From: Brachybacterium alimentarium
GTDB lineage: Bacteria > Actinomycetota > Actinomycetes > Actinomycetales > Dermabacteraceae
Length of the DNA: 64,000 nt
Assembly: GCF_002332425.1 (NCBI RefSeq)
Contig: NZ_NRGS01000022.1
Location: forward strand, 1-64,000
Direction of reading: 5' to 3'
Shown here: positions 1-64,000 of the stretch, piece after piece
Numbering within the stretch: position 1 is the stretch's first letter
Layout of the letters: every line of letters starts with the position of its first letter
Notes under the pieces: generated by a model
The model's input: the letters and a program-made list of their open reading frames with translations, nothing else
What the model was told of the DNA's origin: nothing
The model's database searches: none
Program-made: the position numbers and the translations under genes

Positions 1-661
1 GACGGACAATGCTCAGACCGAGCGTCATCGCGTTGTTGCTCCACAGTCCCTCGCCCGCGAGGACATCCCTCCACGATCCGTCGCCGAGCATCACCTCGCG
101 CTTCTCGGCCTCCGGGCCGGGGCCCGAGTGGGGGAACAGGCCGCTGCCGGAACGGGGCGTGCGCAGATGGTCGGTGTGCAGATCACGGCGCCGGGGCAGG
201 CCGCCCCGTTCGACCACGAGCACGCTGCGGCCCGACTCGGCGAGGGCCTGCGCCGCGATGCCGCCGCCGGCGCCCGAACCGATCACGATCGCGTCGTACT
301 GCGCGGCGAGCGTCTCCGGCGCGGCGAACGAGGCATGGTCCAGCAGGAGCGGCTCCTGACGCTCGGGATCGGGGGCGGACCAGGCCTCGACGTACGGGGC
401 GAGGTCGGGGCCGGCGACGTCGGCGGTGAGGCCCCGGGCGTAGAGGAGGTCGCCGACGACCGCCCGTAGGGCCTGCTCCGAGGCCGGATCCCCGGGGGAG
501 CTGTGCAGGACGGCGTCGCGCCAGCCCACAGGCGCCGACGCATCGAGCTCGACGAGTCGCGCGGCGAGCGCGTCCAGGAGGTCGGGTCTGACCAGGGAGG
601 GGTCCAGAGCGGTCGGGATGCGCGAGGTCAGAGCTGCGGGCGTGGAGCGGCGGAGGTCCAT
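1..661 (-). CDS. GMC-type FAD oxidoreductase, N-terminal part (cut by window edge)
   Basis: About 220 codons of an open minus-strand frame run off the left edge. Residues 1-120 are a helical, aspartate/leucine-rich leader. They are followed by a Rossmann FAD-binding start, YDAIVIGSGAGGG at about 122-134, with the ribose-binding glutamate near 151 (LVVERGG). The segment near the edge (GLWSNNAMTLG) fits the GMC fold after the first beta strands. GMC enzymes oxidise alcohols or sugars with FAD; the substrate cannot be judged from this fragment. The ATG is the first in frame; no good ribosome-binding site precedes it, and TAGTCT about 10 bases upstream could be the -10 of a nearly leaderless message. 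Other FAD oxidoreductases are possible, but the leader plus the dinucleotide motif favour GMC. Confidence 0.75.
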   Translation of the reverse strand, partial: MDLRRSTPAALTSRIPTALDPSLVRPDLLDALAARLVELDASAPVGWRDAVLHSSPGDPASEQALRAVVGDLLYARGLTADVAGPDLAPYVEAWSAPDPERQEPLLLDHASFAAPETLAAQYDAIVIGSGAGGGIAAQALAESGRSVLVVERGGLPRRRDLHTDHLRTPRSGSGLFPHSGPGPEAEKREVMLGDGSWRDVLAGEGLWSNNAMTLGLSIVR

Positions 662-757
662 GGAGATCAGACTAGGTGCTGCGGGACATGCGCTTGCCGT
701 GCCGAGCAGCCGGTGGGGCTGCCGGGCCGGCTGCTCCCGCACCACGCACGCGACGAC

Positions 758-803
758 GCGCTGCCAGCATGCGCTGCCACTTCGCGCTGCCAGCATGCGC
801 TGC
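758..803. repeat. 20-bp direct repeat, two exact copies
   Basis: The 20-mer GCGCTGCCAGCATGCGCTGC occurs at 758-777 and again at 784-803, offset by 26 bp. It lies between the GMC oxidoreductase start and the next gene on the other strand. It could be a paired binding site or a local duplication. No function is inferred. Confidence 0.7.
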
Positions 804-893
804 GCCGTCGCGCCGACACCGGGGGAGCTCGGGAACGCGACTACGATGGCGCGATGACCGTCTGCCACCACCCTCGTCGTGCTCACTGATCCG

Positions 894-2060
894 ATGACGC
901 CGAGAGGGCTGACGGCCGATGAGCAGTTCTACCGCTGGCCACCGGTCAAGGGCGTCCTGTCGGTGGCGCTCCTGCTGGGGGCGGGCTTCCTCGCCCGCGA
1001 GATCGACGATCTGACGCTGGTCCTGGCGGTGGAGTGCGTGCTGCTGGTCGGGGCGGTCTACGTCTGGGCGACGACACTGTCGGGCTTCGTCCGGGATCTT
1101 CGACCGCCCGTCGGGCCCGGCAGGGTGATCACCGTGGCCTCGCGGCCTCGTCGCGCGGCCATAGCGCTCTCGTGGACGGGCCTCGTCCTCACGGCCCTCG
1201 CCATGCCGGCGGCCGGGGCGGCCCTCGCCGGCCCCGCGCCCGCCACCGTGATCGCCCCGCTGCTCGCGGTGGCCCTGTCAGGTCTGGGCGTCGCCACGGC
1301 GTTCCCCGGCCTCAGCCGACGCCGTTCGGCGCAGGCGGGCGGGATCGGCGTCTCGACGCGGGGCGTGCACGCGCTCTCCGTGGAGCACCATCATGCGGCA
1401 GCGCTGGCGCTGCCCGCGCGCGCCGAGGAGCGCCGCAGCGAGCAGGAGATCGCCAGGCAGCTCGAGCGCCTCGACGCGTCGCTCGGGCCGGGCGTGCACT
1501 GGCATCCCGGGGCGCGGGAGGCTGTCACGCGGTGGATGGTCGACGGGTTCCTGCCGAGCGTCGAGGAGACCCGCACCCTGCACCTGGATCCCGCGTGGTC
1601 GCCGGATCCGCGCAGCCACGAACCCACTCGGGTCCAGCGGTGGAGCCGTTTCGCGATCAACGTCTGGGCCGCGGCCGTCGTGGCCGGGTTCGGCGCCATC
1701 CTCTACGGGGCGCTGATCCAGGAGGGGACGCTGCGGGACGGCAACTGGTTCGTGCTGGTGGTGTTCGGCTGGATGCCGGTGGTGGGAGTCCCGATCTTCG
1801 TGGTCCAGGCGGTCCGTGCCGTGCGTCGGGTGCGGCACGACGCCGGGCTGAGCGCGAAGGGATGGTTCGACGTGCTGCACGGCCGCGGGCTCATCCCCTT
1901 CGATCAGATCACGGGCCTCCGGGCGACCACGGACGGGCTGGACGTGCGGCTGCTGACAGGCACGCTGACGTATCCGCCGCGCGAGGACACCCTCGCGTGC
2001 GCCCGTCGTGCGTCGCGCACGTACGGCGTGGACTACGAGCGGCGCCATCCGGTCGCGTGA
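894..2060 (+). CDS. Hypothetical multi-pass membrane protein, paralogue of 5265-6550
   Basis: About 388 residues. Hydrophobic segments lie in two blocks: four near residues 20-135, then two near 245-290 after a soluble stretch containing GVHWHPGAREAVTRWM. A soluble tail follows with GWFDVLHGRGLIPFDQI. The frameshifted gene downstream shares the same plan: the STLAGF/TTLSGF and ALPGLSRR/AFPGLSRR motifs, the WHPGA/WRPGA block and the GWFDxLHGxGL block. This identifies a paralogous family. I do not recognise the family and give no function. The start is uncertain: GTG at 879 is also in frame, and neither start has a clear ribosome-binding site. TACGAT at 842-847 could be a -10 element. Confidence 0.8.
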   Translation: MTPRGLTADEQFYRWPPVKGVLSVALLLGAGFLAREIDDLTLVLAVECVLLVGAVYVWATTLSGFVRDLRPPVGPGRVITVASRPRRAAIALSWTGLVLTALAMPAAGAALAGPAPATVIAPLLAVALSGLGVATAFPGLSRRRSAQAGGIGVSTRGVHALSVEHHHAAALALPARAEERRSEQEIARQLERLDASLGPGVHWHPGAREAVTRWMVDGFLPSVEETRTLHLDPAWSPDPRSHEPTRVQRWSRFAINVWAAAVVAGFGAILYGALIQEGTLRDGNWFVLVVFGWMPVVGVPIFVVQAVRAVRRVRHDAGLSAKGWFDVLHGRGLIPFDQITGLRATTDGLDVRLLTGTLTYPPREDTLACARRASRTYGVDYERRHPVA

Positions 2061-2126
2061 GCGCAGTCGCGGCGCTCGCCGACCATCTCGCGCGGGGAAT
2101 GCCGCACGGGCGAGGGTCTGGACGGA

Positions 2127-3524
2127 TCACGCGGGCGCGGACGGCTCCGGCGTGTGCTTGCGCGCCACGCGCACGGTCTCGGTGATCCGTGCCAGGGGGA
2201 TGAACCCGACCAGGCAGATCGCCGCGAGGATCAGGTAGTGCCAGGTGAAGCCGAGCTGCGTGATCACGATCCCGGAGACGGCTGAGGCGAAGATGCCGGA
2301 GACGCCCAGGGCGACCCCGATCATGATCCCCAGCGCCGTCCCCGCCGCCTTCGGCACGGAGTCCACCAGCAGGGCGTACACGACGGGGAAGGGCGCATTG
2401 CGGAACAGTCCCCACACGAGCAGGATGATCCATGCCGTGGTCAGGTCGTGGATGAAGATCATCGCCAGCAGGCTCCCGACCCATCCGATGATGAGGAAGG
2501 CGATGGCGAACTTCCGCCCGAGCCGGTCCGAGAGGGTGCCCCACACCACCTGGCCGATCCACCCGGTCAGCCCCGACGCACCGGAGACCAGGATCGCGTC
2601 GGAGACGTCCATGCCGAGGCCCCGCAGCTGAGTGGTCAAGAAGGTGACGACTCCGGCCTCGCCCCAGAGGAAGAGGAAGCACAGCACGACGGCCCAGCGG
2701 ACGTTCTTGTGCCTCAGCGCCTCCTTCACCGGTGCCCAGAAGCTGCCGTCGCTGCGCGTGGACAGCTCCTCCAGCGGCGGCGTCAGGTCCATCTCCTCGA
2801 TCTTGCGGTACACGGTGGCCTGGTGCTTCTTCCGTCCCAGGAACGCTTGGCCGATGATGATCGGGATCCCGAGCATCGGGATCACCAGGAAGGCGGCGCT
2901 CCAGTGCGCCGAGCCGAGCACGATGGCGATGAGGGCACCGGCCAGGAACTGTCCGATCGGGAATCCGGTGTGGTGGACGCCCACCGCGAAGCCGCGGTGC
3001 TCCTTGGGCCACCATTCGGCGACCATGGCCACGTTCACCGGTTCGGAGCCGCCGCGGCTGACGCCCATGGGGATGCGCAGCAGCAGGAAGGCGATGAAGC
3101 TCCCGGCCAGTCCGAAGGTCAGTGCGCCGCCGATGATCGCGAAGAGCATCGCGACGTTCCAGGTCCAGGAGCGGCGGTACCCCGTGCCGATGCGGTCCGA
3201 GATGTATCCGAAGATGATCCCTCCGGCGACCAGGCCGGCGAAGTAGACCGAGTTGATGAGCCCGGCTTCCTGCGCGGTGAGCCCGAACTGCTCGGAGACC
3301 TGCGGCAGCACGGCCGGAAGGATCTGATGGTCGACCGACGTCATGAGAATCGCGGTGGTGGTCAGGAGCAGCATCCACCAGGAGATCGCCGGGGCCCGGG
3401 GAACCAGACGGTGCGTGCCGGGGTTCACCCCGGCCTCAGGGGGCACGTCCCGCGCGGCGGACGGCGATGGAGACGAGGTCGACGGGGAGGAAGAATCCGG
3501 GCGGGACGATTCTGGGCGGGACAT
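2127..3524 (-). CDS. MFS transporter (organic-anion or sugar-acid type)
   Basis: About 465 residues with 12 predicted membrane segments after a 50-residue Ser/Pro-rich cytoplasmic leader. The loop after the second helix carries GYISDRIG, a variant of the MFS G-x-x-x-D-R signature, and GTLSDRLGRK repeats it in the second half. RIPMGVSRGGSEPVNVAMVAEWWPKEHRG resembles the anion:cation symporter branch, where hexuronates, sugar acids and phthalate-like anions are substrates. I chose the ATG at 3524 because AGGAG sits 7 bases upstream; an in-frame start at 3554 has no such site. It diverges from the MFS gene at 3967 and shares a promoter motif with it. Confidence 0.85.
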   Translation of the reverse strand: MSRPESSRPDSSSPSTSSPSPSAARDVPPEAGVNPGTHRLVPRAPAISWWMLLLTTTAILMTSVDHQILPAVLPQVSEQFGLTAQEAGLINSVYFAGLVAGGIIFGYISDRIGTGYRRSWTWNVAMLFAIIGGALTFGLAGSFIAFLLLRIPMGVSRGGSEPVNVAMVAEWWPKEHRGFAVGVHHTGFPIGQFLAGALIAIVLGSAHWSAAFLVIPMLGIPIIIGQAFLGRKKHQATVYRKIEEMDLTPPLEELSTRSDGSFWAPVKEALRHKNVRWAVVLCFLFLWGEAGVVTFLTTQLRGLGMDVSDAILVSGASGLTGWIGQVVWGTLSDRLGRKFAIAFLIIGWVGSLLAMIFIHDLTTAWIILLVWGLFRNAPFPVVYALLVDSVPKAAGTALGIMIGVALGVSGIFASAVSGIVITQLGFTWHYLILAAICLVGFIPLARITETVRVARKHTPEPSAPA

Positions 3525-3966
3525 GGGAGCTCCTTCGCTGCCTGTGTCGAGCACAGCGGACGATCGCGCTGCTCTGCTCTGAGCAGTCTGACGTGCGCCG
3601 GAGAGGTCTTCAACGGGCGACCGCAGGATGATCGGAAGCCAGGGATCCTATAGGCGACTGCCTGCTCGGGCGGTCGGTGATCGGTCTCGCGGAGGAGCCG
3701 GATGCCGCGTGAAGGCACGTGTCGTCTGCATGGATGGTGCGGTCGACCTATCGAAAGCTCGCGCGGTGCGCTTGACATCACACGCCGTCCCTATAGGATC
3801 CATGAGTCGTGTCGTGGGGCACAGCGACACCACAGCGTGATCACGGGGCCGAAGACGGCCTCCGACCCTCCACGGCGCGCCCTCGACCACTGCAGTCCGG
3901 GAACGGACCGCGTCCGCGGCGCAGCACTGCACCGCGGCACCCTGTCTACGAAGGAGTATTCGGCCG
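3525..3966. promoter_or_regulatory. Divergent promoter region with an inverted pair of 12-bp motifs
   Basis: This 442-bp space separates two divergent MFS genes. GGATCCTATAGG at 3643-3654 is repeated exactly in inverse orientation as CCTATAGGATCC at 3790-3801. Each copy therefore has the same orientation relative to the gene it precedes. The right copy overlaps a good -10 (see the promoter entry). The motif could be an operator for a shared regulator, for example of the GntR type, or simply a conserved -10 context. No regulator gene lies next to it. I saw no coding sequence in the rest of the region. Confidence 0.6.
3772..3799 (+). promoter_or_regulatory. Sigma-70-type promoter for the MFS gene at 3967
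   Basis: TTGACA at 3772-3777 is a perfect -35 hexamer. Sixteen bases later TAGGAT at 3794-3799 serves as -10. The inverted motif CCTATAGGATCC covers the -10, so a protein binding there would block transcription. The 5' leader to the start codon would be about 160 bases. Confidence 0.6.
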
Positions 3967-5259
3967 ATGACGTCCACCACCCGCGCGACCCGCCCCGCGC
4001 GGAAGTACCGCGCAGTGCGCAACATGCGCTACCTGATCCTGGGATGGCTGCTCCTCGCAGGTCTCCTGAACTACCTCGACCGCAGCTCCATCTCCATCGC
4101 GGCGCCGTTCATGATGGAGGAGCTGGGGCTCACCAACACCGACATCGGTCTGATGGGTGCGGTGTTCTCCTGGACCTACGCGTTCTGCCAGCTGCCGGCC
4201 GGATATCTGATCGACAAGGTCGGCCCGCGGCGCATGTACTTCATCGCGATGGGCATGTGGTCGGTCGCCACCGCGCTCATGGCGTTCGGCCACACCATGG
4301 CCCACTTCCTGACCTTCCGCGTGCTGCTGGGCATCGGCGAGTCCCCGAACTCGCCGAACTCCAGCAAGATCACCACGCAGTGGTTCCCCCGCGAGGAGCG
4401 GGGCCAGGCCGCCGGCATCTGGGACTCCGGCTCGAAGTGGGGATCGGCGATCGCACCGCCGGTGCTCACCCTGCTCACGCTGACGTTCGGCTGGCGCGCG
4501 ATGTTCCTGATCATCGGCGCGGCGGGCGTCCTCCTCGCGGTCGCGTTCTGGGCGTTCTACCGGGCGCCGGAGGATTCCAAGCACCTCTCGGACGACGAGT
4601 ACCGGCACATCCTCGCCGGGCGGGACGATGCCACCGACGAGCCCGTGAAGATTCCCTGGCTGACGTTCTTCACCTATCCCCAGACCTGGGGCCTGATGCT
4701 CGGGTTCTTCAGCACGATCTGGATCTGGAACATCTTCCTGACCTTCCTGCCCCTGTTCCTCCAGAACACCCTGGGGGTCTCGATCGCGAGCACGGGCTGG
4801 GTCGCTGCGGTGCCCTACCTCGCCGCAGCGCTCGGTGCGATCTTCGCCGGCCGCGTCACGGTGGTGCTGGCCCGGAAGTACAAGCTCAGCTCCATGCTCT
4901 CCAAGAAGGTGATCCTGGTGGGCGGCTGCGTGGCGCTCGGCGTGCTTCTGTGCATCGTGCCCTTCGTCCACAACCTCGCCCTCGCCCTGATCGTGCTGAG
5001 CCTCGCCCTCGCGATCGTGGCGGCCGCTCAGGCGCAGTCCTGGGCGATCTCCTCGGACATCGTGCCGGACTCCCATGCGGCACGCTTCGGCGGCATCATG
5101 AACTTCGGCGGGTACTTCGGCGGTGCCCTGGCTCCCATCGTCACCGGCGTGGTCGTCGATGCGACCGGTTCATACACCCCGTCGTTCCTGGTCGCCGGCG
5201 TCATCGCCGCCCTCGGAGGTGTCTGCTACGGGCTGCTGGTGCGCAAGCCCATCGCGTAG
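3967..5259 (+). CDS. MFS transporter, anion:cation symporter family (sugar-acid type)
   Basis: 430 residues with 12 predicted membrane segments. The N-terminal signature is typical of the glucarate/galactonate/hexuronate branch: LLNYLDRSSISIAAP near residue 38, then GYLIDKVGPRRM. RVLLGIGESPNSPNSSKITTQWFPREERGQAAGIWDSGSKWG spans helices 4-5 and is characteristic of GudP/DgoT/ExuT-like carriers. It probably imports a sugar acid by proton or cation symport. AAGGAG at 3951-3956 precedes the ATG by 10 bases. It has its own promoter 170 bp upstream. The exact substrate cannot be told; no sugar-acid catabolic gene lies alongside. Confidence 0.88.
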   Translation: MTSTTRATRPARKYRAVRNMRYLILGWLLLAGLLNYLDRSSISIAAPFMMEELGLTNTDIGLMGAVFSWTYAFCQLPAGYLIDKVGPRRMYFIAMGMWSVATALMAFGHTMAHFLTFRVLLGIGESPNSPNSSKITTQWFPREERGQAAGIWDSGSKWGSAIAPPVLTLLTLTFGWRAMFLIIGAAGVLLAVAFWAFYRAPEDSKHLSDDEYRHILAGRDDATDEPVKIPWLTFFTYPQTWGLMLGFFSTIWIWNIFLTFLPLFLQNTLGVSIASTGWVAAVPYLAAALGAIFAGRVTVVLARKYKLSSMLSKKVILVGGCVALGVLLCIVPFVHNLALALIVLSLALAIVAAAQAQSWAISSDIVPDSHAARFGGIMNFGGYFGGALAPIVTGVVVDATGSYTPSFLVAGVIAALGGVCYGLLVRKPIA

Positions 5260-5264
5260 TCAGC

Positions 5265-6550
5265 GTGCGGTGCGCCAGGGCGTACCGTATCGACGTGCAG
5301 CTCTCCCTCGCCCTCGGCGCGGTGCCGTTCGCGGACGGCGACAGGGGAGTCGGCGTCCGCCTCGCCGCCGCCCTCGGGGTGCTGATGCTGGGGGCGATCA
5401 TCTGGGCCAGCACCCTCGCGGGGTTCCACCGGGATCTGCGGGATCCCCGCCGGCTGGACGACGCGGTGATCGTCGCGCACCGTCCTCGTCAGCTCGCGAT
5501 CATCGTGTCGTGGGTCGCGATGGCGCTGACGGTGATCTCCCTGATCGCCTTCGGCATCAGCGCTTCGGCGCAGGCGCAGGGAGGGCTGGCCGCGTCGTTG
5601 CTGCTCACCGTGCTGGTCGCTCTCCCGGTGGCGACCGCACTGCCCGGTCTGAGCCGCCGGTACGCGGAGGGCGCGGGCGTCATCGCCGTCTCGCCGGCGG
5701 GGCTCACCATCGCCACTGCTCGCGGCGACGCCCCGGAGCCGGTGCCGTGGTCGCGGGTCGGCACCGTGAGGCCGTCACGATCTGCCGCGTGCTCCCTGGT
5801 GAATGTCGGCTGCGGGGTGCGCGACGCGCCCGACGGGCTCGGTGCACGGGTGCGCTGGCGCCCCGGAGCGCAGCGGGCCGTCGCGCGGTGGGCAGCGGAG
5901 GGCTTCGTCCCCACGGCGGCGGAGGTCCGTGCGCTGGACCTCGAGTCGAGCTGGTCCCGGACCCGGACGCGCTCCCGCGCTCGCGCGGCGGCCGGCGGGC
6001 CGGCCTTGCGGCGCTGGCCTGGGCGCTGCTCGCCTGCCTGCTGATGGTGGTCGGCTTCCTGGCCGTGATCGTGCAGGGGGACGAGTCGTGGTGGGTGGGC
6101 CTGCTGCTGGTGTGGGCCCCGGTGCTCGGTGCGGTGATCCTCGCCCCGCGGCTGTGGCGGGAGCTGCGCACCGGCCAGAGGCGCTGCGCGACGATCACCT
6201 CGCAGGGCTGGTTCGACCTGCTGCACGGTCAGGGCCTGGTGCGCTGGGAGCACATCGAGAGGATCGAGCTGCACCAGCGGCACACGGTCGTGCTCACCCG
6301 GGGCAGTGCTCCGCCCTTCCGGGACCGCGACCTCGGCAACCGACTGAACCACCGCCTCGAGGACGCGATGCGCAGCTCCCCTCGACCACTCCCGAGCGCC
6401 GGCCCGCTGTTCCGTGAGATCGGACCGCACCACCTCCCGTACCGACCCGAGTCCAGAGCGTTCGACCTGGTGGATCACGCTGCGGAGGTCGGAGGCATCG
6501 ACGTCCGGCGCCCGCCGACATTCGAGGAGATGCGCGGCCCACGGCGCTGA
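5265..6550 (+). pseudogene. Frameshifted paralogue of the membrane protein at 894-2060
   Basis: The reading frame from a GTG at 5265 (or 5295) matches the paralogue up to SSWS at about 5955-5957. It then enters a non-homologous frame that stops at 6044. Moving back by one base restores homology: PDPDAL, two membrane helices, and GWFDLLHGQGLVRWEHIERI, ending at 6550. The paralogue reads AWSPDP at this spot, so the defect looks like loss of one C in the CCC run at 5955-5957. It could be a true inactivating mutation or a sequencing error in a homopolymer. No ribosome-binding site is visible for either start. Function unknown. Confidence 0.75.
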
Positions 6551-6613
6551 CGGACACCGACCTGGAGCTCCGCGACCGGGGCTGATCGCGCGGTCACGGG
6601 CGGGGGCAGGGCG

Positions 6614-7111
6614 TCAAGCGATGCCGAGTGCGGCCTCGGTGCACGGGTCAGCATCGACCGTCGCGCCCTCGATGTGGATATCGCCCTCGGCGGTGATCCG
6701 CAGCGTCGCGCCGTGCTCGTCCACGGTCTCCAGGACGGTGCTCGAGTCGTGCTCCGTGACGCCGTCGATCTGCTCGAAGCCGTAGCCGAGGATCGTCGAG
6801 TTCACGGTCGCGATCCGGGAGTCCCAGCCGGCGTCATCCGACGGGACCGGCAGCGCGGTCTCCGGCGCCCAGGTGCCCGGAGCGAAGAGGCAGGCATCCT
6901 CCGAGGAGGCCACCGTGCGCGTCTCCTCCACCAGCTCCCAGGACGTGCCATCCACTGCCAGGATGCTCGCGAGCTCGGTGGCCAGGTCGTCGTAGTGCGA
7001 GGCGGCGCCCTCGGCCGGAAGCGGGACGGAGCCGCCGCATGCGGTCAACGGCAGCAGCACCCCGAGGAGGGCCATGGCGGGGGAGAGTCGGCGGCCGGCG
7101 CGACGGAGCAC
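6614..7111 (-). CDS. Small secreted lipoprotein of unknown function
   Basis: 165 residues from a GTG at 7111, preceded by an AGGAGG-type site a few bases upstream. The ORF can be extended upstream in frame, but that has no signal. A short cationic start (LRRAGRR) and a hydrophobic core lead to a lipobox, LTAC, near residue 24, so the protein should be lipid-anchored outside the membrane. The mature part has two more cysteines (DACLFAPG and DADPCTEA) that could pair, and two beta-rich halves. I do not recognise the family. It stands alone, convergent with the frameshifted gene upstream. Confidence 0.75.
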   Translation of the reverse strand: MLRRAGRRLSPAMALLGVLLPLTACGGSVPLPAEGAASHYDDLATELASILAVDGTSWELVEETRTVASSEDACLFAPGTWAPETALPVPSDDAGWDSRIATVNSTILGYGFEQIDGVTEHDSSTVLETVDEHGATLRITAEGDIHIEGATVDADPCTEAALGIA

Positions 7112-7276
7112 GGGTCCTCCTGGAGGGTGGGTCCTGCCCCATGGCCGATCGCCCCGGGTGCTGTGCGCCCCACGGTATCCCGCGCCCGTGCGGTTCCTGG
7201 AGGAGGGGTGCACGGGGCGCCGGCTCGGAGCGGAACCCCGGACGTCCTGACCTCTGGCCCGCAGGTCCTCAGAGCG

Positions 7277-7663
7277 TCAGTTGCAGGTGTCGCACACGCC
7301 GGTGTAGGGCAGCGCGTAGAAGCAGTCCGGGCAGATCGTGAGCTGCTCCTCGCCCTTGGCGGGGACACGCTCGGTGGTCTGCACCGTGGAGAGGTTGAAG
7401 CCCTGGACCTTCGGATCCTCACGATCCTCCGGAGCCAGGCCCTCACGGAAGGTCACGTAGCCGGGATGGATGTACATCAGCGGCCGACCGCCCTTGTCCT
7501 GCACGGTGAGGCTGCCGTTGGACTGCGTGCGGTAGAAGGTGTGGGCACCGACGCGGTCGAAGCTCTCCCCGAGGATGCTGACGTCGGCGGCGGACCAGTC
7601 GGAGTTCCAGGCGAGCGCCTCGTCACGGGTCATCCGGCGACGGGTCGAGGAGAGAGTGTTCAT
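7277..7663 (-). CDS. Hypothetical protein with C-terminal zinc-ribbon-like motif
   Basis: 128 residues. The middle holds TFYRTQSNGSLTVQDKGGRPLMYIHPGYVTFREGL, a compact beta-strand-like domain. The C-terminus ends CPDCFYALPYTGVCDTCN, two CxxC knuckles 10 residues apart that would bind one metal ion. Codon use and the conserved-looking motif argue for a real gene. The space between GGAGG and the ATG is only one base, so initiation may be leaderless. No family name or function is assigned. Confidence 0.7.
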   Translation of the reverse strand: MNTLSSTRRRMTRDEALAWNSDWSAADVSILGESFDRVGAHTFYRTQSNGSLTVQDKGGRPLMYIHPGYVTFREGLAPEDREDPKVQGFNLSTVQTTERVPAKGEEQLTICPDCFYALPYTGVCDTCN

Positions 7664-7757
7664 GCCTCCAGTAGAGCACGCGTGTAAACCCCGGCCCGTC
7701 GACCTGAGACCGACGAATTGACGGAACGCGATCGGCGTGCCGCCCAGAATTGCCTGG

Positions 7758-8172
7758 TCAGACCGTTGCGGCGAGCTGGGCGGCGAGGAGCGTCACGAGC
7801 AGGGTCGTGACGTGGAGGACCCCGCGGGGACGACGCTCGGCCACCGTGACCCGCAGCGACGGAACAGCAGGCCGGAGGCGAGTCCCGCCACGGAGACCGT
7901 CGGCGTCACCGGGCTGTTCCCAGGGTCAGGGTGACGAGCGCTGCACCGAGGAGAGGCCTGATCCACGGCCGGGCCCTTCCGAGCAGCGCAGTGGTGAACG
8001 CCCGGGGCAGAAGGCCTCTACCTCCGGCGATGTGATGATCGCCCCGGCGGCAAGCGCGGCAAGCGCGGCAAGCGCGGCAAGCGCGAAAGGGCGTTGCGGC
8101 ACGGGCCGACGGACGGACGCCGCAGCGGCCCGCCCGGGGGCGAACAACGTCACGACCGAGTGCAGGGCGTAA
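7758..8172 (-). pseudogene. Possible decayed membrane-protein gene read in three frames
   Basis: No single frame is convincing, but successive minus-strand frames give membrane-protein-like segments in order. First comes RYALHSVVTLFAPG, then a hydrophobic alanine/leucine run and GAIITSPEVE. A second frame gives RAFTTALLGRARPWIRPLLG and AALVTLTLG. A third frame gives RGVLHVTTLLVTLLAAQL and a stop at 7758. This pattern suggests a small integral membrane protein broken by two or more frameshifts. It could equally be chance hydrophobicity in GC-rich DNA. Confidence 0.3.
8050..8085. repeat. 9-bp tandem repeat, four perfect copies
   Basis: GCAAGCGCG is repeated four times without change. On the minus strand it encodes an alternating Ala-Leu-Ala run in one frame, inside the suspected decayed membrane-protein gene. 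Slippage here may have caused one of the frame changes. Confidence 0.85.
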
Positions 8173-8664
8173 CGCACTAAAAAGGGTGTACATAGGTGTG
8201 TGTGCAGAAAGGGTGCGCTCAGAAAGGGGTGTGCGCTCAGAGAGGGGTGTACAGACACCTGGTCCACGACCCGCGATCCGGGTGGGGTGCCTCGCGAGCA
8301 TCGGTGGCGGGGAGCGGCTCTGCGCGCTCAACGGCCCGCGTAGGTCGCTGTCACCACGGAAGTGTCCTCCGGCTCGCTTCCGCAGCGTCGCAGGAAGGTG
8401 GCTGCGCGGCACGAACGACTGAGGCGTGCACCACTCGTGCAGTCATCCCTCAGGTCGTCTGTCGGACCGTGCTCGTATCTTTCTTCTACAGGCCCCACGC
8501 GGTAGTTGTTCCCCGTTCCGATCACGGAGCGGACGCCGACGCTCATTGCCGAACTTCGGCGGTTCCAGAGCACACGCAGCTGCACAAGGCCTCTCTTTCC
8601 CGCAATAGCCCTGGCACGCCTGTGTCCACGGGTCTTCGTCCCCTCTCCAGAATGGAGTGCAGCT
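8173..8664. other. Non-coding stretch upstream of the Ltp-like gene
   Basis: These 492 bases hold no frame I believe in. The left part contains tandem repeats (8215-8250). The right part is less GC-rich than the neighbourhood and probably carries the promoter of the gene at 8665. I could not fix a -35/-10 pair. No tRNA-like fold or riboswitch was recognised. Confidence 0.5.
8215..8250. repeat. 18-bp tandem repeat, two copies
   Basis: GCGCTCAGAAAGGGGTGT at 8215-8232 is followed directly by a copy at 8233-8250 with a single A-to-G change. A partial related unit (GTGCAGAAAGGGT) precedes them. The short iterated purine-rich block could be a multi-site binding region or a slippage product. Confidence 0.75.
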
Positions 8665-9567
8665 GTGAACAGCAATGCGCCGTCACCCCAGGATCCGGGT
8701 TCTCCGGACCAAAATTTTGCGCCGAGCTTCGGTGGTGCGCCCTATGGGCAGCCGGATCAGGGCATCCCGGGGGCCCCGCCGGTCCCGCCCGCCGGTAAGC
8801 GCGGGAAGAAGAAGTTCATCGCGGCCGGCTGCGGCTGCCTCGCCTTGCTCGCGATCGGCCTGGCCAGCTGCAGTGCAGTGGTCCTCTCCGCCAGCGGTGG
8901 CTCCGATGACGACGAGCCGGCCCCGACCGTCTCGGTCGAGGCGGAACCCGCCGTCGAGCAGGTGGAGGAAACCTCCGAGGAGGTCGTCGAGGAGGATGAC
9001 CCCGCAGAGGACGCCGCGGCAGAGGACGCGCCTGCAGAGGAGCAGCCGGCCGACGACGCCCCCGCGAAGGACGAGCAGGCCGAGGAGGAGGCTCCCGCGG
9101 AGGGCGACGTGCCTGCGGAGCACACCTCCGCGCTGAACAGCGCCCAGAGCTACTCCGACCTGATGCACATGTCGAAGGCGGGCCTGTTCGACCAGCTCAC
9201 CTCGGAGTACGCCGACAAGTTCTCCGACGAGGCCGCGCAGTACGCCGTGGACAACGTCGACGCGGACTGGAACGCGAATGCCCTGGCATCGGCCGAGAGC
9301 TACTCGGAGACCCTGTACATGTCCAAGCAGGGCGTCTACGACCAGCTCACATCGGAGTACGGCGAGCAGTTCCTGCCCGAGGAGGCGCAGTACGCGATCG
9401 ACACGATCGAGGCGGACTGGAACGAGAATGCTCTGCAGAGCGCGCGCAACTACCGGGACTCGATGGACATGTCACCGGAGGCGATCCGCGACCAGCTGAC
9501 CTCCGACTACGGAGAGCAGTTCACGCAGGAGCAGGCCGACTATGCAATCGAGCATCTCGACGACTGA
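8665..9567 (+). CDS. Ltp-family surface protein with three tandem host-cell-surface repeats
   Basis: 300 residues from a GTG at 8665, with GGAG 7 bases upstream. Residues 1-45 are Pro/Gly/Gln-rich and cytoplasmic-looking. KRGKKK precedes a hydrophobic segment at about 51-75 that contains LASC, a possible lipobox or simple membrane anchor. Residues 80-155 are a low-complexity Glu/Asp/Ala/Pro linker. Three repeats of about 50 residues follow at 156, 206 and 256, each with AL-x-SA-x-x-Y, a DQLTS-[ED]-Y core and an (A)QYA-[IV]-like end. This repeat is the Ltp domain (PF07553), found in cell-surface proteins and in a Streptococcus phage lipoprotein that blocks phage DNA injection. A wall-spanning role is plausible. 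No phage genes surround it. Confidence 0.8.
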   Translation: MNSNAPSPQDPGSPDQNFAPSFGGAPYGQPDQGIPGAPPVPPAGKRGKKKFIAAGCGCLALLAIGLASCSAVVLSASGGSDDDEPAPTVSVEAEPAVEQVEETSEEVVEEDDPAEDAAAEDAPAEEQPADDAPAKDEQAEEEAPAEGDVPAEHTSALNSAQSYSDLMHMSKAGLFDQLTSEYADKFSDEAAQYAVDNVDADWNANALASAESYSETLYMSKQGVYDQLTSEYGEQFLPEEAQYAIDTIEADWNENALQSARNYRDSMDMSPEAIRDQLTSDYGEQFTQEQADYAIEHLDD

Positions 9568-9591
9568 TCAGCCGCGCCCGTGAGCGGCGCA

Positions 9592-9637
9592 CCGAGAACG
9601 CGGGGTCCGTGCCCAGGCACGGGCCCCGCGTTCTCGG
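9592..9637. terminator. Strong bidirectional hairpin terminator
   Basis: CCGAGAACGCGGGG(T)CCGTGCC pairs with GGCACGGGCCCCGCGTTCTCGG across a two-base loop, giving a stem of about 22 bp with one small bulge. It lies between the stop of the Ltp-like gene and the stop of the convergent hydrolase, so it probably serves both. Confidence 0.85.
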
Positions 9638-9644
9638 CCGGATG

Positions 9645-10397
9645 TCAGGCGAAGGAGCTGACGAACTCCTCGACCTCCGTGCTGACCTCCGCGTCCATGT
9701 CCTCATCGGAGATGGTCGCGGTGCCGTCGCCGTCCTGCGGGCCGTAATCGCCGAAGCTCGCGTGGCTCGCCCCCTGGATCTCGACCATCGCCGCGTCGTC
9801 GGGCAGGAGGCTGCGGGCCTCGGAGATCTTCGTCGGGGTCGACAGGCCGTCCTCGCTGCCGGCGAGGCTCAGCACCGGCAGGCCGTGAGCCGAGAGATCG
9901 GTCGCGCAGTAGGAGCCCAGCAGCAGGAGGGCATCGGCCTCCGCGGCGACCTGGCAGGCACGCACACCGCCCAGGGAGTGACCGCCCACGATCCAGGTGC
10001 CGACCTCGGGAAGATCCCCGGTGAAGGTGTCGAGGCCGCGCCGATCCAGCAGCGCCAGGTGCAGCCACGGCTTGACGATCACCACGGTCATGCTCTGCTC
10101 GGTCACCAGCTCCGCGAGCCGTGCGGCATAGGCGTCGGGCTCGACCTTCGCGCCCGGGTAGAACACGAGGCCGGTCGCGGAGGGCCCGCCCGCCGCGGGC
10201 TCAAGGATCAACGAGGAGCTCGACTCGGTCACCTCGACACCGGGATCCCCGAAGACCTCCTCGAGGGGCTCGGGTTCGGCCTCCATGATCCCGGTGCGGC
10301 TCCAGACCACGAGTGCGGCGGCGACGAGCACCACGAGCGCGAGTAGCACGATGAGCAGGCGGGACGCCCAGCGGCGGGCCTGACGGGCGGTGATCAT
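9645..10397 (-). CDS. Membrane-anchored alpha/beta hydrolase
   Basis: 250 residues. A single N-terminal membrane helix (about 13-32) follows RQARRWASR, so the catalytic part lies outside the membrane. GLVFYPGAKVEPDAYA marks the start of the fold, VGGHSLGGVRA near residue 140 is the nucleophile elbow (Ser in GHSLGG), and GASHASFGDYG near the C-terminus supplies the histidine. This matches the alpha/beta-hydrolase PF12695 group. The substrate is unknown. The ATG at 10397 gives a clean signal-anchor; longer in-frame starts have no support. It stands alone, ending against the Ltp terminator. Confidence 0.82.
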   Translation of the reverse strand: MITARQARRWASRLLIVLLALVVLVAAALVVWSRTGIMEAEPEPLEEVFGDPGVEVTESSSSLILEPAAGGPSATGLVFYPGAKVEPDAYAARLAELVTEQSMTVVIVKPWLHLALLDRRGLDTFTGDLPEVGTWIVGGHSLGGVRACQVAAEADALLLLGSYCATDLSAHGLPVLSLAGSEDGLSTPTKISEARSLLPDDAAMVEIQGASHASFGDYGPQDGDGTATISDEDMDAEVSTEVEEFVSSFA

Positions 10398-10470
10398 GGA
10401 CCCACGGTAGGGCACCGGTGAGCTGCCGACGCCGCGCTGCCGCCCCGCCCGACGAGTCCCGTCCGCCCTC

Positions 10471-13051
<2,581 letters not shown>

Positions 13052-13130
13052 GACGAGACGTCCTGGCCGCCCTCGCTGTCCATGACGTAGTCTTCCATGT
13101 TCGGACATAGCGCAATCCAATGGAGGACAT

Positions 13131-14156
13131 GTGAAGCTCGGTCTCGTAGGGTTCGGCGTCGGCGGGCGCTTCTTCCACGCCCCGTTCATCGATGCCGCCC
13201 GCGGCGTCGAGCTCAGCGGCATCGTGGCGCGTTCCGAGCGGACCACGCGGCGCGTGCGGGAGATCTACCCGGATGTCCCCATCTACGCGAGCCTCACGGA
13301 GATGCTCGCGGCGGGCGTCGACGCCGTCACGATCACCACCCCGCCCAGCACGCGCCGCGACCTGGTGCTCGAGGCGATCTCTGCCGGGGTCCACGTGGTC
13401 GCCGACAAGCCCTTCGCGCCGTCGGCCGAGGTCGGTCAGGAGCTCACCGATGCCGCGCGCGATGCTGGAGTGGTGCTGTCCGTGTTCCACAACCGGCGCT
13501 TCGACGCGGATCTGCGCACGCTGAAGGGAGTGCTCGATACGGGGCGTCTCGGCGACCTGTGGCGGGTCCACTCGCGCTTCGACCTCGACCAGGCCGAGGG
13601 GCTCGAGGCCGGCCCTGAGGGCGGGCTGCTGCGCGACCTCGGCACCCATCTGGTCGACCAGCTGATGTGGCTGCTGGGACCGGTCGAGGAGGTCTCGGCC
13701 CAGATCGATCATGTGGACCGGCCCGAAGGGCGCACGGACGCGTCGTTCGTGGTGACGCTGCGCCACCGTTCGGGCGTGACCTCCTATGCTTCGTCCAGCA
13801 AGCTGAACCACGTGCAGGCTCGTACTCTGCGCGCGTACGGCAGCCTCGGCGCCTACGAGGCCCACGGCACCGACGTCCAGGCCGACGCTGTCCTCGCGGG
13901 CGAGAGCCCGGCGGCGGATCGGGCGTCGTGGGGATACGAGCAGCCAGAGCACTGGGGAACGCTCCATACCGCGGAGGGTGACGAGAAGGTCCCCTCGGCC
14001 CAGGGTGCCTACTTCGAGTTCTACGAGCAGTTCGCCGCCGCGTGCGGCGGCCGGGGGATGCCGCCCTCGCCGGGGCAGGAGGGCGTGGCGGTGCTTGCCG
14101 TGCTGGACGCCGCCCGGCGCAGCGCCCTCACGGGGAGCCCGCAGCAGATCCGCTGA
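13131..14156 (+). CDS. Gfo/Idh/MocA-family NAD(P)-dependent oxidoreductase
   Basis: 341 residues from GTG 13131, with GGAGG 4 bases upstream. The N-terminal Rossmann motif is GLVGFGVGGRFFHAP (residues 4-18). The substrate-domain signature VVADKPFAPS sits near residue 90, with the catalytic lysine of the DKP/EKP motif. RDLGTHLVDQLMWLLG near 165 contains the conserved histidine. It resembles YdgJ/scyllo-inositol-dehydrogenase-like members that reduce or oxidise cyclic polyols or sugars. The substrate is unknown. Its last 29 bases overlap the end of the convergent AraC gene. Confidence 0.9.
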   Translation: MKLGLVGFGVGGRFFHAPFIDAARGVELSGIVARSERTTRRVREIYPDVPIYASLTEMLAAGVDAVTITTPPSTRRDLVLEAISAGVHVVADKPFAPSAEVGQELTDAARDAGVVLSVFHNRRFDADLRTLKGVLDTGRLGDLWRVHSRFDLDQAEGLEAGPEGGLLRDLGTHLVDQLMWLLGPVEEVSAQIDHVDRPEGRTDASFVVTLRHRSGVTSYASSSKLNHVQARTLRAYGSLGAYEAHGTDVQADAVLAGESPAADRASWGYEQPEHWGTLHTAEGDEKVPSAQGAYFEFYEQFAAACGGRGMPPSPGQEGVAVLAVLDAARRSALTGSPQQIR

Positions 14157-15111
14157 GGGCACCCGGGCGGCGTGCACGGACCTCAGGTGCGTGCACGGCC
14201 AGGGCCTCACGCGTCTGTCGGCGGTAGTCGCGCGGCGCCATCCCGCAGGCTGCGCTGACGTGGGCGTAGAAGCTGCTGAGCGAGCCGAATCCGCTGCGCT
14301 CGGCGATCTCGGTGGTGGGCAGTGAAGTGGTGATCAGCAAGCGCTGCGCCTCGGCGACGCGGCACATCGTGAGGTAGTCACCGATCGTCGCACCGACGGT
14401 GTCTCGGAAGACGGTCATCGCGTGGGAGGGCGTCAGGTGCGCGGCGCGCGCGACGTCCTCCACCCTCACCGGGGAGCGGAAGCGCTCGACCACGCACTGC
14501 GCCATGGCCATCGTGTGGCTGATGCGCGCGGTCGGCACTCGGCGGGACCCTCCGGCGCGGAAGGCGGCCTCCGACGGGTCGAGTTCGACGAAGGGCGGCC
14601 AGGAGCTGTCGTCGGCCGGGGCGCTGCGCAGGATCCGTCGCAGCAGCGCCTGGATCTCCAGCAGCGCCACGGCGGCTCCCTCCGTGTCCTCGTACTCCTC
14701 GAGCCAGGAGGGGATCATCGTCGCCATCCGATCCCGCACCAGCTCCGAGTCAGCGACCAGCGGACGCGGGCGGAGGAGCGCGCTCAGCTCGCGGTCGGGC
14801 AGGTTCCAGCCCATGACCGTGGAGACGGGCACGTGCACCCAGCACACGTCCCCGGCACGGGAGTCGACCAGCCCGTGCGGCTGCGCGGCCCAGAACACCG
14901 CGATCTGCCCCTCCCGCACCACGAACGGTCTCCCTGCGAACACGTACCGCAGCTCGCCGCGCAGCACCATGTTGATCTCGACGTCGTCGTGCCGGTGCAT
15001 CGACTGCATGTGCGGCGGATTTCCGCGGCGGCACCAGAGCCCGGGCGCCATCGTCTCCACATCGGGCAGCGAGAGGGAGCGAGGGCGCATGGCGCCACGA
15101 TAAGCGTCCAT
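14128..15111 (-). CDS. AraC-family transcriptional regulator, probably of the adjacent GH4 gene
   Basis: 327 residues. The N-terminal cupin has MHRHDDVEINMVLRGELRYVFAGR near residue 40, typical of sugar-sensing AraC proteins such as MelR. The C-terminal double helix-turn-helix spans about 215-310: RVEDVARAAHLTPSHAMTVFRDTVG, then TTEIAERSGFGSLSSFYAHVSAACGMAPRDYR. I chose ATG 15111, with AGGA 7 bases upstream; GTG 15168 is also in frame but would leave 13 bp to the divergent gene. The 70-bp space to melA-like 15182 probably holds both promoters and the operator. The C-terminus overlaps the convergent dehydrogenase. Confidence 0.88.
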   Translation of the reverse strand: MDAYRGAMRPRSLSLPDVETMAPGLWCRRGNPPHMQSMHRHDDVEINMVLRGELRYVFAGRPFVVREGQIAVFWAAQPHGLVDSRAGDVCWVHVPVSTVMGWNLPDRELSALLRPRPLVADSELVRDRMATMIPSWLEEYEDTEGAAVALLEIQALLRRILRSAPADDSSWPPFVELDPSEAAFRAGGSRRVPTARISHTMAMAQCVVERFRSPVRVEDVARAAHLTPSHAMTVFRDTVGATIGDYLTMCRVAEAQRLLITTSLPTTEIAERSGFGSLSSFYAHVSAACGMAPRDYRRQTREALAVHAPEVRARRPGALSGSAAGSP

Positions 15112-15181
15112 CGAAGGATCCTGGAAGAACACCGCAGAATCAGGCGAGACGTCCCTCCATGTCGGCACCTAGCGTGATGGC

Positions 15182-16570
15182 ATGACGTCGAACGCCTTCC
15201 TCACCCATCCCAAGATCGCCATCATCGGAGCGGGCGGCTTCGTCTTCCCGTTCCGCCTCATCGGCGACCTCCTCAGCTTCCCGGCCCTGCGCGAGGCGAC
15301 CCTGACCCTCATGGACGTGCGCCCCGAGAAGCTCGGTCCGGTCGCCGACGCCACCCGCGAGCTGATCGCCCATCACGGCTTCGGAGCCGCCGTCGAGGAG
15401 ACCACCGACCGCCGCGCGGCGCTGGACAGCGCCGACATCGTCATCATCACCTTCCAGGTGGGCGGTGTGGAGTCCTACGAGCACGACGTGATGATCCCGC
15501 GCAAGTACGGCATCGACCAGACCGTGGGCGACACCGTGGGTCCCGGCGGCGTGTTCCGCTTCCTGCGCTCGGTGAGCGCCTACGACGCGATCATCGACGA
15601 CGCCCTGGAGGTGTGCCCGGATGCCGCCTTCATCAACTACGCCAACCCCATGGCGATGGCCACCAGCTACCTCAACGCGCGCGGCCTGCGCTGCGTGGGC
15701 CTGTGCCACAGCGTGCAGGGGACCACCCGAATGCTCGCCCGCACCCTCGATGTGCCCTACGAGGAGGTGCGCTACCGCTGCGCCGGTATCAACCACCAGG
15801 CCTGGGTGCTCGAGTTCTCCCGCGGTCAGGAGGACCTCTATCCGCAGCTGCGGGAGGCGATGAACGAGCGCCATCAGCGCGGCCGCGGCGGCTCCGGGCT
15901 GGCCGGGGACGACGGCGACCACAGCGAGGCCGCCGAGGACTTCACCGTCTACGAGGGCGGCAACGAGCAGGTGCGCACCACCCTCATGAACGCTTTCGGC
16001 TACTTCGAGACCGAGTCCAGCCACCACGCCTCGGAATACCTGCCCTACTTCCGCAAGACGCCCGAGCTCACGCAGGAGTACATCCCTGAGCGCTGGGACT
16101 ACTTCGAGATCTGCTCGGCGCATGACGACCAGGGCGATATCGACACGCAGCTCGAACAGCTCAAGGCGGAGCTCGCCCCGTCGGTCGAATACGGAGCCAC
16201 CATCGTCAACTCGATCGTCACCGGTACCCCGAGCGTGGTGCACGGCAATGTGCCCAACAACGGGTCGATCATCACGAACCTCCCGGCCGACGCGTGCGTC
16301 GAGGTGCCCTGCCTGGTCGATGCGAACGGGGTCCAGCCCACCGCGATCGGAGAGCTGCCGCTCCAGCTCGCCGCGCTGAACCGCACCAACGTCAATGTGC
16401 AGACGCTCGCCGTGCAGGCCGCGCTGACCGGCTGCCGGGAGAACGTCCATCACGCGGTCGCGCTGGACCCGCTGACCGCGGCCCAGGTGACCCTCGAGGA
16501 CGCCCGTGCCATGACCGACGAGCTGTTCGAGGCCCACGCGGACCTGCTGCCGACGCGGCTGAAGGGCTGA
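15182..16570 (+). CDS. GH4 family glycosidase, alpha-galactosidase (MelA)-like
   Basis: 462 residues. GH4 enzymes cleave glycosides by an NAD+ and Mn2+-dependent redox-elimination mechanism. The NAD-binding strand is KIAIIGAGGFVFPFRL (11-26). The metal and catalytic sites are visible: NYANPMAM (152-159), LCHSVQG with Cys 175, and GINHQAW with His 205. The intact CHSVQGT motif and lack of a phosphate pocket signature favour MelA-type alpha-galactosidases over phospho-glucosidases. The divergent AraC gene fits a melibiose-type switch. No transporter accompanies it, so uptake must come from elsewhere. The start has only a weak ribosome-binding site. Confidence 0.88.
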   Translation: MTSNAFLTHPKIAIIGAGGFVFPFRLIGDLLSFPALREATLTLMDVRPEKLGPVADATRELIAHHGFGAAVEETTDRRAALDSADIVIITFQVGGVESYEHDVMIPRKYGIDQTVGDTVGPGGVFRFLRSVSAYDAIIDDALEVCPDAAFINYANPMAMATSYLNARGLRCVGLCHSVQGTTRMLARTLDVPYEEVRYRCAGINHQAWVLEFSRGQEDLYPQLREAMNERHQRGRGGSGLAGDDGDHSEAAEDFTVYEGGNEQVRTTLMNAFGYFETESSHHASEYLPYFRKTPELTQEYIPERWDYFEICSAHDDQGDIDTQLEQLKAELAPSVEYGATIVNSIVTGTPSVVHGNVPNNGSIITNLPADACVEVPCLVDANGVQPTAIGELPLQLAALNRTNVNVQTLAVQAALTGCRENVHHAVALDPLTAAQVTLEDARAMTDELFEAHADLLPTRLKG

Positions 16571-16645
16571 CCTCACGGGCGCTCCGCGGAGCCGCGGGGC
16601 TATGGTCGGTGCCGTACACATCTCGTCGTGGACGAAGGGGACCGG

Positions 16646-17398
16646 ATGGCTCCGTGGTTGCTCGCCCTGCTCGCCGGACTCGTGGCCGGCGGTGCCCTGC
16701 TGCTGGGCAGCGCGGTCGCCTGGTTCCTGAAGGTCCCGGGGGCCGTCGTCGCCGGGATCATGGCGTTCGGTGCCGGGGTGCTGATCTCCGCCCTCACCTT
16801 CGAGCTCGTCTCGGACGCGATGGAGCAGGGCGGCCTCGCCGCCACCAGCGGCGGGTTCCTCGCCGGAGCGGTCATCTACGTGGGGCTGAACCTCCTGCTC
16901 GCCCGCTATGGCGCCCGTCATCGCAAGCGCTCCGGTGATCAGCAGCCCTCCGAGGCGGACCGGAGCGGCAGCGGGGGAGCGATCGCGATCGGCGCCCTGC
17001 TGGACGGGGTGCCCGAATCCATGGTGCTCGGGCTGAGCGTGCTCGCCGGACCGGGATTCAGCGTGCCCATGTTCGCCGCCGTGTTCATCTCCAACGTTCC
17101 CGAAGGGCTCTCCAGCAGCGCCGGTTGGAAGGCCGCGGGTCGCAGCCGACTCTATGTGTTCGGGATCTGGGGCGCGATCGCCCTGGCCTCGGGCATCGCG
17201 TCCTTGGCCGGCTACGCACTGCTGGACGGAGCGGCGCCGGCCACGCTCGCGGTCGTGAACGCGCTGGCGGCAGGAGCGATCCTCGCGATGATCACCGACA
17301 CCATGATCCCGGAGGCCTTCGCCGAGGACTCCCTCTACTCGGGACTGCTCGCGACCCTGGGCTTCCTCGCGGCGCTGACGCTGCATGCGATGGGGTGA
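16646..17398 (+). CDS. ZIP-family metal cation transporter
   Basis: 250 residues with about eight membrane helices and a hydrophilic loop (ARHRKRSGDQQPSEADRSG) after helix 3. Helix 4 carries GALLDGVPESMVLG and helix 5 carries FISNVPEGLSSSAG. These correspond to the ZIP metal-site motifs, where His-x-x-x-Glu in classical members is Asn/Asp-x-x-Pro-Glu here. ITDTMIPEAF is in helix 7. It probably moves Zn2+ or another divalent ion across the membrane. ATG 16646 follows GAAGGGGA; the in-frame GTG 16628 would place that site inside the gene. It stands alone. Confidence 0.85.
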   Translation: MAPWLLALLAGLVAGGALLLGSAVAWFLKVPGAVVAGIMAFGAGVLISALTFELVSDAMEQGGLAATSGGFLAGAVIYVGLNLLLARYGARHRKRSGDQQPSEADRSGSGGAIAIGALLDGVPESMVLGLSVLAGPGFSVPMFAAVFISNVPEGLSSSAGWKAAGRSRLYVFGIWGAIALASGIASLAGYALLDGAAPATLAVVNALAAGAILAMITDTMIPEAFAEDSLYSGLLATLGFLAALTLHAMG

Positions 17399-17480
17399 TC
17401 GGGTGCGCGACGCACGGACCGCTCGAGGCGACGGCCTCCCGGGCAGGCGCCGATCTCGTCGCCCTGACCCGGGGTGACAG

Positions 17481-17520
17481 TCGTCGGCCTCCGACCCGGA
17501 GCCCGGGCGGAGGCCGACGA
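17481..17520. terminator. Hairpin terminator, bidirectional
   Basis: TCGTCGGCCTCCG (17481-17493) pairs perfectly with CGGAGGCCGACGA (17508-17520) around a 14-base loop. It lies 82 bp after the ZIP gene stop and 50 bp after the stop of the minus-strand micro-ORF, so it can serve both. Confidence 0.8.
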
Positions 17521-17570
17521 TCGGTCAGGATCCCATCATGGCGACGCGAGGTCGCCGTTCCTGATCCTGA

Positions 17571-17645
17571 TCAGAAGACCAGGATCAGGATGATGATGAC
17601 CAGCAGGATCGTGGTGATGCTGACGGGCAGAACTGCCTTGCGCAT
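17571..17645 (-). CDS. 24-residue hydrophobic micro-protein
   Basis: An ATG at 17645 is preceded by AAGGAG at a spacing of 5-6 bases and opens 24 codons. The peptide starts MRKAVLPVSITTILLV, continues as an almost pure Ile/Leu/Val helix, and ends with Phe. This is one transmembrane segment with a positive N-terminus, the usual plan of bacterial single-pass micro-proteins. A hairpin terminator follows in its direction. The perfect ribosome-binding site, membrane-like composition and own terminator argue for translation. Function unknown; conservation in relatives would settle it. Confidence 0.6.
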   Translation of the reverse strand: MRKAVLPVSITTILLVIIILILVF

Positions 17646-17830
17646 GAGGACTCCTTCACGGAGAGGACCCCTCGGGGTGTCCCGAGAGGTTCTGAAGCCT
17701 AGGCAGAGATGGGCGGAGAAACGATCGAGAGGCGCTCGGACGACCTCGTGTTCGGGTGTCGCCGCAGGTCGTCGCGGAGAGCGACCGGATGGTCAGCCGG
17801 CAGTGCAGTGCCGCCGGAAGGAGGACCGCC

Positions 17831-19384
17831 TCAGCGCTTGTGATATAGCGATTTCCGCTGGAAACGCGGTTCGGACGTGACCGAGATGCCGAGGTTGCGG
17901 AAGATGTCCTCGTCCACGGTCCCCAGGATCGTGGTGGTGTGCACGTCGCAGCCGGCGAGACTGCGCAGCTCATCCAGCGCGCGCCGGGCGTGATCGTCCG
18001 TCGAGGCGGAGACCGACAGGGCGATGAGCACCTCGTCGGTGTGCAGGCGGGGGTTGCGCGAGCCCAGGTGATCGGTCTTCAGCGTCTGGATCGGTTCGAT
18101 CGAGCTGGGGGAGAGCAGGTGCGCGGTGTCCTCGATGCCGGCCAGATGCTTGAGCGCGTTCAGCACCATCGCCGCGGAGCACCCCAGCAGCGGTGAGGTC
18201 TTGCCGGTGATGATGGTGCCGTCGGCCAGCTGCATCGCCGAGCCCGGCTCGCCGGTGGCCTCCTCGACCGCGAGAGCGGGCCGCACCACGGCGCGGTCCT
18301 CGACCCGGCAGCCCGCCTTGCTCATCACCATCGCCACGCGCTGGGAGACGACGTCGTCGAGATCGTTGATCCGCTCGTCCACCGCGGCCTTGTAGTAGCG
18401 GCGGATGATCTCCTGGCGGGCGGCCTCGCGGCATACCGCGTCGTCCACGATGCAGTGCCCGGCCATGTTCACGCCCATGTCGGTGGGGGACGCGTAGGGC
18501 GACGCACCGGTGAGCTTCTCCAGCAGGGTGCGCAGCAGCGGGAAGACCTCGACGTCGCGGTTGTAGCTGGTGGCCTGCGTGCCGTAGGCGGCCAGGTGGT
18601 ACGGGTCGATGAGGTTGATGTCGTCCAGGTCGGCGGTCGCGGACTCGTAGGCGAGGTTCACCGGGTGCTCGAGCGGCAGGTTCCAGATCGGGAAGGTCTC
18701 GAACTTCGCGTAGCCCGCGGGGATGCCTCGCGCGTGCTCGTGGTAGACCTGCGAGAGACACGTGGCGAGCTTGCCGGAGCCCGGGCCCGGCGCGGTGACG
18801 ACGATCAGGTCGCGCTGGGTGGTCGAGTACTCGTTGGCACCGAACCCGCGCTCCGAGACGATCCGGTCGGTGTCCTGCGGATAGCCGGGGATCACGCCGT
18901 GGCGGGCGACCTTCAGGCCCAGTCGCTCCAGGCGCTCGACGAAAGCGAGCGCCACATGGTTGGACGGCTCGAGCTGGGTGAGCACCACGTTCTCGACCAG
19001 GAAACCGTGCTCGCGGAACACATCGATCAGGCGCAGAACGTCGTCTTCGTACGAGATGCCGAGGTCCGCACGCACCTTCTGTCGCTGGAGGTCCTTCGCG
19101 CTCAGGCACACCATGATCTCCAGCTCGTCCTTGAGCCGCTCCAGCATGGCGATCTTGTTGTCCGGCGTGAAGCCCGGCAGCACCCGCGCGGCGTGGTGGT
19201 CGTCGAACAGCTTGCCGCCCATCTCGAGGTAGAGCTTTCCGCCGATCTGGTCGCGGCGCTCCTGGATGTGACGGGACTGCATCTCGATGTAGCGCTCACG
19301 ATCGAAGCCGACGACGCCGCTCCCGCGGGCCTCCACGGAGGAGGTGGTGGACGATGCGGGGGAACGGGGATCCGAAGCAGTCAC
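17831..19384 (-). CDS. UPF0371 / DUF1846 family protein
   Basis: 517 residues including a 25-residue Ser/Thr-rich leader; the conserved part begins at [15 protein letters not shown]. Features of the family are [21 protein letters not shown] (51-71), a glycine-rich loop [16 protein letters not shown] (197-212) that resembles a P-loop, and [25 protein letters not shown]. Structures of DUF1846 proteins are known but no biochemical role is established as far as I know. The start is a GTG with a weak ribosome-binding site; a shorter start inside the leader is possible. It is monocistronic and ends after the micro-ORF promoter. Confidence 0.9.
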
Positions 19385-19789
19385 CCCGGCACGCTAGCAC
19401 CGAAGACCCTCTGTCGAGCGGCGGCGCGGCTGGCCTGTGAGAGGTGACGCCCGCAGCGGAGGATCCGGGGTGCGGGGGGTGCTGGACGCCCCGATCCGCC
19501 GCTGTCTCAGTAACTGTTGATTGGTATCGATAGCGGTTGACCAGGTGTGCCGATGAGCAGGCGTGACAGCTGGGTGGCCGGGGGTCGCGACGGCTCGCCG
19601 GATGCTGAACCCTTGCGTCGTGCTTCTGTGTGGGGCAGGATGTGCGGCATCGCTGCGAGCGGCCCGACTCCACGGTGGAGCGCGAGGCAGCTGCCGCGGC
19701 TGATCCCACCCTTCGCCACCGCCGACGAATCTCCCGAGTGTCGATACGAATCGATGCCTAGTCGGGAGTCCAGAGGAAGCAGGACGACG
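19385..19789. promoter_or_regulatory. Promoter region of the ThuA-type sugar operon with candidate operators
   Basis: The 405-bp space between the UPF0371 start and the sugar-binding protein start holds two AT-richer palindromic spots. TATCGATA lies at 19525-19532. TCGAT-ACGA-ATCGA lies at 19741-19754, 36 bp before the start codon. Both are of the even-symmetry kind bound by LacI repressors, and a LacI gene closes this operon. The core they share, ATCGA, is short, so this is tentative. The remaining sequence has no gene I can support. Confidence 0.4.
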
Positions 19790-21109
19790 ATGCCTTCGAC
19801 CCCGACCCCGACCCCGACCCCGACCCGGAACACCGCGCCGTGCCCTCCCGGTCCGGCCGGCCATCCCCGTGACCGTGGCGCTGGTGTCGAGCCGACGCGG
19901 CGGGCCCTCGCGCTCGGCGCGCTGTCGGTGCCCGGCCTCCTGGCACTGGCCGGATGCGCCTCCGACGGAGGGGGGTCGGACCCCACAGCGATCAGGATCG
20001 TGGACTACTACAACACCCCGGCCGACGACGTCGCGATCAACGGGACCTTCGAGAAGTGCGCCGCCGACCTGGGCCTGACCTTCTCCCGCGAGAGGGTTCC
20101 CGGCGACCAGCTCGTGGCGAAGGTGCTGCAGATGGGATCCTCACGCACCATGCCGGACCTCCTGATGCTCGACAATCCCAACGTGCAGCAGGTCGCGGAC
20201 TCCGGAGCCCTGGCGCCCCTGGGGCAGTACGGGATCAGCGCTGAGGGGCTCACGCCGGCCGTCGCCGACCTGGGCATGTACCAGGGAGAGCTCTACGGGA
20301 TCGCCCCCACCGTCAACACGATCGCCCTGTTCTACGACGTGACGGCTCTCGAGGAGGCCGGCGTGGAGCCTCCGACCACCTGGGACGAGCTGCGGGAGGC
20401 CGCGGCGGCGCTCACCACCGAGGACCGCTACGGCCTCGCCTTCTCGGCGATCGCCAGCTACGAGGGAACCTTCCAGCTCATGCCGTTCATGTGGTCCAAC
20501 GGAGGCGAGGAGACCGACCTCGACGGAGAGGGAGTCCTCGGCGCGAGCGGGCTCTGGGCTGACCTCATCCGCGAAGGCAGCGTGTCCCGTTCCGTCGTGA
20601 ACTGGGGTCAGGGCGACGCGATGGACCAGTTCAAGGCCGGCAACGCCGCGATGGTCGTCAACGGGCCCTGGAACATCGCCGGTCTGGAGGCGGACACCCC
20701 CGATCTCGAATGGGACGTGACCACGATCCCCGTTCCGGCCCTCGGAGAGGACTCGGTGGCGCCGCTGGGCGGCGAGGTGTGGACCGTGCCCGCGACCGGG
20801 AACGAGGAGAGGCAGGCGAACGCCGCTGCCCTGCTGAAGGCGTTCGTCGCCCCGGAGAACCAGCTCTACATGGCCGGTGAGCGGTCGACGATCCCCGGCG
20901 ATGTCGAGGCCGCCGAGCAGTTCGCGAGCGAGAACCCGGACCTGAGCACCTTCGTCGAACAGGTCTCCACCGCCCGGTCCCGCACCGCGCAGCTGGGACC
21001 CGACTGGCCGCGCACCGCGAAGGCCATCTACACCGCCAACCAGCGCGTGCTCGTGGACGACACCGACCCGGCCGAGGCGTTCGACGAGGCCGCCCGGACC
21101 GTGAGCTGA
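19790..21109 (+). CDS. Sugar ABC transporter substrate-binding lipoprotein
   Basis: 439 residues from ATG 19790, with AGGA 6 bases upstream. After a (Thr-Pro)n stretch and TRRALALGALSVPG comes a lipobox LAGC (Cys about 56), so it is exported and lipid-anchored. The mature part is a family 1 solute-binding protein: VDYYNTPADDVAIN, then GELYGIAPTVNTIALFYDVTALEEAG, and FKAGNAAMVVNGPWNIAG in the hinge region. It delivers a sugar to the permeases that follow. GTG 19886 would give a conventional signal peptide and would exclude the Thr-Pro repeat; that start is a real alternative. It is the first gene of a six-gene operon. Confidence 0.9.
   Translation: MPSTPTPTPTPTRNTAPCPPGPAGHPRDRGAGVEPTRRALALGALSVPGLLALAGCASDGGGSDPTAIRIVDYYNTPADDVAINGTFEKCAADLGLTFSRERVPGDQLVAKVLQMGSSRTMPDLLMLDNPNVQQVADSGALAPLGQYGISAEGLTPAVADLGMYQGELYGIAPTVNTIALFYDVTALEEAGVEPPTTWDELREAAAALTTEDRYGLAFSAIASYEGTFQLMPFMWSNGGEETDLDGEGVLGASGLWADLIREGSVSRSVVNWGQGDAMDQFKAGNAAMVVNGPWNIAGLEADTPDLEWDVTTIPVPALGEDSVAPLGGEVWTVPATGNEERQANAAALLKAFVAPENQLYMAGERSTIPGDVEAAEQFASENPDLSTFVEQVSTARSRTAQLGPDWPRTAKAIYTANQRVLVDDTDPAEAFDEAARTVS
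19798..19827. repeat. 6-bp tandem repeat GACCCC
   Basis: Four perfect GACCCC units and one ending in G. They encode the alternating Thr-Pro run at the N-terminus of the sugar-binding protein, just before its signal peptide, or lie in the 5' leader if the GTG at 19886 is the true start. Unit number is likely to vary between strains. Confidence 0.85.
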
Positions 21110-21122
21110 GCGAGGGAGAGAC

Positions 21123-22040
21123 ATGACTGCCATCCAGACCCGCCGCCGGTCACGCAACCGTTCGGACCTCCTGGTCCGCTATGCGTTCGTGCTGCCCGCG
21201 GCCCTCTACATGATCGCGTTCTTCGGGTACCCGATCCTCAAGAACGTCGTGATGAGCTTCCAGGCCTACGACTTCGCGACCTTCTTCAACGGTCACGCCC
21301 CCTTCGTCGGCGTCGACAACTACGCAGCCACCTTCAGCGACCCGATCTTCCTCCGAGCGCTGTCCAACACCGGGCTGTTCACCGTCGGCTCGATCATCGG
21401 GCAGTTCGTGCTCGGCATGGGGCTGGCGCTGTACTTCCGCAAGAGGTTCCCGCTGTCGGGCTTCCTGCGCTCCCTGCTCCTGCTGCCGTGGCTGCTGCCG
21501 ATGATCGTCTCGGCCGCGGTGTGGCGCTGGATCCTCGAGCAGGACAACGGCGCCCTGAACCAGTTCCTCTCCGGGATCGGACTGATCTCGGACCCGATCC
21601 CGTGGCTGAACAGCTCCGACACCGCTCTGATCGCCGTGATCATCGTGAACATCTGGCTGGGCATCCCCTTCAACGTGGTGCTGCTGTACAGCGGGCTGCA
21701 GTCCATCCCGGACGAGCTCTACGAGGCAGGTCAGCTCGACGGCGCCACCGGCTGGAAGTCCTTCCTCCACATCACCCTGCCGATGCTGCGCCCGGTGGTC
21801 TCGGTGGTGCTGCTGCTCGGCGTGATCTACACGATCAAGGTCCTCGACCTGATCATCGGCCTCACCGGGGGCGGCCCTGCCAACGCCACCCAGACCCTCG
21901 CCACCCGCAGCTACGAGATGAGCTTCGTCGAGTTCGACTTCGGCCAGGGCGCGGCGCTGAGCAATGTCCTGATCGTGATCGCCCTGGCCTTCAGCATCGT
22001 CTACCTGCGCGCGAATGCCCGCGCCGCGAAGAACGGATGA
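21123..22040 (+). CDS. Sugar ABC transporter permease (MalF-like)
   Basis: 305 residues with six predicted membrane helices. The cytoplasmic EAA loop that docks the ATPase is EAGQLDGATGWKSFLHITLPMLRP near residue 200. It sits 13 bp after the binding-protein stop, with GAGGGAGA as ribosome-binding site. Together with the next gene it forms the heterodimeric channel of a CUT1-type carbohydrate importer. No ATPase gene is in this operon, so it probably shares a general MsiK-like ATPase encoded elsewhere, as is common in actinobacteria. Confidence 0.92.
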   Translation: MTAIQTRRRSRNRSDLLVRYAFVLPAALYMIAFFGYPILKNVVMSFQAYDFATFFNGHAPFVGVDNYAATFSDPIFLRALSNTGLFTVGSIIGQFVLGMGLALYFRKRFPLSGFLRSLLLLPWLLPMIVSAAVWRWILEQDNGALNQFLSGIGLISDPIPWLNSSDTALIAVIIVNIWLGIPFNVVLLYSGLQSIPDELYEAGQLDGATGWKSFLHITLPMLRPVVSVVLLLGVIYTIKVLDLIIGLTGGGPANATQTLATRSYEMSFVEFDFGQGAALSNVLIVIALAFSIVYLRANARAAKNG

Positions 22041-22906
22041 CCGCGATGAGCACCGCCACCCACTCCGCCCCCGTCCTGACCGCGACCCCTCGCCGCCGGC
22101 GACCCCGCCGCTCCTGGATCCATACCGTGATCGGCATCGTCCTGGTCGCGATCATGCTGTTCCCCGTCTACTGGATGCTCAACGCCTCTCTGGCCCCGGC
22201 GGGCAACAGTCTGAACACGCAGTGGCTGCCGCTGGACCCCGACTTCTCCGGCTACTCCCGCGCGATCGCCGATCAGGGCCAGAACCTGGTCACCTCGGTG
22301 ATCGTCGCCGTCGGCGCCTGCCTGCTGTCGATCGTGATCGCGGCACCCTGCGCCTACGCGCTCGCCCAGTTCAGGATCAAGGGGACCGCCGCGCTCCTCT
22401 TCCTGGTCCTGATCAGCCAGATGATCCCGGGCATCGTGATCGCCAACGCGCTGTACACGGTGTACACCCCGCTGGGCCTGATCAACTCGATCCCGGGGCT
22501 GATCCTGGCTGATGCCTCGCAGGGGATCCCCTTCGCGATCCTCATCATGCGCGCCTATCTCGAGACCTTCCCGACCTCGATCGTCGAGGCGGCCCGGGTC
22601 GACGGCTGCGGGCATGTGCGGGCCTTCTGGTCGATCGTGCTCCCGGTCTCGAAGAACTCGCTGATCACCGCCGGGATCTTCTCGTTCCTCTTCGCGTGGA
22701 GCGACTTCCTCATGGCGCTGACCCTCACCACCGGCGAGACCATCCGACCGGTGACGCTGGGCCTGTACACCTACATCGGCACCAACGACACCGACTGGAG
22801 CGCCGTGATGTCCACGGCCGTGCTCTCCTCCCTGCCCGCGGTGATCCTCATGATCGTCGCCCAGAAGTACGTCGCCGCCGGAGCCACCGGCGGAGCCGTC
22901 AAGTGA
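22037..22906 (+). CDS. Sugar ABC transporter permease (MalG-like)
   Basis: 289 residues from ATG 22037, overlapping the upstream stop as ATGA; a second in-frame ATG lies 9 bases later. An Arg/Pro-rich cytoplasmic start precedes six membrane helices. The EAA loop [24 protein letters not shown] lies near residue 190. The C-terminus [14 protein letters not shown] is typical for this family. It is translationally coupled to the partner permease. Confidence 0.92.
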
Positions 22907-22941
22907 CCTCCTCCCTCTCACACGACGAAAGGCCTGATCCC

Positions 22942-23748
22942 ATGACCTCCAGCACGACCCCTGCGCCCCTGCGCGTCACCGTATGGGGCGAGAACCGCCA
23001 CGAACAGCGCGACCAGCGCGTGCGAGACCTCTACCCCGAGGGCATGCACGCCGCGATCCGCGACGGCATCGTCGAGAACCTCGGCGACGGCGTCGCCACC
23101 CGCTTCGCCCTGCTGGATGATCCCGAGCACGGCCTCAGCGAGGAGGTCCTCGCCCGGACGGACGTGCTGACCTGGTGGGGCCACATGGCGCATGACGAGG
23201 TCTCCGACGAGGTCGCCGAACGGGTCCAGAAGCACGTCCTCGCGGGCATGGGCCTGGTGGTGCTCCACTCCGGGCACTGGTCCAAGCCGTTCACCCGCCT
23301 GATGGGCACCACCTGCACCCTGCGCTGGCGCAACGAGGCCGATCGAGAGCTGGTGTGGACCGTGAACCCCAGCCACCCGATCGCCGAGGGCGTTCCCCAT
23401 CCGATCGTCATCCCCGAGCAGGAGATGTACGGCGAGCACTTCGACATCCCGGTGCCCGATGAGCTCGTGTTCGTCTCCTCCTTCAGCGGGGGAGAGGTGT
23501 TCCGCTCCGGCTGCACCTTCCGCCGCGGCAAGGGCAAGATCTTCTACTTCAGCCCCGGGGACCAGGACTACCCCGTCTACCAGCACCAGGACGTGCGCCG
23601 CGTGATCGCCAACGGCGTGGACTGGGCGCGGCCCGCCGCCGGCGACCGCGAGGTGCCGTTCCTGGACCGCTACGAGACCGACTGGTTCCTCACCGGAGCG
23701 AGCGGCCAGGGCGTGGGCGACGCCGAGGCGGCGGGGAAGCAGGCATGA
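22942..23748 (+). CDS. ThuA-like protein of sugar (trehalose-type) utilisation
   Basis: 268 residues. [29 protein letters not shown] opens a class I glutamine-amidotransferase-like fold (ThuA, PF06283). [28 protein letters not shown] and [16 protein letters not shown] are its further blocks. In rhizobia thuAB act with an ABC importer on trehalose and related disaccharides, where ThuB is a Gfo/Idh/MocA dehydrogenase. The next gene here is exactly such a protein. The exact reaction in this organism is inferred. AAAGG lies about 11 bases upstream. Confidence 0.88.
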
Positions 23749-24926
23749 GCGCTGCCAGCGAACCCACGGCAGTGCCCGCAGCGGCCGCAGTACCCGCCGT
23801 GCCCGCCCCCGGGGAGGGCGCGCTGGTCCCGGTGGTCGTCGTCGGCGCGGGAGGCATGGGGAAGGCGTGGATCTCCACCGTCCTCAGGAGCGACACCGCC
23901 CGCCTGGTCGGGGTGGTCGACGTGATCGACGGCGCCGCGGCGAAAGCGGTCGCCGAGGTGGTCCCTACGACGGAGCAGGCCGGCATCGCCACCGGCACGG
24001 ACACGCTCGACGTCGCGCAGAGGGCGCAGGCCGAAGCGGTCATCGACGTCACGATCCCCGCCGCGCACCATCCGGTGACCGCCGATGCCCTCCACGCCGG
24101 GCTGCCCGTGCTCGGGGAGAAGCCCTGCGCGGCGACCCTCGCCGAGGCGGTCTCGCTGGCCGGGCACGCCGAGGCCACGGGGAAGCTGTTCACGGTCTCG
24201 CAGTCCCGACGCCACAATCCCCACCTCCACGAGGCGCGACGCCTGGCCGATTCCCTCGGCAGCGCGGGCATCGTGAACACCCGCTTCTCCAAGGCACCTC
24301 GCTTCGGCGGGTTCCGCGAGGAGATGGCGCACCCCCTGATCATCGACATGGCGATCCACGCCTTCGATGCCGGACGGGTGCTGATCGACGGCACGCCGGT
24401 CTCGGTCACCGCCACCTCCTACAACCCGTCCTGGAGCTGGTACGCCGGGGACGCCGCGGCGACCGTCGTCATCACGTACGACAGCGGCGCCGTGCACACG
24501 TTCTCGGGCTCCTGGTGCTCTCCCGGAGTTGAGACCAGCTGGAACGGCGAGTGGACCCTCAGCTGCGGCGGCGGCTCCGTGGCCTGGGACGGCGAGACGC
24601 CGCCGACGGCGTGTCCCGCGGACGGCGAGCAGATCGTCGGCCGTGCCCCCGCGGCGGACGCCCGCTGGGAGCTCGACGCCTCTCTGGCCGAGTTCTGCGC
24701 CGCGCTGCGGGGAGGCCCGACTCCCGCCTCCGAGGTGCACGGCAACGTGTGGACCCAGGCGATCGTCGAGGCGGCGGTGCGCTCCGTGGACAGCGGGCAG
24801 CGCGTGCAGCTGGCCGATCTGCTGGACGAAGCCCTCGAGGGGGCCCGGGCACTCGATTCCGTTGACGGGCGCAGCCGGGCGCTGCAGGCGTGGAAGACTG
24901 GACGTGCGGGTCTGAGCATCGGGTGA
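23745..24926 (+). CDS. Gfo/Idh/MocA-family oxidoreductase (ThuB-like position)
   Basis: 393 residues, start overlapping the ThuA stop as ATGA. A 25-residue Ala/Pro leader precedes the Rossmann start [15 protein letters not shown] (about 29-43). [15 protein letters not shown] near 122 holds the catalytic lysine of the EKP motif, and [21 protein letters not shown] near 205 holds the conserved histidine. It probably oxidises the sugar taken up by this importer, working with ThuA. Substrate not determined. Confidence 0.9.
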
Positions 24927-24946
24927 CCAGGGGAGAGGTGGGAGTC

Positions 24947-25933
24947 GTGACGGGGAGGAAGAAGCCGCCGACGAGCCAGGACGTGGCGCGGCTGGCGGGT
25001 GTCTCGCAGTCCACCGTGAGCTACGTGCTCACGGGCTCCCGCCCCATCTCCGACGGCACCCGTGCTCGCGTCGAGGACGCCATCGACAAGCTCGGCTATC
25101 ACCCCAACTCCGGAGCCCGCACCCTGCGCTCCCAGCGCAGTGGAGTGATCGGGCTGATGGTTCCCGAGGCGGAGGCCGACGACGGCGTGCTGATGGTCTT
25201 CATCGGCGAGATCGCCCGCGAGGCCCGACGGCACGGCTACGACATCCTGCTGGTCACGGCTCAGGAGGGCGCCGGAGGCATCCGCCGAGTGGTGCGCACC
25301 GGCGTGTGCGAGGCACTGATCCTCATGGAGCTGGGCAGGTTCGATGAACGGGTGGGCCCGGTGCTCGACTCGGGCCTTCCCTTCGTCACCCTCGGCAAAC
25401 CGGAGGAGTTCCCGCAGGGCTCCGTCGTGGACCTCGACTTCGAGATGCTCGGACGGATGATCGTCGAGCGCGCGATCGAGGAGCGGTGCGATCGCCTGCT
25501 GCTGTTCGGGGCGCCGAGCCGTAAGCGCGAGCGCAATGACGTCTCCCGGTTCCTCGACGGGATCGAGGACGCCGCGGGCGAGGAGGAGCTCGAGGTGGTC
25601 CTCGACACGGGCCCCCTCGCCGAGGTGCCCGACCGGGCGCTGCGCCTCACCGCACCGAACGAGCGCACCGCCCTGTTCGGGATCAACGGAGTGCGGCAGG
25701 TGCTGTTCGCGATGGCCGCGACCGGTGCACTGGTGGACGACACCCGCCTGTTCATCGCGCTGAGCGGGGAGGATCTCGTGGACGTCAGCCCGCTGCTCGC
25801 CTCGGTCCCGCAGGTCGATCCGCGCCGGGTCGAGATCAGCGAGCTCGCGGTCCGCGAGCTGGTGCGGCTGCTGCAGGTCGACGGTGCGGGACCGAGGATC
25901 ACGCTGGTCGAGCCACGCTGGGTGGAGGGCTGA
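24947..25933 (+). CDS. LacI-family repressor closing the ThuA operon
   Basis: 328 residues. The N-terminal helix-turn-helix TSQDVARLAGVSQSTVSYVLTGSRPIS (about 7-33) and hinge helix NSGARTLRSQRSGVIGLM are canonical. A periplasmic-binding-like sensor domain follows. GTG 24947 is my choice; GTG 24938 and the overlapping GTG 24923 are also in frame. It probably senses the transported sugar and controls the promoter at 19.4-19.8 kb, where palindromic candidates exist. As the last gene of the operon it would be autoregulated. Confidence 0.9.
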   Translation: MTGRKKPPTSQDVARLAGVSQSTVSYVLTGSRPISDGTRARVEDAIDKLGYHPNSGARTLRSQRSGVIGLMVPEAEADDGVLMVFIGEIAREARRHGYDILLVTAQEGAGGIRRVVRTGVCEALILMELGRFDERVGPVLDSGLPFVTLGKPEEFPQGSVVDLDFEMLGRMIVERAIEERCDRLLLFGAPSRKRERNDVSRFLDGIEDAAGEEELEVVLDTGPLAEVPDRALRLTAPNERTALFGINGVRQVLFAMAATGALVDDTRLFIALSGEDLVDVSPLLASVPQVDPRRVEISELAVRELVRLLQVDGAGPRITLVEPRWVEG

Positions 25934-26042
25934 CCTGTCGTGCGAGCCCCTCCGCTGCACGACCGGGACGACACCCCGATCGGCGCCCCGCAGGGTGACC
26001 GGAGGCACGCACGGCTCGCCTCAACCGCGCTTTGGGGACGCA

Positions 26043-26048
26043 TAAGAT
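26043..26048 (+). promoter_or_regulatory. -10 element giving a probable leaderless transcript
   Basis: TAAGAT ends 6 bases before the ATG at 26055, the distance expected between a -10 and the transcription start. There is no ribosome-binding site before this ATG. Transcription would start at or next to the A of the start codon, giving a leaderless mRNA, common in actinobacteria. A -35 could not be fixed. Confidence 0.5.
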
Positions 26049-26054
26049 GTGCGT

Positions 26055-27266
26055 ATGTCAGAAGAGCTCAGCGACTCCGATGCCCACCAGATCCTCGCCG
26101 CGGTCCTCACGGACTCCCCTGAAGCGTGCGATCTGCTCACGGTGCTGCGTCCGGAGGTCCTGACCCACACCCGCGAGGCCTATGACGCGCTCTATCGCAC
26201 CGAGCAGCAGCTGCCCGCGCCGGTGCTGCACGCCCTCGCCGCAGTGACGGCCGATTGGCAGGGCAGCGCACCTCTCGCCCAATGGCATCGCTCGCACGGG
26301 GCCGACCCGCAGCTCACTGCCGCGGACCCGATCACCTCTGCTCTCCACGGTCTGGACGCCGACGCGCTGAACGCGCTGCGCGCTCACGTCGACCTGCTGT
26401 CGACCTCCCCGGCGCTCGCCACCGGCGAGGAGCAGGAACGACTCCGCGCCGCCGGCATCGAGGCCCCCGTCGCCGTGCTGATCAGCCAGCTGGTCTCCTT
26501 CGAGAGCTACCTCCAGCGGCTCGTCGCCGGCCTCGCCGCGCTGGCTGGACAGGCAGCATCCACCGCCGATGCCCCTGCGCGCGCCCCGCGCACCCGGGGT
26601 CGCGTGGCCGAGCACGGGGGCCGCACCGTCACCGGCCGGGCACGTCCCACCCGCTTCACCCGCGACATCCTGCAATGGGAGCCGTGGATCGCCGTCCCCA
26701 CCGAGGAGGAGCTCACGGAGATCCAGCGCAGCTCCTTCGCCTCCAAGGCCTCGACGAACAGCGTCTACTTCCGGATGCTGTCGCTGACCCCCGGCATCAC
26801 CACGGCGCGCAGCGCCCTGGACAACGCGATCTTCCTGCCACGGGACGGTGCACCCAAGGCGGAGCGCGAGCTGGCCGCCGCCGTGGCCAGCAAGGTCAAC
26901 GACTGCATCTATTGCGCCTCCGTGCATGCGCGGAAGTCCGCCGGATTCTCCAAGCGCCCCGAGGACGTCGACGCCCTGCTCGCCGTCGTCCTCGAGCGCG
27001 ACGGCGACTGGATCGCCGCGGACCTCTCCCCGCTCAGCGCCGGGCTGGAGGAGCGCTGGGCCGCCGTGGTGACCGTGGCCGCCGAGCTCTCCCGCCCTCG
27101 CCCCACGCTGAGCACGGAGGCCGTGCAGCGTCTGCGCGCCCTGGAGATCACCGACACCGAGATCGCCGACCTCCTCACCGCGGCCGCCTTCTTCGCCTGG
27201 GCGAACCGCCTCATGCTCAGCCTCGGTGAGCCCTCGCTGCCCGACGCCGAGCAGGCCGCCGCCTGA
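26055..27266 (+). CDS. CMD-domain / alkylhydroperoxidase fusion protein
   Basis: 403 residues in two halves. The N-terminal half (about 5-165) is helical and matches carboxymuconolactone-decarboxylase-like proteins. After a basic linker (175-200), the C-terminal half has FTRDILQWEPWIAVPTEEEL and the redox motif CIYCASVHARK with Cys 284, Cys 287 and His 291. This is the CxxCxxxH centre of AhpD-like peroxidases. From memory the halves correspond to two separate TIGRFAM families named after Agrobacterium vitis loci Avi_7170 and Avi_7169, whose genes cluster with ABC importers and flavin enzymes. The fusion implies they work as a pair. It probably reduces a peroxide formed during use of an imported compound. 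Confidence 0.8.
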   Translation: MSEELSDSDAHQILAAVLTDSPEACDLLTVLRPEVLTHTREAYDALYRTEQQLPAPVLHALAAVTADWQGSAPLAQWHRSHGADPQLTAADPITSALHGLDADALNALRAHVDLLSTSPALATGEEQERLRAAGIEAPVAVLISQLVSFESYLQRLVAGLAALAGQAASTADAPARAPRTRGRVAEHGGRTVTGRARPTRFTRDILQWEPWIAVPTEEELTEIQRSSFASKASTNSVYFRMLSLTPGITTARSALDNAIFLPRDGAPKAERELAAAVASKVNDCIYCASVHARKSAGFSKRPEDVDALLAVVLERDGDWIAADLSPLSAGLEERWAAVVTVAAELSRPRPTLSTEAVQRLRALEITDTEIADLLTAAAFFAWANRLMLSLGEPSLPDAEQAAA

Positions 27267-27320
27267 CCCGGCGCCGCCCGACCAGCCATCCCCGCCCCGC
27301 CCGCACGACCTCGAGGAACC

Positions 27321-28391
27321 ATGAACACACCACTACGCCGTCGCACCGTGCTCGGCGCCGCCGTCGCCAGCCTGCCCGTCCTGGCCCTCGCAGCCTGCGG
27401 CGAGGTCACCGTGGAGGGCAGCGAGAAGGACGCGTCCGCGCAGCTCTCGATCACCGATGACCAGGGGCGCGAGGTCGTCCTTGCCGGCGCCGTGCAGCGC
27501 GCCGTCGTGGTGAACAGCTACACCAACGAGTTCGTGCGCGCCATCGGCGCGGGGGACAGGGTGGTGGGGGTGGATCGGGCCTCCCTGGACCGCCTGCCCT
27601 ACCTCGCCCTCGAGGACGACCAGGTGATCGCCGAGGGTCTGGACCAGCTGAACTACGAAGCGATCGCGAAGCTCGAGCCCGACGTGGTGATCCTCCCGCG
27701 CAACGCCGTCTGGCAGGAGGCCGAGGAGCAGCTGGAGCCCTTCGGCATCCCCCTGGTCGTCGCGACCGCCTGGGACACCGAGGTCACCGATGACACGATC
27801 AGCCTGCTGGGGCAGGTCTTCGGAGCCGAGGCCGCCGCGACCGAGGTGCTCGACTTCCGCGCCGAGATCTCCGACGTGCTCGAGGAACGCCTCGAGGGCG
27901 TCGACCCCGTGCCGGTCTACTTCGAGACCGTCGAGCCGTATCTGACCACCCTGCCCGGCTCCGGGTTCCACGCCATGATCGAAGCCGGAGGCGGTGCCAA
28001 CATCTTCGACGACGCCTCCGGAGGCGATGCCCAGGAGGAGCTCACCGTCGATCCCAGCGAGGTCGTGCTGCGCGATCCGCAGTTCGTGATCCACGAGTTC
28101 GAGCCCTCCGCAGAACCGGTCGACCGCTTCGGGGACATCCGTGACGACCTCGCCGCACGTCCCGGCTGGTCCGGGATGACCGCCCTGGCCGCGGGCGACG
28201 TCGCGATCGCCAACGGCTGGGCCACCAGTGCGCTGGGCAAGTCGATCGGCGCGCTCTACCTGGCCAGCTGGCTGCACCCCGACGAGCTCGACGGGGTGGA
28301 CCCCGGCGCGTACCTCACCCGCTGGGTCACCGAGTTCCAGGACACCGAGCTCTCCGCGCCCGCCGACTACGTGCAGGGGCCCCAGGCATGA
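27321..28391 (+). CDS. Siderophore/haem-type ABC substrate-binding lipoprotein
   Basis: 356 residues. A Tat-like start (LRRRTVLGAAVAS) leads to the lipobox LAAC with Cys 26. The mature protein is a PF01497 (FecB/FhuD) binding protein: TDDQGREVVLAG, RAVVVNSYTNEFVRAIGAGDRVVGVD, LNYEAIAKLEPDVVILP, and the long backbone helix near 175. The fold binds ferric siderophores, haem or cobalamin. It sits 54 bp after the peroxidase fusion and overlaps the permease start by ATGA. The ligand is unknown; a metal chelate is the default guess. Confidence 0.88.
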   Translation: MNTPLRRRTVLGAAVASLPVLALAACGEVTVEGSEKDASAQLSITDDQGREVVLAGAVQRAVVVNSYTNEFVRAIGAGDRVVGVDRASLDRLPYLALEDDQVIAEGLDQLNYEAIAKLEPDVVILPRNAVWQEAEEQLEPFGIPLVVATAWDTEVTDDTISLLGQVFGAEAAATEVLDFRAEISDVLEERLEGVDPVPVYFETVEPYLTTLPGSGFHAMIEAGGGANIFDDASGGDAQEELTVDPSEVVLRDPQFVIHEFEPSAEPVDRFGDIRDDLAARPGWSGMTALAAGDVAIANGWATSALGKSIGALYLASWLHPDELDGVDPGAYLTRWVTEFQDTELSAPADYVQGPQA

Positions 28392-29476
28392 CCACCACCC
28401 TGCAGCGGCGCCGCGCCGAATCCGCTCCCGCGCCGGCCCCGGTCCGCCGGCACGAGCTGCGCACGTCGATCATCCTCGTAGCCGGGCTGGTCGTCTCCGT
28501 GCTCGCCCTCCTCGTCTCGGTCACCATCGGCACCGCCGGAGTGGGTCTCGGCGACGTGGTCCATTCGATCCGGGTGAGCATCATCGGCGGCACCATCAGC
28601 GCTGATTTCGCCTCCTCCTATGCCGTGATCACCCAGCTGCGCCTGCCGCGGGTGCTGCTCGCGTTCGCGGCCGGGGCCGCGCTGTCCGTCTCCGGCGTGC
28701 TCATGCAGGGCCTGCTGCGCAACCCGCTGGTCAGCCCCTTCACCCTCGGCGTCTCCCCAGCGGCCGCCTTCGGCGCCGCGCTCGTGATCACCGTCGCCGG
28801 CACCAACCAGCTGCCGGCCTGGGCGACCATCGCCGGTGCCATGGTGATGGCGCTGGCCGTCTCCGCCCTCGTGCTCGGCATCGCCACCGCCCGCCGCATG
28901 GCCGTCGCGACGCTGCTGCTGCTCGGCATCGCGATGACCCAGATCTTCGAGGCGCTCACCTCGGCGCTCCAGTTCACCGCGAACGAGAACACCCTGCAGG
29001 CGATCATCCGCTGGACCTTCGGCTCGGTGAACGACGCCGCCTGGCGCGACGTGCTCATCGTCGGGATCGTCACCGCGGTCGCGCTGCCCGTGACCCTCTG
29101 GTTCTCCAAGGACCTCAATGCGATCGCCTTCGCAGGGGACGACGCCGCCCGCAGCTTCGGCGTGAACGTCGGCCCCGTGCGGGTGGGCCTGATCGCCCTG
29201 TCCGTCGCCCTCGCCGCCATCGTGGTCAGCTTCTGCGGCATCATCGGCTTCGTGGGTCTCGTCGGCCCGCACATCGCCCGCCTCGCGATCGGGGCCGATC
29301 ACCGACACCTGCTGCCCTTCGCAGCGCTGTCCGGCGGTCTGCTCCTGCTGGTCGCCGACGCCGTGGGCCGCACGGTCATCGCCCCGGCCGTGGTGCCCGT
29401 CGGCATCGTGGTCGCCTTCATCGGCGGCCCCGTGTTCATCTACCTCATCCTCACGCGAAGGAACACCCTGAAGTGA
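28388..29476 (+). CDS. FecCD-family ABC permease
   Basis: 362 residues with about nine to ten membrane helices after a 20-residue basic leader. QLRLPRVLLAFAAGAALSVSGVLMQGLLRNPLVSPFTLGVS is the classic opening of BtuC/FecCD proteins, and GFVGLVGPHIARLAIGADHRHLLP is the ATPase-coupling loop. It overlaps the neighbours on both sides by 4 bases, so the three transporter genes are translationally coupled. A single permease gene implies a homodimer. Confidence 0.93.
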   Translation: MTTTLQRRRAESAPAPAPVRRHELRTSIILVAGLVVSVLALLVSVTIGTAGVGLGDVVHSIRVSIIGGTISADFASSYAVITQLRLPRVLLAFAAGAALSVSGVLMQGLLRNPLVSPFTLGVSPAAAFGAALVITVAGTNQLPAWATIAGAMVMALAVSALVLGIATARRMAVATLLLLGIAMTQIFEALTSALQFTANENTLQAIIRWTFGSVNDAAWRDVLIVGIVTAVALPVTLWFSKDLNAIAFAGDDAARSFGVNVGPVRVGLIALSVALAAIVVSFCGIIGFVGLVGPHIARLAIGADHRHLLPFAALSGGLLLLVADAVGRTVIAPAVVPVGIVVAFIGGPVFIYLILTRRNTLK

Positions 29477-30402
29477 GCCTCACCGTCGACCACCTGTCCT
29501 TCTCCTACGGCACGCGGAAGATCCTCGATGACCTCTCCTTCGAGGTCGCCCCCGGTGCTTTCTGCGCCCTGCTGGGCCCCAACGGGTCGGGCAAGTCCAC
29601 CCTGGTCAAGGCCATCGCCGGCGTGCACCGAGCCCGTTCCGGCCGGGTGGCGGTCGAGGGGCGCGAGACCGCTGGGATGGGGCGGCGCGAGCTGGCCAAA
29701 GTGGTCGGCTACGTGCCGCAGGCCGGGGACGCTCCCTTCGACCTCAGCGTGCGCGAGGCCGTCATGCTGGGGCGCACCCCGCACTTCGGCCTCGCCCCGC
29801 GGGCGGAGGATCGCGCGAGGGTCGAGGAGTCGATCGTCCGCATGGGGCTGGAGGAGCTGGCCGAGCGCAGCATGTCCGAGCTCTCGGGCGGCCAGGCCCA
29901 GCGAGCGCTGATCGCCCGGGCACTCGCGCAGGACACCCGCGTGCTGCTGCTGGACGAGCCCACCAGCGCCCTGGACCTGCGCTACCAGATCGAGACCCTG
30001 CAGCTGGTCCGCCAGATCACCCGCGAGGAGGGCATCAGCGCGCTGATCGCCATCCACGACCTCAACCACGCCGCCCGGTACTGCGACCAGGTGATCGTGC
30101 TGCACGACGGTCGGATCACGGCGGACGGCGCTCCCGCCGAGGCCCTCAGCGCCCCGGTGCTGCGCACCGTCTACGAGGTGGACGTCGAGGTCGCCGTGGG
30201 CGAGGAGGGCGTCGAGGTGCGGCCTCGGGTGGACGCCGAGGGCTTCACGCGCACCGGCTCCCGTCTCGACGAGCTCGAGGCCGACGGCACCGTGCGCGCC
30301 GGGCGGATCGTGGGCGCGGGGCAGACCGTGCACTCAGGGCAGACCGCGCGGTCCGTGCGCACGGAGCAGCCTGCGGCGACGTCCACGGCGGCCGCTCGAT
30401 GA
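29473..30402 (+). CDS. ABC transporter ATPase of the siderophore-type importer
   Basis: 309 residues from a GTG that overlaps the permease stop as GTGA. Walker A is GPNGSGKST (35-43), signature LSGGQ (137-141), Walker B VLLLDE (157-162), and the H-loop is in AIHDLNHAARYC. The catalytic domain ends near 250; a 55-residue Thr/Gly/Gln/Ala-rich tail follows that includes GQTVHSGQTARS. The tail is not part of usual FepC proteins and may be disordered. It powers the import with the two preceding genes. Confidence 0.93.
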   Translation: MSLTVDHLSFSYGTRKILDDLSFEVAPGAFCALLGPNGSGKSTLVKAIAGVHRARSGRVAVEGRETAGMGRRELAKVVGYVPQAGDAPFDLSVREAVMLGRTPHFGLAPRAEDRARVEESIVRMGLEELAERSMSELSGGQAQRALIARALAQDTRVLLLDEPTSALDLRYQIETLQLVRQITREEGISALIAIHDLNHAARYCDQVIVLHDGRITADGAPAEALSAPVLRTVYEVDVEVAVGEEGVEVRPRVDAEGFTRTGSRLDELEADGTVRAGRIVGAGQTVHSGQTARSVRTEQPAATSTAAAR

Positions 30403-32321
30403 CCGACCCCGACCTGAGCATCGTCGACGCGATCATCGTCGGCGGCGGGCCCCGCGGTGTGGCCACCGTGCTGCGCACCGCCGCACGCGTCGCCGCCGAC
30501 GGGGGCCCTGCGGCGCGACTGGTGGTGATCGACGCCCTCGAGGTGGGCGCCGGTGCCACCTGGCTGACCGGCCAGCCCGCCCAGTACCTCAACAACACGC
30601 AGGCCGACGCCACGACCGTGCACCCCGATGAGTCCACGCCGATGAGCGGGCCGGCAGCCCCCGGGCCGGACCTCGTGCAGTGGGCGCGGAGCGTCGCGGA
30701 CCGCGGCGTGCATCACCACGCCCCGTGGGTGCTCGAGGAGGCCCGCGACCTCGTCGGCGCGAGCTTCCCCAGCCGTCGCCTGCAGGGCGTCTACTTCCGG
30801 GACCAGCTCGACGCGGCGATCAGCTCCGGCCATGTCGAGGTCGAGGAGGTCCGGGGCATCGTCGTCGACCTCGCTTCGAGCGTCGACGATCAGGGTGAGC
30901 GGTCGCTCACCGGGGTCGTGCTCGCCGATGGCCGCCGGTTCGGCGCGCCCACCGTCGTGCTCGCGCAGGGCATGGTCCAGGCGCGCCGCTCGGTCGAGGT
31001 GGACCACCTCGTCGACGTCGCCGAGCGCTTCGGCCTGCGCTATGCGGAGCCCGGGATGCCCGCCGAGCGGGAGTACACCGGCCTTCCCCATGGCGAGACC
31101 GTGCTGGTGCGCGGTCTGGGTGCGAACTTCTTCGACGTGATCGGCGAGCTCGTCGCGGAGTGGGGCGGCCGGGTCGAACCCGTCGCCGGTGATCCGGGCG
31201 GACGCCTGCACTATGCGCCCTCGGGGCGCGAGCCCCGTCTCGTGGTGGGCTCCCGCCGTGGAGTGCCCTATCGCTCCAAGCCGGACGGCGGACGGCCCGT
31301 GCGTCCCTTCACCGCGCGCTGGGCCACTGCCGACTGGTTCGAGCAGCTCGCAGCCCGCACCGACGTCGACCTCGCCGCCGAGGTGTGGCCCGTGGTCGCT
31401 CGCGAGTTCGCCCGCGTCTATCTCGAGGCTCTCACCGCCTACGCGCCCGGCGCGGTGACCGGGCTGTGGATGTCGGCGCTGGACGAGGCCACCTCGCAGG
31501 AGGAGGTCGACGGGGTGCTCGAGGCCGCGATCGGCGATGCCCGCTGGACGTGGACGATCGACGAGCTGCACCGTCCCACCGCCGGCGAGCAGGTCGACGC
31601 CGAGGAATGGCGTGCCCTGGTCTCGCGCCTGATCGAGGACGAGCTCGGGTCGATGTCCGATCCTGCCCGCCATCCGCGCGCCGCGGTCAACGGCGCGATG
31701 GGCGCCCTGCGCCGGCAGATCGGACGCCTCACCCGGAAGGGCGCCTTCAGCGGCGTTTCCCTGGCGCGGGACGTCCTGGGATGGTTCGACGGCGACTCGC
31801 TCGCCCTGGCCTCCGGCCCGCCTGCGGACCGGGTGCGCCTGGTGCTGAGCCTGATCGAGGCGGGCGTGATCGAGCTGCTCGGCCCGGGCATGGTGCTCGA
31901 GGCGGACGAGCACGAGGGGCGGTTCCGTGCCGCGTCGCCGCTCACCGGGAAGGTCGCGACCGCCCGTGTGCTGCTGGAGACGCGGATGTCCAAGGGGAAG
32001 ATCCCGGACACCGACGACCCCCTGCTGCGCTCCCTGCTGGACAGCGGCCGCGCCCGCATCCACTGCGTCGGCGGCATCGCCACCCACAGCCTCGAGGCGA
32101 CCGGTGCCGAGATCTCCGAGAGCGTGCCCGGCGGCCATCATCTCGTCGCGGCCGACGGCACGGTGGATCGCTCCGTCGTGGTGCTCGGCATCCCGGCCTC
32201 GAGCACGCAGCCCGGCAGCGCGATCGGCGCGAGCCCGACAGTGCCCTCGCCGCTGCTGGCCGGCGCCGATATCGCCGCGAAGCAGATCATGGCGGGCAGG
32301 ATGGCGACGCTCGACGCGTGA
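30399..32321 (+). CDS. Large FAD/NAD(P)-binding protein (PF13454-like)
   Basis: 640 residues, overlapping the ATPase stop as ATGA. The N-terminal dinucleotide motif is VDAIIVGGGPRGVATVLR (9-26). GAGATWLTGQPAQYLNNTQADATTVHP near 50-75 is typical of the FAD-NAD(P)-binding group PF13454, related to N-hydroxylating monooxygenases. PGMPAEREYTGLPHGETVLVRGLGANFFDVIGELV near 215-250 marks a second nucleotide site. The C-terminal GRARIHCVGGIATHSLEATG returns to the FAD domain. It probably oxidises a small molecule with NAD(P)H. Its place in the operon suggests it modifies the compound imported by the ABC systems on either side. Substrate unknown. Confidence 0.85.
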   Translation: MTDPDLSIVDAIIVGGGPRGVATVLRTAARVAADGGPAARLVVIDALEVGAGATWLTGQPAQYLNNTQADATTVHPDESTPMSGPAAPGPDLVQWARSVADRGVHHHAPWVLEEARDLVGASFPSRRLQGVYFRDQLDAAISSGHVEVEEVRGIVVDLASSVDDQGERSLTGVVLADGRRFGAPTVVLAQGMVQARRSVEVDHLVDVAERFGLRYAEPGMPAEREYTGLPHGETVLVRGLGANFFDVIGELVAEWGGRVEPVAGDPGGRLHYAPSGREPRLVVGSRRGVPYRSKPDGGRPVRPFTARWATADWFEQLAARTDVDLAAEVWPVVAREFARVYLEALTAYAPGAVTGLWMSALDEATSQEEVDGVLEAAIGDARWTWTIDELHRPTAGEQVDAEEWRALVSRLIEDELGSMSDPARHPRAAVNGAMGALRRQIGRLTRKGAFSGVSLARDVLGWFDGDSLALASGPPADRVRLVLSLIEAGVIELLGPGMVLEADEHEGRFRAASPLTGKVATARVLLETRMSKGKIPDTDDPLLRSLLDSGRARIHCVGGIATHSLEATGAEISESVPGGHHLVAADGTVDRSVVVLGIPASSTQPGSAIGASPTVPSPLLAGADIAAKQIMAGRMATLDA

Positions 32322-32393
32322 GCCCCGGTCTCCGTGCGCTTCGGAACGGTCGGGGGCGCCGGCTAGATCCTGCTCGGCTCGAGCCTGCGCGTC

Positions 32394-33122
32394 TCAATCC
32401 TGCTCGTCGTCGTAGGAGTCCTCGCCGCTGGCGCGCAGCGCGACCCGTTCGACGCCCTCGAGCTCGATGAACTGGGGGATCAGGTCACGCATCGGGGGCC
32501 GGCCGTGGAAGCGGATGTCCATGATCACGAACCGCCGTCCCTGTTCGGTGGTGCGGCGTGAATGCTCGATCGAGCTGGTGAAGCCCATCGCCGTCGCGAC
32601 CTCCAGGACGTCGCGCAGCACCCCGGCGCCGTCGGCGTAGGTGATCCGCAGCAGCCGCTTGGAGTCGGGGGAGGGGAGCCGGCGCACCAGCGGGGCGACC
32701 AGGAACAGGGTCACCAGATGCAGGCCGGTCAGCAGCACGCCGAGCGACAGCATGCCGGCGCCGCAGGCCATGCCCACCGCCGCGGCGACCCAGATGGTGG
32801 CCGCGGTGGTCAGGCCGCGCACGACGTTGCGCCCCTTGAAGATGACGCCGGCGCCGAGGAACCCGATCCCGGAGACGATCTGCGCGGCGATGCGCGAGGG
32901 GTCCAGGACGACGTCGTCCCCGAGGACCGCGGAGAATCCGAAGACGGACACCAGGGTGAAGGCGCACGAGCCCATCCCCACCAGCACATGGGTGCGGAAC
33001 CCAGCGGCCTTCTGCCGCAGCTGGCGCTCCAGACCGATGAGCGAGCACAGCACGAACGCGACCAGGAGCAGCTCGAACTCCACGGCGGTGGTGTCGGTGA
33101 TGAGACCGACCAGTGGCTCCAT
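32394..33122 (-). CDS. MgtC/SapB-family membrane protein
   Basis: 242 residues. Five membrane helices occupy residues 10-145, with the family signature LCSLIGLERQLRQKAAGFRTHVLVGMGSCAF and GIGFLGAGVIFKG. A C-terminal ACT-like cytoplasmic domain (about 155-235) follows. MgtC proteins support growth at low magnesium and modulate membrane energetics; some carriers of this fold act differently. GAGGAGG lies about 12 bases before the ATG. It is on the opposite strand and separates the siderophore-type operon from the peptide-type importer. I saw no M-box-type riboswitch in its leader. Confidence 0.9.
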   Translation of the reverse strand: MEPLVGLITDTTAVEFELLLVAFVLCSLIGLERQLRQKAAGFRTHVLVGMGSCAFTLVSVFGFSAVLGDDVVLDPSRIAAQIVSGIGFLGAGVIFKGRNVVRGLTTAATIWVAAAVGMACGAGMLSLGVLLTGLHLVTLFLVAPLVRRLPSPDSKRLLRITYADGAGVLRDVLEVATAMGFTSSIEHSRRTTEQGRRFVIMDIRFHGRPPMRDLIPQFIELEGVERVALRASGEDSYDDEQD

Positions 33123-33439
33123 GCGGACAGGACCTCCTCACGTCCCGGCGCGGCCGGATAGTGCGCGGGAAGCGGATCCAGCACCCTCGGCTGCGCCCTC
33201 GCCAACGTAGCAGAGGCCTTTCCGCGTCCCGTCCCGCAAGGGGGACGCCGCGCCCTGAGGGATGCCACGGCGACACCGCCCGAGCCCAAACGATTCACGC
33301 TGTGACGTGGAGCATATCGTTATCGGAACGTAACGCCTACCAGTGGAGGTTTCCGGTCCGGGACGGGTTGAATCTGTCTCACGGATCAACGGTGACCCGA
33401 GCCCCGATGGCGGGGCGCACACGGAGAGGCAGGCCCCTC
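33123..33439. promoter_or_regulatory. Divergent promoter space between mgtC-like gene and peptide-type importer
   Basis: The 317-bp region has a GC-rich left part serving the minus-strand gene. A less GC-rich stretch near 33311-33340 (CATATCGTTATCGGAACGTAACG) probably contains the promoter for the importer operon; CGTT-ATCGG-AACG in it is a short inverted repeat. No known riboswitch and no small gene were recognised. Confidence 0.4.
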
Positions 33440-35257
33440 ATGACCGCACAGGATTCACCCCGGCACCTCGGAGGCACATCACGACGTCGCTTCCTGGCGA
33501 CCACCGGAGCACTCGGGTCCGTCGCAGCGCTCGCAGCGTGCGGCGGAGCCACCGGCGGCGGCAGTGGAGGGGGCGGCGAGGAACTCGTCGGCGTCGGCAA
33601 CAACGGAAAGGCGGGAAGCGGTCGCTCCGGCGATGGCGCCGATCAGCTCTTCATCGCCGGGTTCCAGTGGAGCCCGCCCACCAACTTCAACACCTTCGCG
33701 GGATCGCCGGCGTGGCCGGCCTCCGGCAACGTGGCCCAGTACATCTACGAGACCCTCCTGCGCTTCCACATCGTCTCCGGCGAGCTGCTGCCCGGACTGG
33801 CGGCCTCGCACGAGGTGAACGGGAACGAGTCCATCTCCCTCACGCTCCAGGACGGCATCACCTGGCACGACGGGTCCGAGCTCACGGTCGACGATGTGCT
33901 CTACACCTTCGAGCTCGGCAAGATCGACCCCGGACTGGGCATCGCATCCTTCTGGACCGAGGTCGACGAGATGACCGCCGAGGGCAACACCCTCAACGTC
34001 GCGATCAATGCGGAGCGCAAGAACGTCGGCGCCGTGCTCGCGACCCTCGCCCAGCAGTACATCGTGCCCAAGGCCGTGTTCGAGAAGGCCGCCGAGGAGA
34101 CCGGCAACAAGGTCGCGAGCTGGGAGACCGACGAGGCCATGGGCACCGGTCCCTTCACGCTGGAGCTCGCGGATCAGACGCAGATCATCCTCGCCCGTCA
34201 TGACGACTACTGGGGCAAGGACTTCTACGGCGGCCTGCCGGCGATGTCGAAGATCATCCACCCGATCTTCAAGTCCAACGAGGACGGGAACATCAAGTTC
34301 CAGAACGGCGAGCTCGACGTCATGCAGCAGTTCGTCCCCCAGATCTCGAAGATGTGGGAAGCGGGCAAACCGGTGGGCACCTACCTGCGGGAGGAGCCCT
34401 ACTTCGTGCCCAGTTCGATGCCGATGTTCCTGATGAATACCACCAAGCCGGGTCTGGACGATCCCGCGGTGCGCAAGGCGCTGGCCTACGCCGTGGACTA
34501 TGCGTCCATCGCCGAGACCGCCATGTCGGGCTACTCCTCCCAGGTGCTCGCCTCGCTGGTGATCCCGGACGGCGCCGAGGACCAGTGGCTGGATCGTGAC
34601 AAGGCCGAGGCCGACGGCTGGGCCTTCGACGCCGTCAAGGCCGCCGAGCTCCTGGAGGAGGCCGGCTACGAGAAGGGGTCCGACGGCTTCTACGCCAAGG
34701 ACGGCGAGAAGCTCGGCCCGTGGAAGCTGATCACCCCGCAGGGGTGGACCGACTGGAACGCCGCCCTCGAGATCGTGGCGAAGAACTTCCAGGACATCGG
34801 TGTCGACGCCACCACGAACTTCCCGCAGGAGGCCCAGACGACGTCCGCCATCCAGAACGGCGACTTCGACATGGCCTGCTGGTACGTCGCCGGGACCAAC
34901 CCTGCGGCGCCGTGGCAGCGCTTCAGCGATGTGATGAGCAACGTCGACATGGCCCCGCTCGGCGAGACGGCGTACCGCAACTTCTCCCGCTGGGAGAACG
35001 GCGAGATCAACGATCTGCTGGAGACCGCCGCCGCGGCACCGGATGACGAGAGCAAGAAGGAGGCGATCGCGGCGCTGGATGATCTGTACCGGTCCGAGGT
35101 GCCCGCCTTCCCGTTGATGTACCGGCCCGACGAGTTCTTCGAGTTCAACGCATCGAACTGGTCCAACTGGCCCACCGAGGACAACGACTATGCGCCGCCG
35201 ATGTTCCGCGGCGCCGGCAACGAGTGGATCTTCCAGCTCAAGAAGATCGGCGACTGA
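33440..35257 (+). CDS. Dipeptide-type (family 5) ABC substrate-binding lipoprotein
   Basis: 605 residues. TSRRRFLATTGALGSVAALAACGG combines a twin-arginine start (Arg 15-16) with a lipobox (Cys 34). A Gly/Ser linker leads to the family 5 fold: WSPPTNFNTFAG, YIYETLLRFHIVSGELLPGLAASHEV, and LQDGITWHDGSELTVDDVLYTFEL. In this family such proteins bind peptides, nickel chelates or oligosaccharides. It begins a five-gene importer. From memory, clusters with the peroxidase/CMD genes upstream carry a binding protein of the KPN_01854 family, and this could be it; I could not check. GGAGAGGCAGG lies upstream of the ATG. Confidence 0.88.
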   Translation: MTAQDSPRHLGGTSRRRFLATTGALGSVAALAACGGATGGGSGGGGEELVGVGNNGKAGSGRSGDGADQLFIAGFQWSPPTNFNTFAGSPAWPASGNVAQYIYETLLRFHIVSGELLPGLAASHEVNGNESISLTLQDGITWHDGSELTVDDVLYTFELGKIDPGLGIASFWTEVDEMTAEGNTLNVAINAERKNVGAVLATLAQQYIVPKAVFEKAAEETGNKVASWETDEAMGTGPFTLELADQTQIILARHDDYWGKDFYGGLPAMSKIIHPIFKSNEDGNIKFQNGELDVMQQFVPQISKMWEAGKPVGTYLREEPYFVPSSMPMFLMNTTKPGLDDPAVRKALAYAVDYASIAETAMSGYSSQVLASLVIPDGAEDQWLDRDKAEADGWAFDAVKAAELLEEAGYEKGSDGFYAKDGEKLGPWKLITPQGWTDWNAALEIVAKNFQDIGVDATTNFPQEAQTTSAIQNGDFDMACWYVAGTNPAAPWQRFSDVMSNVDMAPLGETAYRNFSRWENGEINDLLETAAAAPDDESKKEAIAALDDLYRSEVPAFPLMYRPDEFFEFNASNWSNWPTEDNDYAPPMFRGAGNEWIFQLKKIGD

Positions 35258-35266
35258 GGCACCTTC

Positions 35267-36277
35267 GTGAAACTCGGCCGCTACATCGCTCAGAAGACGG
35301 TGTGGTACCTGGTCGCGCTGGTGGCAGCAGTGAGCCTGAACTTCCTGCTGCCCCGGCTCGTCCCGGGCAACCCCGTCGACGTCATCGTCTCGAATCTCTC
35401 CCGCGGAGGGAGCGTCACCAGCGAGCAGCAGAAGCAGGTGTACGAGAGCTATGTCCAGGAATTCGGCCTGGACCAGTCCCTGGGGCAGCAGTTCCTCACC
35501 TACCTCGCCAAGGTCTTCACCGGAGACCTCGGCACGTCCTTCGCGTACTACCCGGCCGCGGTCAACGATCTCGTCGGCCAGGCGCTTCCCTGGTCGATCG
35601 CCGTACAGCTGCCGGCGATCCTCATCGGATGGATCCTCGGCAACGTCATCGGGGCCATCGCCGCGTTCCGCGGCGGCAACTGGGACCGCTCGGTCTTCAC
35701 CACCTCGCTGTTCCTCTCCGCAATGCCCTACTACTGCCTGTCGATCCTGCTGCTGTACGTGCTGGCCGTGGTCGCCGGGGTCTTCCCCGTGGGCGGGGCG
35801 TATTCGCTGGGCCTGTCACCGGAGTTCAGCGTCGCCTTCCTCTGGGATGCGCTGAGCTACTACTGGCTGCCCTTCCTGTCCCTGGTGGTCGTCTTCATCG
35901 GAGGGCAGGCCGTGGGCATGCGCTCCATGGCCATCTACGAGCTCGGCGGCGACTACGTCAGCTACGCGCGAGCGATGGGCATCCGGGACAACAAGATCAC
36001 CCAGTACATCTTCCGCAATGCGATGCTCCCCCAGATCACCGGGCTCGCGCTGGCCATCGGCACGCTGGTCGGGGGCGCACTGATCACCGAACTCGTCTTC
36101 AGCTATCCGGGGGTGGGGACGCTGCTGTTCAACGCCATCGCCGCGAACGACTATCCCGTCATCCAGGCCGTCACCCTGATCATCACCGTGGCCGTCCTGC
36201 TGGCGAACTTCGCGGTGGAGATCGCCTACGGCATCATCGACCCGCGCATCCGCGCGGCCAAGTCCGGGGAGAAGTGA
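35267..36277 (+). CDS. ABC permease, DppB/OppB type
   Basis: 336 residues from GTG 35267, 9 bp after the binding-protein stop. An N-terminal membrane helix and a 75-residue extracytoplasmic loop (FGLDQSLGQQFLTYLAKVFTGDLGTSF) precede five more helices. The EAA-like coupling loop is YARAMGIRDNKITQYIFRNAMLPQITG. ITELVFSYPGVGTLLFNAI is the DppB C-terminal signature. It forms the channel with the next gene. Confidence 0.93.
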   Translation: MKLGRYIAQKTVWYLVALVAAVSLNFLLPRLVPGNPVDVIVSNLSRGGSVTSEQQKQVYESYVQEFGLDQSLGQQFLTYLAKVFTGDLGTSFAYYPAAVNDLVGQALPWSIAVQLPAILIGWILGNVIGAIAAFRGGNWDRSVFTTSLFLSAMPYYCLSILLLYVLAVVAGVFPVGGAYSLGLSPEFSVAFLWDALSYYWLPFLSLVVVFIGGQAVGMRSMAIYELGGDYVSYARAMGIRDNKITQYIFRNAMLPQITGLALAIGTLVGGALITELVFSYPGVGTLLFNAIAANDYPVIQAVTLIITVAVLLANFAVEIAYGIIDPRIRAAKSGEK

Positions 36278-36278
36278 C

Positions 36279-37358
36279 ATGTCCACGGTGAACACGCCCA
36301 TGGCGGAGGAGACCGCCGCTCCCCGGGCCAATACGCTGCGCTCCTTCAACTTCTCCGGCCGGTTCTGGGTCTCCCTGGTCCTGGTGGTCTTCGTGATCGT
36401 CCTGGGTCTGGCGGGGCTGGTCTATCCGACGGGTCCCGGGGAGAAGGTCGGCTCGCTCTACGACGCGCCGGGCGGCGGTCTGCCGCTGGGCACGGACAAC
36501 TTCGGTCACGACGTGCTCGCCGTGCTCATGGCCGGCACCCGCACCTCCCTGATCATCGGGCTGGTCGCCGGGGTCGTCGCCACCACCATCGGCGTGACGG
36601 TCGGACTGCTGGCCGGCTACGTCGGAGGCTGGTTCGAGGAGCTCCTGATGGGCGTCACCAACGTGGTGCTGGCCATCCCCGCCATCGTCGTGCTGATCCT
36701 CATCTCGATGTCCCTGCCCAACAGCACCATCTGGTCGCTCGCGCTGGTCATCGGCATCACCTCCTGGCCCTGGACGGCCAGGGCCGTGCGCGCCCAGGCC
36801 TCGTCGGTCGCCACCCGGGAGCACATCGACGTGGCCCGGCTCTCCGGGGCGAGGCTGCCCGGGATCCTGCTCAAGGACGTCCTGCCGTACATCCTGTCGT
36901 ACACCGTCATGGCGTTCGTGTTGCAGGTCTCCGGCGCGATCCTGGCAGAAGCGGCGCTGTCGATGCTGGGCCTGGGTCCCTCCGGGGCCGATTCCCTGGG
37001 CTCCCAGCTGCACTGGTCGCTCGCGTTCCAGGCCGTGGCCAGCGGCGCCTGGTGGGCGTTCCTGCCGCCGACGATCGTGCTGACCCTGGTCTCTTTCGGC
37101 TTCCTGCTCCTGCAGGCCAGCCTCGACGAGGTGTTCAATCCGCGCCTGCGCCGCGGCAAGCGCAAGCAGATGAAGCAGGCCGCGGCGCGCCGCGCCGCGG
37201 AAGCCCGTCAGCTGCTCGAGCGGAACGACGAGGCGAGCGACGAGACCGGTGCCGCCGACGAGGCGAGCGACGAGACCGGTGCCGCCGACGAGGCGAGCGA
37301 CGAGGCAGGGCCTGCCCCCGACCATTCCGAACGATCGAGAGCAGGTGAGCCGTCATGA
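36279..37358 (+). CDS. ABC permease, DppC/OppC type, with repeat-bearing tail
   Basis: 359 residues, 1 bp after the partner stop. The family signature PLGTDNFGHDVLAVLMAGTRTSL lies near residue 70, and the coupling loop is ARLSGARLPGILLKDVLPYILS. The membrane part ends near residue 285. Then comes a basic segment (RLRRGKRKQMKQAAARRAAEAR) and an acidic tail of repeated DEASDETGAA units encoded by 30-bp DNA repeats. This tail is unusual for OppC and probably disordered in the cytoplasm. The stop overlaps the next start as ATGA. Confidence 0.92.
   Translation: MSTVNTPMAEETAAPRANTLRSFNFSGRFWVSLVLVVFVIVLGLAGLVYPTGPGEKVGSLYDAPGGGLPLGTDNFGHDVLAVLMAGTRTSLIIGLVAGVVATTIGVTVGLLAGYVGGWFEELLMGVTNVVLAIPAIVVLILISMSLPNSTIWSLALVIGITSWPWTARAVRAQASSVATREHIDVARLSGARLPGILLKDVLPYILSYTVMAFVLQVSGAILAEAALSMLGLGPSGADSLGSQLHWSLAFQAVASGAWWAFLPPTIVLTLVSFGFLLLQASLDEVFNPRLRRGKRKQMKQAAARRAAEARQLLERNDEASDETGAADEASDETGAADEASDEAGPAPDHSERSRAGEPS
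37227..37304. repeat. 30-bp tandem repeat inside the oppC-like gene
   Basis: Two exact 30-bp units (37227-37256 and 37257-37286) and 18 bases of a third encode DEASDETGAA repeated. The unit length is a multiple of three, so copy-number change keeps the frame and would only lengthen the acidic tail. Confidence 0.9.
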
Positions 37359-38263
37359 GCACCGAGCGTCCGCAGCACGCGCCGTCGTCCACGGGAGTCC
37401 TTGCCCGTGCCCAGAACATCCGCTGCGTCTACGGCGGTGGCGAGGAGGACTTCACCGCCGTCGACGGGGTCTCGATCGCACTCGGCGAGGGCGAGGTCCT
37501 GGGCCTCGCCGGGGAATCCGGCTGCGGGAAGACCACGCTGGGCAACGCGCTCGCGATGATCGCCGCGCCTCCGCTGTACGTCCTGTCCGGCACCCTCGAG
37601 ATCGACGACGGGACGATCGACCTGTCGACCCTCTCGCACGACGACGTCAAGCGTCACCGCCCCTATCGGGGTCGGACCGTGTCGATGCTCCCGCAGGGCG
37701 CGATGAACTCCATCAGCCCGACACTGCGCATCAGCAGCCTGATCAAGGACGTGATGCGTGCTCATGACCCGAGGATCACCAAGGACGAGGCGCTGGACCT
37801 GGCGCGCGAGCGGCTGAAGATGCTCGAGATGCCGGTGCGAGTGCTGGACTCCTACGCCCACCAGCTCTCCGGCGGGATGAAGCAGCGCATGATCACCGTG
37901 ATCTCCACGCTGCAGAACCCCCGCCTGCTCATCGCCGATGAACCCACCTCCGCGCTCGACGTCTCCAGCCAGCGCATGCTGGTGGAGATGCTGCTGGAGA
38001 TGGTCGAGCAGCGGATCATGTCCGGGGTCGTCTTCGTGACGCATGACCTCCCGGTGCTGTCGCAGGTCTCGGACCGGCTCGCGATCATGCACGCGGGCCG
38101 GATCGTCGAATCCGGGCCCACCCGTCAGCTCGTCGAGGACGCCCAGCATCCCTATACCCGCAAGCTGCTCGGCTCCGTGCTCGACCCCAGCCAGGAGACC
38201 AGGGCGCGCGGCATCGCCCGCCGGTCCGCACCCGTCACTCCCGAGGAGGTGGGCGAGCGATGA
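37355..38263 (+). CDS. ABC ATPase, DppD/OppD type
   Basis: 302 residues overlapping the permease stop by 4 bases. Walker A is GESGCGKTT near 53, signature LSGGMKQRM near 171, and Walker B is LLIADEPTSALDVSSQ. YTRKLLGSVLDPSQETR is the oligopeptide-ATPase C-terminal region, but the usual cysteine-rich OppD tail is short here. It pairs with the following ATPase to drive the importer. Confidence 0.93.
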   Translation: MSTERPQHAPSSTGVLARAQNIRCVYGGGEEDFTAVDGVSIALGEGEVLGLAGESGCGKTTLGNALAMIAAPPLYVLSGTLEIDDGTIDLSTLSHDDVKRHRPYRGRTVSMLPQGAMNSISPTLRISSLIKDVMRAHDPRITKDEALDLARERLKMLEMPVRVLDSYAHQLSGGMKQRMITVISTLQNPRLLIADEPTSALDVSSQRMLVEMLLEMVEQRIMSGVVFVTHDLPVLSQVSDRLAIMHAGRIVESGPTRQLVEDAQHPYTRKLLGSVLDPSQETRARGIARRSAPVTPEEVGER

Positions 38264-39090
38264 GCGAGTCCCGCGCCGACGACATGATCACCCGCAGTGC
38301 GACGTCCGGAGAGATCCTGCTGTCCTGCCAGAACGTCACCAAGGAGTTCTCCGTCGCCGGGAGCACGATCACGGCGGTGGACGACGTCAGCCTCGAGTTC
38401 CCCGAAGCCAGCGTGCTGGCCGTGGTGGGGGAGTCCGGCTCCGGGAAATCGACCCTGGCCCGGATGCTGCTGCGGCTGATGCCGGTCACCTCCGGCACGA
38501 TCACCTTCCGCGACCAGGACGTGACCCATCTGAAAGGGCGCGACCTGAGGGAGTACTGGACCGAGGTGCAGGCGGTCTTCCAGGACCCCTTCGCCTCGTT
38601 CAACCAGTTCTTCACGGTGGGGTCGCTGCTCCGTCGCAGCCTGGCCCTGGCCAAGATCTCGAAGGACGAGGCGGATTCCCTCATCGAGGAGTGCCTCGGC
38701 TATGTCGACCTGCGTCCGAAGGAGGTGCTGCACAAGTTCCCCCACCAGATGTCCGGCGGGCAGCGCCAGCGGGTGATGGTCGCCCGGGCGCTCATGATGC
38801 GGCCCAAGGTGCTCCTCGCCGATGAGGCCACCAGCATGCTGGACGCGACACTGCGGGTGAACGTGCTCAACGTGCTGCACGATCTGCGCAACGAGCTCGG
38901 GCTGACGGTCCTGTTCATCACCCACGACATCGGGCAGGCCTGCTACCTCGCGGACCGGGTCGCGGTGATGGAGCACGGCAGGGTCGTCGAGCGGGGCACC
39001 ACCGAGGAGGTCATCTTCTCCCCGCAGGGCGATTACACGCGGCGCCTGCTCTCCGACGTCCCGGACCTGCGGGGCAGCCTCAAGCCCTGA
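38260..39090 (+). CDS. ABC ATPase, DppF/OppF type
   Basis: 276 residues overlapping the previous stop as ATGA. Walker A is GESGSGKST near 57. QAVFQDPFASFNQF is the Q-loop typical of this group, followed by the signature MSGGQRQRVMVARAL and Walker B VLLADEATSMLD. It is the last gene of the operon; its stop codon lies inside a hairpin shared with the convergent TetR gene. Confidence 0.93.
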   Translation: MSESRADDMITRSATSGEILLSCQNVTKEFSVAGSTITAVDDVSLEFPEASVLAVVGESGSGKSTLARMLLRLMPVTSGTITFRDQDVTHLKGRDLREYWTEVQAVFQDPFASFNQFFTVGSLLRRSLALAKISKDEADSLIEECLGYVDLRPKEVLHKFPHQMSGGQRQRVMVARALMMRPKVLLADEATSMLDATLRVNVLNVLHDLRNELGLTVLFITHDIGQACYLADRVAVMEHGRVVERGTTEEVIFSPQGDYTRRLLSDVPDLRGSLKP

Positions 39091-39103
39091 GAACCATCAG
39101 GGC
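39084..39103. terminator. Compact hairpin containing both convergent stop codons
   Basis: GCCCTGA (39084-39090) pairs with TCAGGGC (39097-39103) around GAACCA. The left arm ends with the TGA of the ATPase gene and the right arm begins with the TGA (as TCA) of the TetR gene. The 7-bp stem is short, so it may act as an mRNA 3' end rather than a full terminator. Confidence 0.5.
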
Positions 39104-39723
39104 CGCGGGGCGAACAGCACCGCGAAGGTCTCCAAGGTGCGCTCGAGCTCGATCGACGGCTCGAGCAGCCACTGGATCTGGAGACCGTCGGAGGCCGCGA
39201 TGATGAGGGCCGCCATGTCGGAGGCGTCCACGTCGTCGCGGATCCGTCCTTCGGCCTGCTCGCTCTGGAGACGCTCGGTGAGCTCCGCGCGGATGCGGGC
39301 GAAGCGCGCGCTGAAGAACTCGTTGGCGGGGGAGCCCTCCGTCGCCAGCGACGAGGCGACCAGCGTCGTGTAGAGCTCCACCATCCCCGGGACGCCGACG
39401 TTGATCATCGCGGCCTTGACCAGCACCTCGAGCGCGGAGATCGAATCGCCGTACGTCTTGGCGGTGTCCCGTTTGGATTCCGCGTATTCGTAGACCGCGA
39501 CCAGGAGCTGCTCACGAGAATCGAAGTAGTGCAGGAGAGCGGCATGGGAGACGCCGATCGCGGTGGCGATGCGCCGCAGCGAGGTGCCGTCGGCGCCGCG
39601 ATCGCGGAACACCTCGATCGCGCGCTCGAGGATCTCCTGACGGCGGGCCACGCCCTTGGAGTAGGAGCCGGCACGGCCGATGACGGGTAGTGCGGCGGGG
39701 GCGGGGGATTCCTCGGGGGACAT
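39097..39723 (-). CDS. TetR-family transcriptional regulator
   Basis: 208 residues. The DNA-binding domain spans about 24-75: RRQEILERAIEVFRDRGADGTSLRRIATAIGVSHAALLHYFDSREQLL. A helical ligand domain follows with DMAALIIAASDGLQIQWLLEPSIE, the C-terminal signature of the BetI-like subgroup. It converges on the importer operon and diverges from the isomerase/dehydrogenase pair at 39843, with a palindrome between. It probably represses itself and that pair; control of the importer is possible but not shown. Confidence 0.9.
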   Translation of the reverse strand: MSPEESPAPAALPVIGRAGSYSKGVARRQEILERAIEVFRDRGADGTSLRRIATAIGVSHAALLHYFDSREQLLVAVYEYAESKRDTAKTYGDSISALEVLVKAAMINVGVPGMVELYTTLVASSLATEGSPANEFFSARFARIRAELTERLQSEQAEGRIRDDVDASDMAALIIAASDGLQIQWLLEPSIELERTLETFAVLFAPRP

Positions 39724-39743
39724 GTCCGAATGCTACCGGGACA

Positions 39744-39764
39744 AAACCTCCGGGTGGAGGATTT
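39744..39764. promoter_or_regulatory. Inverted repeat, probable TetR operator
   Basis: AAACCTCCGGGTGGAGGATTT has arms AAA-CCTCC and GGAGG-(A)TTT around the centre GGGT. It lies 20 bp upstream of the TetR start codon and about 80 bp before the divergent isomerase gene, the usual place for a TetR operator controlling both. Confidence 0.55.
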
Positions 39765-39842
39765 GCGTGCTAGCGTTTCCCACGACGCCCCCACCGTGAC
39801 GTGCGGCATGGCGGGCGATAGACGCCAGAAAGAAGGTTCGCC

Positions 39843-40667
39843 GTGGCCCTGCCCATCGCTTCCATCCAGCTGTATTCGCTGGCCGCCGAGTTCTCGGCGG
39901 ACATGAACGGATCCCTCGACAAGCTCGCCGCCATCGGACTGCGCACCGTCGAGGCGTTCGACTTCGTGCGCCGCCCGAAGGAGATCCGCTCCGCTCTCGA
40001 CAAGGCCGGCCTGACCTCGCCGACCGGTCACGCCCCGCTGCTCTCCGACGAGCTGTGGACCCCGGACGGCTCGATCCCCACCCCGGCCAACGAGGTCGTG
40101 TTCGAGGCCGCCGCCGAGATCGGCATGAAGACCGTCATCGAGCCGATGGTCGCCGCAGACCGCTGGCTCACCGAGGACGGCGTGAAGGACATCGCCGATC
40201 GACTCAACGCCGCCTCCGAGAAGGCCGCGGAGTTCGGCCTGAGCGTCGGCTATCACAACCACGCCCAGGAATTCGTGGCCTCGTTCGACGGGCAGACCGC
40301 CTACGAGCGCTTCCTGGACCTCGTCGACCCCTCCGTCGTGATCGAGCTGGACCTGTTCTGGGCGCTGGCCGGCCAGCAGGACGCCGTGGGCCTCGTGAAG
40401 AAGCTCGGCGACCGCCTCGTCGCGATCCACGTCAAGGACGGCGTCGCCCCGGCCTCGAACCCCTTCGCGCCCGATGCCCCCAAGTTCGACTCCTCGAGCC
40501 TGGACCAGCGTCACGCCGGCGACGGCGACGTGCCCACCATCGAGGCGCTCCAGGCCGCGAGCGCCCTCCAGTACGCCGTCATCGAGTACGACAACGCTCC
40601 CGGCGACGTCTTCGAGGACATCGCGGACAGCTACCGCTTCCTCATCGAGAAGGGCCTCGCAGCATGA
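39843..40667 (+). CDS. Sugar phosphate isomerase/epimerase (TIM barrel)
   Basis: 274 residues from a GTG preceded by AAGAAGG. PIASIQLYSLAAEF opens an AP-endonuclease-2-like TIM barrel (PF01261). SVGYHNHAQEF (near 138), VIELDLFWALAGQQD (near 165) and LVAIHVKDG (near 197) carry the His/Glu/Asp metal ligands typical of xylose-isomerase-like and inosose-dehydratase/IolE proteins. The final YAVIEYDNAPGDVFEDIADSYRFL fits. It overlaps the dehydrogenase gene by ATGA, so the pair probably acts in sequence on one polyol or keto-sugar. Confidence 0.9.
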   Translation: MALPIASIQLYSLAAEFSADMNGSLDKLAAIGLRTVEAFDFVRRPKEIRSALDKAGLTSPTGHAPLLSDELWTPDGSIPTPANEVVFEAAAEIGMKTVIEPMVAADRWLTEDGVKDIADRLNAASEKAAEFGLSVGYHNHAQEFVASFDGQTAYERFLDLVDPSVVIELDLFWALAGQQDAVGLVKKLGDRLVAIHVKDGVAPASNPFAPDAPKFDSSSLDQRHAGDGDVPTIEALQAASALQYAVIEYDNAPGDVFEDIADSYRFLIEKGLAA

Positions 40668-41797
40668 GCGCCCCCACCGGTCCCGTCGGCGTCGGCCTCA
40701 TCGGCGTCGGCGTCATCTCCGACACCTATCTGGAGCACCTGAACTCCTTCCCGGATGTCACGGTGCTGGCCGTCGGCGACCTCGACCTCGAGCGCGCCCG
40801 CACGCAGGCCGAGAAGTACGACGTCCCCACCTGGGGCGACGCACAGGTCGTGCTGGACCACCCGGAGATCCAGGTCGTCGTGAACCTGACCGTCCCCGCC
40901 GTCCACGCGGAGATCTCCTCCGCCGCGATCGCGGCCGGCAAGCACGTGTGGACCGAGAAGCCGCTGGGCCTGGACCGCGAGTCCACGTCGGCGCTGCTGT
41001 CGGCGGCCGACGAGGCCGGCCTGCGGGTGGGCTGCGCGCCCGACACCGTGCTCGGCCCGGGCGTGCAGACCGCCAAGCGCGAGATCGCCAAGGGCACCAT
41101 CGGCCGCCCGCTGTTCGCGCAGACCTCCATGCAGTGGCAGGGCCCCGAGGTGTTCCACCCGAACCCCGGCTTCCTGTTCGCCAAGGGTGCGGGGCCGCTG
41201 CTGGACATCGGCCCGTACTACTTCACCACGCTCGTGAGCCTGTTCGGCACGGTCGAGAAGGTCGCTGCGATGGGCCTGCGCGCCCAGACCGAGCGCGCCA
41301 TCCAGGTGGGCCCGAAGGCGGGGGACACCTTCCCCGTCGAGGTGCCCTCCACCATCTCCGTGCTCACGCAGTTCGAGGGCGGCCAGCAGGGCAACTCGCT
41401 GGTCAGCTTCGACTCGCCGCTCGCCCGTCAGGGCATCGTGGAGATCCACGGCACCGAGGGCTCGCTGGTGGTGCCCGATCCGAACATGTTCGAGGGGCGC
41501 ATCGCGTACGTGAAGCCGTTCGAGTCCTTCGGAGAGGCTCCGCCGGAGCAGGAGTGGATCGAGGTGCCGCAGCAGGGCGTCGTCGCCGGTCGCGGCACGG
41601 GCCTGCTGGACATGGTCCGCGCGATCGCCGAGGACCGTCCCCATGTCGCCAGCGGCGAGGTGGGCTATCACGTGCTCGACGTGATGCTCTCGGCCGAGGA
41701 GTCCGCGGCCTCCGGCGAGTTCGTCGCCGTCAACAGCTCGGTCTCCGAGGTGCCCCTGGTGGCCGAGGACTTCGACCCCTTCGCCAGCACCCTGTGA
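40664..41797 (+). CDS. Gfo/Idh/MocA-family oxidoreductase
   Basis: 377 residues, start overlapping the isomerase stop. The Rossmann motif is GVGLIGVGVISDTYLEHL (8-25). HVWTEKPLGLDRESTSAL near 95 has the EKP lysine, and GPLLDIGPYYFTTLVSLFG near 178 has the DIGxYY pattern in place of the more usual DxGxH motif. It probably oxidises the hydroxyl that the neighbouring isomerase or epimerase acts on. Two hairpins follow its stop. Confidence 0.91.
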   Translation: MSAPTGPVGVGLIGVGVISDTYLEHLNSFPDVTVLAVGDLDLERARTQAEKYDVPTWGDAQVVLDHPEIQVVVNLTVPAVHAEISSAAIAAGKHVWTEKPLGLDRESTSALLSAADEAGLRVGCAPDTVLGPGVQTAKREIAKGTIGRPLFAQTSMQWQGPEVFHPNPGFLFAKGAGPLLDIGPYYFTTLVSLFGTVEKVAAMGLRAQTERAIQVGPKAGDTFPVEVPSTISVLTQFEGGQQGNSLVSFDSPLARQGIVEIHGTEGSLVVPDPNMFEGRIAYVKPFESFGEAPPEQEWIEVPQQGVVAGRGTGLLDMVRAIAEDRPHVASGEVGYHVLDVMLSAEESAASGEFVAVNSSVSEVPLVAEDFDPFASTL

Positions 41798-41804
41798 GCT
41801 GACC

Positions 41805-41877
41805 GGCGAGGTGCACTCGACCTCGCCGTGGACAGGCCCCTGTCACCCCCGTCGTCGGCGGGAGGAGGCAGGGGCCT
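41805..41877. terminator. Two successive hairpins between convergent genes
   Basis: GGCGAGGT (41805-41812) pairs with ACCTCGCC (41820-41827). A second stem is AGGCCCCTG (41834-41842) with CAGGGGCCT (41869-41877). They start 8 bp after the dehydrogenase stop and can also end transcripts from the minus-strand TauE/SafE gene. Confidence 0.65.
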
Positions 41878-41883
41878 CGTCGT

Positions 41884-41911
41884 CTGCGGACTGCGGACTG
41901 CGGACTGCGGA
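41884..41911. repeat. 7-bp tandem repeat CTGCGGA
   Basis: Four uninterrupted CTGCGGA units followed by a degenerate one, in the non-coding space after the terminator hairpins. No function is inferred; a variable-number site is likely. Confidence 0.85.
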
Positions 41912-41963
41912 CTGTGCACAGCGGACAGTGCTGACGGCCATGCGGCGATACGGCGGAGCGCCC

Positions 41964-42704
41964 TCAGAGGACGGCGAGAACGCCGCGCCCCAGAGCGAGG
42001 AGGGCTCCAGCCATCGCGATGAAGACGACGACGCGCATCGCGGAGGCGCCGTCGATGCGACGCGAGAGACGATCTCCCACCAGGAGGCCGACGAGCAGCG
42101 CGACCAGCAGTGCGATCCAGCCCGAGGGCTCGAAGGACGGCAGAGCACGCTTGGCGGCGAGCGAGACGATGCCGAGCACCAACCCGTGCAGCTGCGCGGT
42201 GGCGGCGAAATGGCGATGCTCCCAACCCGTGGCGCGGGCATAGACCACCACGCCGGGCCCGGCCACACCCGCGGTGACGCCCATGAAGCCCGAGGCGAAG
42301 CCGCCCGACGCTCCCAGCGCGGCCGACGGAGGCACCGTGCGGCCCCGCAGCAGGATCGTGACGCCGAGCCCGAGCACGACCAGGAGGCTGACCACGATGG
42401 TCAGCGGCGCCTCCGGCAGCAGCTCGACGGCGACGGCGCCGGGCAGGACGCCCACCACCCCCATCGGGACCAGCAGCTTCGCGCGCGGCCAGTCCACGTC
42501 CCTCCACACCTGCACCAGGATCAGCGAATTGGCGAGGACCGAGGCGGCGTTGACCGCGAGGATGCCCTGCAGCGGACCCAGCACGAGCACGAGGAACGGG
42601 GCGGACAGCAGCGCGAAGCCCATCCCGGTGGCGCGCTGGGAGACAGCACCGATGCATACGCTCAGCGCCATGCCGAGAGTGAGGAGCAGGCCGGGGTCGT
42701 CCAC
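41964..42704 (-). CDS. TauE/SafE-family membrane permease
   Basis: 246 residues with about eight membrane helices in two related halves. GAVSQRATGMGFALLSAPFLVLVLGPLQGILAVN (near 19-52) and GFASGFMGVTAGVAGPGVVVYARATGW (second half) are the duplicated family signature. Members export sulfite, sulfoacetate or other anions. The start is a GTG at 42704 with an AGGTG-like site upstream. It is convergent with the dehydrogenase and divergent from the secreted phosphoesterase-like gene. Confidence 0.88.
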   Translation of the reverse strand: MDDPGLLLTLGMALSVCIGAVSQRATGMGFALLSAPFLVLVLGPLQGILAVNAASVLANSLILVQVWRDVDWPRAKLLVPMGVVGVLPGAVAVELLPEAPLTIVVSLLVVLGLGVTILLRGRTVPPSAALGASGGFASGFMGVTAGVAGPGVVVYARATGWEHRHFAATAQLHGLVLGIVSLAAKRALPSFEPSGWIALLVALLVGLLVGDRLSRRIDGASAMRVVVFIAMAGALLALGRGVLAVL

Positions 42705-42903
42705 TCCGCACCTCGCTCTCCGATGTCACGGATGCGTCGCTGGTCGGCGGCACCGCCGACCAGGCTCGCACACCGCGCATCGCTCTGCACGGCGGCTCGC
42801 GGGACTGCCCGCTGTCGGGCGGGTGCCGCGTACCGGATGGCCGGACGGTTCCCAGCGCACGAATTCCGAGACCGATCGATGGTCCATTCGGAGAACTCCG
42901 CAC

Positions 42904-42925
42904 CTAGGGGGAGCGCTCCCCCTAG
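42904..42925. promoter_or_regulatory. 22-bp perfect palindrome, LacI-type operator
   Basis: CTAGGGGGAGC is followed directly by its exact reverse complement. The inner 16 bases, GGGGGAGCGCTCCCCC, are identical to two sites upstream of the phosphodiester importer operon at 49.5-49.65 kb. It lies 38 bp before the ATG of the secreted enzyme at 42964, so a bound repressor would block that promoter. Confidence 0.8.
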
Positions 42926-42963
42926 TGTGGATCTCCCATGACGACAACCTTCAGGAGAAGACC

Positions 42964-43917
42964 ATGGACATGTCGATCGCCCGCCGCACCTTCGCGACCG
43001 GAATCGGGGCAGCCGCCCTCGGAGGAGCTGCCGCAGCGATTGCCGCTCCCGCCTCGGCTGCACCCGTGAGAGCCGACGGCGACAGTGCTCGACCGCTGAT
43101 CGGCAGGGCAGGCCGCGACCGCCTGCATGTAATGTCGTTCAACATCCGCCAGGACACCACCCCCGAGACAGAACCAGGGGACCCGGATCATTGGCCGGAC
43201 CGTGAACCGGTGCTGATCGATCTGCTGGCCCGTGAGGAGCCGACCCTTCTGGGCGTGCAGGAGGCGCAGTACACCCAGATGAGCGCGATCGACTCCGCCC
43301 TGCCCCGGCATCGGATGATCGGCTACGGGCGCAAGGGCGGCAGCAAGGACGAGCACTCGGCGATCTTCTACGACACGACCCGCCTCGAGGTCCTGGCCTG
43401 GGACCAGTTCTGGCTCTCGGACACCCCGGAGGTCATCGGCTCCGCGACCTGGGGGAACCGCATCACCCGCATCGTGGTGTGGGCGCGGCTGCGGGACCTC
43501 GCCAGCGGGGCCGAGTTCGCGATGATCAACACCCATTTCGACCACGAGTCCGAGCAGGCACGGATCAAGAGCGGCCAGGCGATGATCGACCTCTTCGACG
43601 GTGGTGAGCTCGACCAGCTCCCCACCATCGTCACCGGCGACTACAACTCACCCGCCCACGACTCCGGCGCCTACACGACCCTCGTCACGGACGGCCCCAC
43701 CGTGGATTCCTGGGATGCCGCGGCCGAGCAGCTCACCCCGGCCTGGGAGACCTGCCCCGGATATGCAGAGGCAGTCGAGGGCGGCGACCGGATCGACTGG
43801 GTGCTGACCACGGAAGACATCACCACGCATCAGGCCGCGATCAACGACTACCGCGATCCCAGCGGTGCCTTCGCGTCCGATCATCTGCCGATGCAGGCGT
43901 TGCTCTCCCTGCCCTGA
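42964..43917 (+). CDS. Secreted endonuclease/exonuclease/phosphatase-fold enzyme
   Basis: 317 residues with AGGAGA before the ATG. ARRTFATGIGAAALGGAAAAIAAPASAAP is a twin-arginine signal peptide ending with a cleavable SAA-like site near residue 33. The EEP fold follows: LHVMSFNIRQDT (Asn 60), GVQEAQ (Glu 100), NTHFDHESEQAR, TGDYNSPAHD and ASDHLPM at the C-terminus. These are the metal and catalytic residues of the DNase I/sphingomyelinase/inositol-phosphatase superfamily. It probably hydrolyses a phosphodiester outside the cell. Its operator is shared with the importer/GDPD operon, which supports a phosphodiester substrate. DNA is another possible target. Confidence 0.87.
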   Translation: MDMSIARRTFATGIGAAALGGAAAAIAAPASAAPVRADGDSARPLIGRAGRDRLHVMSFNIRQDTTPETEPGDPDHWPDREPVLIDLLAREEPTLLGVQEAQYTQMSAIDSALPRHRMIGYGRKGGSKDEHSAIFYDTTRLEVLAWDQFWLSDTPEVIGSATWGNRITRIVVWARLRDLASGAEFAMINTHFDHESEQARIKSGQAMIDLFDGGELDQLPTIVTGDYNSPAHDSGAYTTLVTDGPTVDSWDAAAEQLTPAWETCPGYAEAVEGGDRIDWVLTTEDITTHQAAINDYRDPSGAFASDHLPMQALLSLP

Positions 43918-43930
43918 GAGTCCTCGCGCA

Positions 43931-43975
43931 GGCACGGCCCGCCGCCCCGGGGGAACCGGGGAGGCGGGCCGTGCC
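43931..43975. terminator. Strong bidirectional hairpin terminator
   Basis: GGCACGGCCCGCC-GCCCCGG pairs with CCGGGG-A-GGCGGGCCGTGCC around a short GGGAA loop, about 19 bp of stem with one bulged base. It separates the convergent EEP and GH130 genes. Confidence 0.85.
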
Positions 43976-43999
43976 GTGCCGGGGTCCGACCGAGTGAGC

Positions 44000-44992
44000 T
44001 CAGCCGTCGGCGCGCAGATCGGTCCCGTACGTCGCGCCCGGATCGGCGACCGCGACGGCGAGCGTGGTGTCGGACTGGCCGTAGTAGGCGAACCACGTCC
44101 CGCGGAACTTCACGAGCCCCTCCACGAAGGTCACGTTCGAGACCAGCCCGTGCGTGTCCTCGAAGGTCTGCGGGCGCAGCCACGGCTCCTGGAGGCGGGC
44201 GAGGACCGTCGTCGGGTTCGCGGGGTCGATGACGATCTGGCCGCAGCGGTAGTCGACCTCCCGCGTGCCGTCCTTCAGGTAGCGCCGGGTGGCGCCGTTG
44301 GTGAGCATCAGCAGGAGCCCGTCGTCCGTCAGCACCGGAGAGGTGCCGATCTCCACGAGGGCCTCGTCCCAGGTGCCCGGGGTGGGGGAGTACATCGGCT
44401 CCTCGTCGCTCGTGCCGGGGGTCCAGTGGATGAGGTCGTCGCTGGTCGCCCAGTAGATCCCGCCCTCTCCGAAGTACATCCACCACTTCCCGTCGATCTG
44501 CTGAGGGACGATCACGCCAGCCTTGGACCAGTTGAAGCCGCGCGGGTCCATGGTCTTGAAGGTGTCGAAGTCCTCGAAGAGCGGGCCGTGCTTGGTCCAC
44601 GTGCGCAGGTCGGGAGAGGTCGCCAGGCACAGCTGCGCGGAGCGTCGGTCCCAGCCCGTGTAGGTGAGGTAGTAGGTGCCCTCGATGTATGCGATGCGCG
44701 GGTCCTCGCAGCCGAAGCGCTCGTAGTCGTGCTCGGGCGAGAGGATCGGAGCGTTCTCCCGCTCGAAGTGGTAGCCGTCGTCGCTGAACGCGATGCCGAC
44801 GTGGGAGACGATGTCCTCCGCGTGGGCCCGATACAGCAGCACCACCTGGTCATCGACGACCAGCGCCGCCGGGTTGTAGAGGTTCGAGGACTCCCAGGAG
44901 TCGCCCTTGGGCCGCAGGATCGGGTTGTTCTCGTAGGGGGTGAAGGGGCCCAGCGGGAAGCGGGCGTCGCCGAAGAGGCTGGTGGTGGTCAT
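44000..44992 (-). CDS. GH130 family mannoside hydrolase/phosphorylase
   Basis: 330 residues. The five-bladed beta-propeller start has ENNPILRP (21-28), SSNLYNPAALV (35-45), LLYRAH (52-57) and FGCEDPRIAYIEGTYYLTYTGWD (93-115), all typical of GH130. GTWDEALVEIGTSPVLTDDGLLLMLTNG follows. Family members act on beta-mannosides, either by phosphorolysis (beta-1,4-mannosyl-glucose or manno-oligosaccharides) or by hydrolysis (beta-1,2-mannosides). I cannot decide between these. It is the last gene of a LacI-headed ABC operon, so the substrate is probably an imported mannoside. AAAGGA precedes the ATG. Confidence 0.9.
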   Translation of the reverse strand: MTTTSLFGDARFPLGPFTPYENNPILRPKGDSWESSNLYNPAALVVDDQVVLLYRAHAEDIVSHVGIAFSDDGYHFERENAPILSPEHDYERFGCEDPRIAYIEGTYYLTYTGWDRRSAQLCLATSPDLRTWTKHGPLFEDFDTFKTMDPRGFNWSKAGVIVPQQIDGKWWMYFGEGGIYWATSDDLIHWTPGTSDEEPMYSPTPGTWDEALVEIGTSPVLTDDGLLLMLTNGATRRYLKDGTREVDYRCGQIVIDPANPTTVLARLQEPWLRPQTFEDTHGLVSNVTFVEGLVKFRGTWFAYYGQSDTTLAVAVADPGATYGTDLRADG

Positions 44993-45138
44993 GGGGAGGT
45001 CCTTTGCAGTGGGGGTCGAGGAGGAGAGCAGCGGCGGCTCGGCGCGGTGGCGCCGATCGCCTCCGCTGCTGCGGTCGCTTCAGCTGCGGCCGTATCAGTC
45101 GTATCGGTGGCGTCAGATGCGTCGGTCGTGTCGGCCGA
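44993..45138 (-). other. Open frame continuing past the permease stop to the GH130 start
   Basis: After the permease TGA the same minus-strand frame stays open for about 48 codons of Asp/Thr/Ala-rich sequence (DTTDASDATDTTDTAAAEA). It closes with a TGA that overlaps the GH130 ATG as ATGA. The permease already ends with a family-typical C-terminus, so this is either a readthrough tail, a relic of a longer protein that was coupled to GH130, or chance. Confidence 0.4.
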
Positions 45139-45975
45139 TCACCCCTTCACCCCGGCGCCGATGTCGGAGGCCGTGAAGTACTTCTGGAACAGGCAGAACA
45201 GGATCACGACGGGCAGCGCGAGGGCGCAGGCTCCGGCGAGGATCGCGCCATTGGGGTTCGCGACGGTCTGGGCGATGTTGGCGATGTAGTTCGCCAGCGC
45301 CACCGCGAGGGGCTGCATCGAGGCGTCCTTCGTGATGAGGAACGGCCAGAGGAATTCGTTCCACGGGCCGATGAAGGTGATCAGCACGACCGTCGCGATC
45401 GCCGGGCGCACCAGCGGGATCGCGATGGCCCACAGCACCCTCAGCTCGCTCGCCCCGTCGATCCTCGCCGCCTCGAACATCTCCTCGGGCAGGGCCAGGA
45501 AGAACTGCCGGAAGATGAACACCGCGGTGGTGTTGATGAAGAACGGCAGGATCATCCCGGCGTAGGTGTCCCCGAGCCCGTACGAGCCGGCGACCTGCAC
45601 GTACAGGGGGATCATGAGCAGCTGGAAGGGGACCATCTGCACCCCGAGCATGACCACGAACAGTACTCCGCGGCCACGCCAATGCAGCCGGGACATGGCG
45701 TAGCCGGCGCTGAGGCCGAAGGTCAGGGTGCCCAGCAGGACACCGGCGGTGAACACCACCGAGTTCAGCAGCGCACGCAGCAGCGGGAGCCGCTCGTTGA
45801 TGCTGGCGAAGTTCTCCAGGGTCCAGCCCCCGGTGGGGAACATGCCCGCCGGGGTGGTGGTCGGGTTTTCCTGCAGGGCACCGACGATCATGAAGTAGAA
45901 GGGGAAGATGAACACCAGCGCCGCGAGCGCGAGGATCACGTACAGCGCGATCCGGGTGGGGGTGCGGGACCTCAT
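45139..45975 (-). CDS. Sugar ABC transporter permease (MalG-like)
   Basis: 278 residues with six membrane helices. AAGGAGAG precedes the ATG, which lies 1 bp after the stop of the partner permease. The coupling loop is EAARIDGASELRVLWAIAIPLVRPAIA, and the C-terminus LFQKYFTASDIGAGVKG is standard for the family. It is part of the GH130 operon importer. Confidence 0.93.
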   Translation of the reverse strand: MRSRTPTRIALYVILALAALVFIFPFYFMIVGALQENPTTTPAGMFPTGGWTLENFASINERLPLLRALLNSVVFTAGVLLGTLTFGLSAGYAMSRLHWRGRGVLFVVMLGVQMVPFQLLMIPLYVQVAGSYGLGDTYAGMILPFFINTTAVFIFRQFFLALPEEMFEAARIDGASELRVLWAIAIPLVRPAIATVVLITFIGPWNEFLWPFLITKDASMQPLAVALANYIANIAQTVANPNGAILAGACALALPVVILFCLFQKYFTASDIGAGVKG

Positions 45976-45976
45976 G

Positions 45977-46900
45977 TCAGCTCTCCTTCGTCAGGCGGGT
46001 GGAGGCCAGGGACAGCAGGCCGACGCCGATCACGAGCAGCACGCCGATCGCAGAGGCGACATCCGGGTTCCCCTGCTGGATGCCCTTCTGGTAGATCATC
46101 AGCACCGGTGAGGTGGAGGCGCCATCCGGTCCGCCGCCGCTGGTCAGCAGATATGGCTCGGTGAACAGGTTCGCGCCGGTGATGATCGAGAGGATCAGCA
46201 CGAGCATCGTGGTGGCGCGCAGGCCCGGCACCGTGATGTGTCGGAAGCGCTGCAGGATCCCGGCCCCGTCGGTCGAGGCGGATTCGTACAGCTCTTTCGG
46301 CACGTTCTGCAGCGCGGCGAGATACAGCAGGATGTAGAACCCCAGCTGCTTCCACGTCACGTACAGGGCGATCGACGGCATCGCGAGGGCGTCGTTGACC
46401 AGCCACGAAGGATCCGGGGCGAGCGGCCCGAGGATCGTGTTGACCAGGCCATCCTGCGAGAACAGCAGCATCCACACGCCGATCAGCGACACGCTCGCCG
46501 TCACGTACGGGACGTAGAACGCCACGCGGAAAGCACCGGCCCAGCGGGTGACCGCGTTCAGGGCCGAGGCGAACCCCATCGACAGGATGACCGTGAGAGG
46601 CACATTGATCACGAGGAACACCGCGATGTTGCCGAAGGACTGCAGCACGCGGGGATCGGTCAGGGCGGTGCGGTAGTTCTCCAGCCCCACGAACGGATGG
46701 TCCATGTCCATGCCGGGGGCGGTGAAGACGTAGTCGAAGAACGAGATGTACACGGCGTAGGCCAGGGGATATGCCATCACCGCGGCGAGGAACACGATGT
46801 ACGGCAACGAGAGTCCCAGACCGAGGGGCTGCTTCCCGAGCAGCCGACGCAGCGGGCTCGTCGGAGGGCGTAGGGGCGGGGCGGTATCGGGGGTGATCAT
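45977..46900 (-). CDS. Sugar ABC transporter permease (MalF-like)
   Basis: 307 residues from ATG 46900, which overlaps the binding-protein stop; a longer in-frame extension upstream lies inside that gene and is rejected. A Pro-rich leader precedes six membrane helices, with the coupling loop ESASTDGAGILQRFRHITVPGL near 205. GGGPDGASTSPVLMIYQKGIQQGN is a common loop in MalF/UgpA-type permeases. No ATPase is encoded nearby, so a shared MsiK-like ATPase is likely. Confidence 0.93.
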   Translation of the reverse strand: MITPDTAPPLRPPTSPLRRLLGKQPLGLGLSLPYIVFLAAVMAYPLAYAVYISFFDYVFTAPGMDMDHPFVGLENYRTALTDPRVLQSFGNIAVFLVINVPLTVILSMGFASALNAVTRWAGAFRVAFYVPYVTASVSLIGVWMLLFSQDGLVNTILGPLAPDPSWLVNDALAMPSIALYVTWKQLGFYILLYLAALQNVPKELYESASTDGAGILQRFRHITVPGLRATTMLVLILSIITGANLFTEPYLLTSGGGPDGASTSPVLMIYQKGIQQGNPDVASAIGVLLVIGVGLLSLASTRLTKES

Positions 46901-48204
46901 CGTGCTCCCTTCTGCACCAGTTGGTCGATCTGCTCGGCGGCATCGTGCAGGCCGTCCGCGACCGACTTCTTCCCGAAGATCGCGGAGGCGGAGAACTCGT
47001 CGCGGAATCGCTGCCAGATCTCGATGGCACCGGACAGGTAGGGCACATCGGCCACTCGATCGGCCTGATCGGCGAAGCTCGTGTAGTCGGGATGCTCGGC
47101 GAAGTAGTCCGGGTAGGTGGCGAGCAGGTCGGTGCGCAGGGGCATCTGACCGGAGAGCTCGAGCAGCTTGCCGTCCCACTCCTCGCTGGTGGCGAAGGAC
47201 AGGAACTCCCAGGCCGTGAGCCGATTTCGGCTCGAGCTGAACATCGCGACGTTCTTGGAGTCCGCGAAGGTAATGGTCTCCTCGGGGGCGATGCCGTCCG
47301 CACTGGGAACCGGCATGAATCCGTAGTCGAGCTGATCCTTGTAGGTGGCGATCGCCCAGGGCCCTGCCAGCTGCATCGCGGTGGTGCCCATCGTCATCGC
47401 GTCGTCCGTGGACTCCTCCCGTGGGGCGAGCCCTTCCTCGTACATCGCGCGCCACAGCTCGGCGACCGCTAGGCCGTCGGGGGAGTCGAACGTGGTCGCC
47501 TCATCCTCCACGAGGAGCGTGCCGTGGGTCTGGGCGAGGTACATCGGGTAGAAGTCGAACCACGGCTGGTAGAAGTCGCTGGTGGGCGCAGGCCAGACGG
47601 CTGATGCCGAGGCACCTGAGCTGACGATCTGCCGTGAGCCCTCGAGGAAGGTCCCGAAGGTGTCCATTTCCGGGGACTCCGGGTCGATCCCGGCGGCCGC
47701 GAAGATCTCCTTGTTGAACATGACCATCACCGGGTTGGACTTCCAGGGCAGCTGGTAATAGCCGCCCTGGCCGCCGTCCTCGGCGTAGTCGCGGGCGCGC
47801 TGTCCGGTGCGGCTCTCGATGTGCTCCCGGCCGCCCTCGAACGTGGTCAGATCGACCAGGCCGCCGGCGCGCACCCAATCGGGCAGCGCCGCCGGGGACG
47901 CGTTGAAGACGAGGTCTGCGGTGGTGCCGGCCACGATCGCGGCGGAGATGGCCTCCTCCGAGCTGGCCCCGGCAGGGACCTCCTGAAGTGTGACCTGCTC
48001 ATCGGGATGTTCGGCGTTCCAGGCGGCGGTGACTGCCTCGCCCCAGGCGAGCTCCTGCTCGTTGTTGGAGACCCAGACCCGGATGGGGCCGCGAGTTGTC
48101 GCCGCCTGCGCAGCGTCGACCGCGCTGCGTGAGCAGGCTCCTGCGGCGAGGGTCAGAGGAACTGCGAGTGCTGTGGCGCCGAGAGCGCGCCGGGTGAGGG
48201 TCAT
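46897..48204 (-). CDS. Sugar ABC transporter substrate-binding lipoprotein
   Basis: 435 residues. LTRRALGATALAVPLTLAAGAC is a Tat-like lipoprotein signal with Cys 24. The mature family 1 binding protein has RVWVSNNEQELAWGEAVTAAWNAEHPDEQVTLQEV, VMVMFNKEIFAAAGIDPESP and TTAMQLAGPWAIATYKDQ. It probably binds a manno-oligosaccharide, judged from the GH130 enzyme in the operon. GGAG precedes the ATG, and the gene follows the LacI gene by 29 bp. Confidence 0.92.
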   Translation of the reverse strand: MTLTRRALGATALAVPLTLAAGACSRSAVDAAQAATTRGPIRVWVSNNEQELAWGEAVTAAWNAEHPDEQVTLQEVPAGASSEEAISAAIVAGTTADLVFNASPAALPDWVRAGGLVDLTTFEGGREHIESRTGQRARDYAEDGGQGGYYQLPWKSNPVMVMFNKEIFAAAGIDPESPEMDTFGTFLEGSRQIVSSGASASAVWPAPTSDFYQPWFDFYPMYLAQTHGTLLVEDEATTFDSPDGLAVAELWRAMYEEGLAPREESTDDAMTMGTTAMQLAGPWAIATYKDQLDYGFMPVPSADGIAPEETITFADSKNVAMFSSSRNRLTAWEFLSFATSEEWDGKLLELSGQMPLRTDLLATYPDYFAEHPDYTSFADQADRVADVPYLSGAIEIWQRFRDEFSASAIFGKKSVADGLHDAAEQIDQLVQKGAR

Positions 48205-48233
48205 CGTCGATCTCCTCGGTGGTGGGTGGATGG

Positions 48234-49268
48234 TCAGTGTCGAGAGGGCGGGGCGATGCTGCCTCGGCGCACGACGACGGTGCCGTCGACGAGGACGGGG
48301 CGGCGGGCATCGCCGCCGAGCGCCGCCAGCAGCGTGCGGGCCGCGACGGCGCCGCGTACGTCGGCCCCGGTGGAGACGCTGGTCAGCCCGGGGGAGAGGT
48401 GCGCGGAGAGCTCGCTGTCGTCGAAGCCCGTGACGGAGAGGTCCTCCGGGACGCGCAGTCCGGAGCTGCGCGCGTAGGAGAGCCCGGCGATCGCCATCAC
48501 GTCGTTCGCGTAGACGATGGCCGACGGACGATCCGCGCGGTCGACCAGGGCAGCGGTCGCATCGCGACCGGACGCGGCGGTGAAGTCGCCCTCGACGATG
48601 CGATCCGGACGGAGGCCGTGATGGGTCATCGCGTCCACGAAGGCGTCCCGGCGCGCCGCGGCGTGGACGTAGCGCAGGGGCCCGGAGACGTGCGCGATGG
48701 AGGTGTGGCCGGCACCCACGAGCAGGTCCACGAGCTCGCCGACGGCGGCGGCGTCCTCGGTGTAGACCACGGGGGTGTCGACGGGATCATCCTCGTGCGG
48801 CGCTTCGGCCGTGAGCATCACAGCGGTCAGTCCCAGCTCGCGGACGAGGTCAGGACGGCGGTCGCCCTGCTTCACATCGAGCAGGATCACGCCATCGACG
48901 CGTCCCGCGGCGTATCGCTCGTAAGCCGCCGTCTCGGCGTCTTCATCAGTGACGACGTTGAGCATCAGGCCCATCCCGGCCTCGGCGAGGACGGCCTCGC
49001 AGCCGGCGATGAAGCGTGGGAAGAAGGTGTCGGTGGCGATGATCTCCGGCCGCCGTGCGATGACGAGACCGATCGTGCTGGTGCGAGAGGTCGCGAGCGC
49101 CTGGGCGCTCGAGCTCGCGGTCCACCGCAGCGATTCAGCCGCTGCGAAGACACGGCGACGAGTCTCCTCCGCCACCGGGCGCTTGCCGGAGTAGGCGAGG
49201 GAGACGGTGCCCTTGGAGACGCCGGCAGCCCGCGCGACGTCCCCGATGGTGGGTCGTGCACCGTGCAT
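48234..49268 (-). CDS. LacI-family repressor heading the GH130 operon
   Basis: 344 residues from ATG 49268, preceded by GGAGGAGG. A longer frame to 49385 would cross one operator and is rejected. The DNA-binding domain is PTIGDVARAAGVSKGTVSLAYSGKRPVAEETR (6-37), with hinge helix SSAQALATSRTSTIGLVIA. The sensor domain contains YERYAAGRVDGVILLD and HVSGPLRYVHAAARRDAFVDAM. Two identical CAAACCGGTTTG palindromes lie 115-150 bp upstream, so it probably represses its own operon, including the importer and GH130. Confidence 0.92.
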   Translation of the reverse strand: MHGARPTIGDVARAAGVSKGTVSLAYSGKRPVAEETRRRVFAAAESLRWTASSSAQALATSRTSTIGLVIARRPEIIATDTFFPRFIAGCEAVLAEAGMGLMLNVVTDEDAETAAYERYAAGRVDGVILLDVKQGDRRPDLVRELGLTAVMLTAEAPHEDDPVDTPVVYTEDAAAVGELVDLLVGAGHTSIAHVSGPLRYVHAAARRDAFVDAMTHHGLRPDRIVEGDFTAASGRDATAALVDRADRPSAIVYANDVMAIAGLSYARSSGLRVPEDLSVTGFDDSELSAHLSPGLTSVSTGADVRGAVAARTLLAALGGDARRPVLVDGTVVVRRGSIAPPSRH

Positions 49269-49382
49269 GGGCTTCCTCCTCCGTGCGGGGTGAGAGCGGT
49301 CGGATCGGTCCTGTCGGCGGTCGGTCCCGCCGGGTCGGGCATCCTCAGCAGAGGTGCTGGCGCTGACGCCTGATTCGATGCG

Positions 49383-49394
49383 CAAACCGGTTTG
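49383..49394. promoter_or_regulatory. LacI operator CAAACCGGTTTG, copy 1
   Basis: A perfect 12-bp palindrome with the central CG found in many LacI-family operators. It is 115 bp upstream of the LacI start and 25 bp centre-to-centre from an identical copy, a spacing of about 2.4 helical turns. Confidence 0.75.
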
Positions 49395-49407
49395 AACAGT
49401 GAGCAGT

Positions 49408-49419
49408 CAAACCGGTTTG
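49408..49419. promoter_or_regulatory. LacI operator CAAACCGGTTTG, copy 2
   Basis: Second exact copy of the palindrome. Two sites this close could bind two dimers side by side on the promoter of the LacI-GH130 operon. The same 12-mer was not seen elsewhere in the window. Confidence 0.75.
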
Positions 49420-49539
49420 CTGTGACGTGTCAAGTCGTTCGGGAATGAGGGGTCTCCGTGTGTGGCACGCGATCGCGCCGCCACTCGTGGCCACTTGTGC
49501 ATTCTTGCGAGCATCGTTTAGTGTTGCTGATCACGTACA

Positions 49540-49555
49540 GGGGGAGCGCTCCCCC
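49540..49555. promoter_or_regulatory. Operator GGGGGAGCGCTCCCCC, distal copy
   Basis: Perfect 16-bp palindrome about 190 bp before the binding-protein start. TTGCGA at about 49505-49510 and TAGTGT-like bases just upstream could be a promoter that this site overlaps or follows. Identical to the site at 49635 and to the core of the site at 42904. Confidence 0.8.
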
Positions 49556-49634
49556 ACTGTTCGGTCAGAGTTCACATGGCGATGCCTTCGGCGTTGCGTC
49601 GGATCCACTTTCGATGACGAGAGTTCCTACCGGT

Positions 49635-49650
49635 GGGGGAGCGCTCCCCC
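49635..49650. promoter_or_regulatory. Operator GGGGGAGCGCTCCCCC, proximal copy
   Basis: Second exact copy, 95 bp downstream of the first (9 helical turns) and 90 bp before the ATG at 49741. The integral helical spacing would allow DNA looping by a tetrameric LacI-type protein. Confidence 0.8.
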
Positions 49651-49740
49651 TGGCGCGGCCTCGACGTGACGCCCGTCCGCAGTCGTCCGCACCTCCGCCC
49701 TCCGGAGGGCCTCACCCCTTCGTGCACAGAAAGCGTTCCC

Positions 49741-50793
49741 ATGCGACAGCTCCTGAAAGCCTCCGCAGTCCTCGCGACCGCAGCCCTTGCCCTGACCGCC
49801 TGCGGAAGCGCCGACAGCGGCGCCGACTCCGGCGACACGCTCATCGTCTACACGAACTCCAACGGCGATGGCCGTGGGGACTGGCTCACCGAGCAGGCTG
49901 CCGAGGCCGGCTTCGACATCGAGGTCGTCGGCCAGGGTGGCGGGGACACCACCAACAAGATCCTCGCCGAGGCGGGCAATCCCGTCGCCGACGTCGTGTT
50001 CGGGCTCAACAACGTCTACTTCAACCAGCTCGTGGACGCCGAGACGATCGAGCCGTACACCCCGGTGTGGGCCGACGAGGTCGACGCCGAGCTGGGCGAC
50101 GCCTCCGGGGACGGGAACTACTGGCCCGTCGTGCAGCAGGCGGTCCTGCTCGCCTACGACGCCGACAGGATCGATGCGGCCGACGCCCCGAGCGACTGGC
50201 TCGACCTCTGGAACGACCCCGCCTTCGAGGGCCGCTACCAGTCCGAGACCAGCATGGGCAACGCCACCATCCAGATCGTCATGTCCGGCATCCTCACCCG
50301 CTATGCCGATCCTGAGGGCGAGATGGGCATCTCCGAGGAGGGCTGGGCCGAGGTCGGGAAGTACTTCAGCACCGGCAGCCCCGCCGTCGAGGACGTCGAC
50401 ATCTTCCAGCGGATCGTGGACGGGGAGGTCGACTACGGGCAGCTGCCGTCCTCCGGCCTGCCCGGCCGTGAGGCGAGCTACGACATCACAGCCGGTGTGG
50501 TGGAGCCCGAGGTGGGCGTGCCATTCGTGGTCGAGCAGGCCGCGATCATCAAGGGCACCGACCAGCTCGAGGAGTCCCAGGAGTTCATCGACTGGTTCGG
50601 CGGCGCCAATCTGCAGGCCGCCTGGTCCGCGGAGTTCGACTCCATGCCTGTGAACCAGGGCGCGATCGACCAGGCCGAGCCGTCGATCGTCGAGTTCCAC
50701 GAAGGTCTCGTGCGGCAGGACATCGACTGGGAGTTCGTCACCGAGAACCTCAACGGCTGGGTCGAGAAGATCGAGCTCGAATACGTCGTCTGA
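49741..50793 (+). CDS. ABC substrate-binding lipoprotein (iron/phosphonate-type family 1)
   Basis: 350 residues. MRQLLKASAVLATAALALTAC is a lipoprotein signal with Cys 21. The mature protein starts TLIVYTNSNGDGRGDWLTEQAAEAGFDIEVVGQGGGDTTNKILAEAGNP, the pattern of AfuA/FbpA/PhnS-like binding proteins for ferric ions, hexose phosphates or phosphonates. YWPVVQQAVLLAYDADRI and PSDWLDLWNDPAFEGRYQ follow. The iron-binding tyrosine pair of FbpA is not evident, and the operon encodes phosphodiesterases, so I favour a phosphorylated organic ligand such as a glycerophosphodiester. A weak AGAAAG precedes the ATG. Confidence 0.85.
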   Translation: MRQLLKASAVLATAALALTACGSADSGADSGDTLIVYTNSNGDGRGDWLTEQAAEAGFDIEVVGQGGGDTTNKILAEAGNPVADVVFGLNNVYFNQLVDAETIEPYTPVWADEVDAELGDASGDGNYWPVVQQAVLLAYDADRIDAADAPSDWLDLWNDPAFEGRYQSETSMGNATIQIVMSGILTRYADPEGEMGISEEGWAEVGKYFSTGSPAVEDVDIFQRIVDGEVDYGQLPSSGLPGREASYDITAGVVEPEVGVPFVVEQAAIIKGTDQLEESQEFIDWFGGANLQAAWSAEFDSMPVNQGAIDQAEPSIVEFHEGLVRQDIDWEFVTENLNGWVEKIELEYVV

Positions 50794-50837
50794 CCGGCCT
50801 CGCACCACCACCGCACCCTCTTCCGGAAGGCACCGAG

Positions 50838-51923
50838 ATGATCCGCTACGACGGGATCCGCGTGGACTACGGCGATTTCACGGCGATCCACGACCTCGAC
50901 CTGCACGTGCGCGAAGGCGAATTCTTCACCTTGCTGGGCCCCTCGGGCTGCGGCAAGACCACTGCTCTGCGCACGCTGGCAGGCTTCGTGAGCCCCTCGG
51001 CCGGGGACGTCCACGTCGCAGGCCGGCGCGTCACGCGCCTGCCCAGCGACAAGCGCCAGATCGGCATGGTGTTCCAGAACTACGCCCTGTTCCCGTCGTT
51101 GAACGTGCGGGAGAACATCGCTTTCGGGCTCAAGGTCCGCAAGGAGTCCCGAGCCGAGGTGGAGCGCAAGGTCCGGGAGATCGCCGAACAGGTCGATCTG
51201 TCCCCCACCCAGCTCGAGAAGAACCTTGCCGATCTCTCCGGGGGGCAGCAGCAGCGCGTGGCGATCGCGCGCGCGCTGGTGCTGCGCCCCAAGATCCTGC
51301 TGCTGGACGAACCGTTGTCGAACCTCGACGCGAAGCTCCGCGCCCAGCTGCGAGTGCAGCTCAAGGACCTCCAGGAGCAGTTCGGCATCACCACCGTCTA
51401 CGTCACCCACGATCAGGACGAGGCGCTGAGCATGAGCGATCGCATCGCCGTCTTCCACGACGGCCGGGTGGAGCAGATCGGCACCCCCGAAGAGATCTAC
51501 GACGCCTCCGCCACCGAGTTCGTGTGCCACTTCATCGGCGATGCGAGTCGCCTGTCGCCCGCTCTCGTCACCGAGGTCGCGGCCCGGTCGGGCACGGCCC
51601 TCGACCCCACGCGCGCCTCGTACGTGCGCGAGGAGAAGGTGCGGCTCGGCCCCGGGACGGCCAGCGGCGGATCGGTCGCGCTTCCCGGCACCGTGGTGCG
51701 CCGTCGGTACCACGGAGTGCGCTCGAGCTACGAGATCAGCACGCACGGCGCGATCGTCAAGGTCATGCAGCCCGAGGACGGCTCCGCCCGCCCCCAGGCC
51801 GGCGACGCGGTCACCGTGCACATCGACCCCGCCACGATCCTCCAGTACGAGGGCAGGGCCGCCTCTGGCGCCGACGAGGACGGGGCGCCCGCGACCGCCG
51901 TGACGTCCGTGGCCGCGCGATGA
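50838..51923 (+). CDS. ABC ATPase with C-terminal TOBE domain
   Basis: 361 residues. Walker A GPSGCGKTT (34-42), signature LSGGQQQRVAIARAL (133-147), Walker B ILLLDEPLSNLDAKLR, H-loop VYVTHDQDEALSMSDR. After about residue 235 a TOBE-like domain contains EKVRLGPGTASGG and VVRRRYHGVRSSYEISTHGAIVKVMQP, as in PotA/FbpC/UgpC-type ATPases. CGGAAGG lies upstream of the ATG. It energises the fused permease encoded next. Confidence 0.93.
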   Translation: MIRYDGIRVDYGDFTAIHDLDLHVREGEFFTLLGPSGCGKTTALRTLAGFVSPSAGDVHVAGRRVTRLPSDKRQIGMVFQNYALFPSLNVRENIAFGLKVRKESRAEVERKVREIAEQVDLSPTQLEKNLADLSGGQQQRVAIARALVLRPKILLLDEPLSNLDAKLRAQLRVQLKDLQEQFGITTVYVTHDQDEALSMSDRIAVFHDGRVEQIGTPEEIYDASATEFVCHFIGDASRLSPALVTEVAARSGTALDPTRASYVREEKVRLGPGTASGGSVALPGTVVRRRYHGVRSSYEISTHGAIVKVMQPEDGSARPQAGDAVTVHIDPATILQYEGRAASGADEDGAPATAVTSVAAR

Positions 51924-53683
51924 ACGGCGCGAGCAGCATCTCGAGGATGATCCGCTCGCCGTTCGTGATCGTCACCGGCGTGATCGTGGGCTGGTTCATC
52001 GTCGCGTTCCTGATCTGGCCCAATGCGAATCTGCTGGTGCAGACCTTCGTCCCGGACGGCGAGCCCACCCTGCGGGCGGTCGAGAAGCTCGCCTCGTCGG
52101 AACGGGCCATGACGTCCCTCAGCAACTCGTTCCTGCTGGCGTTCGTCCTCTCGGTCACCGTGAACGTCGTCGGCATCTTCGTCGTGCTGGTCACGCGGTA
52201 CTACGACATCAGGGGCGGCAGGATCCTGTGGCTGGGATACGCCACCACCCTGATCTACGGCGGTATCGTGCTGGCCGCCGGGTACAAGTTCGTCTATGGC
52301 GCCGACGGGATCATCACCGGGTTCCTGCTGCGACTGTTCCCCGAGATGGACGCCGACTGGTTCAGCGGCTTCTTCGCCGTCGTCGTCGTGATGACCCTGG
52401 CCACCACGACGAACCACCTGCTGTTCGTCTCCAGCGCCCTGTCCAAGGTGGACCATCAGACCATCGAGGCGGCACGGAGCATGGGTGCTTCGGAGTGGAC
52501 GATCCTGCGCCGAGTGGTCCTGCCGATGCTGAAGCCGGTGCTCTTCGCCGTCACGATCCTCACGTTCCTGGGCGGGCTCGGGGCGCTGTCGGCCCCGCAG
52601 GTGCTCGGCGGGCGCGACTTCCAGACCATCACCCCGATGATCCTGACGTTCGCCGCGACTCCCAGCTCGCGGGACATCGCCGCGCTCCTCGCGCTGGTGC
52701 TCGGCATCGCCACGGTGCTCCTCCTGATCGTTCTGACCCGGATCGAGAAGGGCGGCACCTATTTCTCGATCGCCAAGGTCTCCTCGCAGTTGGTCAAGCA
52801 GAAGATCCGCAATCCGGTGCTGAACGTCGCGGTGCACGTGGTCGCCTACGCACTGTTCGCGGCCTATCTGCTGCCCGTCATCCTCATCGTCCTGTACTCC
52901 TTCCAGGACTCCCGCGCGATCGAGTCCGGGCAGTTCCGCTTCTCGACCATGTCCCTGGACAACTATGTGCGCGTGCTCGGGGAGTCCGCGAGCCTGCGGC
53001 CCTTCGTCATCAGCATCGTCTACGCGGGCCTCGCCTCCCTGATCAGCGTGCTCGGGCTGCTGTTCGTCGCCCGCATCATCGCGAAGCACCGCAACGCGAT
53101 CACGCTCGCCGCCGAATACCTGCTCCACATCCCGTGGATCCTGCCGACCACCTTGATCGCGCTGGGCCTGATCATCAGCTACGACCATCCGAGCCCTCTG
53201 GTGGGTGGCCGCGTACTCACCGGGACCACCGTGATCCTGCTGATCGCCTACGTGATCGGCAAGATCCCCTTCACCCTGCGCCTGCTGAAGGCTGCCTTCT
53301 CGGGGATCAATGACAACCTCGAGGAAGCCGCCTCGCTGATGGGCGCGAGGACACTGTACGTCTTCCGCAGGATCCTGCTGCCCGCGGTGCTGCCGACGGT
53401 TCTGGCGATCGGGGCGCTGAACTTCAACAGCCTGCTGGACGACTACGACACCTCCGTATTTCTCGCGCACCCGCTGTTCCAACCGCTGGGCCTGGTCATC
53501 AAGGCGAGCACCGAGGGTGATGCCAACCTCGATGCGCGCGCGAACACCTTCGTCTATACGGTGCTGCTCATGATCATCACCGGCGCGACGATGTACCTGG
53601 TCTACGGGCGGGGTGCCCGGGATCGCAGCGGCCGGCGCGCCCGAGCACGCCGTCAGCGCGATCGCGTCGGGGCCGAGCGATGA
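51920..53683 (+). CDS. Fused double ABC permease (FbpB/ThiP type)
   Basis: 587 residues, start overlapping the ATPase stop as ATGA. Two permease domains are joined: six helices up to about residue 275 and six more from about 300. Each half has its own coupling loop, EAARSMGASEWTILRRVVLPMLKPV near 185 and EEAASLMGARTLYVFRRILLPAVLPTV near 480. Such fusions are typical of iron, thiamine and phosphonate importers. One polypeptide thus forms the whole channel. Confidence 0.92.
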   Translation: MNGASSISRMIRSPFVIVTGVIVGWFIVAFLIWPNANLLVQTFVPDGEPTLRAVEKLASSERAMTSLSNSFLLAFVLSVTVNVVGIFVVLVTRYYDIRGGRILWLGYATTLIYGGIVLAAGYKFVYGADGIITGFLLRLFPEMDADWFSGFFAVVVVMTLATTTNHLLFVSSALSKVDHQTIEAARSMGASEWTILRRVVLPMLKPVLFAVTILTFLGGLGALSAPQVLGGRDFQTITPMILTFAATPSSRDIAALLALVLGIATVLLLIVLTRIEKGGTYFSIAKVSSQLVKQKIRNPVLNVAVHVVAYALFAAYLLPVILIVLYSFQDSRAIESGQFRFSTMSLDNYVRVLGESASLRPFVISIVYAGLASLISVLGLLFVARIIAKHRNAITLAAEYLLHIPWILPTTLIALGLIISYDHPSPLVGGRVLTGTTVILLIAYVIGKIPFTLRLLKAAFSGINDNLEEAASLMGARTLYVFRRILLPAVLPTVLAIGALNFNSLLDDYDTSVFLAHPLFQPLGLVIKASTEGDANLDARANTFVYTVLLMIITGATMYLVYGRGARDRSGRRARARRQRDRVGAER

Positions 53684-54618
53684 GCGCCGCCTTCCGGCAC
53701 CCGCAGCGGGGCGGCACCGACCGGCTCCTGCACCGGCGCCTCGCCGAGCTGGGGACCCTCGTGGTGGCGCATCGCGGCACGGCCGTCGGCAGCATCGCCG
53801 AGAACACCCGCGTGGCGGCGATGGCCGCTCTCGTCTCCGGGGCCGATGTGGTCGAGATCGACGTCTCGACCTCCGCGGACGGAGAATTCTACGCCTTCCA
53901 CGACGGGACCGAGCAGCGGCTGCTCGGGATCGGCGCGAACCTCACCACGCTCACGGCGCGGCAGATCGACGAGCTGCGATACGTGCACGTGGACCGCCCG
54001 GGCCGTCCGGCTGGTGTGGAACGCCTGCTCGACCTCCTGGCCGCGCTGCGTCCCACTGAGCTGGGTGTGGAGGACGAGGCGGCGCCCCTGGTGAACGTGG
54101 ACCGGTCCTGGGGGTCATGGGCCACGCTCCTCCCCGCCCTGGACGGTCTCGGGATGACCGAGCAGCTGCTGCTGAAGAGCCCGGCCGCTCTGCCCGGACC
54201 GCTCGACGTCCTGCGGCGCCACGAGGTGAAGTACCCCTACCTGCCGATCTGCACGGATCTCGCGCAGATCGAGGACCTCGTCGAGGACGATGACCTCGAC
54301 GTCGTGGGCGTCGAGCTGCTGGCCGATGGCCCGGACCACCAGCTCGCGGACCCCGACCTGTTCGTCGAGCTGCACGCCCGCGGACTGTTCGTGCTGGTCA
54401 ACGCCGAGGTGCTGACCAACGGGATCCCGCTGTTCGCGGGCTATGACGACGAGGCGGCGCTGCTGCACGGGCCCGGTGCCGGGTGGGGACCGCTGTTCGA
54501 CCTCGGCGCCGATCTGATCCAGACAGACTGGCCCTGGCTGCTGCGTGCCTATCGTGGGACCCGAGCAGCCCGCGGCACCGCCGGGGCGACAGCCGTCGAC
54601 CAGGAAGTCCGTTCATGA
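53680..54618 (+). CDS. Glycerophosphodiester phosphodiesterase-family enzyme
   Basis: 312 residues, ATGA overlap with the permease. GDPD motifs are in order: VVAHRG (His 31, Arg 32), SIAENT (Glu 41, Asn 42), VVEIDV (Glu 59, Asp 61) and FHDGT (His 74, Asp 75). TELGVEDEA near 125 carries the metal-binding acidic residues, and DLIQTDWPWLLRAY is the C-terminal signature. It has no signal peptide, so it acts in the cytoplasm on the imported compound. The reaction releases an alcohol and a phosphomonoester from a glycerophosphodiester-like substrate. The exact head group is unknown. Confidence 0.9.
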   Translation: MSAAFRHPQRGGTDRLLHRRLAELGTLVVAHRGTAVGSIAENTRVAAMAALVSGADVVEIDVSTSADGEFYAFHDGTEQRLLGIGANLTTLTARQIDELRYVHVDRPGRPAGVERLLDLLAALRPTELGVEDEAAPLVNVDRSWGSWATLLPALDGLGMTEQLLLKSPAALPGPLDVLRRHEVKYPYLPICTDLAQIEDLVEDDDLDVVGVELLADGPDHQLADPDLFVELHARGLFVLVNAEVLTNGIPLFAGYDDEAALLHGPGAGWGPLFDLGADLIQTDWPWLLRAYRGTRAARGTAGATAVDQEVRS

Positions 54619-55730
54619 GCACCTCCGCCTCCGCCCCTCCCGAGCCACGTCCCCCCGGTCGCGTCCGGCTGGAGGACGTCGCCGCCGCCGCCGGGGTCTC
54701 CCGCACCTCCGCCTCCCGCGTCATGCTCGGCCAGGGAAAGGTCTCCGACCGGACCCGGCGCCGAGTGCTCGCGGTCGCCGACGAGCTCGGATATGTCACC
54801 AACGTCGCCGCGAGCGAGCTCGCCTCCGGAGGCTCGTCCACCGTCGGCCTCCTGCTGCGCGACGCCTCCAACCCTGCCTACGGTCTGCTGTTCAGCGAGC
54901 TGCAGAAGGCGGGCCACGCCGCCGGCGTCACGCTGCTGTCGATGACCATCAAGCATGACGACCAGGGCCGGCAGCAGGTGGCCAGCCTGCACCGCCTGAT
55001 GGGCATGCGCGTGGCCGGTCTGATCGTCGCCACGGGCGGAGTGACCAGCGACCAGCTCGAGCCCTTCCGCGACCGGCTTCCCATCATCCGGGCCGGACGC
55101 CCGGAGAGCAGCGGGCGGATCCACGCCGTCTCCTACGACGAGGAGGACGCGGCCCGTCGCCTCGCCGAGCACATTCTGGAACTAGGCCACACGGATGTGG
55201 CCGTGCAGACCGCCCGCGCCGAGGACTCCTACCCCGAGTTCGTGCGCAGCACTGTCATGACCCAGCTGCTCGAGAGCCGCGGAGCCACGGTGCACCGGCT
55301 CGAGTACCGACGAGGTCACGACGCGATGGACGAGTCCGTGGACCTGGCCCGTCGCGGCCGCGTCAGCGCCGTCATGGTCCCCTCCGACCTGCGGCAGCTG
55401 ACCCTGATCCGTCGTCTCCACGAGGCGGGCCTGCGGACCCCCGAGGACGTCGCCACCACCGGCTGCGACGGGATCCTTCCCGGGATCGACCTGCTGGGCT
55501 TGACCACCATGCGCATCGCCGTCGAGGACGTCGCCGAACGGACCATCGCGAACATCGCCCGGATGATCGGGGCGACCGGCATCGGGGACGATGCGGGGTC
55601 GGGCGGATCCGCGGAGGCCGGGCCTGGAGATCCCGCAGGAGGCAGGGTCGTGCACGAGCGGCTGCCCGGACGATTCATCCAGGGGCGCACCGCCGGGCCG
55701 CCCCGCACCACCGGAAGGACACCCGCATGA
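54615..55730 (+). CDS. LacI-family repressor of the phosphodiester operon
   Basis: 371 residues, start overlapping the GDPD stop. The DNA-binding domain is [35 protein letters not shown] (17-51) with hinge [19 protein letters not shown]. The sensor domain has [15 protein letters not shown] and [17 protein letters not shown] Gly/Pro-rich extra segment near 325-350 lies before the last strands. It is the only LacI gene inside the operon preceded by the GGGGGAGCGCTCCCCC palindromes, so it is their most likely ligand. That would place the secreted enzyme at 43 kb under its control as well. Confidence 0.9.
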
Positions 55731-56644
55731 ACGCACTGCGCGCCGCCGAATATCCGAGGGCGAACCACACCCTGGTCCACCTCTCGGACACCCATTTCGT
55801 GCCCCCGGGCGAGCTGCTGTCCGGGGTCGCCCCGGTCCGTGAGCATCTCGAGGGGCTGCTCGAGGACCTGGTCGCCACCAACCTGCGACCCGAGGCACTG
55901 ATCTTCACCGGCGACCTCGCCGATCGCGGGGAGGCACCCGCCTATCGGCAGCTGCGCGAGCTGGTCGAGCCGCTCGCCGAGCACCTCGGCGCCAAGCTCA
56001 TCTGGGTGATGGGCAATCACGACGATCGCGCCACGATGCGCACCGAGCTGCTCGATGCGGAGGCCGACGACGCCCCGTACGACCGGGTGGTCATGCTCGG
56101 AGGCCTGCGGATCATCGTGCTCGACTCGACCGTGCCCCGCAGGGCCTACGGCGAGATCCGTCCGGCCCAGTACGCCTGGCTGCGAGAGGTGCTCTCCGAG
56201 CCTGCCCCGGAGGGAACGATCCTCGCCCTGCACCATCCCCCGGTCCCGTGCGTCCAGGACCTCGCTATCACCGTCGAGCTGCGCGACCAGGACGCCCTGG
56301 CTCAGGTGCTGGCCGGCAGCGATGTGCGCGCGATCATCGGGGGTCACTTCCACTACTCGACCTCCGCGACCTTCGCGGGCATCCCGGTCTCCGTCGCCTC
56401 GGCCACCTGCTACACCCAGGACCTGCAGACGCCCGACCGCGGCACGCGGGGCCGGGACGGCGCGCAGGCCTTCAACCTCGTCCATGTGTACAACTCCACG
56501 ATCATGCACTCCGTGGTGCCCCAGGGCGGCGGCGCGAGTGTGAGCCGCCATGTCGATGGTGCTGCCACCGCCCGCAAGCTCGCCGAGCAGGGCCTGTACA
56601 TCCCCGACGCCCCGGCGATCGCGAGCTGGACGGGGGCCCGGTGA
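55727..56644 (+). CDS. Metallophosphoesterase, CpdA/GpdQ-type phosphodiesterase
   Basis: 305 residues, ATGA overlap with the LacI gene. Binuclear-metal motifs are complete: SDTHF (Asp 21, His 23), TGDLADRG (Asp 63), GNHDDR (Asn 97, His 98), LALHHPPVP (His 170) and GGHFHYS (His 208, His 210). This is the class III cyclic-nucleotide phosphodiesterase group, whose member GpdQ cleaves glycerophosphodiesters. With the GDPD gene two bases of overlap upstream and a HAD phosphatase downstream, a second diesterase for the same pathway is likely. A role on cyclic AMP cannot be excluded. Confidence 0.9.
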
Positions 56645-57528
56645 TCCTGGACCCCGGACGCCGCATCGTCTTCCTCGACGTCGACGGCACGATCATCGCC
56701 CACGACGGAATCCTCCCCACCTCGACGGTCGACGCGATCCGCTCCGCCCGCGCCGCGGGGCACCGCGTACTGCTGGCCACCGGCCGTTCCCCGAGCGAGC
56801 TGGACCCTCGTCTCGCGGAGATCGGGTTCGACGGAGCCGTCCTCGGCGCCGGCGCCTTCGTACACCTCGGCGAGGACTGGGTGGTCCAGCACGCCATGCC
56901 CGTCGCGAAGGCGAGACGCATGATCGAGGTCTTCGGACAGCTCGATCTGGACTACGTGCTCCAGGCTCGCGACGGCGTCTATCCCGTCGCCTCGCGTCGG
57001 GAGGAGATGCGCAGGATGCTCGGTATCGAGGACCGGCCCGGGCTGGGGCCGGGCGAGGAGCTGGACATCGAGCAGGTCGCGGAGAAGGCCCCGCTCGACG
57101 CGATCGCCAAGGCGATCTTCCTCGGCGTGACCCCGGACGCCTTCGAACGGGTCCATCAGGCGCTCACGCCCGAGGGCTTCAGCGTGATCACCGGGACGAT
57201 CACGCATCTGGGCACCGGTGGGGGAGAGGTCTCACTGGCCGGGGTGAACAAGGGCTCGGCAATCCTGGCCCTGCTCGACCAGCTCGGGCTGGACGTGGCC
57301 GATTCGATCGGGATCGGGGACAACAACAACGATCTGGAGATGCTGCGCATCACTGGCGTGGGCATCGCGATGGGTGAGGCGACCCCCGAGGCGCGGGCCG
57401 CGGCCGATGAGATCACCGGCACGGTGCACCAGAGTGGGATCGCGCAGGCGTTCGCCCGGCACGGTCTGCTGGATACGCCAGCTCCCGAGGGCAAGGGATC
57501 AGCGACTGCGGGCGCCGCGCAGCGGTGA
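56641..57528 (+). CDS. HAD-superfamily (Cof-type) phosphatase
   Basis: 295 residues from a GTG overlapping the upstream stop as GTGA. Motif I is FLDVDGT (11-17), motif II sits in [11 protein letters not shown] (near 43), and motif III/IV is [14 protein letters not shown] then [12 protein letters not shown] near 222. Cof-type caps act on sugar phosphates and similar monoesters. It would dephosphorylate the monoester released by the two diesterases. Its 3' end overlaps the convergent MFS gene by 30 bp. Confidence 0.9.
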
Positions 57529-58782
57529 GAGCAGCGCGACCAGCACGGCCACCATGAAGATCACCGCCACGACGGCGAACGTGGGCCGGAATCCGACAAC
57601 GCCGACCAGCACGCCGCCGCTGGCCGCGCCGAGCAGCGCAGCGGTGCGGTTCGCCGAGCGCATGGTGGCGTTGACACGGCCGAGCATCGAGCGCTCGGTC
57701 GCAGACTGACGGAAGGCCATCTCGCTGGGCTCCTCGGCCCCCATCGAGAATCCGTAGATCCCCAGGACGACGATCAGGTAGGTCACCACGCCCCACGACT
57801 CCGCGTGGACGGGGGTCAAAGCCATCATCACCCAGGTCAGTGCGCACACGATCCGGGCCACGATGATGACGTCCCCCTCCCCGAGACGCACCGCTGCGCG
57901 GGTGGCGCAGAGGGCGCCCATGAGGCCACCGACGCCAACCGCCGTGAGCATCAGCCCATAGACGACGGCGGCCAGCCCCAGACCTCGCAGCACGAAGAGG
58001 GCGAGCACCGTCAGGGAGATGCTGTTGGCCAGGAACCAGATGTTCGTCGAGATGGCCAGCGGCGCGAGCGTGCGATGGCGATAGGTGAATCGAAGGCCAT
58101 CGGCGATCGCGCGCCACAGCCGGGGATGATCGGGGCGGGGCGCAGGTTCGGGACGCCGAACCTTGCCGATCATCACCGCCGAGACGACACGACCTGCAGC
58201 GCTGATCAGCAGCGTCATCGGGGCCCCCACGATGCCCACGAGAGCTCCGCCGAGCGCGGGACCGGAGGTCTCCGCGACCGTCAGCGACTGGCCCACCCGG
58301 GCATTGGCGAGGACCAGGGCCCTGCGCGGCACCAGATCGGGCAGGTACGACCGCTCGGCGGCGGCGATGAACACTCCGCTGCAGCCGATGGCGAACAGGA
58401 TGCCCGCCGTCGCACCGATAGTGAGCCCGCCGATCACGAACAGCACGGGTATCGCCGTGAGCATCATGGCCTGGACGAGATGGCCGACGACCAGAACGGG
58501 TCGGCGACGCCACCGATCGACATACGCACCGGCCAGCAGACCCAGCAGGAGATAAGGCAGGAACTGAACGGCTCGAACGAGCCCGACCTGCGCCTCCGAC
58601 GCAGCGAGGATGTCGATCACGAGCACGTCGACCGCGACGGTCGAGACCGCGAGCGCGGTGAAGCCCGACGTGCTCGCCAGCCAGTAGCTGCGGAAGCCCC
58701 GTAGGGCGAGGGGCTCTCTCACCGTTCGGCGCCGAGCGGTCTCGTCGTCCCTCATCGCCCCACTATCGCGGGTCGAGTCCAC
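57499..58782 (-). CDS. MFS exporter (EntS/drug-efflux-like)
   Basis: 427 residues with 12 predicted helices. LRGFRSYWLASTSGFTALAVSTVAVDVLVIDILAAS near residue 28 and GLLAGAYVDRWRRRPVLVVGHLVQA near 83 are typical of the MFS_3/EntS group that exports siderophores or macrolides. ARVGQSLTVAETSGPALGGALVGIVG belongs to helix 5. The start could be ATG 58782 or the Met ten codons later. It is monocistronic. What it exports is unknown; no biosynthetic genes are near. Confidence 0.85.
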   Translation of the reverse strand: MDSTRDSGAMRDDETARRRTVREPLALRGFRSYWLASTSGFTALAVSTVAVDVLVIDILAASEAQVGLVRAVQFLPYLLLGLLAGAYVDRWRRRPVLVVGHLVQAMMLTAIPVLFVIGGLTIGATAGILFAIGCSGVFIAAAERSYLPDLVPRRALVLANARVGQSLTVAETSGPALGGALVGIVGAPMTLLISAAGRVVSAVMIGKVRRPEPAPRPDHPRLWRAIADGLRFTYRHRTLAPLAISTNIWFLANSISLTVLALFVLRGLGLAAVVYGLMLTAVGVGGLMGALCATRAAVRLGEGDVIIVARIVCALTWVMMALTPVHAESWGVVTYLIVVLGIYGFSMGAEEPSEMAFRQSATERSMLGRVNATMRSANRTAALLGAASGGVLVGVVGFRPTFAVVAVIFMVAVLVALLSPLRGARSR

Positions 58783-58816
58783 GGAGTCGAGTGAGGGAGA
58801 GGGGCCGAGATCCTCC

Positions 58817-60352
58817 TCAGATGTCCTTGAACGTCTCGATCCGTGCGCCGAGCTTGTTCAGGCGCGCTGCGAGGTCCTCGTAGCCGCGGTTGATGACGTA
58901 GACGCTGCGCAGCACCGAGGTGCCCTTGGCGGCGAGCATCGCCAGCAGGATCACCACGGCGGGGCGCAGCGCCGGGGGGCACACGATCTCGGTGCCGCTC
59001 CAGCGGGTGGGGCCCTCGATGAGCACCCGGTGGGGATCCATGAGCTGCACCTTCGCGCCGAGCTTGTTGAGCTCGGTGAGGTAGATGGCGCGGTTCTCGT
59101 ACACCCAGTCGTGCAGCAGCGTCTGCCCGTCGGCCGTCGCGGCGATCACCGCGAAGAAGGGCAGGTTGTCGATGTTCAGCCCCGGGAACGGCATCGGGTG
59201 GATCTTGTCGATCGGAGCCTTGAGCTGCGAGGGGTACGTGGTGATGTCCACCAGGCGGGTCTGGTCGTTGCGGGCGAGATACTCCTCGGAGCGGTCATAG
59301 CGCAGGCCCATCTCCTCGAGGATCGCCAGCTCGATCTCCATGAACTCGATCGGCACGCGCTGCACGGTGATGCTCGAGTCGGTCACGATGGCGGCGGTGA
59401 TCAGGCTCATCGCCTCGATCGGGTCCTCGCTCGGGGCGTACTCGACATCGGTGCTGATCGAGCTCTTCCCGCGCACGGTGAGGGTGGTGGTGCCGATGCC
59501 GTCGATCTGCACGCCGAGCTTCTCGAGGAAGAAGCAGAGGTCCTGGACCATGTAGTTGGGGCTCGCGTTGCGGATCACGGTCTCGCCCTCGTACATGGCG
59601 GCGGCCAGGAGCGCGTTCTCGGTGACGGTGTCGCCGCGCTCGGTGAGCACGATCGGGCGGCGCGGTCCGGTGCCGGCCGTGGCGGTCGCCTGGTAGTGGC
59701 CCTCGGTCGCGACGACCTCGAGGCCGAAGGGGCGCAGCGCCGTCATGTGCGGCTCTACGGTGCGGGTGCCGAGGTCGCAGCCGCCGGCGTAGGGGAGCTG
59801 GAACTCCTTCTGGCGATGCATCAGCGGGCCCAGGAACATGATGATGCTGCGGGTGCGGCGCGCGGCGTCGGCATCGATCGAGTCGAGGTCGAGCGTGGCG
59901 GGCACGCGCAGCTCGAGATCGTTGTCGTCGTTCATCCAGCGGGCCTTGACGCCGATCGAGGTGAGCACCTCGAGCAGACGGTTGACCTCCTCGATGCGTG
60001 CGACCTTGCGCAGCACCGTGGTGCCGGTGTTCAGCAGCGAGGCGCACAGCAGCGCGACACCCGCGTTCTTCGAGCTCTTGACCTCGATGGAGCCGCTGAG
60101 CGTGGTCTGTCCCTCGACCCGCAGATGGCTCGGTCCGGAGGTCCCCATGCCGACCAGCTCGGAATCCAGCGCGGAGCCGATCCGGGAGATCGTCTCCAGC
60201 GTCAGGTTCTGCTGGCCCTTCTCGATGCGGTTCACAGCGCTCTGGCTCGTGCCGAGCTCGGTGGCCAGCTGGGCCTGGGTGCGGCCGGAGTGCTGACGGG
60301 CGTCCCGGATCAGGGTGCCGATGCGGGCCAGGTAGTCCTCGTTCTCAGTCAT
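58817..60352 (-). CDS. MurA-type enolpyruvyl transferase with N-terminal helix-turn-helix
   Basis: 511 residues. Residues 9-65 form an XRE-type helix-turn-helix: LIRDARQHSGRTQAQLATELGTSQSAVNRIEKGQQNLTLETISRIGSAL. From about 77 the protein is a MurA homologue: LSGSIEVKSSKNAGVALL (Lys 95, Asn 96) and the loop cysteine in YAGGCDLGTRTVEPHM (Cys 192), so it may transfer enolpyruvate from PEP to UDP-GlcNAc. PFPGLNIDNLPFFAVIAATADG differs from the canonical MurA C-terminal motifs. A perfect inverted repeat lies 11 bp upstream of the ATG, suggesting the fusion represses itself. It may be a specialised second MurA or a regulator that senses the UDP-sugar. Confidence 0.88.
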   Translation of the reverse strand: MTENEDYLARIGTLIRDARQHSGRTQAQLATELGTSQSAVNRIEKGQQNLTLETISRIGSALDSELVGMGTSGPSHLRVEGQTTLSGSIEVKSSKNAGVALLCASLLNTGTTVLRKVARIEEVNRLLEVLTSIGVKARWMNDDNDLELRVPATLDLDSIDADAARRTRSIIMFLGPLMHRQKEFQLPYAGGCDLGTRTVEPHMTALRPFGLEVVATEGHYQATATAGTGPRRPIVLTERGDTVTENALLAAAMYEGETVIRNASPNYMVQDLCFFLEKLGVQIDGIGTTTLTVRGKSSISTDVEYAPSEDPIEAMSLITAAIVTDSSITVQRVPIEFMEIELAILEEMGLRYDRSEEYLARNDQTRLVDITTYPSQLKAPIDKIHPMPFPGLNIDNLPFFAVIAATADGQTLLHDWVYENRAIYLTELNKLGAKVQLMDPHRVLIEGPTRWSGTEIVCPPALRPAVVILLAMLAAKGTSVLRSVYVINRGYEDLAARLNKLGARIETFKDI

Positions 60353-60362
60353 GATCCGACCG

Positions 60363-60380
60363 TATCTCACAGATGAGATA
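60363..60380. promoter_or_regulatory. Perfect inverted repeat at the HTH-MurA promoter
   Basis: TATCTCA (60363-60369) and TGAGATA (60374-60380) are exact reverse complements around CAGA. The repeat ends 11 bp before the ATG of the minus-strand HTH-MurA gene and probably covers its -10, leaving a very short 5' leader. The helix-turn-helix of that same protein is the obvious candidate ligand. Confidence 0.65.
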
Positions 60381-60407
60381 AGGGGACGGTGGAGAGTGCG
60401 GAGTCGG

Positions 60408-60986
<579 letters not shown>

Positions 60987-61115
60987 CACCGCCTCTCCGG
61001 AGCCGTCCTTCGCAGTGTGGCTCGTTTCAGATCCGGTCTCCACTGAATTCTGCGCTCTGGGGGCGTCGACATCGTGGCTCTCGCCTGTACGGCCAGGAAA
61101 CTGTGCGTGTCGTCC

Positions 61116-61175
61116 GACTGCTGCCGACTGCTGCCGACTGCTGCCGACTGCTGTCGGCTGCTGTCGGCTGCTGCC
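61116..61175. repeat. 10-bp tandem repeat upstream of the antiporter gene
   Basis: Six units of GACTGCTGCC, the last three with C-to-T or A-to-G changes. They lie in the 263-bp space between the HNH gene and the antiporter. The 10-bp period matches one helical turn, so a protein could bind successive units on one DNA face; slippage is the simpler explanation. I found no gene in this space. Confidence 0.8.
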
Positions 61176-61306
61176 GAACGGTGCCGACCGAGAATCCGGA
61201 GGAAAACCCCAGCCGGCGCCTCGGATCGATGGGAAACTGGTCCAGGCGTCACTGACGCCGGGCGCACCGTCGGGCGGCGGGGTGAGGTCGACGGTGAGGA
61301 CACCCG

Positions 61307-63010
61307 ATGGGATTGGAACAGTTCGAGCTCGTCGCTGTCCTGGCCGTGGTGATCATCGTGGCCGCGTCCTACTTCTCCAGCCGTTTCGGCGTCGCGACCC
61401 CGATCATCCTGGTGATCGTGGGCCTCGCCGTCAGCGTCATCCCGGGCATGCCGGCCGTCGCCCCGGAGCCCGAGCTGATCCTCGCTGCAGTGCTGCCACC
61501 GCTGCTGTACTCCGCAGCGGTCAACATGCCGGTGATGGACTTCCGGCGCGACCTGAAGACGATCGGAGCGCTCTCCGTCGTCCTGGTGCTGGTCTCCGCC
61601 TTCGGGATCGGGACCCTGCTGTGGTCGATCTTCCCGAACCTGAGCTTCGCGGCCGCCGTGGCCGTGGGCGCCGTGGTCAGCCCACCGGATGCTGTCGCCG
61701 CCACCGCGATCGGCAAGCGACTCGGGCTGCCGCCGCGCCTGCTCACGATCCTCGAGGGCGAGGGGCTGGTCAACGACGCGACCGCCCTGGTGCTGATGCG
61801 CACCGCCGTCGCGGCCACGGCCGGTTCCTTCTCCTTCTGGCACGCCGCCGGGGACTTCTTCTATGCGGTCGTGGTGGCCATCGTGATCGGTGCCGCTGTC
61901 GGCGTCATCGCGGTGCGCATCCGTTCGAAGATCGATCAGCCGGTGCTCACCACCGCGATCTCCTTCGTGGTCCCGTTCGTCGCGTTCCTGCCCACCGAGC
62001 TCGCGGATGCCTCCGGGGTGCTGGCCGTGGTGGCGGCAGGTCTGGTCACCGGCGCCAGCGGTGTGCGCCGACTCAGTGTCGCGGATCGAAATGCCGAGCG
62101 CACCAACTGGCTGACCGCCCAGCTGCTGCTCGAGAACGGTGTGTTCCTGCTGATGGGTCTGCAGCTGCGCACCTTGGTCACGGACGTCTCCGAGGGCGGG
62201 CTCTCGGTGTGGCACGCCGTCTGGGTGGGCCTCGCGGTCACGGTGCTGCTGGGTCTCATCCGCGTCGGCTTCGTGGTGCCCGTGGTGTTCACCGCCCGCC
62301 GCCGTCGACCGGACTACGAGGAGCAGGCTCGCCGCTTCGACGAAGCGCTGGACAGGGTCTCCTCCGACGAGCGATTCCAGCAGCACCCGCGCGGGGCGCG
62401 CTTCGAGCGCTGGCTGGAGCGTCGTCGGGCGGACGCGCGGTTCTACGCGGGCAACGGCCTGGGATGGCGCGGAGGGGCGGTGCTCGCGTGGTCCGGGATG
62501 CGCGGCGTGGTCACCCTGGCCGCCGCCCAGTCCCTGCCCACCGACTTCCCCTATCGCACCCAGCTGGTGCTGGTCGCGTTCGTGGTGGCGCTCGTGACCC
62601 TGGTGGGCCAGGGCGGGACGCTCCCGCTGCTGATCCGGGTGCTCGGCATCCGCGGCACCGACGAGGAGCAGGCCCGGCGCGAGCTCGCCCTGCTGCTCGT
62701 CGAGGTCAACGAGGCTGCCGCCGGTCAGGTCCTCGACAACCCCGATCTGCGTCGGCGCGGTGGGGAGAGGTTCGATCCGGCGGTGCTCGAGAAAGCGCGG
62801 CAGGTGCAGGCCCGCATCGCCGAGCCGCGGCGTGGAGCGGGCGCAGAGGACCCGGTGAGGGCGCAGTACGCCGAGCTCATGCAGCTCATCCTCGATGCCC
62901 AGCAGGACGCCCTCGACGAGGCGCGCTCCACCGGCTCCTACGACTCCAATACGGTCAAGCGCGCCCAGCGGCAGCTGGACCAGGGATCGGTGCGGTTCAC
63001 GGGTCCCTGA
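61307..63010 (+). CDS. CPA1-family cation/proton antiporter
   Basis: 567 residues. About 12 membrane helices occupy residues 1-410. The family markers are PELILAAVLPPLLYSAAVNMP, the ion-site region VGAVVSPPDAVAATAIGKRLGLP, EGEGLVNDATALVLMR (the ND pair of CPA1 exchangers), and WSGMRGVVTLAAAQSLP. The 150-residue cytoplasmic tail is helical and includes a segment (LALLLVEVNEAAAGQVLDN) seen in NhaP-like proteins. It exchanges Na+ or K+ for H+ for pH and salt balance. It is monocistronic. Confidence 0.92.
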   Translation: MGLEQFELVAVLAVVIIVAASYFSSRFGVATPIILVIVGLAVSVIPGMPAVAPEPELILAAVLPPLLYSAAVNMPVMDFRRDLKTIGALSVVLVLVSAFGIGTLLWSIFPNLSFAAAVAVGAVVSPPDAVAATAIGKRLGLPPRLLTILEGEGLVNDATALVLMRTAVAATAGSFSFWHAAGDFFYAVVVAIVIGAAVGVIAVRIRSKIDQPVLTTAISFVVPFVAFLPTELADASGVLAVVAAGLVTGASGVRRLSVADRNAERTNWLTAQLLLENGVFLLMGLQLRTLVTDVSEGGLSVWHAVWVGLAVTVLLGLIRVGFVVPVVFTARRRRPDYEEQARRFDEALDRVSSDERFQQHPRGARFERWLERRRADARFYAGNGLGWRGGAVLAWSGMRGVVTLAAAQSLPTDFPYRTQLVLVAFVVALVTLVGQGGTLPLLIRVLGIRGTDEEQARRELALLLVEVNEAAAGQVLDNPDLRRRGGERFDPAVLEKARQVQARIAEPRRGAGAEDPVRAQYAELMQLILDAQQDALDEARSTGSYDSNTVKRAQRQLDQGSVRFTGP

Positions 63011-63170
63011 GCCGGGCGGCGCCCCGGGATTGCGTTATCCGTCATGGTGCGCGGCCCTGAGGGTGGCCGGGCGCACCCTGGGGATGCACAATGGCGGCCG
63101 TTCCCGGAGCGCTCCTGTCGGCACCGTCGTCGGCTGTTCCCTGCGCTCTCGACCACCCCGAGAGGTACCC

Positions 63171-64000
63171 ATGAAGTTCTTCCAGCGCCTCGGCAGATCG
63201 CTGATGCTGCCGGTCGCCGTGCTCCCTGTCGCCGCGATCCTCAGCGGCATCGGCTATTGGATCCAGACCGCGACCGGCAACGAGGAGAACGTCGTCGGCG
63301 GCTTCTTCGCGATCGCGGGCAATGCACTCCTGGACCAGCTGCCGCTGCTGTTCGCGATCGGCGTCGCGATCGGCATGGCCAAGAAGCCGGACGGGACCTC
63401 GGCGCTCGCGGGCCTGGTCTCCTGGCTCGTGGTCACCACGCTGCTGTCGCCGGAGAGCGTGGCGATCTTCAAGGGGATCGACGAGGGCGAGGTGAACCTC
63501 GCGTTCTCCAACATCGAGAACGTGTTCGTGGGAATCCTGTGCGGCCTCATCGGGGCTTACGCGTATGACCACTTCAAGGACGCGGAGCTGCCGGACTTCC
63601 TCGCCTTCTTCTCCGGCCGTCGCTCGGTCGCGATCGTCGCCGCCGGGATGTCGCTGGTGCTCTCCCTCGTGCTGTTCTTCGTGTGGCCGCTGGTGTTCAC
63701 GGGTCTGGTCGCCTTCGGCGAGTTCATCCTGACCCTCGGTCCCGTCGGCGTGGGCATCTACGGCTTCCTGAACCGGCTGCTCATCCCGCTCGGCCTGCAC
63801 CACGCCCTGAACTCCGTGTTCTGGTTCGACGTCGCCGGGATCAACGACCTCGGGAACTTCCTCCACGCCACCGGCACCTACGGCGTCACCGGCCAGTACA
63901 TGACCGGCTTCTTCCCCGTGATGATGCTGGGCCTGCCCGGCGCGGCGCTCGCGATGTATGTGACCGCGAAGTCCGCGCGCCGCAAGGTCGCCGCGGGCGT
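63171..64000 (+). CDS. PTS EIIC permease, glucose/N-acetylglucosamine family (cut by window edge)
   Basis: 276 codons are visible before the right edge. MKFFQRLGRSLMLPVAVLPVAAILSGIGYWI is the characteristic N-terminus of NagE/PtsG EIIC proteins. PLLFAIGVAIGMAKKPDGTSALAGLVSWLVVTTLL and GVGIYGFLNRLLIPLGLHHALNSVFWFDVAG (with the conserved His-His) follow. GTYGVTGQYMTGFFPVMMLGLPGAALAMY fits the GlcNAc-specific branch best. It imports the sugar with phosphorylation via EIIB, which must lie outside the window. GAGAGG precedes the ATG. Confidence 0.9.
   Translation, partial: MKFFQRLGRSLMLPVAVLPVAAILSGIGYWIQTATGNEENVVGGFFAIAGNALLDQLPLLFAIGVAIGMAKKPDGTSALAGLVSWLVVTTLLSPESVAIFKGIDEGEVNLAFSNIENVFVGILCGLIGAYAYDHFKDAELPDFLAFFSGRRSVAIVAAGMSLVLSLVLFFVWPLVFTGLVAFGEFILTLGPVGVGIYGFLNRLLIPLGLHHALNSVFWFDVAGINDLGNFLHATGTYGVTGQYMTGFFPVMMLGLPGAALAMYVTAKSARRKVAAG

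Follow-up and report, generated by a model that had tools for sequence, protein, structure and literature searches.

A predicted LacI-controlled regulon for organic phosphate use in Brachybacterium alimentarium

Gene content of the operon and the EEP locus

The window analyzed here is a stretch of 64,000 nucleotides from a contig of Brachybacterium alimentarium. It contains an operon at positions 49741–57528, with all genes on the forward strand. The operon starts with the gene for a lipoprotein-like solute-binding protein of the organophosphate/ferric-type (SBP_bac_6/8) family (49741–50793), followed by those for a PhnT2/PotA-like ABC ATPase with a TOBE domain (50838–51923) and an ABC permease with two fused domains (51920–53683). 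The next genes encode a GDPD-like enzyme (53680–54618; PF03009, E = 9e-12) with a C-terminal DUF4996 match (PF16387, E = 1.4e-9), a LacI-family regulator (54615–55730; PF00356, E = 2.5e-14; PF13377, E = 1.2e-14) that belongs to clade A described below, an Rv0805-like metallophosphoesterase (phosphodiesterase; 55727–56644) and a HAD phosphatase of the Cof-type HAD-IIB group (56641–57528; TIGR00099, 141 bits with a cut-off of 137). From the permease onward, every gene overlaps the preceding frame by 4 bp.

GDPD enzymes are characterized by the motifs HRG...EN...E-D...HD, and these are present in the 53680–54618 product when aligned to 1zcc and 3i10, the latter being its nearest solved chain. The metallophosphoesterase matches 3ib7 (E = 6e-113) and 2hy1 (E = 3e-109), and finds 2dxl and 2zo9, which we take to be GpdQ-type chains, only at E values of about 9e-14. 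An earlier note on this DNA had described an importer, a GDPD, a LacI protein, a HAD phosphatase and a GpdQ-like diesterase; this inventory holds except for the GpdQ-like label, as the enzyme is far closer to Rv0805 (2hy1, 3ib7).

Upstream of the operon, an EEP-fold enzyme is encoded on the forward strand (42964–43917; PF03372, E = 3e-11), with a Tat-like RR signal for export recognized by eye. Its nearest solved chains are 3g6s, 3mpr and 4c1r. The EEP superfamily motifs (N, QE, NTHFDH, GDxN, and SDH) are present, as seen in a whole-domain alignment to 3g6s and, up to residue 252, in those to 3mpr and 4c1r. The latter chain, presumably a Bacteroides-type enzyme, is labelled mannosyl-6-phosphatase and matches with E = 6e-28 over residues 54–252 only. 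Fold and conserved motifs are common to both proteins; the enzyme described here differs in its Tat-like export from a Gram-positive organism. Because the label of this solved relative denotes a phosphomonoesterase, the EEP enzyme may release no diester at all. A GH130 beta-mannosidase-like gene and a sugar importer adjoin the EEP gene. The EEP gene and the operon had been called unlinked, which is too strong, since they lie 5.8 kb apart on one contig.

A rare palindrome precedes both transcription units

A search of the window identified the 16-mer palindrome GGGGGAGCGCTCCCCC as exact copies at 42907–42922, 49540–49555 and 49635–49650. The first copy is the core of a perfect 22-bp palindrome (predicted operator 1, 42904–42925) that ends 38 bp before the ATG of the EEP gene (42964). 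The other two copies (predicted operators 2 and 3) precede the operon, with operator 3 located 95 bp downstream of operator 2; none of the operators is assigned to a strand. This arrangement is as originally reported. The whole assembly (3,982,721 bases in 67 contigs) contains these three exact copies only, all in the window, no copy with one mismatch, and nine additional matches that differ at two positions. In a sample of 396 genomes drawn evenly from the larger order, four have an exact copy, and three of those four also have a clade-A LacI. The genome-wide scan that the earlier note had proposed thus finds the palindrome to be rare. As 100 dinucleotide shuffles of the window yielded no copy either, a chance origin of GGGGGAGCGCTCCCCC was rejected on the combined counts. 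One genome (G033) has a single exact copy within an open frame that by eye resembles an aldo/keto reductase, and lacks a match to the 54615 LacI at E 1e-40; for both reasons we take this copy to be a chance occurrence.

The core of operator 1 is unchanged in genome G036, where operator 2 is exact as well and operator 3 carries one substitution and one insertion; in G028, operator 2 has one mismatch. A possible promoter, TTGTGC-N18-TAGTGT (49495–49524, forward strand), has hexamers that are kept in G036 (N18) and G028 (N17), with a varying spacer sequence. It is a weak candidate, as it was read by eye and consensus promoter scans found none.

The site upstream of the EEP gene was seen only in two Brachybacterium species. 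Since their 20-kb region is 93.7% identical, its retention is a weak sign of selection. GGGGGAGCGCTCCCCC is absent upstream of all 22 other EEP homologues examined (out of 56 other family matches), and copies with up to one mismatch stay more than 4 kb away from every one of the 56 listed matches, the nearest being at 4.1 kb (G023). An old regulon membership of the EEP site was rejected on the basis of these 22 homologues and of the copies outside the genus, which are essentially confined to the operon. In G036, a third site is situated in a divergon of a sugar importer and an exported protein with a HAD gene.

The palindrome is paired with one clade of LacI regulators

The 54615 protein has the LacI/GalR layout of an N-terminal HTH and a periplasmic-binding-like core. 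To compare its relatives, loci were gathered via the permease, independently of the palindrome, and the best 80 of 138 confirmed loci were kept; seven of the 80 had too little upstream DNA for the site test. Four loci, from Brachybacterium, Occultella, Tessaracoccus, and Microbacterium, encode a clade-A LacI (59–99% identity). All four have GGGGGAGCGCTCCCCC with at most one mismatch before the binding-protein gene, versus none of the 69 other testable loci (Fisher, 9e-7). A palindrome with a central CG, upstream of its targets and kept with the orthologous regulator, is what characterizes a LacI/GalR operator, and this comparison supports GGGGGAGCGCTCCCCC as the predicted site of the 54615 LacI.

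The Occultella genome has two exact copies, both before the clade-A operon, and none with one mismatch. In the three clade-A genomes fetched from outside Brachybacterium, copies with up to one mismatch occur at the operon only, save for one place with one mismatch in Tessaracoccus. In G028, where the importer, the GDPD and the EEP gene are absent from the 30 kb around the LacI gene, a one-mismatch operator directly precedes the LacI, phosphoesterase and HAD genes. The idea of one regulon under the 54615 LacI stands for the pairing of regulator and palindrome, and is less secure for the EEP gene, whose link is seen in two near-identical species only.

In a tree of 48 of the 49 rows (L252 was dropped because its match was too short), LacI clades A–D form a single branch against the remaining LacIs of the host genome (support 100/98), with a long-branch warning for the latter. 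Clade A combines the recognition helix VSR[TS]S[AV]SRV with GGGGGAGCGCTCCCCC, group B combines VSRATATRAL with GCGGTCGCGCGAACGC (exact in five of seven loci, two mismatches in the remaining two), and clade D combines SRSTVSRVF with TGGGAGCGCTCCCA (at most one mismatch in 13/13), which supports co-variation of helix and repeat between the clades. The clade D gene is divergent to UgpA-UgpE-UgpB and two or three GDPD genes in all three Brachybacterium loci fetched (G020 and G023, which have rows in the tree, and G036, whose row was left out). Clade C adjoins a GDPD gene in the three neighborhoods inspected out of four, and no recognizable GDPD was found in the group B loci. The clade-C promoters of G003, G005, and G014 contain none of the three repeats, their best matches having 5–7 mismatches. 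In the comparison of LacI paralogues and repeats (20 rows; 13 D, 4 C, and 3 A), the lack of a site in the clade-C rows is uninformative, because those loci stop short of the operon promoter.

The TGGGAGCGCTCCCA repeat is also the CebR box, as given in an excerpt of PMC5332605, and the CebR/CelR cellulose regulon of Streptomyces has both the LacI family and the 12-bp operator core GGGAGCGCTCCC in common with the system described here. A different regulator, CebR-like or of clade D, could therefore be imagined to bind the palindrome, the more so as the D paralogues have TGGGAGCGCTCCCA and the host genome encodes 20 further LacI-like matches. However, the outer bases are G..C here and T..A in the CebR box, a difference that applies to all three sites, and the genes that follow these sites encode phosphoesterases and an importer of the organophosphate type. 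Among the other LacIs of the host, the closest to 54615 shares only 31% identity with it, which leaves this genome with no recognized C or D paralogue, and the exact 16-mer is missing from all 19 genomes of the genus with only 34–40% identical matches to 54615 (E 1e-40). We rejected such a regulator as the binder on these last two grounds and consider it very improbable.

The importer is predicted to transport an organic phosphate

The best profile matches of the binding protein are 8x1a, 6wce, and 4r6y, which bind G6P, PLP, and 2-AEP. SBP_bac_6/8 and PhnS-type models match the protein, and no UgpB model does at E 0.001. For a fold comparison, a structure model was made from the window protein and 33 of 76 usable sequences (L191, with a stop codon, and L195 were removed from the alignment, and L111 before modeling). 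AfuA (Z 31.0), 8x1a (30.6), and 6wce (30.1) lead this comparison, with HitA (29.6) and other iron binders nearly tied.

Such binding proteins are often annotated for iron, and a response of the genes to an unrelated compound such as iron had been named as an outcome that would speak against the phosphodiester reading. HitA indeed tops the single-sequence and Foldseek lists, and in the profile search AfuA itself is outranked by several iron binders. Against this, the paired Tyr ligands of the iron site have no Tyr counterpart in the binding protein, where none lies opposite the 7li0 Tyr run in the profile alignment; in addition, the operon contains phosphoesterase genes and relatives have PHO-like boxes. 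On the Tyr alignment we rejected an iron importer, even though HitA and other iron-binding proteins remain close matches, and regard a metal substrate as the least probable of the readings considered. The matches to G6P, PLP, and 2-AEP binders, the unaligned Tyr pair and the PHO-box-like repeats in relatives together support an organic phosphate as the predicted substrate. Specificity for phosphodiesters would follow solely from the GDPD and Rv0805-like genes.

Of 72 loci, 30 have PHO-box-like repeats with at most two mismatches before the importer, versus 8 of 441 control promoters. This measure (direct 11-nt units, both strands scanned) was chosen after the repeats had been noticed in these loci; it recovers 8/9 pstS positive controls, and eight of the 80 permease loci were excluded for insufficient upstream DNA. 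The suggestion that the operon serves a phosphorus source gains from the repeats in relatives, but at the operon promoter in the window only a weak repeat with three mismatches is found. None of the four clade-A loci and 30 of the 68 others have the repeats, a difference that is not significant (p about 0.11, by hand). Among the EEP homologues, 5/22 have a repeat with at most two mismatches; in four of these it lies on the opposite strand. Within the best 80 of 138 permease loci, a recognizable GDPD occurs in the four clade-A loci only and an Rv0805-like gene in 14, so the importer mostly occurs without these enzymes. Only L190, the near copy among the four clade-A loci, has a recognizable HAD relative.

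Comparison with known systems

The combination of ABC import and a linked GDPD (here PF03009 at 53680–54618) resembles the Ugp/GDPD uptake systems for phosphodiesters (UgpB of M. tuberculosis and E. coli; ugp-glpQ of C. glutamicum). Unlike these, the present operon has an SBP_bac_6/8-type binding protein instead of UgpB, a fused permease, an additional Rv0805-like enzyme and HAD phosphatase, and its own LacI with its own palindrome. In the excerpts available of a review (PMC7866108), glycerophosphodiester uptake in actinobacteria is ascribed to the phosphate-controlled Ugp system, with the C. glutamicum ugp genes responding to phosphate limitation.

The fold and family of the binding protein are like those of the AfuABC, P5PA, and PhnSTUV (2-AEP) importers, and the permease is long, as is PhnU2. 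Still, the importer scores far under the NCBIfam equivalog cut-offs of the Phn system (PRK15046, 55/310 bits; PhnS2, 52/393; PhnT2, 339/458; PhnU2, 74/593). The sugar-binding residues of AfuA are given as His205-Asp206-Glu229 in an excerpt of PMC4546632. This triad appears not to be kept: when the binding protein is aligned to 8x1a, its Ser-Gly and Val face the His-Asp and the Glu of that chain, with the equivalence of the 8x1a and AfuA positions being assumed. The Rv0805/Icc class III nucleotide phosphodiesterases are very close in sequence to the 55727–56644 product, which is here encoded within a LacI-linked importer operon.

Discussion

We propose that the 54615 LacI binds GGGGGAGCGCTCCCCC and would repress its own operon from the two operators before the binding-protein gene, as well as the secreted EEP gene from the single operator at its promoter. 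Repression would end once the cell takes up a small organic phosphate or something formed from it. Binding protein, fused permease and ATPase would together make up the importer; its cargo would be an organic phosphate and most likely a phosphodiester, for instance a glycerophosphodiester, which the GDPD and the Rv0805-like enzyme would cleave, with the HAD phosphatase taking off the last phosphate. Outside the cell, the EEP enzyme may act on larger material, phosphorylated mannan being one possibility, and remove or release phosphate esters from it. As a whole, this LacI-repressed regulon of operon and EEP gene is, in our judgment, probable. The comparison of loci supports the pairing of LacI and operator, the three target sites and the link of the LacI subfamily to GDPD and Rv0805-like genes, and a regulon of known parts is well supported as a prediction from sequence. 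By inference we add that the LacI acts as a repressor, what induces the system, that a phosphodiester is the substrate, that the HAD phosphatase acts last and what the EEP enzyme does.

Two other readings concern the substrate and the place of the EEP enzyme. The enzyme could be co-regulated and yet act in another pathway, such as general phosphate or mannan-phosphate release, as a recent recruit rather than as the start of the import pathway. The missing site before the 22 other EEP homologues fits such a recruitment, as do the three clade-A genomes from outside the genus, with copies at the operon and one further Tessaracoccus place; on the other hand, the site was seen in only two of the family genomes searched, and in these a clade-A LacI and this EEP gene occur together. 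We regard this as possible, at well below even chances. A little less probable is an importer of phosphomonoesters (sugar phosphates), like AfuABC, in a regulon that belongs with the neighboring mannoside locus, the EEP enzyme trimming phosphorylated mannan and the GDPD and Rv0805-like enzymes being secondary. The G6P binder 8x1a as best profile match, AfuA and 8x1a as best folds, the closeness of the EEP enzyme to 4c1r, the GH130 and sugar importer genes beside it and the third site of G036 all agree with sugar phosphates. The apparently replaced sugar-binding residues, the two phosphodiesterase-family genes of the operon and the sister LacIs that accompany Ugp and GDPD genes argue against them, and we continue to favor the phosphodiester regulon.

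Among the matches listed for open-licence PMC papers, as far as their excerpts extend, no description was found of a regulon of a LacI with GDPD, Ugp or Rv0805 genes, nor does the literature on CebR, AfuABC, mannan, and Brachybacterium, within the same limits, describe the regulon; the terms "glycerophospho" and "phosphodiester" are absent from the excerpts of PMC4052901.

More tentatively, clades A–D could constitute an undescribed LacI subfamily of the Micrococcales and neighbors that senses organic phosphodiesters. Clade A might then have taken over an importer that is elsewhere seemingly controlled by phosphate starvation, with the secreted enzyme added in two Brachybacterium species, to give a substrate-induced route of the carbon type for whole phosphodiesters, perhaps mannosyl- or glycerol-phosphate diesters of yeast cell walls. 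If a LacI subfamily goes with GDPD and Rv0805-like genes, and its repeats vary along with the recognition helix, importers whose closest family models are labelled "2-aminoethylphosphonate" or "iron" would gain named regulators, named targets and a set for testing, and the predicted regulon would place Rv0805-type phosphodiesterases in a physiological context.

Pairing of the Palindrome With Its Predicted LacI Regulator

An exact sequence search confirmed three copies of the 16-mer palindrome in the window (at 42907, 49540 and 49635). No other exact copy and no one-mismatch copy was found in the 3.98 Mb assembly, which holds nine more places at two mismatches, and the 16-mer was absent from 100 shuffles of the window. 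As the earlier note had described, the copy at 42907 is the core of a 22-bp palindrome located 38 bp upstream of the start of the EEP gene (42964–43917), and the other two lie 95 bp apart, ahead of the operon (49741–57528). These two start 201 and 106 bp upstream of the start codon of its binding-protein gene. The scan of related genomes proposed at that time found an exact copy in 4 of 396 sampled genomes of the order. Three of these (the window's own genome, B. tyrofermentans G036 and G310) also encode a window-type LacI, and the fourth (G033) has a single copy within a frame.

The earlier note had assigned the palindrome to the LacI encoded at 54615. Loci were gathered from a named genome collection by permease alignment, a choice independent of the palindrome. 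Among the best 80 of 138 loci, 73 were testable, having enough upstream DNA, and four of these encode a LacI 59–99% identical to that of the window (clade A). The site is present upstream of the binding-protein gene in 4/4 of these loci vs. 0/69 others (Fisher 9e-7), which ties the palindrome to this LacI. It is exact in Occultella gossypii (L117), Tessaracoccus antarcticus (L123) and B. tyrofermentans (L190), and present as two one-mismatch copies in Microbacterium paludicola (L158); L190 nearly duplicates the window, and the remaining three are from different families. The closest other LacI within the window genome is 31% identical. T. antarcticus has an additional one-mismatch copy outside the operon (G410:C1:1396406).

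Genome G028 represents a natural deletion. Its LacI is 86% identical to that of the window, and the surrounding 30 kb retrieved contain no importer, GDPD or EEP; elsewhere the genome has two EEP homologues of lower similarity (45 and 38%). The operator side leads straight to LacI-phosphoesterase-HAD, with a one-mismatch operator immediately upstream of lacI; the operator has therefore been kept next to the LacI where the importer is missing.

Operators and Recognition Helices Among LacI Clades

In a tree of 48 LacIs, clades A, B, C and D form one branch each, and are jointly separated from the other LacIs of the window genome (support 100/98). From sequence comparison, operator and recognition helix vary together among the clades. 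The clade A helix reads VSR[TS]S[AV]SRV. Group B (Microbacterium and G287; 51–55% identity) has VSRATATRAL in 8/8 rows read, and the repeat GCGGTCGCGCGAACGC is exact in 5/7 and at two mismatches in 2/7 loci having upstream DNA. Clade D comprises genus paralogues (36–39% identity) with the helix SRSTVSRVF, and TGGGAGCGCTCCCA is close to the gene at 0–1 mismatch in 13/13. This 14-mer equals the consensus published for CebR (PMC5332605), so that CebR is not alone in having the core. At three clade C promoters examined, no copy of any of these three repeats was found. A palindrome, TGAACGCGCGTTCA, lies approximately 70 bp upstream of the binding-protein gene in L265, ahead of a clade C LacI operon, and is a candidate clade C operator from one genome only.

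Genes Accompanying the LacI Subfamily

The genes of the operon specify an importer (binding protein, ATPase and fused permease), followed by a GDPD, the LacI, a metallophosphoesterase with very high similarity to Rv0805, and a Cof-type HAD. GDPD and Rv0805-like genes are present in 4/4 clade A permease loci, and an Rv0805-like gene in 8/9 group B permease loci with such a LacI (both among the best 80 of 138); the remaining one, L165, is on a contig of 4.8 kb, which breaks off too early. No recognizable GDPD was found in the group B permease loci. In clade C, the gene order is binding protein-ATPase-permease-GDPD-LacI in G005 and G003, and a GDPD adjoins the LacI in G014. In 3/3 fetched loci (G020, G023, G036), the clade D LacI gene stands in divergent orientation to UgpA-UgpE-UgpB genes with two or three GDPDs, and the solved chain closest to the binding protein encoded there is UgpB 6r1b, of the M. 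tuberculosis type. In L263, L264 and L267, the sister LacI, its TGGGAGCGCTCCCA-type sites, and the divergent UgpB-type importer with its two or three GDPDs are predicted to constitute a Brachybacterium glycerophosphodiester regulon. Based on these neighborhoods, phosphoesterases of diester-cleaving families are regular companions of the LacI subfamily. Two additional loci among the best 80 of 138 have an Rv0805-like gene without such a LacI. The HAD is not a regular companion; L190, the near copy, has a relative, and L167 shows a weak match to one.

By eye, a frame at 58817–60493 (-) resembles a helix-turn-helix domain fused to a MurA/EPSP-synthase-like enzyme.

Phosphorus Signal and Importer Ligand

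The PHO box is an 11-nt direct repeat (PMC7866108). With GTTCAYC as the PHO-box unit, the DNA ahead of the binding-protein gene was scored for two such units at a spacing of 11 or 22 nt, counting both strands. Such repeats occur at ≤2 mismatches in 30/72 testable loci (best 80 of 138), compared to 18/1387 random stretches and 8/441 promoter regions elsewhere in these loci; the Fisher value of 1e-21 is optimistic, as the measure was chosen after the repeats were noticed by eye. As a positive control, pstS promoters were detected in 8/9 genomes, that of the window genome at 1 mismatch. Group B loci have the repeat at 0–1 mismatch in 6/6. In clade A it is found at ≤2 mismatches in 0/4 (all at 3 or 4, the window at 3) vs. 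30/68 other loci; as p is ~0.11 (by hand), replacement of PhoP by the LacI in clade A is only a suggestion. Several importer promoters of Arthrobacter and Pseudarthrobacter (L109, L108, L145, L147) have a TTTATCGAATCGATAG-like sequence ahead of the binding-protein gene.

A profile of 34 binding proteins matched best to 8x1a (G6P), 6wce (PLP) and 4r6y (putative 2-AEP-binding, as deposited). Most of the next matches are iron binders; AfuA 4r72 ranks eleventh. The structures nearest to the AlphaFold model (mean pLDDT 87.8) are AfuA (Z 31.0, rmsd 2.8, 305 aligned), 8x1a (Z 30.6) and 6wce (30.1), and HitA (29.6) is nearly tied with them; HitA ranked first by Foldseek and by single-sequence search. 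This common fold does not reveal the ligand. In the profile alignments, the binding protein matches neither the iron tyrosines nor 8x1a's His-Asp and Glu. Our best guess is an organic phosphate other than G6P.

The EEP Gene and Its Link to the Predicted Regulon

The EEP has PF03372 with the usual motifs. Among solved structures it is most closely related to 3g6s, 3mpr and 4c1r, of which 4c1r was deposited as a mannosyl-6-phosphatase. The EEP gene is adjoined by a GH130 beta-1,2-mannosidase-like gene and a sugar ABC importer (44000–48204, -) with another LacI (48234–49385, -). The GH130-like gene has PF04041 above cut-off; as its best NCBIfam model scores only 228/550 bits, there is no confirmed equivalog. 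The region could be a yeast-mannan or mannoside locus, and cheese papers naming Brachybacterium turn up in the literature. Two AAACCGGTTT-type palindromes (49383–49394 and 49408–49419) between this second LacI and the operon are likely its operators; the AAACCGGTTT core is retained in G036 and G028.

No palindrome found upstream of 22 further EEP homologues matches the operator motif; these are the homologues of 20 fetched regions (two in one region) and the second copy of G036. The EEP-side palindrome occurs only in the window genome and G036, where the DNA is 93.7% identical, so that its conservation adds little. The strength of the EEP link lies in the exact 16-mer, which is otherwise confined to the operon. 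B. tyrofermentans G036 has a third exact palindrome in a divergent promoter (L055 4867–4886, contig C66), flanked by a sugar importer on one side and, on the other, by a large protein that by eye has a Tat-like start and is followed by a HAD. The large protein has a sub-threshold 6-hairpin glycosidase match (23.2 vs. 24.5 bits) and no match at E 1e-100 among the other 46 family genomes. CGAAGCGTTTCGG-type repeats adjoining this palindrome probably belong to another LacI. Given the EEP and divergent-promoter sites, the predicted regulon of this lineage is extended by extracellular and sugar genes.

Proposed Working

The LacI would repress from operators near the promoters, and the imported compound, or a product of it, would relieve repression. 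After import, GDPD and the Rv0805-like enzyme would cleave the compound and the HAD would then dephosphorylate it, while the EEP would act extracellularly. Within this scheme, the data bear solely on the gene content and on the pairing of regulator with site; the direction of regulation, the inducer, the substrate and the activity of the EEP are inferred. The component families are already known, and no description of the gene set, operator or LacI subfamily was found in the literature searched (open-licence papers, by titles and abstract starts). The system would be a variant form of substrate-controlled organic-phosphate uptake.
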